64,000 nucleotides of DNA, taken from NCBI GenBank assembly GCA_963402885.1, contig OY727093.1:23745409-23809408 (forward strand), given 5' to 3'. Below, one piece after another: positions 1 to 64,000 of this stretch. The translations under genes were made by a program, and so were the position numbers. Source of the DNA: Antedon bifida. Its lineage: Eukaryota > Echinodermata > Crinoidea > Comatulida > Antedonidae. Below the pieces are notes generated by a model. The model saw nothing but the letters and a program-made list of their open reading frames with translations. It was not told where the DNA came from and ran no database searches. The first letter of the stretch is position 1. Every line of letters starts with the position of its first letter.

Positions 1-180
1 GTCAATATTTAATATTTTTAAAATGATATTTTATTTTAGGCTTTAAGTACACAAAGGTAAAAATTATATCTATGCAATTTGTATACAGCGACGTATATAT
101 TTATACTATATTTAAATCTATAAAACACAATAAGACCTCGTTTACACTTGCGATTTGGGCCGGCCCGGCAATTGATAATA
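1..180. repeat. Dispersed repeat, second copy at 8313-8460
   Basis: The block with the words GGCTTTAAGTACACAAAGGT and TGTATACAGCGA recurs near-identically at 8313-8460. Both end in GC-rich CGGCxCGGCAATTGATAA. The two copies flank the 3.2-kb tandem array. Positions 181-334 hold two short CACACC...CCGGGGTTT units and nothing else I can name. Confidence 0.7.
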
Positions 181-2234
181 CCCCTTTCACACCAAAACCG
201 GTGATCTCCGGAGACACTCCGGGGTTTATGACCATTCAAAATGACCTTTCACACCAACCTAGCAACACCGGGGTTTATAAAATAAAATTGTAAATGTCAC
301 CCTCTATTTTGTTTGTTTACATAGAAAAAAAAAATTACTACACACGTATCAGATACTTTGTATAAAGCGCTTTAGAATTTCATATTCAAGTTATATAAGA
401 TGATTGTATTGAAATACATATTAATGTAACGCGTTGACAGGGTATACAATGGGTAAAAACCTATTCAATTGATTTTATTGTCTAATAAAAGTTAATTAAA
501 GCACAGATGCGAGCAAAACACAATAGTATTCGTACTCTTCCTTGGTACAACATAATAAGGCTATAAACAAGCAATGCGACAATGGAAAGTTTCAACTTTC
601 AAAGAACGGATAAAACAGAAACAATAACTTGGTAAAAGAAGATGTCTTTTATCATTAGTCCATTCAATGTGAATAACAATAGAATATTAGAATTTTACTG
701 CTCAGTGTGATAAATAATTTATTCAATAATTAATGCGTAAGCATGCATATAGAGCCTTAGTGACTTACTCAAGATAACAACAAGCAATTATTACTTTTCC
801 CAACCAATAGTGAATTCAATGTTCCACTTGGAGGGGAACATTGTTAAGCAACACAAAAGTATACATATTAAGCTAACAACAACATTGCGTAGTTCATACA
901 ATTACCGACTGACGGCGCAATTTGTTTACTTCGTTCGTGGATAAAAACGATGAATTTCGGCGATATTTTAAACATATAATATATAATTAATTATTAATTA
1001 ATTATAATTAACTTTTAATGGTTCCTCATCCTTATCCCTAGTTTGTGGGCTGGGTCACTCTGTTGACATTTTAAGTGAGTAAATCTAGTCCCTACCCTGG
1101 AATATGTACATATACTGTAGTTTAGTTTATGATTATATTTTCGTTCTGTACACTAGGCCAGACTATGTTTACACAACATCTTTACTACTGATTGTTAAAA
1201 ATAATTGATAATAAATCATTATTTCTGAAGAACAATAATTAAAACAGCTACGTCCAAAAGAAATATTTCTTGTTTATTGATGTGTTCGCTCCCACTCTAG
1301 GAAGTGTAGACGATGGTTCTCGGAATGTTAAATATTAATAAAGGACGTTCTGGCCTGGACGTTTTCGGAGGTCGGTTACCATCTACATATAACATTATGC
1401 TTAATTCTGACATAGGCGAGCACAATGGAAAAAACTTCGGGAAAGATCTCCGCCTTGGCTATCTTAGATGTACCGCCACCAACGGCCAACTTAGTTGATA
1501 CCAGGAAGTCGCAAATGATGACACACTGAACCAGGAACTAACTTTACCGCGCGACGGTTAAAAAGTCTACCGATGAAATCCAAAGATTCGTTTTAAAACC
1601 CTTCATGATATCTTCCTAAGAGAGAAATATGAAACAATATCGTAAAGGCCTACTAAAATGTTGTAGAATATACCTATAATATATAATATACACATGGAGC
1701 AGCTAGGGTGAGTAACCGACACGGAGTTGGTGACACGCGGTTGGTGTGACACGCGGTTGGTGTGACACGCGTTTTACATTGTGTCTACCTATTCCAGAAA
1801 TAAGCATATATATATAGATAGATTTAAAAGTCAAAATATGGTCTGATGCGTGGGGGATCCCTTTCGAAAACCATTTGGATTTTCAGTTATCAAGATTATT
1901 TTTAATAGCAACATTACTCAGCCTATTGGTAAGAATTGAAAAGAAAAATTTGCATAAATTACTATTAACTACAATATCAGGATAGTTGATTGGATTGCCT
2001 TTATCCCCCTTTTTTGTGAATAGGCGTAAGAAACCTTGTACGCCATTGGGCAGGAAATGTTATTGAATAGAATAACGAGAGGCGGAACGATAGTGATCAC
2101 GCCAAGTTTTAGCATTCATTACGAATTCCGTCAAACGCAGCAGATTCACCGTTTCGTACGGCTTTAACAACCTCATCCGATGAAATATGATTGTCTAGTA
2201 TATTGTTAAAATTATTGTTGAAATTATCATATTA

Positions 2235-2480
2235 TTAATGTAATTTTAAAAGTGAGAATCTGCATCTGTTCAATTTAGAAAAGTAATTCAGCCAGTTTTG
2301 GCGAAATAGAGGCTCAGTTCTTTCCACTGTATTCAATTCAGTGTATATATTCCAGAAAGCCTTTAGATTATTACCTTCCAAATGTTCAAATCTGTTAACA
2401 ATATTATTCCTGAAATCGTTTTTCTTTTTAATAAGAAGTTTAAAGTACTGTTTTCTTGTTTTACGGTAAGAATGAACCAA
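2235..2480 (-). pseudogene. LINE ORF2 fragment between endonuclease and RT
   Basis: The minus-strand frame YRKTRKQYFKLLIKKKND...FWNIYTEL resembles the region before the RT domain of non-LTR elements. A shorter, deleted version of the same DNA is in array unit 2 near 5960-6150. It is a remnant with no start or active site. Confidence 0.5.
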
Positions 2481-2484
2481 CTTT

Positions 2485-2815
2485 TCATTTCTTTGTGTTA
2501 TTACAATTATTTCTTATAATTGTTGATTGCTCAATTTGTTTTTGCCTTTTTTGTTTTGAATATTTACTATTTATGTCATATTGTAGTTTTCATATTTTTG
2601 ATCTTTTGATCTGTATTTTATATATTTTAAAGTTTATGTGTGTCTTCAATTTTTATGTGATTTATGTATGTGGTTTGGAGTATTGGAGAGCCACTTTGAT
2701 AGTGCTTGCACTGTTGGCAATCCACATGGTACTCCATCCACACTTCGTTTGTTAATGTTGGTTTCTTTCTGTCTGTATACCTGGAAATTGAATAAATAAA
2801 TAAATAAATAAATAA
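2485..2815 (+). mobile_element. 5'-truncated LINE 3' end with (AAAT)n tail
   Basis: 331 bp present in array unit 1 and absent from unit 2. It is flanked by the direct repeat AACTTT (2479-2484 and 2816-2821) and ends in an AATAAATAAATAAA tail. The uninterrupted site reads CCAACTTTACATTG in unit 2. This is a target-primed retrotransposition event that postdates the duplication. Confidence 0.8.
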
Positions 2816-3547
2816 AACTTTACATTGTATAATATTAAAGCGTATTTTTCTATCTAACGCCTTTAGTTGTTGTAATCGAGATTTACATTCGCTATCAACC
2901 CATCACTGTGTCGGTCGGTTGGTGGGTAAACACTAACTCAAACACGCGACTGGGCCAGCCTTGTTTGCTTGTTTTGTTTGTTTTTTTTGGGATGATTAGA
3001 ATGATTGGTTCCTGGTTTAGCAATACTAGCTAATTCACCCACGGTTGTAATATTACTATAACAGTGTTCGACAAAATATTCAACCGACATTGGAGAAGAG
3101 AACTCTGAATGCAGAGTTGAGCAAAAAACATTTTAGAATTAAAATGATTGATAGCTTTTATTCCATGTAGATGCAGCATTGTCATGCCATGCAAATGTAG
3201 ATGGAAGATAATTTAAGAGAAACATCATATGCAATGTTCAGTAGTTGGTACGAGAGGAGTAACCTAGCTGCAGGTTATTTCCCATTTACCTTTTTTGGAT
3301 ATATTATGTCTCATAAATTTTTTCTGTTATCATTTAAAGTTCGTTTATAGTCTAATTACATTAATTAATTTCATTACAGTATATTTGTTCATCATTATTT
3401 TTAATACAGCTCACTATGGCGGTCGGTTGGTCTGTAAACACTAACTTGAGCACGCGACTGCAGCCATGTATATGGCCATGTTATTATTTCCGTTTTGTTC
3501 TATTTAATGTAACTAATAAAAGACGTTAGAAAAAAATCTTCTTTAAT

Positions 3548-6500
3548 ATTATTACTACACACGTATCAGATACTTTGTATAAAGCGCTTTAGAATTTCAT
3601 ATTCAAGTTATATAAGATGATTGTATTGAAATACATATTAATGTAACGCGTTGACAGGGTATACAATGGGTAAAAACCTATTCAATTGATTTTATTGTCT
3701 AATAAAAGTTAATTAAATAGCACAGATGCGAGCAAAACACAATAGTATTCGTACTCTTCCTTGGTACAACATAATAAGGCTATAAACAAGCAATGCGACA
3801 ATGGAAAGTTTCAACTTTCAAAGAACGGATAAAACAGAAACAATAACTTGATAAAAGAAGATGTCTTTTATCATTAGTCCATTCAATGTGAATAACAATA
3901 GAATATTAGAATTTTACTGCTCAGTGTGATAAATAATTTATTCAATAATTAATGCGTAAGCATGCATATAGAGCCTTAGTGACTTACTCAAGATAACAAC
4001 AAGCAGTTATTACTTTTCCCAACCAATAGTGAATTCAATGTTCCACTTGGAGGGGAACATTGTCAAACAACACAAAAGTATACATATTAAGCTAACAACA
4101 ATTTTCATATTAATATATATCCAATCTGTAGACATACTAAATGTGAACATTATGTATATTGATGAATTGGTATGTTTACATATGTGTGTGTATGTGTAGG
4201 TAAATAGAACAATTGTCCCCCAAAAACATTAACAATTAACATTAATTAAACTTTGAATAGGTTATTATGTAGTTATAATAATACAAAATGACAAAATAAA
4301 AGGTTAAATTCAACCAAAAACCCATTGGCTGGCAGCCAATTTGACTTTTTTTGGCTTTAAATTACAGTTTTTTCAGGTAAATATATATTTTGTCGATCCA
4401 ATTTTTGGTAAAAGTGGATAACTATTATGTGACATTAAAATGGCATATTCAACAACAAAAACATTAAGGAGGGACAATACATCTTTAAAGTATATATTAA
4501 GCACGCTTATTAAATTTAAAATCTAAATGTGTAAACAAGATAAATACAGTATAAATTGTATAATAATAATTTACAATAATTTATTTAATTATTTTATCGA
4601 AACATTGCGTAGTTCATACAATTACCGACTGACGGCGCAATTTGTTTACTTCGTTCGTGGATAAAAACGATGATTTTCGGCGATATTTTAAACATATAAT
4701 ATATAATTAATTATTAATTAATTATAATTAACTTTTAATGGTTCCTCATCCTTATCCCTAGTTTGTGGGCTGGGTCACTCTGTTGACATTTTAAGTGAGT
4801 AAATCTAGTCCCTACCCTGGAATATGTACATATACTGTAGTTTAGTTTATGATTATATTTTCGTTCTGTACACTAGGCCAGACTATATTTACACAACATC
4901 TTTACTACTGATTGTTAATAATAATTGATAATAAATCATTATTTCTGAAGAACAATAATTAAAACAGCTACGTCCAAAAGAAATATTTCTTGTTTATTGA
5001 TGTGTTCGCTCCCACTCTAGGAAGTGTAGACGATGGTTCTCGGAATGTTAAATATTAATAAAGGACGTTCTGGCCTGGACGTTTTCGGAGGTCGGTTACC
5101 ATCTACATATAACATTATGCTTAATTCTGACATAGGCGAGCACAATGGAAAAAACTTCGGGAAAGATCTCCGCCTTGGCTATCTTAGATGTACCGCCACC
5201 AACGGCCAACTTAGTTGATACCAGGAAGTCGCAAATGATGACACACTGAACCAGGAACTAACTTTACCGCGCGACGGTTAAAAAGTCTACCGATGAAATC
5301 CAAAGATTCGTTTTAAAACCCTTCATGATATCTTCCTAAGATAGAAATATGGAACAATATCGTAAAGGCCTGCTAAAATGTTGTAGAATATACCTATAAT
5401 ATATAATATACACATGGAGCAGCTAGGGTGAGTAACCGATACGGAGTTGGTGACACGCGGTTGGTGTGACACCGGGTGTGACACGCGTTTTACATTGTGT
5501 CTACCTATTCCAGAAATAAGCATATATATAGATAGATTTAAAAGTCAAAATATGGTCTGTTGCGTGGGGGATCCCTTTCGAAAACCATTTGGATTTTCAG
5601 TTATAAGATTATTTTTAATAGCAACATTACTCAGCCTATTGGTAAGAATTGAACAGAAAAATTTGCATAAATTACTATTAACTACAATATCAGGATAGTT
5701 GATTGGATTGCCTTTATCACCCTTTTTTGTGAATAGGCGTAAGAAACCTTGTACGACATTGGGCAGGAAATGTTATTGAATAGAATAACGAGAGACGGAA
5801 CGACAGTGATCACGCCAAGTTTTAGTATTTCATTACGAATTCCGTCAAACGCAGCATAGCAGATTCACCGTTTCGTACGGCTTTAACAACCTCATCCGAT
5901 GAAATATGAGTGTCTAGCATATTGCTAAAATTATTGTTGAAATTATCATATTATTAATGTAATTTTACAAGTCAGAATCTGCATCTGTTCAATTTAGAAA
6001 AGTAATTCAGCCATTGTTTTGGCGAAATATAGGATCAGTTCTTTCCACTGTAGGCACATTTTCAAATCTATTAACAATATTATTCCTGAAATCGTTTTTC
6101 TTTTTAATAAGAAGTTTAAAGTACTGTTTTCTTGTTTTACGGTAAGAATGAACCAACTTTACATTGTATAATATTAAAGCGTATTTTTCTATCTAACGCC
6201 TTTAGTTGTTGTAATCGAGATTTACATTCGCTATCAACCCATCACTATGTCGGTCGGTTGGTCGGTCGGTAAACACTAACTCAAACACGCGACTGGGCCA
6301 GCCTTGTTTGCTTGTTTTGTTTGTTTTTCTTGGGATTATTAGAATGATTGGTGCCTGGTTTATACCAGCTAATTCACCCACGGTTGTAATATTACTATAA
6401 CAGTGTTCGACAAAATATTCAACCGACATTGGAGAAGAGAACTCTGAATGCAGAGTTGAGCAAAAAACATTTTAGAATTAAAATGATTGAAAGCTTTTAT

Positions 6501-6883
6501 TCCATGTAGATGCAAGCATTGTCATGTCATGCAAATATAGATGGAAGATAATTTAAGAGGAACATCATAATGCAATGTTCATTAGTTGGTACGAGAGGAG
6601 TAACCTAGCTGCAGGTTATTTTATTGTCATTTCCCATTTACCTTTTTTTGGGATATATTATGTCTCATACATTTTTTCTGTTATCATTTAAAGTTCGTTT
6701 ATAGTCTAATTACATTAATTAATTTCATTAACAGCTCACTATGTCGGTCGGTTGGTCGGTAAACACTAACTTGAGCACGCGACTGCAGCCATGTATATGA
6801 CCATGTTATTATTTCCGTTCTTTTCTATTTAATGTAACTAATAAAAGACGTTAGAAGAAAGTCTTCTTTAATATTATTACTAC
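3548..6883. repeat. Tandem array unit 2 (~3.3 kb)
   Basis: Near-identical to unit 1 over most of its length. It differs by an extra block at about 4097-4600, by lack of the LINE tail (empty site near 6148-6160), and by a ~45-bp deletion near 6050. The 61-codon frame recurs at 5033-5218 with no change. Confidence 0.85.
4200..4492. mobile_element. MITE-like element within array unit 2
   Basis: Begins near ATTGTCCCCCAAAAAC and ends GGGACAATACATCTTTAAA, giving inverted ends of the same type as the element at 11174-11506. A shorter relative lies in unit 3 (about 7540-7740), and other diverged copies lie near 19995-20200 and 55580-55750. All are small and have no coding capacity. Confidence 0.55.
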
Positions 6884-7810
6884 ACACGTATCAGATACTT
6901 TGTATAAAGCGCCTTGGAATTTCATATTCAAGTTATATAGGATGATTGTATTGAAATACATATTAATGTAACGCGTTGACAGGGTATACAATGGGTAAAA
7001 ACCTATTCAATTGATTTTATTGTCTAATAAAAGTTAATTAAAGCACAGATGCGAGCAAAACACAATAGTATTCGTACTCTTCCTTGGTACAACATAATAA
7101 GGCTATAAACAAGCAATGCGACAATGGAAAGTTTCAACTTTCAAAGAACGGATAAAACAGAAACAATAACTTGGTAAAAGAAGATGTCTTTTATCATTAG
7201 TCCATTCAATGTGAATAACAATAGAATATTAGAATTTTACTGCTCAGTGTGATAAATAATTTATTCAATAATTAATGCGTAAGCATGCATATAGAGCCTT
7301 AGTGACTTACTCAAGATAACAACAAGCAATTATTACTTTTCCCAACCAATAGTGAATTCAATGTTTTACTTGGAGGGGAACATTGTCAATCAACACAAAA
7401 GTATACATATTAAGCTAACAACAATTTTCATATTAATATATATATCCAATCTGTAGACATACTAAATGTGAACATTATGTATATTGATGAATTGCTATGT
7501 TTACATATGTGTGTGTATGTGTAGGTAAATAGAACAATTGTCCCCCAAAAACATTAACAATTAACATTAATTAAACTTTGAATAGGTTATTATGTAGTTA
7601 TAATAATACAAAATGGCAAAATAAAAGGTTAAATTCAACCAAAAACCCATTGGCTGGCAGCCAATTTGACTTTTTTAAATTACAGTTTTTTCAGGTAAAT
7701 ATATTTTTTGTCGATCCAATTTTTGGTAAAAGTGGATAACTACAGTATATATAAAGCACGCTTATTAAATTTAAAATCTAAATGTGTAAACAAGATAAAT
7801 ACAGTATAAA
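6884..7810. repeat. Tandem array unit 3, truncated
   Basis: Repeats the first ~530 bp of the unit and then the extra block (7423-7800) of unit 2, after which similarity stops. Positions 7811-8312 are AT-rich with no gene or repeat that I can identify. Confidence 0.8.
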
Positions 7811-8694
7811 TTGGAACACAAACAAATTCAGATATGCGTAAATAATGAATTAAAGAAAATTAAACTTTTTCAGAAATTATACCATACAAAAGGTTAATGA
7901 GTAAACAATATGTTTCAATTTGTCTTGTAAATAGATGACTTAACAAAAAGACTGTCAAGAGGTAAATAATAGCTTGTATTAATGTTCAGTAACTATACAA
8001 CAAATGTACAGATGTTTGAAAAAAACATGTTAAGTGATAGACAGAGTAAATATGTGAATATGACAAAAATAATGTTCAATTGGGTAGATAGTAATAATCT
8101 AAGTATGATACTAAAGTTTAAAATTATAATTAAGGGAAAAAAAACCCAGAAAACAACGAATAACAGTGGAAAATGTATAGAAATTATGTAATAATTATTA
8201 TTTATGAAACATTGAATTGAATAAAATTGTTAAAATACCAACAATGTTAAGAAACACACAAGTAGACCTAAAATATCTAACAAGGATTCCTTAAAGCAGA
8301 TTTGATACTCAGTCAATATTTAATATTTTTAAAATGCTGTTTTGTTTTAGGCTTTAAGTACACAAAGGTAATGCAATGCAATTTGTATACAGCGATGTAT
8401 ATATTTATACTATATTTCAATCTATAAAACACAATAAATAAGACCCCGCCGGCTCGGCAATTGATAAGTCTAAACAATCCAATGTTGGCCCAGAAATGCC
8501 TTATTATTTTGGAGTGAACCATGACCAATTTAAATGGGGTCTAAGATAGCACACACACAAAAAAAGCTAAAATATTCGGTATAAATTGGCCTAAATTCAT
8601 TATTTAAGCTTAAAGGTAGGCCTACACAAGATATAAGCAAAACATCAACACAATGCGATGTATTTACAGTCATTATTATAATATAATTAAATAT

Positions 8695-8719
8695 TTCGGT
8701 TGTAGCAAAAACAACCGAA
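8695..8719. repeat. Perfect 9-bp hairpin
   Basis: TTCGGTTGT and ACAACCGAA face each other across 7 nt, followed by the word CGTCGAGAA. A CGCCGAGAA variant is near 43852. This looks like the end of a dispersed element. The rest of 8471-9107 shows nothing I can name. Confidence 0.45.
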
Positions 8720-9107
8720 ACGTCGAGAAATTCACAACTTCACATTATTTCCTTTATACGCTATGAAAACCTTTTAACAATATACACTGTGTTACTTAGG
8801 CCCATTGCTTATAGTGTAAGATATATTTAATGAATAGATGTAAAACAATTTTTCTTTTTTGTATGTTTCCTTCATAAAAACATTTTCTTAGCTAATAATT
8901 AAATTATATGTTATTTTTAAATGTTGCATGTTATTCCGCAACGAACGTTATGAACGAAAGCGTACATTATTTTGGTGCTTAGTTCTATTTGAAATTTTAT
9001 AATAATAATGCGTAAAATCGTCCTGCAAACGTGAAGTTTCTTTTGTAATCTACTCTAACGTCTTCGATATGTTTGTTTTCTTGGATATAACAATTTTTTT
9101 CAGTTGA

Positions 9108-9304
9108 CTAATTCTGTATTTTTGACCGGTCTGGTGGTTGTGGCTGCATCGGCGGTAGTGGCGGTGGCGCCTGTGCGATCTTGTTTTGGGGTGGTTTGAA
9201 AAAACCCGCTATGATACAACAGCAACCGACTACTAAAACCAACACTGTAGTAACGGTTAATGCAATCAGTAATATAACCATCGGTGAAATCTTCAAATCA
9301 CTAC
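9108..9304 (-). CDS. Gene 1 exon 6: transmembrane segment and cytoplasmic tail
   Basis: Acceptor TTACAG ends at 9305; the frame runs to TAG at 9108-9110. After a short linker it codes one long hydrophobic helix (MVILLIALTVTTVLVLVVG), then CCCIIAGFF, then a Pro-rich tail with PPPLPP. The Cys triplet at the inner membrane face could be palmitoylated, and the PPPLPP run could bind SH3 or WW domains; both are inference. Gene 2 and gene 3 carry the same G-C-x-C pattern at the same place. Confidence 0.72.
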
Positions 9305-12300
9305 CTGTAAGAAAAGAGACACAAGTTTAGAAATATGTCGATAATTATTATATGTTGATATAAATTTTGCAGTAGGCCTACACCATAATGTACGTACGTG
9401 GTGTACAGCAAACTTTATATCAACATACTGATTTCACCATGTAAATCTTCAATCGAAAATTACTATGTTTTAGGAAAAGGGTTAGGTATGTGCGTTAGTT
9501 CCGACTTTGACATTTTCTCTCATTCTTTTATTTTCACTCGTAATCTTGAACATTAGTCCAATTCTCTCAATTGGCTAACTGCGAATCGGGTATGGATATT
9601 GTCATTCATCCAGGTAGTATTATGTTTAAAAAAAATTAAATCTAGTCAACTGGACTTATTGTATAATAGCTGCTACACTATACAAGTCATTCCAGTTGAC
9701 GAGATTTAACCCGAGGTTGAGGTAATGTAAACTTATACTATCAGTGCTTTAGCATGTGTATAAACGTACTTGCTTTCTCTGATTGGGTTGACATTCGGTC
9801 GGTTACAGTGTGTGTGAAATTTAGCTCAACATATCCATTTGTTGATACATTTGTTTCCTCTTCAGCTTCTGATCCGGTAGGGCTATTCTCATTTCCATCA
9901 TTTACAGATCCAGTAGTTGCTCTATGTTTCGTTCCACTGCGTTTCGTTTCAGTAATGTCCGTTTCATTAATGTCTGTTTCAGTAATGTCCGTTTCAGTAA
10001 TGTCCGTTTCAGTAATGTCCGTTTCAGTAATGTCCGTTTCAGTATTTCCCGGCTCATAAGTTGCCGTTTCAGTTCTCCCTGACCAATTAATTTCTGTTCC
10101 ACTACTCAACTCACTGCTTCCTATTCCGTTATCCGGTTTAGTAGTCCATGTCTTACTATGTCTCAACGTACTGTTTCCAAAGGTTGCATTCAATGGTATC
10201 CCAGTAGTCGAATTATACTCCAATTCACCATTACCTGATCCGTACACGGTGATATTACCGTAATCCTCTGTCGATGCCATATACATTGTTTGTTCAAACT
10301 CAGTAAATGTTTCATTATTGTCACTTTTGTGAGTACTGTTATGTATAATATCGTACATTTCTGAAAAAAAAAATGAAAAAAACACAATTGTTATGAAGTT
10401 ATGAGTTATTATTTCATTGTTTCGTGCTTTCACCACACAAATATTGAGGGTCTTTCACACTTGTTCCGGCACGGCTACGCGCATATCGGTTGATCCGTAG
10501 CTGAGTAGAGCTTCGTGAAAACGAAACATTGGCGTTCGATTTGATTTGATGGCGCCGGACCGGAACTGGTGTCAAAGACCCTTTTATCACAGAAGACAAT
10601 GTTGTTTTTGTCAAATTTTCAATATTCAAACTCATAGTTAGTAACACTGACAGCTTTATTTTCATAATAATTGTCATCATCAAACTCATACTCGCAATGT
10701 GTATTGTCATTTTTGTCCACACACATGAACATGTTAAATGTTATCGTCATATTGTGTCGCATTAACTTTTAACTATGCTAACAGTATAAAGTCACAGTAG
10801 CGGATGATATTCTTACCTATCCGGCAGTTGGAAAACTCATCTATGTCTTGAAACCAGAGCTGTCTCATGATACGAGGAGGGTTTATTTTAAATGAATAAT
10901 TGCTGTCACGATCGATTTGTATTTTCGTATTTGAAATATGCATATTTACTCTTTCATTATATTCATTGCTGTTTGTTTGCTCTGTAATAGTTACATTATC
11001 TGATGTATATGTGATTATTATATCACCTGCTCCATCTGTTGACAAGCGTAAGCTAACCGGTGTCATTTTAACATAAAAACTCAGTTTCCTTGTTGCTGAT
11101 GGTATGGTAATAAAGTAGCCATCCTTTGTTGTAGTAGGCATCATTATACACGTATCTGCATGCAATAATGTATCATTAAAGATATATTGTCCCCCTAAAA
11201 AAATAATCTTTACATTTTTTTTTAATATGCCATTTTAATATTACATAATAGTGATTCACTTTGACATTTTCCCCCCAAAAAATGTAATTTAAAGCAAAAT
11301 ATACCTAAATTGTCTGGAAGACAATGGTTTTTGGTTGAAATTAACCATCTCTTTTGTTTTTTTATAAGTGAAATAATTATTTTTTATGATTTTTTTTTTC
11401 TACAGAAGTGAATAACTTTATTAAAACTGTGAAATTGCCTATTCAAAATCTGATTTTATTAATCTTTATTTGTCATGTTTTTGGGGAACAATACATCTTT
11501 AATATATTGTATTAAGTATCTATAATAACCGAGTTTGATGTTATAACACTAGTATTATTGTTTCCGTTATTTGTCCAAAAAGAGTATTACAGAAAATCAC
11601 AATCACATACATATTACTCTAAATGCAGACGCTAGAAGGTTTATCGTGCATCCCCAGAAATATTTTTAATTAGGCTTAATGTTAGTAGACCCACAGAATT
11701 GGGTAGAAAACGCTATGTTTAACACGCGAGTAAATTGTCCCATACTTTTTATGTAAATTAGCACATTATACACACCTAAACTTTTGGGCATATCTCGACC
11801 ATTATCTATTATACCAATGTATTGTCCAGACCCATGTTTTTATGGTCAAAATCTGCAAATTAGTGGAGACATTATAATAAAAATCAACGTTTCATTATAT
11901 CTTCCCCAATACTAAAATACTAAAATTTACATGGAATGCAAACAAATGTAAAAAGAAGATCATTTATAAATGAATTTATTAACAACAATGACACAATGTT
12001 AAATTGAAAATTGTATTCGACTAGACAAAAACAATTACAACAAATGGTGACAAATAATAATGAATTATATAATGCCCGCATAAATATTGGACCATATTTG
12101 ATCATTTCTTTAGTAAAATTTGATTTTAAAATTAAACATTAATTTCTTAAATAAGCAGAATGGGTGGTGATTGAAAAGCTTTATTGCAAACTTTTAACAA
12201 TGTGATACTCTCCTATCAGAGAGCAGTGAAAGATTTTGAAAGTAATTCACTATTGCTTTACATTTTCGGTCTAAGCTTTTCGTGTAGTAATTGCATGTGT

Positions 12301-15300
12301 CAATGACCAGTGTTATTCTTATGCAAATTACTGCAGCCATATACAAAAATAACTTCTTGTCATATCTCGACCCATACCAATGATAACTTTGCAAACTTAT
12401 GGAGGAATTATATTACGGTACAGTCATTTTAATTTATTTTTTTATTTATTTCGGTATGAAAAAATATAAAATACGTAGAGGTAGCAGAGCGAAAATGCTT
12501 GCATTACAAAATAAGACAAGACCGCTAACAATTAAATACAAAAATTACAACAAACAAAAGAACGTAATATATTGTACAAATTGTATGGTATGTATTGTTT
12601 CTGAAATTACCAGTATATTACATATAATGTTTAGTTTTAAACAACGAAATTAAGTTTAAAACTTACCTGCTTTGCCTGGTGCAGCAGTAAACAAATAATG
12701 TAAACAAAAAAGAATATGAATGAATAATTAAGAACAATGGCACAATGTTCAACTACAAAAATGTATTCGACTAGGACCAGAACAATTACAACACAAATGC
12801 AAATTAGCACATTATACACACCTAAACTTTTGGGCATATCTCGACCAATATCTATTATACCAATGTATTGTCCAGACCCATGTTTTTATGGTTAAAATCA
12901 TTTAAAGACTTTTTTTATGCAAATTAGTGGAGACATTATAATAAAAATCAAGGTTTCATTATATCTTCCCCAATACTAAAATACTAAAATTTACATGGAA
13001 TGCAAACAAATGTAAAAAGAAGATCATTTATAAATGAATTTATTAACAACAATGACACAATGTTAAATTGAAAATTGTATTCGACTAGACCAAAACAATT
13101 ACAACAAATGGTGACAAATAATAATGAATTATATAATGCCCGCATAAATTTCAAATATTGGACCATATTTGATCATTTCTTTAGTAAAATTTGATTTTAA
13201 AATTAAACATTAATTTCTTAAATAAGCAGAATGGGTGGTGATTGAAAAGCTTTATTGCAAACTTTTAACAATGTGATACTCTCCTATCAGAGAGCAGTGA
13301 AAGATTTTGAAAGTAATTCACTATTGCTTTACATTTTCGGTCTAAGCTTTTCGTGTAGTAATTACATGTGTCAGTGACCAGTGTTATTCTTATGCAAATT
13401 ACTGCAGCCATATACAAAAATAACTTCTTGTCATATCTCGACCCATACCAATGATAACTTTGCAAACTTATGGAGGAATTATATTACGGTACAGTCATTT
13501 TTTATTTATTTCGGTATAAAAAAATATAAAATACGTAGCGGTAGCTGAGCGAAAATGTAGCTAACAATTAAATACAAAAATCACAACAAACAAAAGAACT
13601 TAATATATTGCACAAATTGTATGGTATGCATTGTTTCTGAAATTACCTGTATATTACATATAATGTTTAGTTTTAAACAACGAAATTAAGTTTAAAACTT
13701 ACCTGCTTGGCCTGATGCTGCAGTAAACAAATAATGTAAACAAAAAAGAATATGAATGAATAATTAAGAACAATGGCACAATGTTCAACTACAAAAATGT
13801 ATTCGACTAGGACCAGAACAATTACAACAAACGATGACAAATGATAATTACATAATATAACGCCTGGATAAATTAGGCTAGGCAATCTATCTAAAAAAAC
13901 AGCCCAAAGAGTGAAACAAATTGAAAACAGAGATTTTTCTTTTTTTAATGGTAACACGATGAGGAGATCACCATTTGAGCATCACACCTCTGTCACTCAT
14001 CCCGTTGATATGCAAATTAGCTTAAATATGCAAATTAGGGTAACATTACAGTCGTCACATATCTCGAAAACCACTAATGCTGGAGAGTTGATTTTTTTCA
14101 CAACCGTATTCAGAATGTACATATTTCTACATTAGTACAAGTTACATGAAATATGCAAATTAGGGGGTGAAATTACAGATTCCTATATATCGAACACCGC
14201 TAAGACTAGGGAGTTGATTTTTTTTCACAGCCGTATTCAGAATATCAGCATGCGAGACTACAGAATTAGTAAGACTGTGATTAGTATAAGAGTACTACTG
14301 TATTGTATTAGCTGATCTATAGCCCAGTGATTTTTATTAATTAGTTACTTTTGTAACATTTGCAATGTCTGTGATGCGTGTAGTGTATATTTCTACCGTA
14401 ATAACGGAAGTCTCAGTTGGTATAGTGAAATGGAATGTTTACAATCCTAGTAGAATGTTAGGTCCACAGACTCCATGCATGCTTCAGAGTTATTGTTTTC
14501 CAGGCTACAGTGAGCTTCCTACCCTGGAAAGAATTTGTCAACACATGGACCCTGTTTGTTCGGGGCAATGGCCTAGGAAATTCGGTTGGGGCTTGTGGCG
14601 CAAATACTCAGTATCTACGGCCCTCTGAGGACTCTTGGGCAACCCTCTTAAAATAGTCCTGCGACCGCCCCTGTCGTTCTAACAGGGGTGGTGGTATTCT
14701 CACTGCAGTACATACTGTACTTCTCTTGCACTAAATGTAAGTAGCTAATTGGCACCATATACCATCCTCCGTCATCCACAGCTGCATACTGGGAGAAACT
14801 CCAAGTTGCATTTACCAACATCGAGCACAAGATTCATGACGTCACAAGTATCATCCTGCTTGGAGATCTTAACATCGACTGGTTGGTGAACACATCTGGA
14901 AAACGTCATTTAGTTGAAATGGAAACATATAGACTTTTTCAATTACTCCCAACGTTGGATGATCCAACAGAAGGAACTCTTATTGATCACTTTTACGTGA
15001 ATCCGTCTGACAGTCTTTCGTTAATAAAAACCGCAGACAATCCACTTGAATCTGACCACTTACAACATTTTTTTTTTTTTTATTTATTACGGTATATATA
15101 AAATTACAAAAACAATAGCACATAGCTAATAACGTTTGTATTACAATAACAAATATTGAAATGAAATCTATAAACTACAAAATTCAAATGCGAAAAGCTC
15201 AACCTGAACCAGCACATAAGGCAGTTTTTGTCACTAATCATATTAACTAGTTATTGCACCTTGCCCCATGGTGTATGGTGTATGGTGATTGACCATCAAT

Positions 15301-17307
15301 ACAGGTTTATATCCACTACCAACCTTATCTAATGTTTATTTTTCTGTGTCACAAATCATTAGCATGTTGCAGAAGCTTAAAACAAACAAGGCTGCAGGCC
15401 CAGACAACTTGTCTCCCAAGCTTCTCCAGCTCTGTGCCCCGACATTTTCCCCAGTTCTTTACGAGTTGTTTAAAATTTCAATTTCATCAGGTTGTGTGCC
15501 AGAGGGTTGGAAGAGGGCACATGTCACCCCTATCTTTAAGAAAGGAGTGACCGCTGATTTTAACAACTACCGCCCGGTAGCTTTAACAGCTGTTACGCAC
15601 TTCTAAACATGCTACTGACAATTGATTGTTTATCGAAAACCAACATGGGTTTTTACCTAATGAATCATGTGCCATGTTTAATTTTTTAATTAAAAGATAC
15701 GAAAAGGTTCAATTTAAAAGGTCTTCATTTAACTGGGTGGAGGTAACCAGTGGGGTACCTCAAGGCAGTGTACTCGGTCCCATTCTTTTTAACTTTTTTT
15801 GTTAACGATATTATTTGTTCACTTAAATGTAAAACTGCTATTTTTGCTGATGATACTCTTATTTATAATGCAATTAACTCTCCTCAGGATTCTCTAAACC
15901 TTCAAGCAGATCTGGACCGACTTGGTCTGTGGAGCCAATCAAATCGCATGCCTTTCAATGTTATGAAGACGAATGTCCTGCATGTTACACGTTCGCGTAA
16001 CAGACAGTTGTCTAAATACCTTTTGTCTGGCTCTCCTATAAGTCCGGTGACATCTTTTAAATACCTTGGTGTTACTTTTAAAATTGACGTGGGATGACCA
16101 TGTCCATGTCATTGTTTCCTAAACTAAACGTATGTTGGGCTTTGTTTGGAGTATGGCTGGACATGCTTCGACCAGTGCATTTTTGTCTTTGTACAAAAAT
16201 CTTGTTTTGCCTGGCCTGGAGTATGCGAAACCTGCCTGGTTTCCATGGACGAAGTATTTGTCAGATCGGTTTGAGGGGGTCTATAGGAGAGCAACTCGTC
16301 TTGCTCTCAAACAACATCGTGGACAGATGTGCTATGGGGAGAGTTTAAATTTGCTTTCAGTTTCATCTTTGTCTGTTAGAAGAGATAAATTTCTTATTGT
16401 ATTTTGTTTTAAGGTTCTGGTGGGGTTTCTGGACTGCTGCACAGTTCATGACTGTATTTTAATAAATACCCGTCACAATGATCGCCTGTGCTTCCGCCAT
16501 CAAGCGTCAAGGACACAGGCTTTTTTTCATTCGATAGCCAGCTTCCCAGGCCGTTGACAGATGCTGCAGTCCTAGAAAGCCCATCAGCCTTCATTAGAAA
16601 AGTTCACATTCATTTTGATTCGCTTTAACTGTATTTTGTCTTTGTCTTTTATGTGTAAACGGACTTTGGGGTTGGGTCAACCAGCTCAGCTACAATGATT
16701 AGGTTCACTTATGTTGACCCTGGTCTCCCCAATTTCAGTTTTTTTGTTATGTGTATATACTCAAATAGACCGAATAAATAATGAATGAATGAATGCAAAT
16801 TAGGGGGTGGAATTACAGATTCCTATATATCGAACACCGCTAAGGCTAGAGAGTATAGATTTGTTTTCATAAACTTCCTCAGAATGTACATATTTATATT
16901 TGCTCTAATGAAACATTTTACAAAAAAATGTGCAGGTGCATGACAAAGGCGTGATTTTGGGTATATTATAGAAAACCTGTATCCGAGTCATTTAAGGCCA
17001 AAACAAAGTATATACAGTATATATATATATTAATTCTAAACCGCCCGGTGATATACTGGAATTTAATTAATTAATTTGAAACGAGACTCGAACCCGAAAC
17101 CTTCTGCTTGATATGCAGCTGCCATAACCATTAGACCACTTCATGGTATTGTTCAAACTAGATTGGATAGCGACTTTTTAACATTCTCGGCGTGGTACGG
17201 CGGAACAGCACTAGTCCCTCAATGTACGCACGCGCACCAGAGATCAAATTGATACGCCCTCATCTTTCAGTATTTTATTCACGAAGCGGGATCTTCAGAG
17301 AGATACT

Positions 17308-17338
<31 letters not shown>

Positions 17339-19267
17339 ACATCAGGCATAGAACATTAATTTTAAACCCCCGGTGATATACTGAAATTTAATTAATTAAT
17401 TTGAAAAGGTCATTAAATACGATAAGGTTACCATTCTTGGTACTTGTTAGTTCATTGAGTAAATATTACAATCTAGACTTATTTATCTTCAGTTATCTGC
17501 AATGTTTACTAATTATAAAATTGTGGTGATGTCATTATCATAGGCATCATCCAACTTTTCAAACTCATATGAATGTGACAGTGTCAAATCTGTCACATTT
17601 TCTTTATCATATTGATACGATAAAAAAGTAATGTTCTTACCTATTCGACAATTGTACAACATCTCAATATCTAAATCTTGAAACCATACCAATCTCAAAA
17701 ATGTGTGAGAAGTTTGAAATTCATAATTCTCGATTCCACAGTCAATCATTATCATATCATTGGAAAAGTGTATGCTTACACGTTCTCCTTCAAATCCACG
17801 TTCTTCGTCAAATCTTATATTATCTGAAGTATATATGATTATAATATCCTTGTTATCTGATATCCCAGCTGAAAGGCGTAGGCTAAATGGTGTCGTCGTA
17901 AAAATATCAACACTCAGGTGTAGTAGCTTATGCCATGTGTAATAGGGTAACTCAATGTAACGTACTTCCTCATCAGTCTTCTTAATAGTACACATATGTT
18001 CTATTCAGAAAATAGATTGATAATTAATTGTATCCAAAGACTGAGTTTGGAGATAATAACATTATTAGTTTTATAAGGGAAGAGTGAAACTACACAGTTA
18101 AGTCGAAGAAATATGTCCTCAAAAACACAAAAGCCTATATGTTTGGTTTATAGTCATAGATTTAAATTCAATAAAGTAAGCAAGAAGAAAGTTTTTTTTT
18201 TCTGAGAAAGCTTTTGAGAACTTGTTTCAAAGATAAATTGAAAAACATATATTTTCTGAAATAGGAAGTATGAGATTGTTTTCAACCCGCCCTACCAATT
18301 TTGAATTACCAATTATGATTAAAGTTTCCCTCTATATTCCCGAAAAGAAGGCTATCTAAAAGAAGTCGTTCAATGTTAATTTAACCTTTGAGGTCTTTCA
18401 CTAATTATTACAAAAACAAAATATAACTTAAACCATATTATGCATACTGTTATATTACCGTGTAGTGAGCATCGTCATAAAAAAAGTAATAGGTCTTAAT
18501 AATAATAGGTAGTAGGTCTTACCAATTATACAATTATGCAACGCATCGCTGTTTATATCTTGAAACAAGAGCTTTCGTATTTTACGATGAGGGTTCAGTT
18601 CATATTTGAATTTATATTCGTCATCATCCCAAATCTGTATTTCTGAAGGCGACATTTGCAATGTCACTCTTTTGATTTCCGACTGTGTATATGTTTTCCA
18701 ATTTTCTTCCCCGAAGTAAATATTTAAACCATTGCTTGTATAATTAATTATAATGCTATCATTTGAGCCTTGATTTCTTTCCAATTTTACGGTAAATGGT
18801 TTAGTTTTGTTAACATCAACATTTAGGCGTATGTGCGGTATGTCATCGGGTAATTCAATAACGCTGCTTCCTTCGTTATTAGTAATAGTACACTCTATGT
18901 AGAAAATAAATAATCAATATTTTTAAGCAATCAATAACTGGATGTTTAAAAGGTCTATATTATAACATTAAAAACAAATGTTAACTTGTATATTGAGTAT
19001 TTAAAAATGAGTGAGAATTCCTTCACTGTTCTTTCCCAGCCATAGGCGTATTCTAAAGATGAAGACTATACAAAATAAATAAGTATCATCTGATAGACCT
19101 AATTATCTAAACTAAACATTTTGTTGCTTTGTTTTGTTAAATTATAGTTGATATGGTGATTTGTTAACAAATTTGAAAATGTGTACAGTATAAGGAAACG
19201 CTCTACCTTTGTAACTCATAGTCTCTTCAACAATACAGATTACAGTTAAAAGTTTTATTAACTTCAT
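9108..19267 (-). CDS. Gene 1: predicted type I membrane protein with signal peptide, three repeats of an unknown domain, stalk and TM; six exons
   Basis: Six minus-strand exons join in one frame: 19207-19267, 18523-18894, 17641-18000, 10817-11155, 9770-10360 and 9108-9304. All five introns are phase 1 with GT-AG ends, and the lengths sum to 1920 nt (640 codons with stop). Predicted layout: signal peptide 1-20, domain copies 21-144, 145-264 and 265-377, stalk 378-574, membrane segment and tail 575-639. It should sit in the plasma membrane with the repeats outside. The domain is not one I can name; a jelly-roll or Ig-like beta sandwich is only a guess. The intron between copies 2 and 3 is 6.5 kb and full of repeats. 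The exons on its two sides could therefore belong to two genes, but I see no stalk or TM exon after copy 2 and no signal-peptide exon before copy 3, which favours one gene. Confidence 0.68.
9637..9708. mobile_element. Short foldback element in gene 1 last intron
   Basis: TAAATCTAGTCAACTGGA at the left pairs with the right arm ending TCCAGTTGACGAGATTTA. The 72-bp structure lies in the intron between the stalk and TM exons. A second imperfect hairpin with TTGATATAAA ends lies at about 9354-9426 in the same intron. Confidence 0.55.
9770..10360 (-). CDS. Gene 1 exon 5: Ser/Thr/Asn-rich stalk with ETDIT repeat
   Basis: The exon is 591 nt, phase 1 at both ends. The acceptor is a T-run ending CAG (AG at 10361-10362) and the donor is GTACGT (9764-9769). 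It codes about 197 residues rich in Thr, Ser, Asn, Glu and Gly with many N-x-S/T sequons, as in mucin-like or heavily glycosylated stalks. Six or seven tandem TETDI units lie near 9955-10050, one with Asn in place of Thr. No Cys is present. The opposite strand is also open here because of the repeat, but that frame is a shadow. Confidence 0.68.
10448..10581. mobile_element. 134-bp MITE in gene 1 intron 4
   Basis: Left end GGGTCTTTCACAC and right end GTGTCAAAGACCC are imperfect inverted repeats that continue inward as TTCCGGC / GGACCGGAA. It is GC-richer than its surroundings. It lies between domain copy 3 and the stalk exon. The 102-codon frame over it is not coding. Confidence 0.65.
10817..11155 (-). 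CDS. Gene 1 exon 4: domain copy 3
   Basis: The exon is 339 nt (113 codons), phase 1 at both ends. Acceptor AG is at 11156-11157 and the donor reads GTAAGAATATC from 10816 downward. It opens with DTCIMMP and ends LWFQDIDEFSNCRIG. Landmarks are VSLRLSTDG, IIITYTSDN and RVNMHISN, close to copy 2. A MITE inverted terminal repeat begins about 20 nt upstream of the acceptor, so intron sequence here was recently replaced. The polypyrimidine tract is weak. Confidence 0.68.
11174..11506. mobile_element. TTAA-flanked MITE next to domain copy 3
   Basis: Left end TTAAAGATATATTGTCCCCC and right end GGGAACAATACATCTTTAA form inverted repeats with TTAA at both outer edges, the target pattern of piggyBac-type elements. 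The length is about 330 bp and there is no open frame. Confidence 0.65.
11750..12806. repeat. ~1.05-kb tandem duplication, copy 1
   Basis: The block starting near TAGCACATTATACACACC recurs 1046 bp later. It contains a degenerate minus-strand segment with a GTAAGT donor-like site (12665) and a hydrophobic frame. I see no usable start or partner exon. It fills part of the large gene 1 intron. Confidence 0.75.
12807..13850. repeat. ~1.05-kb tandem duplication, copy 2
   Basis: Near-identical to copy 1, with small indels. The repeated frames on the minus strand (12984-13166, 13265-13465, 13673-13957) mirror those of copy 1 (11920-12105, 12194-12394, 12637-12837). They are carried by duplication and do not show independent coding evidence. 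Confidence 0.75.
14030..14260. repeat. Two ~130-bp repeats with ATGCAAATTAGGG
   Basis: Each unit reads ATGCAAATTAGGG, then TATCGAACACCGCTAA or its variant, then TCAGAATGTACATAT. A third unit lies at about 16793-16920, on the other side of the LINE, so the LINE appears to have landed inside the array. Confidence 0.6.
14640..16792 (+). mobile_element. Decayed non-LTR retrotransposon (CR1/Jockey-like)
   Basis: An endonuclease piece at about 14640-15060 contains GDLNIDW and SDH motifs. Positions 15070-15260 are foreign, starting with a T-run. RT fingers are at 15340-15600 with KAAGPDNLSPKLL and FNNYRPVAL. The palm is at 15800-16100 with FADDTLIYNA and FKYLGV. C-terminal sequence is at 16132-16557. 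Frames shift several times and the central palm is deleted. The 3' end is a short TGAATGAATG tail near 16783. It is dead. It lies in the gene 1 intron on the opposite strand. Confidence 0.85.
17036..17147 (-). mobile_element. tRNA-derived SINE, with partial second copy at 17352-17405
   Basis: The minus strand carries a tRNA-like head with A-box TGGTCTAATGG (17128-17138) and B-box GGTTCGAGTCT (17084-17094). The body that follows is AATTAATTAAATTCC then TATATCACCGGGCGG. The body alone recurs at about 17355-17405. Between them are (AT)n runs. It could be mistaken for a tRNA gene, but the stems do not pair well. Confidence 0.65.
17306..17334. repeat. (TA)n microsatellite
   Basis: An uninterrupted TA run between the two SINE-derived pieces. 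A second TA run is at about 53039-53060. Confidence 0.85.
17641..18000 (-). CDS. Gene 1 exon 3: domain copy 2
   Basis: The exon is 360 nt (120 codons), phase 1 at both ends, acceptor AG at 18001-18002, donor GTAAGAAC at 17633-17640. It opens with EHMCTIKK and ends VWFQDLDIEMLYNCRIG. The middle carries FSLRLSAG, then IIIIYTSDN, then RVSIHFSND, each alignable by eye to copies 1 and 3. It lies 522 nt from copy 1. Reading through the donor meets a stop after a few dozen codons, which supports splicing here. Confidence 0.7.
18523..18894 (-). CDS. Gene 1 exon 2: domain copy 1
   Basis: The exon is 372 nt, phase 1 at both ends, with acceptor AG at 18895-18896 and donor GTAAGA at 18517-18522. It begins with Glu-Cys-Thr-Ile and ends with Asn-Cys-Ile-Ile-Gly split by the donor. 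Internal landmarks shared with copies 2 and 3 are a hydrophobic stretch ending TVKL, the run IIINYTSNG, and LLFQDIN before the last Cys. A start-codon-only reading would begin at a TTG at 18784, but the open frame clearly continues to the acceptor. The first and last Cys could form a disulphide that closes the domain. Confidence 0.7.
19207..19267 (-). CDS. Gene 1 exon 1: start codon and signal peptide
   Basis: ATG lies at 19265-19267. The exon codes a Lys-flanked hydrophobic stretch beginning MKLIKLLTVICIV and stops after one base of the next codon at a GTAGAG donor (19201-19206). This is the length and composition of a cleavable signal peptide. Phase 1 at its end matches every later exon of the gene and the signal-peptide exon of gene 2. 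No other start upstream is needed. Short length is the main reason for doubt. Confidence 0.62.
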
Positions 19268-21695
19268 AATGTCTACAAAAAAAAACGTATTAATGATTAG
19301 AGCAAGAAACCTACTAATATACTACCCCCGATTCTAAGTGCCGTATCTGCACATATGAAAAATACCTGCAGTATCATAGAAAAATTCTGTAATACAGCAT
19401 CTCTTGTGTTTCACATTTGTCGCCTGTATCTTGTAAGGTTAGGTTAAGCGTTAGGTCATGGATTATGATACTATAGGGATATATGATTGTGAAAAACATG
19501 TGATGCTGTGTTATGGTATTATCATATATTATTGGAGAATTCTAGATACAGTATATACACCGAGAATATGGTGGGAAAATGATGCTTAACAACATTTCAC
19601 ATACAATACAGAAAATATTGTTGTTACATAAAAATTACTTGTGTTGTTTTTATCGAATTCATAGAACCCATAATGAGAACTCACTAAGGCGGTCATTTAT
19701 AAAAGTTTATAGTATTGTATAATGTATATATTATTTGAAAAAGCTTCTTCAAAGTCATGGAATATTCTTCCAATAATATTAAAACCAAATTCAATAAATT
19801 GTCTTTACAATATTCTAAATTTAATTTTCCTTCTCCCCTTTTGCCTTTTATTAAACTATTTTAATTCATTGGAATGGTTTTGTACCTTGTTATGTTTTTT
19901 ATACTGTGATACAGATTAATACTGTGAAAATGCTATCACGTAAAAGACAGAAATATATAAAATGTGTACAGTGAGTAGTTAACGATCTTCAAATAAAAAT
20001 AAATTGTCCCTAACAAATTAACAATGACATATTAGCTTTTCACTTTGACCAACAATTAGACTGAAAGTTAAATTTAACCATCTAGGTTGTCTTTTTATAA
20101 GTGCAATCATTCTTTTATCTTTTGAAACTACAAAATTACGTATTTAAAGTTTTATTTAAACATCTTTATTTTTATCGTTTATGGGGATAATATTACTTAG
20201 AATTTTAACAGTGATACGTTTAATAAAACCCGTGTCCAATAATTGATGTGGATTGAGGAGGGAACATACTTGTTACATATTGTTATGCAATCCAAAACTA
20301 ACAGTCGCGGTGTTCACGAATTCAGATTGTCTTTGCAGTTAGAAAAATTAATACTTACCGTTTTTGCTAAATGTTTGCTATCAATCTTGATCTGTTTATT
20401 ATAATAAAGTTCACGTAAAGCTACAACATACAACCTTGTTTACTATGACACTGTCATGACTAATGTTGACTGTACTTCATGCAACTACAAATTAATCTTT
20501 ATATATCTTGGTTTTTAATATTGTTAAATTATGTTGTTATCGTGATATGCCCAGATATCCCAGAAGCCATCTGTCCAATCACATGTATGTACCGGTAATA
20601 TAATAATGCTTAACATGGTAACTGTCACTCAATTATACATTAATTAAACGTACGAAAAAGAGACGATAGAAAGTCGCTGCACAAGAAGATAATATAATAA
20701 AAATACGAGAATATAATTTATTATTAAATAACAGCTTGTTTTATTACTTTTTAAAATGTTATTGGCGTATTTCGTTTGATAGTGAAAAAGCTATCGTTGC
20801 CGATATGAAGAAAAAAAATACACGAACGGTTTAAAGAAGAGATAGGACTGAAAGTAGATTAACCTAAACAAGGTTTAGGAAAACGATGGCCACACAGTTT
20901 GCAGAGCTTTCCAGGAAAAGGAGACTTTCGCTGAAATTTGCGGGCTTTACAATTTGGGACTACTGTCGAAAAACAGCCGAGTTATTATTTTATACAACTT
21001 TATCCATGATATAAAATACCAGTGAGTGTACATGTTCTACTAGTTCATCAATCATTTCGAGTTCTGTATTACCGATAGGTAGGCCTATGATGCGCGAAGA
21101 GACTCAAGAAGCAAGGAACAAAGACAATAGAGTCTATCGACGAAAACATGCAGGGAAAATATCACGAGTCGACAACATAAGTGATATATTTCAGTCATTT
21201 AAACCCTTATTTGTAACATGCAATAAAAACCTATTTTCAATATTATTATTATTAATAGTATTTCTAAATGACATAATACTGAACATTAAAAAGATGGTTT
21301 CATTGAACTTTGTGGATCTTTAAATAATTCAATTACGTTTCAATCATAGATGCAAATTAATCACACATTGCAATGAGAATTAAAGTCATCGAATCAAAAA
21401 TTAGTATTTTATGAAGTCTGATATATTAAGAACATGTTCCAGTTGGATTTATTGGGTGTAGCAAGGAAGAGGGAAATTTTAATTTCACGCTTCCCTGGGT
21501 AATAGAAACCCTTACACTTTCAATAGTGAATGTAATATTAATTTGACTTGAATTACATGCACAATCGCCTCAACCAATCAGAAAACACCATTTGTATTAC
21601 ATCATATCTATTTAAAAATACTTCTTTAATTCTACGGGTCTGAAACCCCTTAGATCCTTTAAAAATTAACGTAATCAGTATTTATTCATGCGTAT
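19268..21695. other. Intergenic DNA upstream of gene 1
   Basis: AT-rich. I see no coding exon with support. A diverged MITE-like block lies near 19995-20200. Gene 1 promoter should lie just upstream of 19268, but no TATA or Inr stands out in the AT-rich background. Confidence 0.5.
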
Positions 21696-22001
21696 AGACT
21701 TTTGGCACACTTTGAACCAATTCTGGCCCACTGTGCTACGGTGAAAGAAAGCGACGAAGGCAATAGGTTGTGCGAAATAGCAGAAGACGTCAATCCGGTG
21801 ATTTACGTCGAGAAGCTCCGTCTGTCGATCGACAACGCTGACGCAGCTGCAAAAATCAAACAGTGCGCAGAGAGCCTTCGGGAAGCCCGAACTCGGTTCC
21901 AGGCGTACGATGCAGTGTTTGGCACTCCCGGAAAAGATCTTGATGCTTTACTGAACATCGGCATGGGCATGCATTGGCCAGATGTCGAAGGAAAACCCTG
22001 A
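21696..22001 (+). pseudogene. GC-richer coding island A, unknown protein
   Basis: A plus-strand frame ends at 22001 in MGMHWPDVEGKP and is open from about 21681. It is rich in Ala, Glu and Arg, with likely helices (LREARTRFQAYDAVFG). Its base composition is clearly above the AT-rich neighbours, and it begins without an ATG. I recognise no family. It may be an exon or a fragment of a decayed gene or foreign element. Confidence 0.4.
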
Positions 22002-22137
22002 GAAAACTGAGATATCTTATTAGGTCTTTGTTTTCTAGATCGTAGTTTTCTAGACATCCTCAGCTTGGATCAGATAAATTTAACTTTATTTTCTTGTTAA
22101 TTTCCAATATTATTTCATTTCTGTCGGCGTTTATCGT

Positions 22138-22168
22138 TGTCATCATCATCATTATCATCATCATCAAC
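22138..22168. repeat. (CAT)n-like microsatellite
   Basis: An imperfect run of CAT/CATCAT triplets. The DNA from 22180 to 22460 is AT-rich with nothing I can name. Confidence 0.7.
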
Positions 22169-22469
22169 ATCATTCAAACAATTGAAATTAAAGGAAAAAT
22201 TTTTTTCTTCTATATACTATATAAGTATTTAATTTCACCAAAATATAAAACTACAAAAATATAAATGTACAAAAATAATATCAAAAGTTAGTATAAAAAT
22301 TAAAATTACAGTTTTTACTATAAAAAGTCCAACAAATCAGTGCTTTGTAAATTGCCTTCTGAACCGCGTTCCTTTTTTGTTCGTTCTGTTGTAGAAGGCG
22401 AAGTTTTTTTTGCTTTTTTTTAAGTACAGAATTTTTCCGAACAGGCTGTTCTCTTTGTATTTTTTAGTG

Positions 22470-22890
22470 TGATGGATTGCGTCGTTGGTGATTTAGGCGA
22501 TTGTCCTGCATTGTGTCATCGCCACAGCTATAGCATCGTTTATACTTGTTACGGAAAAAGTAGAGCACGTGTGCACCTTCTTCCACGGCGTGTAAAATGG
22601 AAGTTTCGCTATCCGGTCGAGACGCCTACGTATTGCTGACCGTCGTCAAGCAGCATACGAAGTTCGTGCTTCTTTGCCTTGACTAGAGTCATTGATGTCA
22701 CCATTGCTCTGAATGCATCTGTATATTTGAGTGCCTTTGCCTTTCCTGTATACGCTCCCTGGTTCCATTCTGTACACCACCGCAGTAATCCGCAAACTTG
22801 TTCAAGCTACCCCTGACGTGTATCACTGCGTTGCGGTTGTCGTCGCCTTCTCTACTGTAGTCCAACGACTCCACTGCGACTTGACTTTCA
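22470..22890 (-). pseudogene. GC-richer coding island B, frameshifted, unknown protein
   Basis: On the minus strand three successive open stretches in different frames read like one protein: first with NAVIHVRGSLNKFADYCGG, then TLVKAKKHELRMLLDDG, then HVLYFFRNKYKRCYSCGDD. Stops and frame changes near 22720 and 22610 break it. No family is recognised. Composition resembles islands A, C and D. Confidence 0.4.
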
Positions 22891-23499
22891 CACTATTGAG
22901 ATTATTTATAAAAAAAAGAGGAAAGAATGAACATTTATGAAAGAACACATGTTATATATAATATAATAAAAACTATATATCAACTTACCAGGTTGAATTT
23001 AGGCGGCGGGTACACTTTCGGCTGTTGCAATGTCGGTGACGTCGGGCTGGATGCTGCAGCGTTAATTATTCTTCTTAAAAAAAGAGGGGTGAACTTGTGT
23101 TTTTTGTATTGGTTCATGCTTTGATGTATCCTAACTTGCATGTAGGCCCAAGCATTTATTTTGTTATTATAATATATATGTTACCAAATCAATACCATTA
23201 ATAAAATTAATTACTAAAATAAAAACGGAATTTAAGCGTTATTTCAAAATCTAAAAATAATGCATGAACTACAGGAAAACGCTATACAAAATAGACGCGC
23301 GTGCCCTCATCGTGCGCATTCTTTGACACAAAAATGGCTTCTAATCTTCAAAGTCGTAACTCTTTATTATATAGCGTGATGTGATGTCTTCAACATAAAC
23401 GTTTTCAGTTTTATTCTATAGAGGGCGCGATATCGTTCATATAAATAGTAGTCGAACTATATTGCAGAGAATTAATATAGGCCTGTGACTTATAAGTAA

Positions 23500-23764
23500 G
23501 TATTATGTATTTCCATACAAATGGAGGAAATATAATTTTGTGGGACATCTGCTCAGAAAGAAAAAACTGGAACATTTAATGTTAACAGGGAAGATCGAAG
23601 GGAGGAAAGCAAGAGGAAATCAAAGAGCTATGTTTATAGAAAGGATTGCAAAAGAACTTAAACTGAATGTTGAAGAAGTTTTCAGAGTCACTGATAACCG
23701 GACTATATGGAAAGCCATAACCGCCAACGTTCTTGAAGGACATGGTACTTCCATACAGATTTAA
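23500..23764 (+). mobile_element. LINE ORF2 C-terminal fragment
   Basis: The frame codes GHLLRKKKLEHLMLTGKIEG, then RKARGNQRAMF, and ends WKAITANVLEGHGT. This is the typical end of many non-LTR ORF2 proteins. No RT core is present; it is 5'-truncated. Confidence 0.75.
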
Positions 23765-24093
23765 TTAATTAGTTTACACCTTGTTTTGATGTTATGTATT
23801 AGTATTTAGAACTTTATGGCTAATTTTATTTGCAATTTTGTCTATAAAATGGATGCACCATTAACTGATAAATGTTTGCCACCGATAATAAATAAAGGTG
23901 ATTCCTCCTCCTCATGAATAAACACAAGTAAATAAAGGTCGCTATGTAAGCATAGATGCTAAGTAATAAGTTATAGCGACTGTTTTCTAATAGCCAGCTG
24001 GGTGACTTGGTGGGCTTGTGATGAGCCTGTGGTCTTGTGATGAGTCTAATGCCTAGGGGGTTGCTGGATCGATTCTCTGCTTGTCGTCTTTTT

Positions 24094-24800
24094 AGTCGCG
24101 TGGACGCGACTCTATAGTTCACTATGTCGGTCGGTCTGTCTGTCTGTCTGTCGGTATCTCTATGCGTTTTATCGCTTTTCTGTACTTTTTGAACTGTTTT
24201 GATGTTAACATGTGGGCATTTACGTGAAATTGTTCACCTCCTATTGTGAATGACGTTAGAGTTGCGCAACGTAATTTACGCGCGATTTAACGATTTTCTT
24301 GTATTTAACATAGGTCAAAAACCAAATAACATTTTAAATTGAAACTTTGCAAAAGTTTAATTTATATCAGGCGCTAACTTTCTGTTGAAAAAAAAATGTG
24401 TGTTTTACACAAAGTTACGCGCGCACGCGCATTTAAAATTTAAAAATGCGCAAAATTATTTTTTAATCAACTTTCTACGCGTTTCTTGTCATTTTGAGCA
24501 TGTCAAAAATTCCCATACGCGCGCAAATGTTTACGCGCGCGGTGCGCACGTAGCGTTAAATACATACTTTTTTCGCGTGATTTATGTTTTTGCAGCCTTT
24601 TATAATAATTTTACCAACTTTTAAACAATTTCGACTTAAAATTACGTCATATGAGCACGTCGAATTGGATAATTTGCGCACGTTTTTTATGAAAAAGTTC
24701 AAAAATTCGTCAAAATTATGCCTTTTTAGTCGCGTGGACGCGACTCTATAGTTCACTATGTCGGTCGGTCTGTCTGTCGGTCTGTCTGTCGGTCCGGTAT
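24094..24800. repeat. Pair of direct repeats with AGTCGCGTGGACGCGACT hairpin and CpG-rich interior
   Basis: The block TTTTTAGTCGCGTGGACGCG plus TCTATAGTTCACTATGTCGG occurs at 24089 and again at 24723, each followed by a GTCTGTCTGTCGG run. The interior (24240-24560) is full of CGCGCG words. Related blocks without the full hairpin are at 2905, 3412, 6245, 6735 and 55382 (AGTCGCGTGCAAACGCGACT). It looks like a mobile or recombining repeat, not coding. Confidence 0.6.
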
Positions 24801-24845
24801 CTGATAGAGAGAGAGAGATTATTAAGGGGTTAATTAGTTTTTTAT

Positions 24846-24914
24846 GTTTAGAAACGAGTTTTTAATATTTAGAATTGAGTTTTTAATATTTAGAAACGAG
24901 TTTTTAATATTTAG
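24846..24914. repeat. Three 21-bp tandem units
   Basis: Unit ATTTAGAAACGAGTTTTTAAT repeated three times with one variant. Confidence 0.8.
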
Positions 24915-25140
24915 GTACAAGATTGTGGACCATCTTCGATCTGGTCTTCAGTGTATTAGCTCCATCATTCTTCTCGGTTGGATCGTCTTTCAAGAAGGTC
25001 CAGCTCACAACGCTTTCTATCTCCCATCCACTCTCAATGCAATCGATAGCAAACAGAAGTTTGTCGTCCGACGATACATTTATTTGGTTTCTCGTCGGTT
25101 TTATGACGGTCCCGTGAGTCTCCTTTTGTTGCTCCGACAT
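24904..25140 (-). pseudogene. GC-richer coding island C, 78-codon frame, unknown protein
   Basis: Begins at ATG 25138-25140 with MSEQQKETHGTVIKP and is charged and soluble in character (IDCIESGWEIES). It stops at the edge of the 21-bp repeat. Composition is above its neighbours. No family is recognised. It may belong with islands A, B and D. Confidence 0.35.
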
Positions 25141-25199
25141 AAAGTGCTTTATACTTTATTTGCAACATAATAGTTGTGCGATTTCCAACTTAGATGTTC

Positions 25200-25515
25200 G
25201 TTTACAATTATACTTAAGAATAGAGTTTTAGATTTTTTGTTTATGTTTTATGCCCATTCAAAATAGCTTTTAAATTTGATATATTAACTTTCTTTTGGAG
25301 TGGATGAAATAATTCGTTTTTTTGATGTTTATTAAAAGTCCATTTGCACCAAGAACCAATTGTTTTTAACTCATTATTTACAGTAGTGTAAAAAATATCT
25401 ATATTATCATGCGAGAAAAATAATGTTGTATCGTCGGCGAAGGACACAACTTGTAGAGTGTCACTATACGACTCAAGTCATTTACATATAGTAAGAACAA
25501 TAACGGACCCAGAAC
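25200..25515 (-). mobile_element. LINE RT palm fragment
   Basis: The minus-strand frame contains SFADDTTLFFSHDNI and, further on, KKVNISNLKAILNGHK. Upstream in the same direction are LGPLLFL-like and YVND words just outside the ATG. This is the FADD box of a CR1/Jockey-type RT. Confidence 0.75.
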
Positions 25516-25519
25516 TGAA

Positions 25520-26506
25520 CGCTTACATTTACGTGTGAGCCGGTGTCGTGTTCAACGACGCCAATCATGCGTGTTCCGACTACACTCGCAATATGGGGCT
25601 CGTTTTTGTGGCTCGAGAGAGCCCCATGCACTTCGGTGATCAGTTCTCGTTCAACTACTATCATGTCACGCCGATTCACGGAGAGTCATTCCAAGTGTAC
25701 TACTGGGCTTTGTCAGACGATCCGCGCACCCGACGGCGATGACGTCATTTCCTAGGGCATCGAACTGGGAAACGGCAAGATTCGGCAGCTGGTTCGACTG
25801 GGAAGCGATTCGACGTTGTTGACGAGGAGGACTTGCGCCGAAGACAGATTGGTGTACCGTTTAAACACCCATCATCGATACGATCTGCCCTTGCCTTGTT
25901 CTCTCCGAGTGAAATTCACGGCTCACATCATCACCGTGACGAAAGACATGGATTTGATCGCTCGGCAATTGAACCGAAATTCAGTGACATGTGCAGCAAA
26001 GAGTGGACAAAGTTTGAAATTTACGACCTGAACGACCCATCTGCTTCTTCCTCCTTCTCACCGTCGTCTTCGAACTTGCCGGATAGTAACGACGAGTTAA
26101 ACGTGCGACTCGTCAATTTTTACGAGTACTGGAAACTGCCAGAGACAACGGCAGCCCACAACAGCAGCGACGTGCTATACTCTTTGGGCGTGCCTAGGTT
26201 CGCCGACGTTAAATGGAAGGTGAACGGAGAAAGGTTGTGGTTGGTTCGGGCCGGATGCGATGATGACTGCGACTTACCGTGTACACGTACGACAACTATC
26301 GAGTGATCCTGCTGCCTGTGGCCGAAGGAGCGATACGCATTTCTGCCACGTTCAAACACGAGTTAAATAGACAAGACTATCGCCATGCCGTCTCAGAGAT
26401 GGTACGTACCGTATATCACGTTTCCCGAGCAGACTATTTTCGACAGACCTTACCATTTCGGTCGATCCAAGCACGAAAGTGCGTATTACTTGCCACAACA
26501 AAATAG
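25520..26506 (+). pseudogene. GC-richer coding island D, frameshifted ~320-residue protein of unknown family
   Basis: Two stretches share a frame: about 25548-25742 (MGLVFVARESPMHFGDQFSF, then YYWALSDDP) and 25833-26306 (EWTKFEIYDLNDP, then VRLVNFYEYWKLPE). A TGA separates them. A frame change near 26275 leads into VYTYDNYRVILLPVAEGAIR, and a further one near 26385 into RWYVPYITFPEQTIFD. It is unlike the AT-rich flanks in base use and has no introns that I can see. It could be a decayed foreign or viral-type gene, or a host retrogene; I cannot tell. Confidence 0.5.
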
Positions 26507-28912
26507 CAAAAATAGTTTGGATTTTTTTCAAAATGAAGACGACACTTACATATGTTTATATTTGTGTTTAATACATTCTTATACAAAATACTTTGGTGGT
26601 TAAAGAGATAATTGAAAAAGTTTTCAAATGGCAGCCACTTTGATTTTAAGAATATTAGTTAAAATAGACAAATCAGAATAGATTTTGGATACTAATATAA
26701 TATACATACGCATACTATATATGTTGGTATGTTTAAAAGAAAATATTTTTTGGACTGAAAAAGCTATACCACCTATATATGTATAACACAAATAACACGA
26801 GAAAATGTAAATTTCAACCATTTATCTAGAAACACTACACAAAAATTACATGATTCCCCACGATAATTAAAAAGGAAACATTCAAGATCACTCATTCAAT
26901 CAACTATTCCTGCATCGGGGTTGCTTTTAAAGCGTTACCATCGGAGTTATAGCCCTATCAAAAAAATAAAAAATACACATGTATGAAATTCATGAAAACA
27001 CCACTAAGAAAAATAATGTTTAATGTTTAAACGATTAAGGGTTGGACTTTTTGTCCTATTTCCTGCTGTACCCAACTTTATTTTGACTAGGATTTATAAA
27101 TATGATATGAATTTTAAGTCGGTTAGCTTCTGTAATGTAATGTGTAAATATTTATGTAGGTGCCTTTTTGTTGTGTTTGTTATTAACAGGCTTTCCGAAG
27201 CGAGCGTACGCGCTGGTGGGTAATACATTAAACATAAATAAACTCAGGCATTTCTTATTCGAACTATTGATCAAATAACATATCTTTATTTAGCATGTTT
27301 ATAACTAACAAATTCAATTCCATTGCAATACAAAGCGAATCACTTTTTAGGGGTTTTAAAAGTACCCTCTATAAGCAATCAGTGAGATAATTTAAATTCA
27401 ATTTTAATCATTCACATGAGATGAAAATATTTGTTTGAGTAAATGTACAGTATAGCATCTATTCCACGGTGTGTATGCTTTATTCTAAGTTCTGAAGAAA
27501 GTTTAGAATCATGCCGATTCATACTTTCATTTACATACCAACATCTTATCCTGGCTTCACGATTATACCCAATTTAACTGCTACTTTTTCCTAATTCAAA
27601 TAGGCCTAATGGATACTTTTCACAAAATATTTTTTTTTAGACAAAAATGCATCTATATATAAATTATGCTTACAAACACTTTCATAGAATGTCTTATGTG
27701 CGTACTCCATATTTCAACTTTCATTATAATAAAATTGAAAATATGAAGCACATCTAATGAAGCACGGTATTTTTGGACGATTTAACAATTTGGGTAAACA
27801 CAAAAAGAAAAACAAAAAAAAATAAATTGCAATAATATGTAACGAACCTCCATAATAATTGTAGCAGTAAACAACTTAAAATTAAATTCTTAAGTGACAT
27901 GTTATAATAAGTGTATTTTGGCAAAGCAAAGCTACCGCTCCCCCACATTTTACTTTTCAATAATGTTGAAATTCTAGGAGTCAAATTTATGGGACCCTGG
28001 TTTTGATAATGATTATAACATGGTATTATTGTATAAAAGCTAAAAAGCGTTCAATATGCTTATCCACTTTGGAACTCGGAAAGTAATATTCCTTAAAACC
28101 CGAAAGGCAATAATACATCTTAGGCAATGCTTATTTTTCTTATTCGGCTTAAAATTCGTGTAGAAATAAATTATACCAAGATTGTACTGTTAAAGCTTCC
28201 AAATATAACTGTATAGTTACTGGTTTTCTAAAATTTGTAAAAAAATTAAAAATATATGAAAGAAGCTTTTCTCCTGAAAGCATAAAAGTACCTCATTATA
28301 TATTCATCATACTGCTATCTGATTGGTCAATTGAGTTGAGACCTTTTGTCAGATTATTTCTATGGGTGTTTGTAGATACTTAGCTTTAATTGAATTACAT
28401 AATGTCCTTATTTCTTATGCCTATAATTTCTAAACTCCTTCAAATAGCACGATCAATAATCTACCATAATTAATTTGCAGAACAATTTGTTTTGCGTGAA
28501 AAATATGAGCTTGGCAAACATTTTAAAACACGAACATTTTTATTTTTTTAAATAACATTTTCTACCCGAATCTGCAGCCGTCACTAGATAGAGTATATCT
28601 GACTTTCGCAAGTCATCCTATAGTGTCATTCTTTAAAAATGTAACTTATAATGTTTTGTATGTATTTGCATTATTTTTTATAGACCTGACTACGACAGGA
28701 ATTTAAATTATTTAGTAGATCCCAAACATAATGCCATAATATACCTTTTAATTGTGTAAATCTATAACCATGTGTTGAAACCAACAACATTTTATTTAAA
28801 TGATGATTCAATTGATTTGTATAAACATAAACAGTAAATTGTATTACCATACATTTTTTTCAATTCCAAAATAATAATTGTAACCGGTTTACAGTAGTAG
28901 CTTCTAACTGTT
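26507..28912. other. Intergenic DNA downstream of gene 2
   Basis: AT-rich, no supported gene. Short frames at 26624-26821, 27023-27223 and 27754-27984 have no domain and look random. Confidence 0.5.
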
Positions 28913-29046
28913 TTATTCAGGATTGACTTTATTAGGTTTAGATAGTAATCCAGCTACGGCACAGATACATCCGATGACGAAGGCAAGGACCAGTGCGCCC
29001 GTAGAAACCATCAGAATCATAACTGACGTCGTGAATGGACTGTCAT
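28913..29046 (-). CDS. Gene 2 exon 4: transmembrane helix and tail
   Basis: Acceptor TTTTTAATAG ends at 29047; TAA stop lies at 28913-28915. It codes a helix (TSVMILMVSTGALVLAFVIG), then CICAVAGLL and a short basic tail SKPNKVNPE. The G-C-I-C-x-V-A-G pattern is shared with genes 1 and 3. The exon was too short to stand out by length; it was found by the shared phase and motif. Confidence 0.72.
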
Positions 29047-32000
29047 CTATTAAAAAGTAAATTGTTACATTATATAAACAATTAATGCATTTAATTAAAC
29101 GAAATTAGCCAAGGCCTACATTTGATTCACATTGATTAAAACAGTAACATTTGAATTTCAATAATATTATATTAAATATTATATTCATATGGATTTACAG
29201 GCCCGTAGCCAGAATGCATCAGAGGGGGGTTTTCTTGACACCAATTATTTTACGAAGCTTTGGCTCTCAGAGCAATTTCGGTTGTTTTAATCACCTTACA
29301 GAGACATTTTTTACCTACTAAAATCTGAGTTATGCAGAGAAATTATATAGTACGTCACTACAGTATTCTATAATTGATAATTAATTGCACGATTTTAGAA
29401 GTGGGGCCTTTGTTCGTCAAGGGGAGGTTAGCTGGTAAAAGGGGGGTTCGCGCAAAAAGTGGAGGGGGTGGGGGGTGGTTCGCCCGACACGCGAAAGTAA
29501 AATGACGAACACAAAAAGAGGCGAATCATTTCTCATTAAGAGGTTTGGTGAGGAAAGGAATCGCAGGTTTGGCATATTGTTCAGTTCGCGCGCGTGGAGC
29601 TAATATACTGTTCGTAGATAAGCGATGCAGGAACAAGAATTATTCATTAGTTATATTCGGCTACCTTATTGAATATATGCATTAGGTGAGACGTAAGTCT
29701 GTGTAGCCGAATTGTTTAGACAATGGGCTTTGTATGTCAATGTATGGTTTTATACTTTATAGTGTACTGAGAGATTATTTAGAAACTTAAGTAATATGTT
29801 AAGTAATATGGAAGTAGTAGGCTTTCTTTCAATTCTTTCGATTTTCTAATATCCATACCATGGATACAAGAATTAATAGGGAACCATTTTTTAATGTATT
29901 TGAACTGACCCATCGCGTCGCGATTTACAATAATCTGATTCTCCTCGTATCAAGAATCTGGAGATTATTACTTTTAAAGTGCATCCAAATTACGTAACAT
30001 AAATGCTTTTAGGTAAAAAGCAAATACAGAAGAACATTTCAAGAAATGTAGAAGCGAGTTTTTAGCCTATGCTTAACACGTACTCCCTGCAATACGTTTG
30101 TTACTTCCAAGAGCATCGCTTGTCCATCTTTCGATGTCAGTTTATCGAGGAAAAAATTCAGGATAAACGTATAGAGCAGAGTTAGTTCTGCAAACTTTTT
30201 ATCTCGCGGCCCAAAATCATCTTCCCGTGGCCTACTCATAAGAGACCCCTGTGGCCGTAATCATACTTAAGTGAGATATTTCCGTTAAATCCTAAGAATT
30301 TCCCTTTTATCAAGAAAAAAATTAAGGGTTTCACAAAGTGTTTAGAGTTAAGTGAAACCCTTAACTTGGCCTATTTTCTCCTTAACCTTTAAGGGTGCTC
30401 AGAGGTCCCTTAAAAGTTTCCTTAACTATTCAGACCTTGGTTGTGCTGATTCTGTATGTGCGAGTGCTATGCCTACATGTAGATAGCCCCAGTCTAGGAT
30501 AGATAGAAATTCTAGGCCCCCCTGTCGGTCTGCTTAGTAACCAGCTTAGGATTTCTATTTTTGGTTTGTTAGTAGCATCTGACCTATTTTTCTTGATCCT
30601 CACCAAACAAATTAATCTAGGCCTATATATTCATTTATTTGTTTTTGTTTTGACTGCCATTATTTTCGTGGAAGATGCCTGCTTATTTATTTGTAATAGA
30701 AATACAGTCTAGTACTAGTAGGCTCTATGTAGAGATGCTAAGGCCCATGTTGGTCTGCCCAATAACCAGCCTAGGATTCATATGCCTCAATACAAACAGT
30801 TAAGTTAGTAGCATCTATACCTATTTTCTTGATCCTCATCATACAATTAGTCTAAGCATATTCATTTATTTGTGTTTGTTTTGTTTATTTTCTTTTTATT
30901 GATCATCACACACTTTCTTCATCCTCCCCCTTACCCCCTCACTCTTTTTTTTAAATATGCAAATTAGTTTTTAGAGAGGAAAGTGATTGAACCATATAGA
31001 AATTAAATCTTCTGTGTTTGGACAACTCATGAATATTTATGATTATTTTTATTTTTTTTTGTTTTAACCTTAATTTAAGTGTTTTCCTTAGGAAGTGAAT
31101 TCCTTAACCCATTTGTGAATGCCACTTAAGTGTTTCCATTTGTTAAGGGAATTCTTAAATGTTAAGGGTAAGTTAGTCTAAGTGAGATTGGTGAATACAG
31201 CCACAGGTCCCCGGAAATTACATTGTAATTTTGTTTTTAGAAGGTAAAAATTGCGCTGATGATCTGGACAAAATCAGCGCAGCCCTGGGGTTTTCCCTTT
31301 TATAATTGTACATTACATTGCGGCGATCTAAACTTTAGCCACACAATTATACAAGAGCTAGATCCCTGGAAATTGCATTTTATTTATTTTTTTGTCGGAA
31401 CGTCGGTATAGAGTATGTATAATTTCCCCCATGTAATCATTAAAACTATTTCAGCAAATTGACGCATTCGTAATTTGACCACAAATCAAATATATGATTG
31501 AGGACGTGTAGCAACATTTATAAGTAATGTATAATGTATTTGTTATGTTGTTTTGATTTATTAAAATAAATGCGAGGATGGACAGGTTACCTTCACTATT
31601 TACTGAGTCAGATGTTGTGTCCGCAATACCAGTGTACACATCACTCGCATCACTCCTGCTTTGTCCTAGTACATTACTTTCCGTCTGATAGTCATCATGT
31701 CTTGTTGTAAGTTCAGCCATCTTAGTACTGCTATCGTGAACTGCAGTGCTTGCAGTGGTACCATTAGTCAAGTAATCAGCACCAGTCACCTCGTTACCAG
31801 TAATATGATTACCAACGTCATCTGTGCTGTTGCCACTATCTCCACCTCCACCCTGACGTGTCCACGCACGTGGGTCTGGCTTAGTGAGTGTACCATCACA
31901 ATCATTCCACCAACAATTTTCACACTTGTCGTTCGTGCAGTTACAGCCATGAGATGTGTTTGGCTGCATAGTAGGCATATCGATTGAGCAGTTGCAGTAC

Positions 32001-33471
32001 CAAGTGCAATTCGGAGTTTCAAGATTTTCGGTCGACGATTGTAGGCCTACCATTGTTTCGGTACCGTTGTTACTGACATTACCGGTACTGCTTTCAGTTC
32101 CGTCAATTTTGTTACCGTTATTGCCGCGACCATTGTTTCCGTTACCATTATTACCGTTGTTATTGCCGTTACCAACGCCATTGTTACTTTCTGTGTAACT
32201 GTCATACATTGTGACTTCATCGCTAGTATAAACATCATATTCTGGAAAACCAAGAAAAATTTACGTTTAACTATGATTGATTGAGTAAATGGCCGCGATT
32301 TTTATTGGCGTATGATCGATCAAAATAATGTTTACAGCAAATGATGTATCGCACGTCACAAAATTAGTCCCCAAAGGACCGTGAATTACTTAACTAAACT
32401 TCACCACATACTAATATTATACCCATAAGCACATGTACCACAATAATGGACATAAAAACGCGTTAATAAATTACTATTCGTGCATGGAAAGTGACATTTC
32501 TTGCTACTAATCAACCTGCAAATCAATTTGATCGTTTAAAAAGAACTGATGGGGTACGATTATTTAAAGTTTCACGAATAAGGACAGGCGTCTTAGTCTA
32601 GGTTGTAGCGGTGATTGTATTTATAAAAACAGATAAACATTTTGGCACACATGGCGTGTTATACGTATAAATCATTAACAACATAAAAGAAGACAATAAC
32701 TAGAGACTTGGGGCAAGTTTAACATTTTCGTTTTCTTACCTATTGTACACTGAAGTATGTCGTTAACATCATATATGAAGTACCTGCTCATGAAATTGGG
32801 AACGATGTCATACGATAAGATTGTTAAATTGCTGTCTGTAATATCCAGTGACGTGTTGCTAATTGCAAACGTCAACGTCAACGGCGTAACTATGTTTAAG
32901 GACATTGACGCTGTGTTAGTATTGCCATGTGAAAAAGTTACATCTTCTCCAACCGTTATGTTAATACTATCATTCATATGTGTTGAGAAGTTTTCATTAG
33001 CTGTAAAATAACACCTCGATGGCAAATTCATAAAAGTAAGTGTTATCTTTGTGAAGTTGATCAATGAGACGAAACTGAGGTTTTTTCTTTCTACTCCTTC
33101 ACAATCTGTACAACAATTTTAAAAAGAGGAAAAAAAATCGATCAGTTTTCGGACTATTATTACGTCAGTCTGTCATCATTCAGTTACTCAGTGACTGTGG
33201 TTAGTCAGTTGGTCCATCAGTTGGTATTTATTTTAAGCTGTATACTATTATAGGTAATTCAAGAACTTTTCACCTATAAATTGGTCAGTTGGTTAGTTAG
33301 TTTTGATTGGCCAATCAAACAGTCTAGTTGAGAGGAGGACGATCGTTAATTTTATTATTTTTATTTATTTTATTTTATTTTTTACTTACCCATGTCATAT
33401 TGTAACGGCGCTGATCGACAAAAACTAACAAGTGTAACCGGTATCATGTATAGTGCAATCTTCATTTTCAT
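28913..33471 (-). CDS. Gene 2: paralogue with one domain, Cys-rich stalk and TM; four exons
   Basis: Four exons join in frame: 33390-33471, 32740-33105, 31591-32241 and 28913-29046. All introns are phase 1 with GT-AG ends, and the total is 1233 nt (410 residues plus stop). Layout: signal peptide, one ~122-residue domain (28-149), a 217-residue stalk (150-366), and a membrane helix with short tail. The order matches gene 1 with two fewer domain copies. The last intron (29047-31590) holds a TIR transposon. A possible polyadenylation signal (AATAAA on the minus strand) lies at 28791-28796. Function is unknown. Confidence 0.7.
29199..29480. mobile_element. Dispersed repeat starting CAGGCCCGTAGCCAGA with G-rich runs
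   Basis: In gene 2 last intron. The left end reads CAGGCCCGTAGCCAGAATGC followed by GAGGGGGG; the right half holds GGGGCC, GGGGGGTTCGCGC and GGAGGGGGTGGGGGG. It resembles a dispersed element type seen in many marine invertebrate genomes, from general knowledge. The matching right terminus is not clear. Confidence 0.45.
30039..30239 (-). pseudogene. Short basic frame beside the TIR element, unknown
   Basis: A 66-codon minus-strand frame begins MSRPREDDFGPRDKKFAEL and ends just before the TIR element start. It is Lys/Arg-rich and could be the DNA-binding start of a transposon protein. No second exon or motif is visible. Low support. Confidence 0.25.
30247..31206. mobile_element. ~950-bp TIR DNA transposon, non-autonomous
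   Basis: Left end CCTGTGGCCGTAATCATACT and right end, read inverted, CCTGTGGCTGTATTCACC are similar; both continue with CTTAAGTGAGA / CTCACTTAG-like words. The arms hold many AACCCTTAA and TTAAGGG words. Inside, 30540-30660 and 30770-30890 are a diverged tandem duplicate (TAGTAGCATCT...TTCTTGATCCTCA). There is no transposase frame. Confidence 0.55.
31207..31590. other. Remaining part of gene 2 last intron
   Basis: Contains two short GGTCCCCGGAAATT / ATCCCTGGAAATTG segments related to the repeats at 51170-51440. Nothing else is identifiable. Confidence 0.4.
31591..32241 (-). CDS. Gene 2 exon 3: stalk with Asn/Gly repeats and a Cys cluster
   Basis: The exon is 651 nt, phase 1 at both ends (AG at 32242-32243; donor GTAACC at 31585-31590). 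It opens with EYDVYTSDEVTMYDSY. Next comes a low-complexity NG/GN run from trinucleotide-like DNA (about 32090-32190). A Cys cluster follows at roughly 31905-32010, with motifs CTWYCNC and GCNCTNDKCENCWWNDC: eight Cys in about 40 residues. The rest is Ser/Thr/Asp-rich with sequons. The cluster could be a small disulphide knot or a metal site. Gene 1 has no counterpart. Confidence 0.68.
32740..33105 (-). CDS. Gene 2 exon 2: divergent domain copy
   Basis: The exon is 366 nt (122 codons), phase 1 at both ends, acceptor AG at 33106-33107 and donor GTAAGAAAA ending at 32731. It starts with Asp-Cys and ends YFIYDVNDILQCTIG, matching the first Cys and the C-x-I-G end of gene 1 copies. The FQD core has become IYD. 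It has an extra Cys in SRCYF and many N-x-S/T sites. The middle is much diverged from gene 1, so homology rests mainly on exon shape, ends and hydrophobic pattern. Confidence 0.62.
33390..33471 (-). CDS. Gene 2 exon 1: signal peptide
   Basis: ATG at 33469-33471 opens MKMKIALYMIPVTLVSFC, a clear signal-peptide shape, followed by RSAPLQYDM and a GTAAGT donor (33384-33389). It ends in phase 1. A cleavage site near Cys-Arg-Ser-Ala is likely. A second ATG two codons in could also serve as the start. Confidence 0.72.
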
Positions 33472-35500
33472 GGTTAAATTAAACTAGAAAGAGTAAAGTA
33501 TATATATATAATAGGAATTAACAATGGACACATTGTTGTATTTACAAACAGGAATGGTCTAGGATGTTTGGTGGCTGGATATTCAACAATATTAAAAACA
33601 AGTGTAGGTACTATGGCTAAAGCTTTGCCAAAACTCAAATACACACAGATCAGATATAAATGATAATATAATTTCACCCTATAGTTATTTATACCGTTTG
33701 AAATTATCTATTTTAATAATGTCATAGCTATTTTAGTAATTTGAATTGTTTCTTTTGTATAAAAATACCAATGGAGACAGAAATTACCAATGCACATTAT
33801 ACATAACTACCGTACATCTCACAAAATTGATTCGCCAACATTAATTAATTAGCTGATTAGATTATTCTCAATAGGTTTTCAGCCACTTTGTTGTTCACTA
33901 TACCAGACACCGTCCATACTTTAGTATTGTTGCTATTGGAGTTACCAAGTGCATATAATTACACATCTATTTCCATGTATAAGCGCATAAGCTTCTTTGT
34001 GATTGACATAAAAGAATATCATTTCTACTTGTTGGCCTTTCATCCTGAAAATCCACGCTCTGTTACTAGCTAATATCATTCTTGTATGCCTCTCTATTCA
34101 TTATAATTCTAATGTCTGAAAACTTTTCAATTCACATTTTTGTTCTCATCCAAACCGATGAATGTGGCTCCAAACACATGGAAGTACAGATTAGTAAACT
34201 GGGACTATCCGTTTCAATCGTGTCACTGCATTTATCAACCCATTTCCAATGTAATGATCAAATACAACAACATGCCGAAATATCTAGGTAACTTGCATAA
34301 ATACTTGCATAGTCACCAAATGTTTGACAGCCATGTTTACTGAATCCTTTAACTCGTGTTTTTAAGTTTTTCTTCAGGAACATCTGTGGGTATTCAGACT
34401 AAAGATAATTCGATTGGGCTATGATCATACTCTATAATATTCACCAACTCCAATGGTTGGTCAGCAGATTTTCTGTCAGCTTTTTTTGTCAATTTTGTTT
34501 TGATATACTTTATCGAAACAGTTGCCTTATAGAAATCCGCAAAGAGCGATGCTTTCTCATTGACTCATGAAGTTCTATTGTTTTCTTTCAATAAGTTGTT
34601 ACATTAGATGTGAACTCTTCCTTATCATCTGTCAGGTCGAAACAATATTGTGTATTCCGTGTGATTCGTGATCAGTCTCACCATGTCATGCAGAACTTAT
34701 CACTGAATTACATTAATCATTTCTTGTTATACCAATGATTTTATTTTGAATCTATCGATCATTCACTCAGTGTTTAAAATATTTGGTTAAGAGGAACCCA
34801 TTTATCACTCTTTCCAACCTTGATAATAGAGTTTTTTAATACAAAGACTCGATACCATTTTCTCTTTCGAGATTTCTTGAAACACAATTTCAACAAAAAC
34901 TTGTATCATTGAAAGATTGAACAACAAAAATGTATCAATAATTACATTATAGACCCCAAAAAAAACTTCTTAACATTAGGTCATATTATGTTTTCGAGAT
35001 TTTTTTAAAACAGACAGAATTTTCAATATTAAGTTATTATAGGTATTAGTAATATTATAGTAAAAAATCAATATTTTGGCACATATGGTAATAATTGACC
35101 TATTTTTCTGACAAACATCGTAACGCTGACTGGTGGACAAAATATAAAAGAAAAATTAACATACTGGGGAAAGTCTATTATAAAACTGTGTGAAATTATG
35201 TGAAAACATCATTTTGAGAAAATGACACTTTTGTATTTCATTTCCAATGTTTTTATGTGTAAAATAAAATGTTTCTCTCATAATTACTAGAATGTGAAAC
35301 ATCAGTTGATCTTCAAAAATAGTTTTTTTGGATAGAACTGTTGATGTAGATGTCCCAAATGTTGAGCTTATTTGATCTTTTGACCACATAAACTGACCTT
35401 AAAACCCGAAATTTAAGATGGCATCCACTCCTATCGTTTTTGTCACCCACAAAGGATACATTCAACATGGTTGCCTGCTATTAACAAAAACTTTTTATAT
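33472..35500. other. Intergenic DNA upstream of gene 2
   Basis: AT-rich. Frames at 33888-34343 and 35156-35389 have no domain or splice context. Gene 2 promoter should lie just above 33471; no clear element is visible. Confidence 0.45.
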
Positions 35501-36940
35501 AGGACGTTGTGTATTTGGCCTCTCTACTATTATGTTGCAGACATAAATTCACTAAATTCTGATCTATCGCAGGCTGATTGATCAAGTTTTTATAATGCCG
35601 ATTGTAAATCTGCTATTGATACATTTAATGATATATGTTTTACTATTCATAAACGACACTTGTCACTAAAGAAATTAATTTAGTTAATAAATATAAATGC
35701 AAACATCACTGGACGACACCCACTCAGAGCACAAATGATAAAACAACATACACAAGTTATAACAATTTGTTTATTGCTCTTTGTCGAACTGTTAAAAAAC
35801 AATATTATGAGAAAGAAAATTCAATTTAGTCAAAAGTCAAAATAAATATTAAGAAAGTTTGGGCTGTGATAAATTCTGTATTGAATCCAGCTAAAAAATC
35901 TAAAAAATTAACACAGTCTTGAAAATTGGAGATGAATACATTCATGATACTAACTCAATATGTGACCACTTTAATAATTATTTTTCAGAAATCGGTTTAA
36001 AAACGTTCAACTCTATTCCAGACAATACTATTGATCCAATTGATTGATCGTATTTACCACCCCCACCCATTAATTCATTTTTTTTTATTAACCCGGTTAC
36101 TGAAAATGAAGTGTTGAACATGATCAACAATCTAGATTCCAATAAAGGATTAGGACACGACTCCCTTACTCCTTTTATTTTAAATCCTCTTACTTATGTT
36201 ATCAATTTATCTTTTACTACAGGTATCGTACCCGACCATTTAAAATTAGCTAAAGTTTTTAGCTTAGTTTTTAAAAAGGTAAATGCTAATTTACTTAACA
36301 ATTATAGACCGATTTCCGTTCTCTCCATTCTCAAAAACTAATAGAAAAGTGAATGCATGCTCGTCTTTATACATATTTAACTGAACATGTCAAACTATAC
36401 TTGAACTTATACATTCAATAATAATGCATTTGAAAAATTAATAAAGAATTTTTCTTTTCTTGATTTATCCAAAGCTTTTGATTTGTTCAATCATTGCTGT
36501 TAATCATGATATTTTACTTTCAACACTGTTACGTTATTGCATTAGGTGTGTCTCATTAAAATGGTTTACTAGTTATCTCAGAAATCGTAAACAATATATG
36601 CAGATAATAATAATAATTGGATTGGAAATTGTATGTCATCGGCAAAGAACGTTCCATGTGGTGTACCACAGGGGTCGTTCATCGGACCTTTATTATTTAT
36701 TATTTACGTTAATGACTTAACTTTAGTTAGTGACACTCTGAACATTGTTTTCTTTGTCGATGATACAACTTTATGTGTGAGACAAGTATAACTTCTAATT
36801 AATTGATCCCTAAAATGGTCTTAAATAAATTGTTGATTATTGTTTATTGTTAGAGGCCTAATATTGTTTGTAATGAAAAAAATGACCATTTTAAAATAAA
36901 TAAAATTTATTGAAACTTGAAAACTATTGGAACTTGAGGT
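35500..36940 (+). mobile_element. Decayed CR1/Jockey-like LINE
   Basis: The order is: a segment before RT (35550-36100), RT fingers (36111-36341; SNKGLGHDSLTPFIL, LLNNYRPISVLS), palm pieces with DLSKAFDLFN (near 36466) and FVDDTTLCV (near 36755), then a short 3' end with AATAAATAAAATTTATTG (36894). Several stops and shifts interrupt it. It is dead and plus-strand. Confidence 0.8.
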
Positions 36941-37240
36941 TGGCCTTGTTTTACTTTTCGAGAAACAATTATGTTGGCCTTATTTTACTTTATTGTTTAC
37001 ATTTAACATAATATTGTGTTACTTGATTATAATATAGAAGTATCCCTCTCTGAGGGCGTTTGAAGTCTTTTTTTATAATTTAAGGTTATAAACTACATTT
37101 AATGTAAAAAAAATACTATATGGTCATATTGCGATTCTAATAATGTTAACGGTCCCCTATAAATCCCAAAATGCATTGCGTGCAGATTGATATTTTCGTT
37201 TTTCTGTCTTATTTCACCCATTTTTCGATCGATCGTGCGC

Positions 37241-38000
37241 CCAAAACAAATGGAAGACTCGTAACTTTTCAGCGAAAATATCAGGTTTCCCACAATTTGT
37301 ATTAACGGATTATGGCAAAAACAGAAAGACAATTGATGCAGTAACTAGAAAACGTCGGTCTAGGCCTATAGCTAGCGTACGATGTTCGTACGTTACTGCT
37401 GATTACCAGCTAGGCCTACAAAACTAAGCCTAGCTAGGCTATGCCTAAGACTGTCCACGAGAGGACATTCACCGCGAGCTACTTAGGTAGTGCATTGTTT
37501 ATCGCTTTTTATCATAATTTACCATAAAACGTACAATTAAGACAAGGAATGAAAATGAAATGAAATGAAATGAATCTTTTCTTGACGACTGAACAAGTTT
37601 AGTCGAGGAATACAAAAGTATAGCCTCCTGGGATATACGCCACTAATATTCAATTGGACATCTTTCTTCTAATTTTAACTATGTTTTCGGTTAGGAAAAA
37701 AAGGAAGTCAGTAAGTAGTGAATTAGTACATTGTGTTGCATAACTAAAACGTTATAACTGTATATTTTAAATTCAAGAATGTCTCGATGATCTAATGTAT
37801 GTATAATTTCGAAAAAGAACAGTATACTTACGTATTCATTCAAATAAAGACCTTTATGAACAGTATACGTCAAACCAGGGAGTCCCTGGTCAAACCATGT
37901 CTACCAAATAGTTACAAGATTTACAGTAACTACCTGTTTCTGCCAGTGTGTATATGTTTAAGCCTGCAGTATACAAGTCAAACCAAACCGTCTAAGTTTT
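37241..38000. repeat. Duplicated block, second copy at 44352-45180
   Basis: Shares CAAATGGAAGACTCGTAAC, CGTACGATGTTCGTACGTTA, GCCTAGCTAGGCTAT and the ending GTTTAAGCCTGCAG with 44352-45180. The right end carries a single diverged unit of the 88-bp satellite (about 37890-37985). A short (GAAAT)n run at 37548-37572 is private to this copy. Confidence 0.75.
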
Positions 38001-38849
38001 ACAACGTCACTGTACCTTATTCTACATCACAATGTTAAACAGTAACACTCACGATCTGTTATTAGATCATTGCTCGCGAATCTCTAATTATAGATCTGTA
38101 TTAAATTACACTACTCTATATCACAATAATCGTTGCCAACTTTCATGGCTTTTCTTTATTGCATATTTTCTCTAAATATTGATCGTTCGCGACCACACCA
38201 TATCTCAATTGAATAGAATAGCATACCATGTATACATATTAAATCCAATTTGAAATACTCATTTGTTGGTTTGGTAACGTATATTATACCGATAATCACT
38301 AGTGTGCGTTGCATTTTATAGATATTTTAATGGATTTTGTAAAAGTAGTTACATCTTTAAAACATCATAATCGATTTTAAACTAATAGCTTTAGTAATAA
38401 TCGTCGATTTAAATTATATTGAAGCTCAGAAATAATAATAAAATAATAATGATTAAAATAATAATAATGTTTACAGCATCGTCATATAACGATGCCATTC
38501 ACCATGCCTTTTAAATAGATTATTAAACTATTATTAATGAAAACATTTCTTCTGGTTTCGATTCGTATAATGATAAGTTTTATTGGTTTACTATCAAAGA
38601 ACTACTTATATCATTAAACTATTATTGATGTATATTCAAAGTATAATATTATGTAATTGACCGTATTCCTTGCCTGAAGTAAACAAACGGTATTTGTTTC
38701 TGTTGAACACTGTTTATTACCGCTAAAACCAAGGGAGAGGGATACTTTCCTGATTAGAACCAATATAGTTCTTTTCATCTTCCTCTTGCTTTAATGTGCA
38801 CAACCTCATTTTGAGTACATTGCACTCGTTTACTCACCTATAAATAGGT
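38001..38849. other. AT-rich DNA without a feature
   Basis: No coding frame, repeat or RNA gene that I can support. Confidence 0.4.
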
Positions 38850-38929
38850 TCTATCCGTATGAAGCTGCCACCAACTGATGACGCTGTTCACGACATGGGC
38901 TGAGATGGACTAGTACACCATGATAATCC

Positions 38930-41900
38930 TTGTATATAGTCTAGGACCTGGGTCAGATTTGTTATGCATTTAATTTAGGAGAGAATATCTCAACTGTTAT
39001 AGGATAATTGACCCCAACGAACAACATAGGATGTGTGCCAAATTCGCTATCCGGGACGAACATGCCCCAAATCGGGGTCAAAGGTTAAAAATGTGTGGTT
39101 CTTATATCTTGACAACCACTTGTCGTACAGATTTGCTTTTGGTGTTCAGAATATACATATTTATATTCGGTCTAACACAACTTTTAGCAAAAAAATGACT
39201 GGAAATGCTATTACTGACCTTTGACCCAAAAATGACCAAAAAACACATTTTCGGGTTAAATTATTATTTAAAATGCCAATGGACAAAACTTTATGGTATC
39301 AAATGAAAGCATACACAATATGCTACCCATTGCTACCCAACTTGTATTGAACATTTTTAATTATGAAGGTAATTGTATGGAAAATGTGCATATTTTGATT
39401 ACTTTTATACAAAAAATTAATATTTGGTAGCGTAATTGTTATGTTTATTTATATAATATAAAATAATTTAAGTGTTTGGAAGAACTATTTGGTATCAAAT
39501 GAAAGCCCATAAAATATTCTATCCATTTACCTACCCAACTTGTAATAAAAATCTGTAATTATGATGCTAATTTTGTGAAAATTGTGCATATTTTATTGAT
39601 TTTTGACAAAAATGAGTATACTAGATAGTGTAAATTTATTTTGGTTTATTTATGATGTTAAATAATTCAAATGTTTGGAAGACATATTTATTTGGTATCA
39701 AAGGAAAGCACATAAAATATGCTATCCATAGCTACCCAACTTGTTTTGAAAATCTTTAATTATGTGTCAATGCTATTTTTGGAAAATGTGCATATTTTAT
39801 TAATTTTAGACAAAAATGAGTATAAATTAGTGTAAATTTATTTTGGTTTAAATAATTTTAGCATTATATTTGGTATAAAAAATAAACCCCCATACAATAT
39901 ACTATCCATTGGTACCCAACTTGTATTGAAAATCTGTAATTATGACTTTTTTGAAAAGTATACGCATATGTATGAGTATACATTAAGTAGTGTAAATTTA
40001 TTTTGGTTTATTTATGATATTATATAATTCTATATTTTCCAAAAAAATGATTTATTTTCAATACATATTGGATAATCTGTATGTACTAGGTAGTATGTTT
40101 TATGGGGTTTAATTTGATACCAAATAGTTATTTAAAACACTATAATTAAGTTTATAATAAACCAAAATATATTTACACTAACTGTATAACACATTTTCTA
40201 AATTAGCTTTAAAATTTAACTTTACAATTCAATTGGATAGCATATTTGATTGGCTTTCATTTGATATGTCACATAGTTCATTAAAGCTAAAAACATATTG
40301 ATTTATTATACAAAATAAACCAAAACAAATTTCTTGCACTTACGTACAGTATACAGTACTCATTTTTGTCAAAAATTAATAAAATATGCACATTCTTTTT
40401 TAAAATATCATAATTAGATTTGGGTTGGGTAGCAATGGATAGGATATTTTATGGGCTTTTATTTAATACCAAATAGATCTTCTAAACACTTTAATAATGT
40501 AATCATTATAAATAAACCAAAATAAATTTACACTATTTAATATATTCATTTTTGTCAAAAATTAATAAAATATGCACATTTTTCAAAAAAATCTACATCA
40601 TTATTCATAATTACAGATTGTCAATGCAATTTCAAAATGGCACCCAAATTGCCCTATCTCCGTAACCATTTGGTCTATCAAAATGATATTGGTATCATAA
40701 TACTCAGAACATATATATTTATATTAATAGGCCACTATGTAATTTTGTGTCATTTTTGTTAAAAGCAAAATTCCAGCTGATTTAGTTTCTCTAAGTTGTA
40801 AAGTAATAAAAAAAAACGATGTTGCCATTTTTCTAAAAAAGCTTAAAGGTGTCAAATCAAAGATGGCCACCAATACGTAAAATATCCAATAAATGTAACA
40901 TATTGTACAAAGTAACACCCAATATGAATAATATTTTTAGTTAAAATTAATGTCATATAGTCTAGGACCTGATCTAGACTATCCTTAGCCTAGATATAAT
41001 AAAAATACAACATAATTAATATCTAAAAGTGATAAAACAATAAAATTTGGTTCAAAATGCTTGGGTAAATTTACCAAGATCTTCCAAACACTTGAATTAT
41101 TTAATCTATATATAAATTATGGTTAATTCTGACATAGGCGAGCACATTGGAAACACTTCGGTACTAAACTCCGCCTTGGATACCTACCTTATCTATCTCA
41201 GATGTACCGCGAAACTTAGATTTGATAACATTAGTTTTCAGTACTACGCTATTGTTCCATATTTCTATCTTAGGAAGATATTATAAAGGGTTTTATAAGA
41301 AATTTGTGAAGGTATAGTACTGTAGTACATAAAGATCAAATTAAATATATTCATAAAACATAGGAGTAAATTGTGGGAAATAATTATATAAAGTTACATC
41401 GAGAGAATTGATGATAAGAGCTTTTGTTTGAAATCTAATGAAACACCGATAGCCGAGTTGTTGAGTAAGCTGCCAGGACTTTATGTATACTATGCGCTAT
41501 CTGTGTCCCGTCAGGACCCTTCTTAGGCCAAAACGGCTCACTGTGTCACGGAATAATGTATTAATTATACCAATTAGGATGGTATTTATTTGAATAAACG
41601 CCCGGAACACCTCCCCAATAAAACATCAATTAAAATAATTATCGCCACTACCCTCCCCCTCCCTCCCATCCAAATACCATCTAAATAACGCCCATCCACA
41701 TTTATACACACAATATTGTATTATATTTTTATACTATTTTTGAGTAGATTTCGTCGGACTGTTATCTAGGCCTACAATTTACCAAGCATTTTTTATTCCT
41801 TTTTACCACTTTTCATATCTACAATAAACACTATACGTAAAACGCTATTAATCATCTAAGACACTGTGAAACAGGTTAGTGAGTAGGTTTAGTTTTACGA

Positions 41901-42520
41901 ATATCAAAAGCATTTAAATAATGGTAACCGATCGAAATCGTCCAGGCCAGAATGTCCTTCTAAAACTTTTTACCCGAGTCATTATCATTCCGGGAACCAT
42001 CGTCTACACTCCCTAGAGGGGGAGCGAGCGAAGCGAGCTCATCCTCTAGTATTATAAATAAACCAAAATAAATTTACACTATTTAATATACTCATTTTTG
42101 TAAAAAAATAATAAAATATGCACATTTTTAGCAAAATTAGCATCATAATTACAGATTTTTAATACAAGTTGGGTAGCAATGGATAGAATATTTTATGGGC
42201 TTTAATTTGATACCAAATAGTTTTTCCAAACACTTAAATTATTTAATATTATATAAATAAACATAACAATTACGCTACCAAATGTTCATTTTTTGTATAA
42301 AAGTAATCAAAATATGCACATTTTCCATACAATTAGCTCCATAATTAAAAATGTTCAATACAAGTTGGGTAGCAATGGGTAGCATATTGTGTATGCTTTC
42401 ATTTGATATCATACAGTTTGTCCATTGGCATTTTAAAGAATAATTTAACCCGAAAAGTTGAGTTGAGATATTCTCTCCTAAATTAAATGCATACAAATCT
42501 GACCCAGGTTCTAGACTATT
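38930..42520. repeat. ~3.6-kb foldback structure with long inverted arms made of ~200-bp tandem units
   Basis: The left end, TAGTCTAGGACCTGGGTCAG followed by ATTTAATTTAGGAGAGAATA, is the inverse of the right end near 42465-42520. The arms continue: 39290-40060 contains about four units (GGTATCAAATGAAAGC ... CTACCCAACTTGT ... ATGTGCATATTTT ... AATTTATTTTGGTTTA), and 42050-42440 plus 40060-40620 carry inverted units. The centre (41100-42040) holds another element related to the 1270-1500 part of the tandem array, with its own inverted pieces. No transposase frame is seen. Confidence 0.75.
41100..42045. mobile_element. Element nested in the foldback centre, related to the array at 1270-1500
   Basis: Positions 41118-41220 match TTAATTCTGACATAGGCGAG and following sequence of 1400-1480. 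Positions 41930-42030, inverted, match GGAAGTGTAGACGATGGTTC and the GGACGTTCTGGCC words of 1300-1370. The right end is GGGGGAGCGAGCGAAGCGAG. The array block and this copy are thus the same element type with 41.2-41.9 kb inserted or retained here. Confidence 0.5.
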
Positions 42521-43240
42521 GCTCTTCCGCTCTTACGCATAGACCAGAGGTGACACTGACTTACCTTCAGTTTTAAACCCTTACCCAAGAAGAAGTCATC
42601 CACCAACCGGAGCTTATCTGTTCACGATAAGAGCTGAGATGAACCAGTAGGCCACACCGGGATAACTCTTGCTCTTCCGCTGTCTTCTTCTTTCAAAGAA
42701 CACATGGCCAGAGGTGACACTGACTTACCTTCAGTTTTAAACCCTTACCCAAGAAGAAGTCATCCACCAACCGGAGCTTATCTGTTCACAAGAGCTGAGA
42801 TGAACCAGTAGGCCACTCCGGGATAACCCTTGCTCTTCCGCTATCTTCTTCTTTCAAAGAACACATGGCCAGAGGTGACAATGACTTACCTTCAGTTTTA
42901 AACCCTTACCCAAGAAGAAGTCACCCACCAACCGGAGCTTATCTGTTCACAAGAGCTGAGATGAACCAGTAGGCCACACCAAGATAACGCGGCTCTTCTG
43001 CTGGCTTCTTTAAAGTGCACACCTCCAGATGTGACACTACATTCAATGTTAAACCCTTACCCGAGAAGAAGTCATCCACCAACCGGCCCTTATCTGTTCA
43101 CAAGATCTGAGATGAACCAGTAGGCCACTCCGGGATAACCCTTGCTCTTCTGCTGGCTTCTTTAAAGTGCACACCTCCAAATGTGACACTACCTTTAATT
43201 TTACCTGAGAAGAAGTCATCCACCAACCGCGCTACACGGG
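42520..43240. repeat. Five tandem units of ~145-163 bp
   Basis: The word AAGAAGTCATCCACCAACCG recurs at 42591, 42754, 42915 (one change), 43066 and 43210. Units contain CAGTTTTAAACCCTTACCC, GAGCTGAGATGAACCAGTAG and TTGCTCTTCCGCT. A diverged single unit, CCACCAACTGATGACGCTG, is at about 38868 at the far side of the foldback. Confidence 0.85.
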
Positions 43241-43706
43241 GTGATATTTTAATTATATAGGTGCTAAATATTTTAATTCTATACGGCCTATCTATGATCT
43301 CGTTGTTTTATTTAAAAGTAAATTAAGATTAATTATGATTTCCGTTTATCATATATGACATTCTTGGCTTTAGTATTTAGTAAAGCCATTGTGTATTTAA
43401 AAAAAATTATTTATGTTAACGTTTTTATAATGTTATTATGTATTTTATGTAATTTAATAGATGACCTTAATTTTAATAACAGTTCTTTTTTAATGAACAG
43501 TTGTACGAATTATCCTTTTTAAAATGATGAATCTACCATCAGAGCCATGGAGGCTGAGGAGATATTTTGGCTGATTTAATGTATGGCTGGTTTTCGGTGC
43601 CCCAACATTAACCATTCGGCCACTCTTCTCTCTCGTTACTCATTTTATTTTCTGCTCTATACTGATTACGTTTATGTTACGACACGACAATGAGTAAGCA
43701 TTTTTT

Positions 43707-44265
43707 ATGTTTAGTTTTTCTATATTAATAATAAACTTGAATTTTATTGAATACAATAATTATGTTATGATGTACTTATATTCAATAATGTTAATAAAAA
43801 ATCAACATAACATTCTCACTCCTGAGGACAATCAAAGCATATTGATCGAAACGCCGAGAAAATCAACAGTTCTTTTCAGAACTAATACACGTGGTGTACC
43901 GCAAATTTTATATCAACATTTGATTTCGCCATGCAAACCTTCAAACAACAACATAAAAACAATATAAAGCGTTGCTAGGTAGCCAAGAATTACCAACGTA
44001 CGGCTTAAACTATAATTAATTAGTTATATAATCAAAAACCTGTAATGACGGTAGATTATTATCCATTGCTATTTTTTTGTCAGCATTAACATTTGTTTAA
44101 AGATTACTTACTGATTCTGCAGTATAAGATACAGCTTTGTCTATAGCATTTTTTTAAAGATTACTTACTGATTCTGCAGTATAAGATACAGCTTTGTCTA
44201 TAGCATTTTTTTAAAGATCACTGACTGATTCTGCAGTATAAGCTACATAATTTGTCCATATCCTC
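43707..44265. repeat. Block repeated at 46860-47180, with a 57-bp tandem triplet
   Basis: Shares GCGTTGCTAGGTAGCCAAG and CCTGTAATGACGGTAGA with 46928-47025. Positions 44101-44265 are three 57-bp units (ACTGATTCTGCAGTATAAG); 47065-47150 has two. The two blocks flank the satellite. Positions 43241-43706 hold nothing I can name. Confidence 0.7.
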
Positions 44266-44351
44266 TTGAGTAGACTCCATCTTATCTATCTTTTGTAATA
44301 ATCTATCTTGGTTTTAAACTTCGCAATTCTCCTGCGAGCTTTTAAATTTTA

Positions 44352-45180
44352 AGGCCAAAAACAAATGGAAGACTCGTAACTTTTCGACGAAAATATCGGG
44401 TTTCCCCCAATTTGTATTAACGGATTCTGGCAAAAACAGAAAGACAATTAATGCAGCAACTAGACAACGTCAGTCTATGCCTATAGCTAACGTACGATGT
44501 TCGTACGTTACTGCTGATTACGAGCTAGGTCTTCAAAACTAAGCCTAGCTAGGCTATAAGGAATGACTTGGTTTAATGTTTTTAAAGTATATGAATTATT
44601 TTTCAAAAATCAAAAATTGTAGGGAATGGGTCTTTAAATCTTAATCTTTTCTTGACGACTGAACAAGTTTAGTCAAGGAATACAAAAGTATAGCCTCCTG
44701 GGCCGGATATACGCCACTAATATTCAATTGGACATCTTTCTTCCAATTTTAACTATGTTTCGGTTAGGGAAAAAAAGAAGTCAATAAGTAGATATATTCT
44801 AAAATGAATTAGTACATTGTGTTGCATAACTAAAACGTTATAACTATATATTTTTAATTTAAGAATGTTTTTTAGCACTTGTTTATAGTCGATGATAGAA
44901 TGTATGTAGGCCTATAATTACGACAAAGAACAGTATACTTACGTATTCATTCAAATAAAAACCTTTATGAACAGTACAAGATTTTGTTGAGTAACAGTAT
45001 TTTGTTTTCTGCCAGTGTTACGAGTATTAACTTAGATTATACGTCAAACCAGGGAAGAGTTCCTGGTAAAACCGTGTCTACCAAACAGCTACAAGATTTA
45101 TACTAACAATCTGTTTTCTGCCAGTAGTTATACGTTTAAGCCTGCAGATACAAATCAAACCTTGTCTTACAAACAGTACC
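44352..45180. repeat. Duplicated block, first copy at 37241-38000
   Basis: Collinear with 37241-38000 with small indels. Its right end grades into the 88-bp satellite, showing where the satellite unit came from. Confidence 0.75.
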
Positions 45181-46640
45181 AAGATTTACAGTAACAATCT
45201 GTTTTCTGCCAGTAGTTATACGTTTAAGCCTGCAGATACAAGTCAAACCTTGTCTTACAAACAGTACCAAGATTTACACTAACAATCTGTTTTCTGCCAG
45301 TAGTTATACGTTTAAGCCTGCAGATACAAGTCAAACCTTGTCTTACAAACAGTACCAAGATTTACACTAACAATCTGTTTTCTGCCAGTAGTTATACGTT
45401 TAAGCCTGCAAATACAAGTCAAACCTTGTCTTACAAACAGTACCAAGATTTACAGTAACAATCTGTTTCTGCCAGTAGTTATACGTTTAAGCCTGCAGAT
45501 ACAAATCAAACCTTGTCTTACAAACAGTACCAAGATTTACAGTAACAATCTGTTTTCTGCCAGTAGTTATACGTTTAAGCCTGCAGATACAAGTCAAACC
45601 TTTTCTTACAAACAGTACCAAGATTTACACTAACAATCTGTTTTCTGCCAGTAGTTATACGTTTAAGCCTGCAGATACAAGTCAAACCTTGTCTTACAAA
45701 CAGTACCAAGATCCTTGGGTATCCATTATAAATGACGAACCAGTCGATATTGTCCATTCCTTTAAATACCTAGGTACTATATTTGAGGACAATCTCGGCT
45801 GGGAATTAAACACAGAGGCAATAGTAAAGAAAGGACACCAGAGACTTTATCTGTTAAGGAAGCTGAACCATTTTAATGTCGATAAAGTAATTCTTAGGGT
45901 TTTTTATAATTCCTTTATTGAGAACGTTTTAACTTTTTCCTTTATATGCTGGTTTTTTAGTCTTAGGGTCAAAGAGAAAAACTCACTACAAAGAATTGTT
46001 AACTTAAGTTCTAAATTAATAGGTTGTCAACTTCGTAGCTTATCTTCTTTCTGTGACATGCAAACTCTAGAAAAAAGTAGAGTTATTCTAAAAAATATTA
46101 ACCATGCCTCGTTCAGTGATTTCGAGCTCATGCCTCATGGGCGTCGCTTTCGATGCCCGGCATGTAGAACAAACCGGAAAAGGAATTCGTTTTTTGGCTA
46201 TTCGACTCTTAAATTCTTGAACCTTGACTCTTTTTTTTTTCTATTTTGTACTGTGTATTGTGATATTTTGTATATTTTGTAAGATCATTTTAATCCAGAC
46301 CTTTTTATTTGAATTGCCCCGTGTGGGATGATTAAAGAATTTTGAATTGAATTGAATTGAATTGAAGATTTATACTAACAATCTGTTTTCTGCCAGTAGT
46401 TATACGTTTAAGCCTGCAGATACAAGTCAAACCTTGTCTTACAAACAGTACCAAGATTTACACTAACAATCTGTTTTCTGGCTGTTGTTATACGTTTAAG
46501 CCTGCATATGCAAGTCACACTTTGTCTTGCAAACAGTCCCAACATTTACAGTAACTATTCTGTTTTCTGCCAGTGTGTATTATGTTTAAGTCTGCAGTTA
46601 CACCTTGTCTTAAAACAGTCTCAATATTTACAGTAACAAT
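45060..46640. repeat. 88-bp satellite, interrupted by a LINE
   Basis: The unit AAGATTTACACTAACAATCT followed by TTTAAGCCTGCAGATACAAG repeats with starts at 45181, 45269, 45357, 45445, 45532, 45620 and 45708 (88, 88, 88, 87, 88, 88 bp). It resumes at 46363 after the LINE and decays to 46640. Central units are nearly identical, so the array expanded recently. Confidence 0.92.
45713..46362 (+). mobile_element. 5'-truncated LINE inserted into the satellite
   Basis: An open frame (to 46282) runs from just after the satellite junction. It codes the post-palm part of a CR1/Jockey-type ORF2: FKYLGTIFEDNLGWELN, then LYLLRKLNHFNVDK and a C-terminal region. The 3' end is a GAATTGAATTGAATTGAA tail. AAGAT occurs at both junctions (45708-45712 and 46363-46367), consistent with a target duplication. 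The frame has no stops, so the copy is young. Confidence 0.82.
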
Positions 46641-47199
46641 ATTCTGTTTATATATATATAACCAATTATGTTATGTTTTCAAAGATATCCAATTATGTTA
46701 TGTTTTAAAAAGATATTTCTTTTAACCATATTATTGTACATACATGTTATAAACACATTTTTTTTTAATTTTATCTTTGTAATATCTCTGTCATGGAATG
46801 GAATAATGAATAAAAGTGGGCTAAACCACGAAAGAGAAAAAAACAATATTCTGTTTATGTTTATATGTTATGATGTACTTATATTCAATCATTTTAATAC
46901 AAAATTAACATAACAACAACCCTAATATACAGCGTTGCTAGGTAGCCAAGAATTACCAACGTACGGCTTAAACTATAATGAATTAGTTATATAATCAAAA
47001 ACCTGTAATGACGGTAGAGTTTTATCCATTGCTATTTTTCCGTCAGATCAACATTTTTTTTAAGATCACTGACTGATTCTGCAGTATAAGCTACAGCTTC
47101 GTCTATAACATTTTTATAAAGATCACTGACTGATTCTGCAGTATAAGCTAAATATTTGTCTATATACTCTTGAGTAGACTCGGATTTTAATGCCCAAAA

Positions 47200-50100
47200 T
47201 GAGATTTCACTTGATTTGACTTTATTATGGTGTTAGGATACCAAAAATGTTCACGATCCCGTAACCATGGTAACAGCCCCAAGTTCAAAATGGCGACCAA
47301 ATGGCCATATCTGTCTATTGACAAGATATTGGTATCAAGATACTCGGAATATATATATTTATATTCGTTGTAATAGAACATTTTTACTAAATGCAACCGG
47401 AAATGCTATTTTTCTGTACTATTGACCTTTGACCTTGACTCGTACTGTATCTTGAAAACGGCTGGTCATACACATTTTAAAATGGTCTCAAATTGCTCAG
47501 ACCTTATATATTTATTATAATGCAATATTTTGTTAAAAAATGTCCGGAAGCAAAGTTATTGACCTTTGACATAGAGAATAGCTTACAAGGATTTTTATTC
47601 AGTAGTCTCTGGTCATATCTCCATAACCCTTTGGTCTATTGACAAGATATTAGTATCAAAATACTCGGAATAAATATATTTATATTCATTGTAATAGAAC
47701 ATTTTTACTAAATGTAACCGGAAATGCTATTTTTCTTCACTATTGACCCTTGACCTTGACTCGCACTGTATCTAAAAAACGGCTGGTCATGGATTATAGA
47801 AATTTAAAAATGGTCTCAAATTGCTCAGACCATACACATTTATATTTATTTTAATGCAAAATGATCGGAAGTAAAGTTATTGATCTTTGACCTAATAAAC
47901 ATGAACTTTATGTATAAGCATTTATCTATTTGAGCATGTATCGGCAATTGTTTGTGGAAGGGATTAAAAAATAAGTTGAGACATATTATTATCATTCGAA
48001 TATTTAATTTTTAATTCACATATTTGTTTTTATTTATTTTATAAATAGTATCTACTTTATAGTGTAAGTTATAAGCACATTTATCTATGTAAACAACAAC
48101 AACAACTTTCCTCCCATCCACTTCACTAAAATGACGTAGTCAAATTGATTCTTCCAGCACTTTTCCTGAAATGTTAATTGCTATACTTTTTACATTTTTC
48201 CTGGTAAGCAACTGGAGCTCCAAAATTGGATTAAAACATCTTTAATTACATCAATACCATGCATTTATTGTGTCAGCATCCTCGTTGCCGTTAAGACAGT
48301 CAATGAGTGAGAGTGGTTGATTCTTCAACTTTTGTACGTACCTTTAATACTTGTTCTTCTTGAAACATTTTCATATATGGAGGTTTCTCATACATTGAAC
48401 ATACATTATTACGTTAGACGTTCCCTGGTTTTTCTTCTTAGATGTTTCGAGATATGAGAAGCAATCTTTCAATGCTGACATTGACTGCCATTTTGTGAGT
48501 CATATCGCCAAGCCAAGGAACCAATTTAAGAAGTGAGAGTGTTAGAAGTGACTAAGAGGTTTTTGATGTTTACAGCATCTTATGATTTTATCTCCTTCAA
48601 GCTACTACATGTTTGCACACAACCAGACTTTGCTCATAAACTTCAAAAAGCTTCAACTATTTTTTTTTATTATCTCAGTTTAAGATATATTTCTTTACTT
48701 CTTTGACATTGTTAAAAGAAGTGTTGATTTTGTTATGAATGTATTTTGATGAAATCTTGAAGGATGTGTGTGTTTTGTGTTGAAGAGTGAGTTTGATGGG
48801 ATATCTAGTTCGATTTCCTCATCTTAAGTAATGCCAACAAGACCACCAACCCATTTTAACTGTTTTCCTTCTGTTCTAGAGCCTGATCCGGGAAAAGAGC
48901 ACTATTTAAATACAGATTTTTTTCTTTACATTCAAATGAATTACTAGTCTGGGCTCCAGACGGAGTTTTGTAATAATATAGATATTTTTGCACATATGGC
49001 GTTTCATACGTGTATTACTTGAGTTTGGATACTCCGTCTGGGGAAACACGCATAAGTCACGTGGTTTGACACCAAGAATTCTTGGTGCATAAATTATCCA
49101 GTTGACTAGTTTCAGCCGCATGCCATTGGCTACTCGCTCGTACGTCGTTTTAATATTCATATTTCAGACTTTCAAAGACTCAACATCTAAGACGATGCGC
49201 ATGCGCTATGTTACGTTTAGGGTTTAGACAATGTGTACTTGGTTGGGTACATTGATGAAAGTTTCTGAAGGCTAGAAATGATTTTATATGCCTAGTAGTC
49301 TGGTAAACATTTGATGAGATTTTTCCCAAGAACATGAAAACTCGTCTTGATATGATAGGCTAGCTTCTCCGCCAAATCAAACTTTGAATGGATCAGTTAT
49401 TATGCGGAGAAAATTTGATTTAATTCCCACCCAGACCCTGTCCTGTTCTGTGTGGTGGTGTAGCCCTGTTGTGTGCCGGTCGGTAGTGGTATGTACCTTA
49501 TTGGCCTTTTATTTGGCAGGTCACACGTACGAGTTGAGTAGCCCTACGAAGGAGGCCTAGGCCAGGACTAAACAATTAATAAACAAAACAACTTGGCAAC
49601 ACGATTTTATATTTCAACAGTTCAGTCTCGATCGTACATTCAGCACTAGCTGTACGTACGTACTCGATCTTTTTCATTTTGAAACAAAATGATCATTGGT
49701 TGATTCGAAATCCATATTTACATACCGCCCGCCCCATATAGCCAAATACGGTATGATAACCTACGTCATTCTTATCGGATGTTTGCGGTCTGCAAATCGA
49801 TTTCTATACGTGTTTCACAAGTCTGTATTTTCAGACAAAAATCGCGGTCGAAATAAAAACAAATAAATTTTAAAAAAGACAATAAATACAGACTTGGGGC
49901 AAGTCTAATGAATTACAATCTTTTATTCACTATTATTGGGTCATCTACATCAAGTCAAGCTGGTTCTTTTGTGTTTGATGGCAATGTATCAGACGAGCAT
50001 ATAAATGAAAACCAGTCATGGGCAAAACAAATCTGCAAGATATCTTCTTAATAATATAGGTTATAATTACCATCAAATCTCACTCTGACATTTTTACTAC

Positions 50101-50780
50101 TTACTACTACCAAATCAGAAATCTTCAATTCAATTACTACGTTTATAGAGGTTCAAAGTGGCAATTGAAAACAATATTTGAAAATATGAGTTTAGAAAAG
50201 AACTGAATGCATAACATATCCTAGTGAACGTCAGGCTAATGAACTGGAGGTTGTTGGAGTCCCACATTACTTAAGTATTAATGATGTATTCTTAGTAAAA
50301 GTGAAAATTACGTCAGAGTAGGGCCAAAACATCTGACCAATATTTATCCATCCTTGTAATGTAAATAGCTTTTCTCTATGTCAATGGTGAATAACTTTAC
50401 TTCCGGTCATTTTTTTACAAAATATTGCATTACAATAAATATAAATATGTATGGTCTAAGCAATTTGAGACCATTTTTAAATTTCCATGACCAGCCGTTT
50501 TTTAGATACAGTGAGTCAATGGTCACTAGTAAAGAAAAATAGCATTTCCGGTTACATTTAGGCAAAATGGTCTATTACAACGAATATAAATATATTTATT
50601 CCGAGTATTTTGATACCAATATCTTGTCAATAGACCAAAGGGTTATGGAGATATGACCAGAGACAACTTAATACAATTCCTTGTAAGCTATTCTCTATGT
50701 CAAAGGTCAATAACTTTGCGTCCGGACATTTTTTAACAAATATTGCATTACAACGAATTTTAAAAATGGAGTGACCTTTA
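47200..50780. repeat. ~3.6-kb second foldback structure
   Basis: The left arm (47240-47900) has two ~350-bp units with CATATCTCCATAACCCTTTG, ATTGACAAGATATTAGTATC and ACCGGAAATGCTATTTTTC. The right arm (50340-50770) carries the same in inverse order: CAAAGGGTTATGGAGATATG and AAATAGCATTTCCGGT. The middle (47900-50340) is unrelated AT-rich DNA with no supported gene. Words TCAGAATATACATATTTATA and GGAAATGCTATTACTGACC at 39145-39240 tie it to the first foldback family. Confidence 0.72.
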
Positions 50781-51159
50781 AAGTTCAAAATATGCCTATA
50801 TTTATCGGGTAAATTGTAGCATAGAAAATATACGCGAACGTAAAACGTACCCACAGGCCATGCCAAGAGGTATATTGTTTATCGCAGAGGTTTACCTCGG
50901 CATTGTAGTGCCAGTCTGTTTGTCACAAGGAACGTGCCATCTTTTTATGAATACTACAGGAAAACATGCTATGGTTTCATGTGTAGAATGAAACAGTGTA
51001 GTAACAAATTGGTCAATACTGTTGTCCAGTCATGTTAAAAGGCTCAGAGCTATAGTTTACATATATGATGATACTGAGAGTATGATGTTTTTAATACTGT
51101 CTGTATCTTTATATGTTTTTTTATGCTATAAAATATTTTTGTATTCTTTTCTACACAGA

Positions 51160-51450
51160 TATAGAGCTGCTAGGTCCCCGGAAATTGCAATTATACAGAA
51201 CCAGACAACCGTGGTTGGGATGAAGGTAAGACAATTTAGAAAAATAGAGTTGGAGGTCCCGGAAATTGGACTTTTCATACTTCAAAACATGAAACAAAAT
51301 ATATAAGTCCCTATCATGGTTGTGACTGAGCTAAGACATTTTTGAACTGTTAGGTCCCGGAAAATGCACTTATTGTACTTCGAAATATGAAATGTATAGT
51401 ACCTATGACCAGCTAGGCTCCCCGACAAGTCCCCGTAGCCTTGTGTGTGT
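51160..51450. repeat. Three diverged ~90-bp repeats with GGTCCCCGGAAATTGCA
   Basis: Starts near 51173, 51256 and 51351. Single relatives are at 31206 and 31366. No coding content. Confidence 0.6.
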
Positions 51451-54239
51451 GTAACCAGTTGCTATCCGATCGCCCACTATAATATGTAATACAAATGATT
51501 ACAAAAAAATGTTATTTTATAACTTATTGTGTAAGATAAAAAGTGTGATGATTTTGTATTGTATAAATCTTATTTTTTCCGATGTGATTGAAAACAAAAT
51601 TGTAATATTCAAAATGGTCCCTTCATGCGCGAGAGGGCGTTATTTGAATAATCGAGAAAATGAACACGTTACAATTTTGGCAGTGATTCTGTCATTCCCG
51701 GATGCATGCTTCCTGGATACTAGGCCTAGATCAGATACAAACAAATTCAGGCACGACATGGATGTGTTTTTAGTTCGGTAGTGTAAAATGGGTATTATAG
51801 ATAGTTTGATGAGTTTGAACAAGGGCGAAAAAATTGGAATTCCTATGTACATTATAGGACGGCTGTTGAGCCGTGAAATGTGCAAAAAGTCACATTTGTG
51901 CCAACAACCACATGTGCAAACAACCACATTTGTGCAAGCATGGCACCTTAAATGTGCAAATCTATAAAATATATATAATCCACTAATGTGCAAACATCAC
52001 GCCATTAAATGTAAAAACCAGGAAAGAGTGACATTTCACTCTTCCCTGGTTTTGACGTTAAATGTCCAAATGAAATTCTACAATTGTGTAAATCATTTTT
52101 TTTCAACCAAAACCGATTATTAAAAATGATACATAGGCCTATTTCTAAAATAGTCACGGGTTTTTCTAACAATGTTTTTAAGATATAGCTACTTACATAT
52201 TTAATTGTAATCTGCTTTGAAAAAGAAAACCACAATCATGTCCGGGGATGCAGGACTACCACACGTGGTCCCTGCTTGCTGGAGATGGTAACTTTCATAC
52301 CGTTGAAATTGAAGTCCCTTATAGTTGTCCTCTTATTTTAAAGGAAATTCACAAAACACAATGAACTGAGTTCATTAGATGTTATATTATTTTATTTAAA
52401 ATGTGTTTCTGTTATGCGCGATTTGAACAATTTATGCAATTTAAAACGAAACTATAATCCTCAGGGGATTGATTAAGCATACAAATCGTCCAAGTTATCC
52501 CCCTTCCAGACCTTCGATCATAACCCCACTAAAAAGATACCGATAGGAAGATAAGCCGGACGAGATATTTTTGTCCGTACATAAGTTGGGAACCCCTTAT
52601 GTGAAAGATAGCCGAACTACTTCCTAAACCTAAATCTAACCCTCTACATAATCTCTCTCACTATAAAGTAAAAAGAAGTTGCACATTGTATTCGGTATAC
52701 ATCGATATGTAAAGTCAATAGTTTATTCCACTTGACTACACAGACGGCTCTACCAAATGTGTTTGCATTAGCGAATTGTAGTTAGCTCAATTCTTACCTT
52801 ACCTTATGGATATGAATAATGAATATTCATGTTTATTTTGTGACGTTTGATGAGGGGTACCCAACTTATGTACGGAAAGTCTTAAGTCGCAAAAAAAAAA
52901 TCGCAAGCCGGACAAGTTAGACCGGCTGGCGAGTTTGTAAAATGTCTGAAACTGGTAGGCTTTTTTGCGATTGTCGGAAACAGATTGGGTAAAGACCAAA
53001 TAATTATATTCATTATTTATCGTTATTCATTAAAAAAAAATATATATATATATATATAATATTATGATAATAATTGTGATACTTTCTCTGGTTTGAAAGT
53101 TTTCATTGGTGTAAAATTGGCTGCTACATCTTCCTTCTTCTAAAAGCTAAATATCTCCGAAGTTGAGGTTGAGACTCTGCGCCGCTTCTGTGATGCCAGT
53201 GTAAAAGTAAGTGTATCTAAATACGGGGAAACGATGAACAGATCTCTGAAGTTTAATAAACGTTGGCGGCGCAGCTTGTGTCAAAACGGCTTCCAATCCA
53301 TACTCTTTATTGTTATGTAGTTGTATGTTGGCATCAAATTCCAAGTATATTGCTTTTTAACTGGTATAGTTTTTATCTAAATAAAAGACGCGAACGTGCA
53401 ATTTACAAAAACTATCAATGTTAATTAATTTTAAACATGTTACCGTGTATTATTAGTATTATTTTTCTTATAATAGCAAGCTGTATCTTGTAGAAACGAA
53501 ACAATAGGCCTACTCCCAATCAAAAGATGATCGATTTTTAAGTGTAATGTGTTGCTTAGATGTTTCGATAGCGATTATTACTTTATTTTTACGAGAACCG
53601 TTGTGTAGATTACTGCACGTTATAAAATAATAACTAGTATCAGCCAAACATGGTAGTTATAAACAAGGATACATAATATACGTTTCATTTATTGAATATA
53701 ATATATTAAGCAGATTGATGTTTCGATCTTTTTAGTCATATCAGTGCAGCTCAGGTTTCGAACTATTATAAACCATATATTAATATTTTAAACTTAACAT
53801 TTTAAATATTTTACTTTAAAAATAATAACTTATTTATTATTTTATTTAAAGTTATTATTTTAAATCAGACAAAAAGTGTTCCCCCTTGTTTACACTTATG
53901 GTGCGCAATGTATGGATGAACGACCACTCTCTCTTCGATGGCCAACGATGGCTGTTACCTGATTGTGTTGGGAAAATAGCCGAGAATTATTTAGAGGACA
54001 AATATTCAACATGCAAAACAAATTTAACAAAATGCAAAAATATCAATTACACTTTATTTGAAACCAGATAAAATTGTTCGAGCAAATTTAACAATAGTAA
54101 ATCCACCTAGCGAATGAAACGTATGATAAGGTAGTCAAATAAATTAGTAGCATTTTTATTGAACTTATTAGAACAATACATTCCAAAATCTACATCTATA
54201 TTATACACTTCCAATACTAAAATAACAAATACCGTACTC
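51451..54239. other. Repeat-poor AT-rich DNA with one strong hairpin
   Basis: No supported gene. Frames at 51509-51781, 51640-51993, 52799-52999 and 53886-54071 have no recognisable domain. The last codes MVRNVWMNDHSLFDGQRWLL and could be an exon, but I find no splice partner. The hairpin at 52014-52053 is listed separately. Confidence 0.4.
52014..52053. repeat. Near-perfect 18-bp-arm hairpin
   Basis: AAAACCAGGAAAGAGTGA pairs with TCACTCTTCCCTGGTTTT with one mismatch and a 4-nt loop. Related half-sites, AAACCAGGGAAGAGTTCCTG and AAACCAGGGAGTCCCTGG, are at 45047 and 37872. Likely a terminal piece of a dispersed foldback element. Confidence 0.6.
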
Positions 54240-54665
54240 TTCTAATTCTAACCCTGGGTTATTATTCTTTGATTGTTTTAGAGTGGGTTACTATTAGAAG
54301 GTGGGTTACTATTAAGTAGTAGTACGTTACTATTTGTAATCTTAAATTAGGTACCTGAAAATAGTAACCCACCTCCAATTTTTACCGGTCAGCAACTCAT
54401 AGCAAAATAATAAAACAGTATGAATAAACAAATTTGGTTGAACTCTAACTTTATTTTATAAACTCAAAAACACTCCTCTCCTCTCCTTACACACTCCCGA
54501 GATCAACATGCATTATCTCCTCATGCATTATCTCCTCTAATAGTAACCCCCATGGGTTACTATTAAAGTAGTGGGTTATTATTATAGATTGACTTATAAT
54601 GTGGGTTACTATTAGAAGGGGGTTACTATTAGAGTGTGGGTTACTATTAGAAGATTTACGGTAAA
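54240..54665. repeat. Clustered GGGTTACTATTAG motifs in both orientations
   Basis: GGGTTACTATTA-type words occur near 54293, 54302, 54555, 54603, 54619 and 54639, and their inverse AATAGTAACCC near 54363 and 54540. The pair at 54540-54566 makes a hairpin around CCCCCATGGG. This looks like a simple satellite or the ends of a foldback element. Confidence 0.65.
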
Positions 54666-55381
54666 ATGTAACTGTTAAGTTCTCAATAAAACAGAGTAAT
54701 ACGACTGTGATTGTGCCTTCAAATATTACATTCGAAATCGATTAGATTAACATACATAGTCCTAACATACAAAATTACACACAAAAAGAATTATAACTCT
54801 CAATGTAATTATAACAATTTGCTGCAGAATAAATAATGTTTCTTAAACGTACAAATAACTCATTTCTTTTGAGCGCAACTTATATACGGAAGCCGAACAT
54901 CTTTTTCTTTTGTGAGATTCACTCACCTTTATTTCCATTTCAGTATAATATTATAATCATTTTAAAGAAAAAAATCGAAATTGCTATTTTTGTTTATTTT
55001 TTTTTATTTTGTTTGTGTATAAATTTCTTTATAAATAATAATTTCCAATTGTTTTAAAGATCTATATTTTACAATGAGATCATGTATAAAATAAATAATA
55101 AATATGTATTATCAATAATAAATATATAATAAAATCCAATATTAAAACATTAAAAAAGACAAAGTATACAAACTCAATTGCTTTCATTATTATTCACGTT
55201 TGTGACATAATCATTTACGGTATAATCTCTCTTTTTTATAGTTGTCTCAGCTTTTTATGTTTTTTTTTCTTTTTGTTCACATTTGTTGCTATGTTGCATC
55301 TTAAACACCAAGCTACTCTCACTTTTAAGCCTTCAAGTTTTCTGTATGTTTTTACACTAGAGAATTAACAATTCGGTTTTC

Positions 55382-55470
55382 AGTCGCGTGCAAACGCGAC
55401 TCTTCTAATATCTCACTATGTTGGTCGGTCGGTCGGTAAACACTAACTCAAATTTGCGCATGCGACTGCA
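55382..55470. repeat. AGTCGCGTGCAAACGCGACT hairpin with TCGGTCGGTCGG run
   Basis: Another copy of the repeat family seen at 24094 and in the 3.2-kb array; the following words AAACACTAACTCAAA match 2925-2945. The DNA from 54666 to 55381 is AT-rich and shows nothing else. Confidence 0.6.
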
Positions 55471-56742
55471 TGTATATGGCCTTGTTTTTCTATTGTACCG
55501 TAATAAAAATATTATCTGAAACTACACATCGATATATCCACAGTGGACTTAATGTATAAGATTATGATTGTGCAAGATAGTATTGTCTCCTGAAAACATT
55601 TTTTTTTCATACATTGGGTTTTGGTTACATTTAACCGTTTATTTTATCTTTTAATATGTACATTTTTTTTTTAACTGCAAAATTGCCTATTAATTTTAGT
55701 TTTTTTTATTATTCCTCATTTTTCATGATTTTCGGCGACAATGCATCTAAGCATAACAATTTACTTACTAATTTACTGTAACCCATCATCTCAGATTATT
55801 TAAATAATCATAATTCAATATTTTAAAACTACAGGATTATAAACAAATTAAAATACATAAATCCCAAAATTAATTGTTAAAAGTTGGAATTTAAGATTGT
55901 TTAGGAATGTGGATAATGCGTGAGACGTATGTACTCTCCACTCGCAGTGATCTACATCAAAACAGTCCACTCAGAAGAGAGAGAGAGAAGTAGGAAAGGT
56001 TCGCCAAAATCGCCGGATAATCATGATTATCTTGAATGAAGTGACAGTTGGTTTTTTGACACGACTGACAAGTGTTAACAGTAGTACCAGAGCATTCAAT
56101 TTGGCAAAATAAAGATTTCGAGACAAAATAAGAAATTGGAGACAGACATCGGACAGACCATGGAGGAAATAACGTGGACAGACGATGATATTTTCGGTGG
56201 TAACGTAGTTCATTATACCACGATTATATTATTTAAACACGGCAAAATACATTATTTAGATAATAAATGGTTACATATACACGTCGACTTATATTGACCA
56301 TAACACAATTAATAAATACCGTAATGATGTCTCGAACACATCGGAATTCTATGAATACAATTTGGCCAGTTTTATTATTTATGGGGTCATGTAAATTAAT
56401 AAATTTACCAAATTGTATGAACAGTATAACCACATGGTCCACAATGACTAAAGAAAAATGATGAAAAAAATTGTCTGATAACGCACACTTTAGCCAATCT
56501 AGCTTTCTACTTTCGAACTATGATTTATATACAGTTATTACAAATGTATTTAGTTTTATTTATTTTTGTTCAAATATACACAAAATAAATTTGCCACCCA
56601 ATTTGAATTTCTTTTTTTAAAAACATAACTATAAACATTTGCACATAGATCAAATCAGAAAGAAAAACAAGTCATTCTTTATTCAGTCCTAGTCTATCGG
56701 GCACCCGATTCTCGGTACTGCTGTCAGTGGACCACGTTGTTG
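55471..56742. other. Intergenic DNA downstream of gene 3
   Basis: A diverged MITE of the TATTGTC type lies at about 55577-55750. The rest is AT-rich without a supported gene. Confidence 0.4.
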
Positions 56743-56921
56743 TCACATTGTTGTTTCACATTCCGTTGGTGCCTCAATTGCTGGTGCAGGCGAAACTCTA
56801 CGAAATTTTCTAGGCATTTCTATCATACTTTCAACGACGCAAATACAGCCGATTAAAAGTGTAATAACCGCAATCGAAGTTGTAATCGTTAGTAGAATAA
56901 AGTTGCTATTCCAAACAAGAC
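56743..56921 (-). CDS. Gene 3 last exon: transmembrane helix and tail
   Basis: Acceptor TATTGTGTAG ends at 56922 and TGA is at 56743-56745. The frame codes a helix (FILLTITTSIAVITLLIG) followed by CICVVESMIEM and a basic, Pro/Ala tail. The G-C-I-C-V-V match to gene 2 (G-C-I-C-A-V) at the same phase is the main evidence for homology. Confidence 0.62.
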
Positions 56922-57664
56922 CTACACAATAAATAATTTACTAGTGTTGCTTCACATTTACATAATGAACATGTGTGTCACTGAAGCCGAAACATATTAG
57001 TTTTTTTGTTGTTAATAATTCGTAATTATTTATACGTTTTCATCAACTCAAAGAATAATGCCATATAAAACGTTACCTTTAACGTGATCATCAATCGTGA
57101 CAATTCCTGTCAACACAGGATCGGAGTGGTGGATGTTGAATTTAGCATTAAACGAAATAAAACAATTGCATTAATATATATGTAATATATACATCTATTT
57201 ATTTAATATATTTTTATATTGCGTATTTATTTTTCTCAACATATTTCATTAGTAGGCTACATCGGCTAACTTACGACGAAGGCACTAAACGGAAAATATT
57301 ATACCGTTCTTGTACTGTCTTACTGACTCTTCAGTTTGTGAAAATAAATTTGATTGTAAGAAATGTGTCGTTTTGAGATACTGCGGTAATTACAGACAGA
57401 ACGTGTGTGTATCCGTATTTTGTATTAAACATGCTTTTTTTAACATAATAGGAAATACGAGGTATTTATTTGACACTCAGAATTATAGAGATATGAATTG
57501 TGGCGACTTTAAAACGGGGAAATCATAAAAATGTACTATATGCAATTTTATGTCGAGTGTGAGTGAGAGAGCAGTCGCTCTAGATACATATTCATGATAG
57601 TGTCTAAATTTGATTTAATTGAAAAGTACACACTTACTTTGAACAGTGGAGTGGATAGTTGTTT
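56743..57664 (-). CDS. Gene 3 (partial, 3' end): two microexons and a transmembrane exon
   Basis: Three minus-strand exons join in frame: 57638-57664 (27 nt), 57077-57106 (30 nt) and 56743-56921 (179 nt with TGA stop). All junctions are phase 1 with GTAAGT and GTAACG donors and AG acceptors. The microexons code ETTIHSTVQ and RIVTIDDHVK, short stalk pieces. The last exon codes a membrane helix and a tail. Upstream exons were not found: from 57760 the sequence is a gypsy element, so the signal peptide and domain exons lie beyond the window or are lost. It is the third member of the cluster by its TM exon. Confidence 0.55.
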
Positions 57665-57759
57665 CTGTACATTTTTAAAAGAGTCATTTTCATTTAAAAT
57701 ATTTAATATAAATTAAAAAACTGAAAAACTGCAACAAATAAAAAAATCCACATATCTAC

Positions 57760-58345
57760 TGTAATATAATGTTATTATGTTGAGGTACTTTGTAAGGAAG
57801 ACTCTTTACTCGCTTTGCTGTCGTAACATATATTATTTATTCAGAATATACTTTATACAATAATTGAATAACTAACTGACTAAGGAACAGAGGATTAGTG
57901 ATGCTGGCTGTAAGGTGTGCGCTCTGTAAAGTGGCTGTAAGGTGTTCTTCTGAAGAAGTGGCTGTGAAGTGTGTCTGGGCTCTTCTGAAACTTGGGAGTA
58001 TATTGGCTTCGGTTCATTTACATATGTCACTACGTAATCTGTGAGGGTAACGATTGGTTCTAAGTTGATCCAGGGGTGTTTAAGTGGGAGTGATTAACGG
58101 TATAATAAGGTATTTCAATGATGAATAACACTGTCAAATCTGTACTTAAATAGTGTCAATCTCTCCTGGTTTAACGATGGGATAGGTCAAATGTTAAACT
58201 AAGTGTTTTCTTTAGGGATTCTTATTATAAACTAAATGGACATTTAAAACATCTGGACAAACTCTCCTCTGGACTTTCTGGGTCAAATTTGTGAACTCAA
58301 ATACAAAGGTTGATAGAAATTATAAAAGTATATCATTACATTACA
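57760..58345 (-). repeat. 3' long terminal repeat of the gypsy element
   Basis: 586 bp bounded by TG and CA. The ends form a short inverted repeat: plus-strand left end TGTAATATAATG and, read from the right on the minus strand, TGTAATGTAATG. The right end abuts a polypurine tract, as expected at the internal side of a 3' LTR. The left flank CTAC is the candidate target-site base set, to be matched beyond the window. Confidence 0.75.
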
Positions 58346-58371
58346 TCCCTCTGTTTCCCTTTTTTTTTTTT
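58346..58371 (-). other. Polypurine tract of the gypsy element
   Basis: On the minus strand this is a run of A followed by GGGAAACAGAGGGA, directly before the LTR TG. Such a tract primes plus-strand DNA synthesis in LTR elements. Confidence 0.75.
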
Positions 58372-59475
58372 AATCTATTTAAAATATAAAAATGGTTATA
58401 ATAGTGGCATGCAAAATTAAAGTTATATAAAAGAAAAAAACATGATTATACATATAAGCAAAAATTGAGTTAGCCAAAACCATTGACTCTGAAGTGTAAC
58501 CTTATCACTTTCACTCTCTCTCTTCTCTCTCTTAAAAAAAATGAAATTAAAACTGAATTTTGTATAAAATTTCCGGAATTTATATAAAAATTTGGAAAAA
58601 AAAATGTATAAAGAACAAAAGTTTTCTTCAAGATCGACATAATTGTGGGTCCGTTGCTTTGGAGGCATGCTACACTCGGATTACCGAAATAAAGACATCA
58701 CAACGGTTGGGTTTCCTTAAAGAACATCGGTCAAGAAGGCAACTCTTGTTAAATATGCACTCTAATCTATAATAACGGTATTCGCGTAAATCAAACAAAA
58801 TCGGTCAAAATAAAAATACAAAACTTAAAGAATAATATGTTACATTGAACATACATCAAATCGTGCGACAACTTATCGCATTCTAATTAATGGCCTTCAA
58901 ACATAAATCAATCAAATTAAAACATAAAACTCAAGAAAACTGTGGCTGATCAGCCTAAAATCAATAATTAACTCAAAATATCAAACTTAATCACTTAAAA
59001 CTTTAAAATAAACAAACGTGTGTGTCCCGTTGACACAAACTTATCCACAATATATCGTTATCATCATATCACAACTTTATCGATTTAAGCATTTATATTC
59101 ACAGGTAATTACGATTTCAATCGGTCGACAAATTCGACTTTTGTACTTAATGTAAAAAATACAATTAAAAGTACTAAGAAAATCTCCTGTTCTTATATCA
59201 ATTAATTAATGCTTGAGATTAACGACTCAAAGGTTAAACAAAATATTTGTTACAAAATTGATTGTCGTTCTTTTCAATATCTCAATATATCGATCATCAA
59301 AATTCAAAAATAATCATTATCAAACTCGTTACAAAATCAATACTTAATCATAATTTCAATTCTCCTTTTAACTGAAATCACATCGTTATTAAACAATTCA
59401 AATCAAATACGTAGACTATGCTATCATTAATTTAGCAAATGTCGTAATTAAAATAAATTCTTGCAAAAAATTAAA
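58372..59475 (-). other. Gypsy 3' non-coding region
   Basis: About 1.1 kb between the pol stop and the polypurine tract. It is AT-rich and full of stops on both strands. An envelope-like third frame is not visible. Confidence 0.6.
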
Positions 59476-62400
59476 TCAGTAATTTGTTGCATTATACAAA
59501 CGTTTTATGAATCGTTTTGGCGATCCACTTATCGGTATCTGTTTATCATTAATAATCTCTTTAATCAATTTATCTGTATCGTTATATCTGTCGATATTCC
59601 ACCAAAATTTTCGAACATTGGATTCATGTTTTGTTTTATCGGTGTTACATTTGGCTGAAGTCGGTTTAGAATACGAAACTAAAACTTGGAAATGTCCTGC
59701 TTTAAATCTACCTCGGTTTAATGTCATATTTGAATCATTAGGTGCTGTCATAATTAGATTAGTTTGTTCCTTAATTTGTTCTTCTTTCATTTGGAATGGG
59801 GCTGCTAATCCCATGTTGTTCTCTACACAGTCAATGTAAGGTTGCAAGTCAAGGGGTTCTACTTTAGTTGGATGTGTAAGGGTATCTGATTGCAATTGGG
59901 TGGGTGTCCTATCATGTTCGTCGACAAATTCAATATTGGTTTCGTCATTTACTACATTAATGGTATTCTGAATTTTCTCGTTATTATCAGTGGGATCATT
60001 CAACAATTGCTTAAGTTTTTGGAGATGTGTAAAATTTTTGCGTTCTTTAGGCGTTCTCATAAAACAAGGTTTCAGTCTGTTATAATTGAATACGTCGCGA
60101 AGTATTTCTCCTTTAATCGTTGCTAGGATGTAGTGTGTTCTGTCTAGTACTTCATGAATTACTAATGGTCCGACCCATTCTGCGGCGATTTTCTTTGAAT
60201 TTGCCGTTAGTGATGATGATGTTGGTTTGTATAGATATACGAGTTGTCCTACTGAGTAAATTGGACTTTTTTCTAAGCGTTGGGAAATTTTCGAGTTTTG
60301 GACGTTTTGTTGTGTTCGCTGTAATTGTAGCATTGTCTGTGAAATGTTTTGAAATTTCTTCTTGAGGTGTTCAAAGTATTCTTCATAGGAATGAGACAAT
60401 CCTGAAACGGGGTTAAATGCTAATGAGGTCAAACTTGGAGGTTGGCGGCCAAAAACTAATTCGTAAGGGGAGTGGTTTCCTAGATGTGGGGATGAAAACG
60501 AATTATAAGCATAACATGTTGTTGATACAAATCTAACCCAATCTGTTCCGAATTGGTTAAGGTTGACCTTTAACAGGTCCGATACGGTGCGGATATGACG
60601 TTCAACTTGTAAACTACCGTGATTATGGACGCTGATGATTTTCCTATCAATGTTAAGGGTGTTACATAAGAGTGTTAATAATTTTCCTGTAAGGGAGGTG
60701 GCTGCATCTGAAATAAGACGAGATGGGGGTCCAAAAATACTGATTACCTTTTGAATTAGTGCTTCACAAATTGTTTCGGCATCAATGGATTTCAAAGGTA
60801 CACAAATCAAAAATCTAGTAATTTCATCACATACTACCATAATATGTTTAAAACCTGAAGGTGATGTTGGCATACTCTTAAAATCTAGACTGAGTGTATG
60901 AAAGGGACGGTAAGTTGCTGGTACTCGATCGTGTAAAGGACGTAATTTATCGGTTTTGGGACGAAATTGTTGACATCTGAGACATGCTTGAGTATAATTG
61001 TTGACTTTCTCGAACATAAGGGGCATGTAAAATAATTTCCTAATAGTGAGGTAAGTACGCATCGTACCTTGGTGGCTACTTAACAAATTGTCGTGATACT
61101 GAGAAATAATAGTCTCGGCTAAGTTTTCAGGAACAGCTAATTGCAATACAAATTCTCCACCTTTATCTTGGAAAAATAAACGGAATAGTAAACCGTTGCA
61201 CAATATGTACTGTTCTGACTTATTCTGAACTGCACGAGCTGCTTTCTTATCAGCTGGAAGGATATCATGAGCTAAATAATCGTAAACTGGCTTAAAAAAT
61301 GGTGAAGTTTCTTGTTCAACACGTAATTGTTTAACATCTACTGGGAGGTTATAATCTCTAATTATCTTTCTTTGAATAACATCCATTAATCTATCTAAGT
61401 CTTGTTGTTTTGGGATGTGTGCTGATTTAAATTCAGTTATGTTGGGTACTAGTGGTTTGGGCGATGTATACAATTCAACTGGTACATTTCGATGTGTAGT
61501 ATCTTTGCTTTGCTTATTTTTGTTTTTGTCTACTAGTCTTTCCTCTGGAGGTTGTCGAATGTTTACATTACGTATTGGGGGTGGCGTTACGATAGGTGGT
61601 GATCGATTTGCGTTTGTTTGTTGTCTCGTGATTATCTGTGGTGTAGCGGTAGGTTGAGGTGTAGGTCGCGTGTTTGTTGTCACTGGATTTTGATTAATGA
61701 CAGGCGTTTGTACTGGTTTGGATTTATGTAGGTCAGGTATATTTATTCCCATTTTCTTAGCGTAAGACCTTGTTACTGGTCTGCTACTAGTAGATGTGTT
61801 TGTAGTCGGGTTAAGAGATTCAGTCTCTGTAATATTAAATGCAATGGGTACAACTTGATCAATTTCGGAATCGTCATCACGAGGGGCTCGAGAGAGAAAA
61901 TCTGCTAAGACTAATTCAGTTCCTTTCTTATAACCAATTTGGAAAATGTATCCGGACAATCGTAATATTAGTTTCTGTAAACGGGGTGTACATGGCTGAT
62001 CTTTTGAATTCCAAATTTGTACAATTGCTGAGTGGTCTACGAATGCATCAAATTCGCAACCCTTTAGTAAGTGTCGAAATGCTGAAACATTAATGTAAAG
62101 TCCGAATAACTCTAATTCTGTGACGCTATATCGTTGACAGGCTTGTGGTAAGATTTTGGAATAATAACCTATTATGTGTTCTTTGCCGTTTACTGTTTGT
62201 GTTAAATATGAACCTGTTGCGGTTCTTGAAGTGTCGCTATATAGCGTAAATCTACCTTCTTTTCTAGGCATTTGAAGAGTAGGTGGTTTAACCATTAATT
62301 GTTTAATTTCGTCAAATGCTTTCTGGTGTTCAGTAGACCAAACAAATTTTCGGCGTTTACTTGCGAGTGTATGTAACGGACGTAAAATTGATTGTATTTG

Positions 62401-63822
62401 AGGGAAAAAATGGGATACATAATTTACTGCACCAATAAATCGTTTAGTTTCTTTATGGGTTCGTGGGACTGGCAAATTTCGGATAGCTGCACACCTGTCG
62501 CCTAATGGTGTGATACATGCGTGTCCTGAAGAATTAATCAGGATGGTGTGTCCCATATATTGCACTTTATTCTTAAATAACTTACATTTCTTTGGACAAA
62601 TTCTAAAACCATTTGATTGTAGGGCTTGTAAAACGGAAACAAGGTGCTGTTTATGAGCAAATTTGTCTTGGCTAAATAAAATAATATCATCATGATGGGC
62701 GATACAGAATTCTCTAGAATTTGGGATTTCATTTAAAATTTCGTCAATCTTTGCTTGAAATATACCTGGCGAAACGTTTAATCCTTGTGCTAATCTCTTA
62801 TAGTAATAATGCTTTCCACCGTGATATGAAGCTATACCTGTATATTGTTGGGCATGTTCGGCTAATGGTACACAGTGAAACGCTGATTTCAAATCAATTA
62901 CGCTAAGAATCTGTGCGTTAGCGTTACCTATTGTTTTCAAAGTTTCGCCTAATAAGGGGAATGGGTGATTAATACGTTTTATCCTGGAATTTAGATAGCG
63001 GAAGTCTGTGACAACTCTTTTATCTTTCGAATTTTTCTTTGAAACAAGAAGGACAGAGGAAGTATACGATTGGTGTCCTACTGCTAAGATTCCTAATTTG
63101 ACTAATTTGTTCAATTCGGCCTCAATAACATGTTTGTCTTTGTCTGTCGCGAAGTATGGTCGAATAAAAAATGGTTCATCATTAGAGAGGTGTATGTCAG
63201 CTTTGAAGTTTGGGCAGCTAGATAGTTCACCATATAGTGAAAATGCGTTTCTGTTTTGTTGTAATGTTTTATATAGATCTTCTTTTTCTCTATTTGTTAA
63301 AACGCTGTCTGTTAAACCCGCTGTTAAATCAACTTGTTTTCTGATTATTTCTTCCTCAGTTAAAGATAGCAATGGGTCTGTACGTTCTAAATGTGGGTAC
63401 TTGTTTGCGTTGTCATTGGTTAACCTTATTCTATCAATTGGTAGGTCGTTAGTAACTGTTACAAGGTTGGTTAAATGAAGGCTCGCGATAGGTTGATGTG
63501 TATTAAGGGATACGTTTCTGTTTGTGTTGTTAGTGATATCAATGTTGGTTTCTCCTCTATGTAATTTTACTAACATATCTGATGGACAAAGTTTTGAAAT
63601 ATGGGTAGTTGCATGTAGAACAACATCAGAATTGCGTACGAAGGCGGGAACCCTTCCTTTTAATTTAACTGTTTTAGTATCACCGGGTTTAAGAAAAATC
63701 TTGTGTACTGGACGAAAGCTAAAAATCTTTGGTCTAATGCGAAATGTATTTTCTTTAAAATTTAAAGTACCGTCGAGTTCAGACAATGTTTCGGTTCCAA
63801 GTATCAGGTCAATACCTGTCAA
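59476..63822 (-). CDS. pol: Ty3/gypsy-type Pol polyprotein: protease end, RT, RNase H, integrase
   Basis: A 1448-codon open frame. It opens inside the end of a retropepsin (DLILGTETL at 5-13). Reverse transcriptase lies at about 215-425 with catalytic Asp310 (VIDLKSAF) and the DD pair at 378-379 in AHHDD, where most relatives have Y-x-D-D. RNase H follows at about 520-645 with D530, E569/E571 and D596. A Pro/Thr-rich linker covers 660-780. Integrase has the zinc site H910, H917, C947, C950 and catalytic D980, D1039, E1074, with the usual 34-residue D-E gap. A GPY/F-like patch is near 1213-1233. Order PR-RT-RH-IN marks Ty3/gypsy, not copia or BEL. The long intact frame suggests recent activity; the protease frame breaks upstream near 63840. 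Confidence 0.93.
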   Translation of the reverse strand: MTGIDLILGTETLSELDGTLNFKENTFRIRPKIFSFRPVHKIFLKPGDTKTVKLKGRVPAFVRNSDVVLHATTHISKLCPSDMLVKLHRGETNIDITNNTNRNVSLNTHQPIASLHLTNLVTVTNDLPIDRIRLTNDNANKYPHLERTDPLLSLTEEEIIRKQVDLTAGLTDSVLTNREKEDLYKTLQQNRNAFSLYGELSSCPNFKADIHLSNDEPFFIRPYFATDKDKHVIEAELNKLVKLGILAVGHQSYTSSVLLVSKKNSKDKRVVTDFRYLNSRIKRINHPFPLLGETLKTIGNANAQILSVIDLKSAFHCVPLAEHAQQYTGIASYHGGKHYYYKRLAQGLNVSPGIFQAKIDEILNEIPNSREFCIAHHDDIILFSQDKFAHKQHLVSVLQALQSNGFRICPKKCKLFKNKVQYMGHTILINSSGHACITPLGDRCAAIRNLPVPRTHKETKRFIGAVNYVSHFFPQIQSILRPLHTLASKRRKFVWSTEHQKAFDEIKQLMVKPPTLQMPRKEGRFTLYSDTSRTATGSYLTQTVNGKEHIIGYYSKILPQACQRYSVTELELFGLYINVSAFRHLLKGCEFDAFVDHSAIVQIWNSKDQPCTPRLQKLILRLSGYIFQIGYKKGTELVLADFLSRAPRDDDSEIDQVVPIAFNITETESLNPTTNTSTSSRPVTRSYAKKMGINIPDLHKSKPVQTPVINQNPVTTNTRPTPQPTATPQIITRQQTNANRSPPIVTPPPIRNVNIRQPPEERLVDKNKNKQSKDTTHRNVPVELYTSPKPLVPNITEFKSAHIPKQQDLDRLMDVIQRKIIRDYNLPVDVKQLRVEQETSPFFKPVYDYLAHDILPADKKAARAVQNKSEQYILCNGLLFRLFFQDKGGEFVLQLAVPENLAETIISQYHDNLLSSHQGTMRTYLTIRKLFYMPLMFEKVNNYTQACLRCQQFRPKTDKLRPLHDRVPATYRPFHTLSLDFKSMPTSPSGFKHIMVVCDEITRFLICVPLKSIDAETICEALIQKVISIFGPPSRLISDAATSLTGKLLTLLCNTLNIDRKIISVHNHGSLQVERHIRTVSDLLKVNLNQFGTDWVRFVSTTCYAYNSFSSPHLGNHSPYELVFGRQPPSLTSLAFNPVSGLSHSYEEYFEHLKKKFQNISQTMLQLQRTQQNVQNSKISQRLEKSPIYSVGQLVYLYKPTSSSLTANSKKIAAEWVGPLVIHEVLDRTHYILATIKGEILRDVFNYNRLKPCFMRTPKERKNFTHLQKLKQLLNDPTDNNEKIQNTINVVNDETNIEFVDEHDRTPTQLQSDTLTHPTKVEPLDLQPYIDCVENNMGLAAPFQMKEEQIKEQTNLIMTAPNDSNMTLNRGRFKAGHFQVLVSYSKPTSAKCNTDKTKHESNVRKFWWNIDRYNDTDKLIKEIINDKQIPISGSPKRFIKRLYNATNY

Positions 63823-64000
63823 ATTTTTAACGATAATGCTGAAATCTTAAATTTGTGTCCTTGGATAAATAATTCAAATTGCACTAAGTGGTTGGCATAT
63901 AAGAAGTCACCGTTACCTAATCGAAATTTAGTTGTGTTTACTTTAACTGGCTTTAGACGCGATAAATAACGTGAGGAATTAACGTACGATTGTGAGATTA
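63823..64000 (-). pseudogene. Upstream part of the gypsy protease, in a different frame and cut by the window edge
   Basis: Minus-strand reading of 63840-64000 is open in a frame one base off from the long pol frame. It looks like retropepsin sequence (for example FRLGNGDF and KFKISAL) running into the pol start. In the pol frame itself a TAA lies near 63848. A one-base indel around 63838-63845 would explain this. It is either a disabling mutation, a sequencing error, or a programmed shift; gag and the second LTR are beyond the window. Confidence 0.5.

Follow-up and report, generated by a model that had tools for sequence, protein, structure and literature searches.

A one-strand cluster of crinoid genes for predicted single-pass surface proteins, with an extracellular module undescribed in the libraries searched

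Gene models of the cluster

The window, meaning the whole stretch of 64,000 nucleotides that was analysed (C1:23745409-23809408), comes from a crinoid assembly of 315.6 Mb in 27 contigs; crinoids have n = 11. Read together with its flanking DNA, it holds five related genes, all on the minus strand, spanning 98 kb (Table 1). Coordinates below 1 or above 64000 are window numbering extended into the flanks, and the copy count covers 264 kb (window plus flanks) with 5826 ORFs. The first-pass annotation had claimed three genes on the same strand, of which the one-strand cluster stands, while the number of genes becomes five and its "gene 3" turns out to be a 3′ end only. A signal peptide is present in four of the five genes (gene 0 having only a candidate), and each gene encodes one or three extracellular modules, every module corresponding to a single phase 1-1 exon. 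Genes 1–4 have open frames of 343–639 aa, with GT-AG and phase 1 at all junctions. Signal peptide, ectodomain and homologous transmembrane (TM) exon thus recur in neighbouring genes on one strand, and both the TM-exon homology and the domain searches described below bear out the initial proposal of single-pass surface proteins that arose by local duplication and are built from modular phase-1 exons.

Gene 1 (19267-9108, 639 aa) encodes a signal peptide, three domains, a stalk and a TM segment. The junctions originally predicted for it (19207/18894, 18523/18000, 17641/11155, 10817/10360 and 9770/9304) are all GT-AG and phase 1, resulting in one 639-aa frame. The predicted domain exons also hold, with 124, 120 and 113 codons in gene 1 and 122 codons in gene 2, a GTAAGA donor after each, a Cys at one of the first three positions and Cys-x-Ile immediately 5′ of the donor. 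The 6.5-kb intron of gene 1 contains the remains of a non-LTR retrotransposon (14745-16557, plus strand, antisense to gene 1), in which endonuclease and RT-like pieces can be recognised by eye; the frames 15289-15606 and 16123-16557 in this intron gave no Pfam match at 0.01. Gene 2 encodes 410 aa (33471-28913), with boundaries at 33390, 31591 and 29046. On the plus strand, an ORF at 45491-46282 matches ALKBH8_N (PF09004, E 8.8e-10) and is, judged by eye, probably the end of a retrotransposon polyprotein.

Table 1. Exons of genes 1–3 and the inserted LTR element within the window
Feature	Position	Strand	Remarks
Gene 1 signal-peptide exon (MKLIKLLTVICIVEETMSYK)	19207..19267	-	ORF, phase-1 donor
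Gene 1 domain exon D1, 124 codons	18523..18894	-	GT-AG, phase 1
Gene 1 domain exon D2, 120 codons	17641..18000	-	GT-AG, phase 1
Gene 1 domain exon D3, 113 codons, structure modelled	10817..11155	-	GT-AG, phase 1
Gene 1 stalk exon, ~31% Ser+Thr, ETDI repeats, N-glycosylation sequons	9770..10360	-	
Gene 1 TM exon, GCCCII motif, proline-rich tail	9108..9304	-	
Gene 2 signal-peptide exon	33390..33471	-	
Gene 2 domain exon E1, 122 codons	32740..33105	-	top non-self match of E3+E4 profile
Gene 2 stalk exon, Asn/Gly rich, eight-Cys patch	31591..32241	-	
Gene 2 TM exon, GCICAV motif, short tail	28913..29046	-	
Gene 3 short stalk exon, 27 nt	57638..57664	-	GT-AG, phase kept
Gene 3 short stalk exon, 30 nt	57077..57106	-	GT-AG, phase kept
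Gene 3 TM exon, GCICVV motif, tail end E-T-T-M	56743..56921	-	62% to gene 4 TM exon
Gypsy-type LTR element (57760-66498), window part	57760..64000	-	between gene 3 stalk exons

Gene 3 (locus L009) encodes 372 aa from a start at 68456, past the window end, in exons 68456-68390, 67957-67559, 66984-66568, 57664-57638, 57106-57077 and 56921-56743. The window showed only its 3′ end because a Gypsy-type LTR element of 8.7 kb sits in one of its introns. This element has LTRs that are 99.15% identical over 588 columns, an uninterrupted 1456-aa frame, Pfam matches to RT, RNase H and integrase, and GTAG flanking it on either side; it is a recent insertion. In the gene 3 domain (67957-67559), Tyr replaces the terminal Cys, and a Cys at position 97 is absent from gene 4. 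Gene 4 encodes 343 aa in exons 78789-78720, 78206-77811, 77001-76615 and 74832-74654. Gene 0 lies on the opposite side of gene 1, with its domain at -16336 to -16716, a stalk exon that starts at -17943 and has an uncertain 3′ end, and a TM exon at -19012 to -19199. No sure signal exon was found for this gene, the candidate being at -10020.

Shared membrane exons and two types of module

In all five genes the hydrophobic TM segment has G-C-[CI]-C at its end, with a conserved cysteine pair. The G-C-x-C-x-V/I motif noticed at first occurs in all five TM exons, three inside the window and two outside, one of the latter having Leu at the last place. For each of three TM queries, the best matches were the remaining four TM exons (E 5e-22 to 0.011), the next one lying at 0.16 or above, in a search that was lenient, with composition correction off. 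The stalks of genes 1–4 consist of 24–41% Ser+Thr and contain 15, 15, 4 and 3 sequons, respectively. Tails are proline-rich in genes 0 and 1, with PxxP in gene 1, and end in E-T-x-M in genes 3 and 4, gene 2 having neither feature; the gene 0 tail contains no Tyr.

The modules are designated D0 (gene 0), D1–D3 (gene 1) and E1, E3 and E4 (genes 2, 3 and 4). Pairwise identity among D0, D1, D2 and D3 is 38–45% (six pairs), D1 being 40% identical to D2, 38% to D3 and 44% to D0, and their four-row alignment has 20 invariant positions. The gene 1 domains recover one another by tblastn across the 264 kb (E 7e-9 to 1e-12). Judged by sequence, D0–D3 form a clear family. E3 and E4 are 46% identical, E1 is 22–24% identical to these two, and D–E identity is 18–33% (12 pairs). 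An E3+E4 profile has E1 as its top non-self match (E 0.018 among 5826 ORFs), while E4 comes first after self with profiles of E1 alone (E 0.09) and of D+E1 (E 0.61). In single-domain tblastn the gene 3 domain did not fall under E 1 and it was recovered by profile only; further diverged copies in the flanks could therefore have escaped detection. Genes 2–4 therefore carry a second domain type, on a TM cassette homologous to that of genes 0 and 1. The view that one repeated domain serves all genes holds for gene 1, whose domains are one family, while any sequence relationship of the gene 2 domain to them is weak at best.

It is quite possible that D and E are two unrelated extracellular domains that were placed on one TM cassette by exon shuffling. 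Comparison of D and E by hhalign gives a probability of 1.1, and the D profile misses the E domains: none is found among the nine matches listed, and the scores of E1 (4.6 bits) and E3 (0.1 bits) are reached by 77 of 1991 and 857 of 1970 scored shuffles, respectively. E4, however, obtains 5.3 bits, a score that only 7 of 1877 scored shuffles attain. A six-domain profile finds the gene 3 domain at E 4.7e-5, with the next ORF at 0.92 (5826 ORFs, 264 kb), although this mixed D/E profile already held E4, a close relative of E3. Both types are also encoded by a single exon and have a Cys close to either end, the first at position 1–3 in all seven domains and the last, as Cys-x-I/L, in six of seven, gene 3 being the exception. 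Given this shared exon design and the homologous TM exon, a common origin of the D and E types is plausible.

Library searches and predicted fold

None of the libraries searched describes the module, as the first reading of the sequence had supposed: no match was above cut-off, and neither Pfam searches with single domains nor profile searches of the PDB and a protein library put it in a well-known family. In Pfam, the seven domains, a consensus-like peptide and the whole of gene 1 had sub-cut-off matches only, the best at E 0.02 (DUF7076, whole gene 1). A legume-type lectin profile against the gene 3 domain (E 0.084, under cut-off) leans towards a ConA-like fold, and Ig-like profiles, far under cut-off (Unc5_NetrinR_N at E 0.051 for D3, Ig-like_Pom152_1 at E 0.1 for D1), lean away from it. 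PDB sequences gave nothing under E 0.2 with D1 or with either profile. Searching a library of 5.8 billion proteins returned 1400 candidates for gene 1 residues 21-385, none at E ≤10, and 176 for the D alignment, none at E ≤1; as this library may hold few animal proteins, such absence says little on related animals. A literature search, run without the species name, found no report of such a gene family among the records listed.

Structure prediction on one copy, suggested from the outset, yielded an all-beta domain with beta-sandwich neighbours, none of them significant individually. This AlphaFold2 model of D3 (pLDDT 73.7) is nearest to galectins, LNS and GH32 sandwiches, and it is the basis of the fold comparison, the E-type model being too poor to search. 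From the model, the gene 1 module is predicted to be a beta-sandwich of the ConA/galectin/LNS type.

The cluster modules differ from galectins in being single-exon modules on proteins with a signal peptide and a TM segment: one study describes gnathostome galectin CRDs as encoded by three exons and states that deuterostome galectins do not typically have a classical signal (PMC10343441). Galectin membership was not adopted, since the sugar-binding motifs H-x-N-P-R and W-G-x-E-x-R are absent from all seven domains and Pfam galectin (PF00337) is not among the matches of the domains, the consensus-like peptide or whole gene 1. The LNS domains of neurexin and agrin are sandwiches that the predicted D3 model may resemble (Foldseek E from 8.2e-3); the single LNS chains matched have about 170–200 residues compared with 112–132 for the cluster modules, and LNS/laminin G is not among the Pfam matches of the same queries. 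LNS domains occur on adhesion proteins. The strand pattern of Methyltransf_FA (PF12248) may resemble that of the cluster module. Membership of this FAMeT family was considered and not adopted. PF12248 is absent from the hmmscan listing up to E 10, a range in which most weak matches are removed by the HMMER filters; another study reports the domain to be characteristic of the thioester protein CPAMD8 (PMC9363628). Ig membership was likewise not adopted, since the motif D-x-G-x-Y-x-C is absent from all seven domains and Ig profiles fall far under cut-off. The Alr genes of Hydractinia are tandem single-pass surface genes whose modules are Ig-like and hard to recognise by sequence. The cluster, read from one assembly, is likewise tandem and single-pass with sequence-elusive modules, and differs in lacking D-x-G-x-Y-x-C.

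Sequence change and possible roles

By Nei-Gojobori counts, dN/dS is below 1 in all nine pairs compared, ranging from 0.26 to 0.77 in seven pairs of domain exons and reaching 0.43 and 0.68 in two pairs of TM exons. The domains have no clear excess over the TM exons, and there is no sign of positive selection at the level of pairwise dN/dS. Two domain pairs have dS values near saturation (1.62 and 2.28). Since, within the same genes, both dN and dS are lower for the TM exons than for the domains, the faster change of the domains is not attributable to selection. With phase 1-1 exons, further modules can be inserted while the frame stays intact, and the three modules of gene 1, compared with one elsewhere, point to this.

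We lean towards the cluster encoding lineage-specific, tandemly duplicated type I single-pass surface glycoproteins with a lectin-like module, acting in adhesion or recognition. In such proteins, the Cys residues at both module ends would pair, thereby closing the module, and the stalk would raise the modules off the membrane, where their ligand could be a glycan or protein of another cell, of the matrix or of a microbe. The TM cysteines may be acylated, and the proline-rich tail (genes 0 and 1) or the C-terminal T-x-M (genes 3 and 4) may dock SH3- or PDZ-type adaptors. That these proteins recognise microbes or self is a guess.

It appears unlikely that these are immune or self/non-self receptors which, as in other clustered surface families of invertebrates, duplication and selection have diversified. 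Local duplication and the differences in module number would fit such receptors, as would the closest TM pairs (gene 0 with gene 1, 60% identical; gene 3 with gene 4, 62%) compared with 38–46% for the domains of the same genes. However, TM dS is lower too, so that domain speed may only reflect the age or conversion of the TM exons, and the dN/dS values argue against this reading, as do the finding of only five genes in 264 kb and tails without ITIM or ITAM in genes 1–4. We also doubt that the genes encode ordinary, fast-evolving adhesion or structural glycoproteins (of cuticle, epithelium or gamete surface) with no recognition role: the mucin-like Thr/Pro repeats of gene 3, the ETDI repeats of gene 1 and the short tails are consistent with this, while the folded modules, with their invariant positions in the D alignment, argue against it. 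A decaying family with some copies as pseudogenes is very improbable, since genes 1–4 retain open frames, GT-AG throughout and dN/dS below 1, even though gene 3 lacks the terminal Cys and has an 8.7-kb element in an intron and gene 0 has no sure signal exon.

For the favoured reading, that of duplicated surface glycoproteins with a lectin-like module, the overall design is of a known kind and thus less surprising; the cluster is real and its module is new to the searched libraries. Crinoids branch as sister to all other living echinoderms, and to our knowledge their recognition molecules are little known. A compact receptor cluster with a module that Pfam does not recognise would be a tractable candidate for studying how crinoids distinguish cells or microbes, and a test case for the recruitment of lectin-like sandwiches into modular receptors. 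It would be a long shot to propose that the D and E modules descend as two branches from a single undescribed lectin-fold family, restricted to echinoderms, in which duplication of phase 1-1 exons adds modules and which serves as a polymorphic system for recognising microbes or self and non-self.

Several other loci were observed in the flanks and the genome. Single-exon ORFs at -98077 (L028, 529 aa) and -78528 (L026, 550 aa), some 79 and 59 kb to the left of the cluster, look Ig-like by eye, and the right flank (~97400-107980) contains mucin-like Thr/Ser/Glu/Pro repeat frames of up to 3350 aa. Arrays of Ig-domain exons lie on C13 (19.9-20.7 Mb), C1 (12.06-12.33 Mb) and C8 (11.10-11.12 Mb), with at least 25, 27 and 17 PF00047 matches, respectively, among the 150 of 1034 candidates scored; these 150 matches are spread over 11 contigs. 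The three arrays could be an Ig receptor repertoire of this echinoderm. The mitochondrial contig C27 (15,844 bp) has long frames that are open under the echinoderm code, in the order COX2-ATP6-COX3-ND3-ND4-(trnR, nad4L)-ND5-ND6 reversed-CYTB over 10 kb, all names except trnR being read from peptides.
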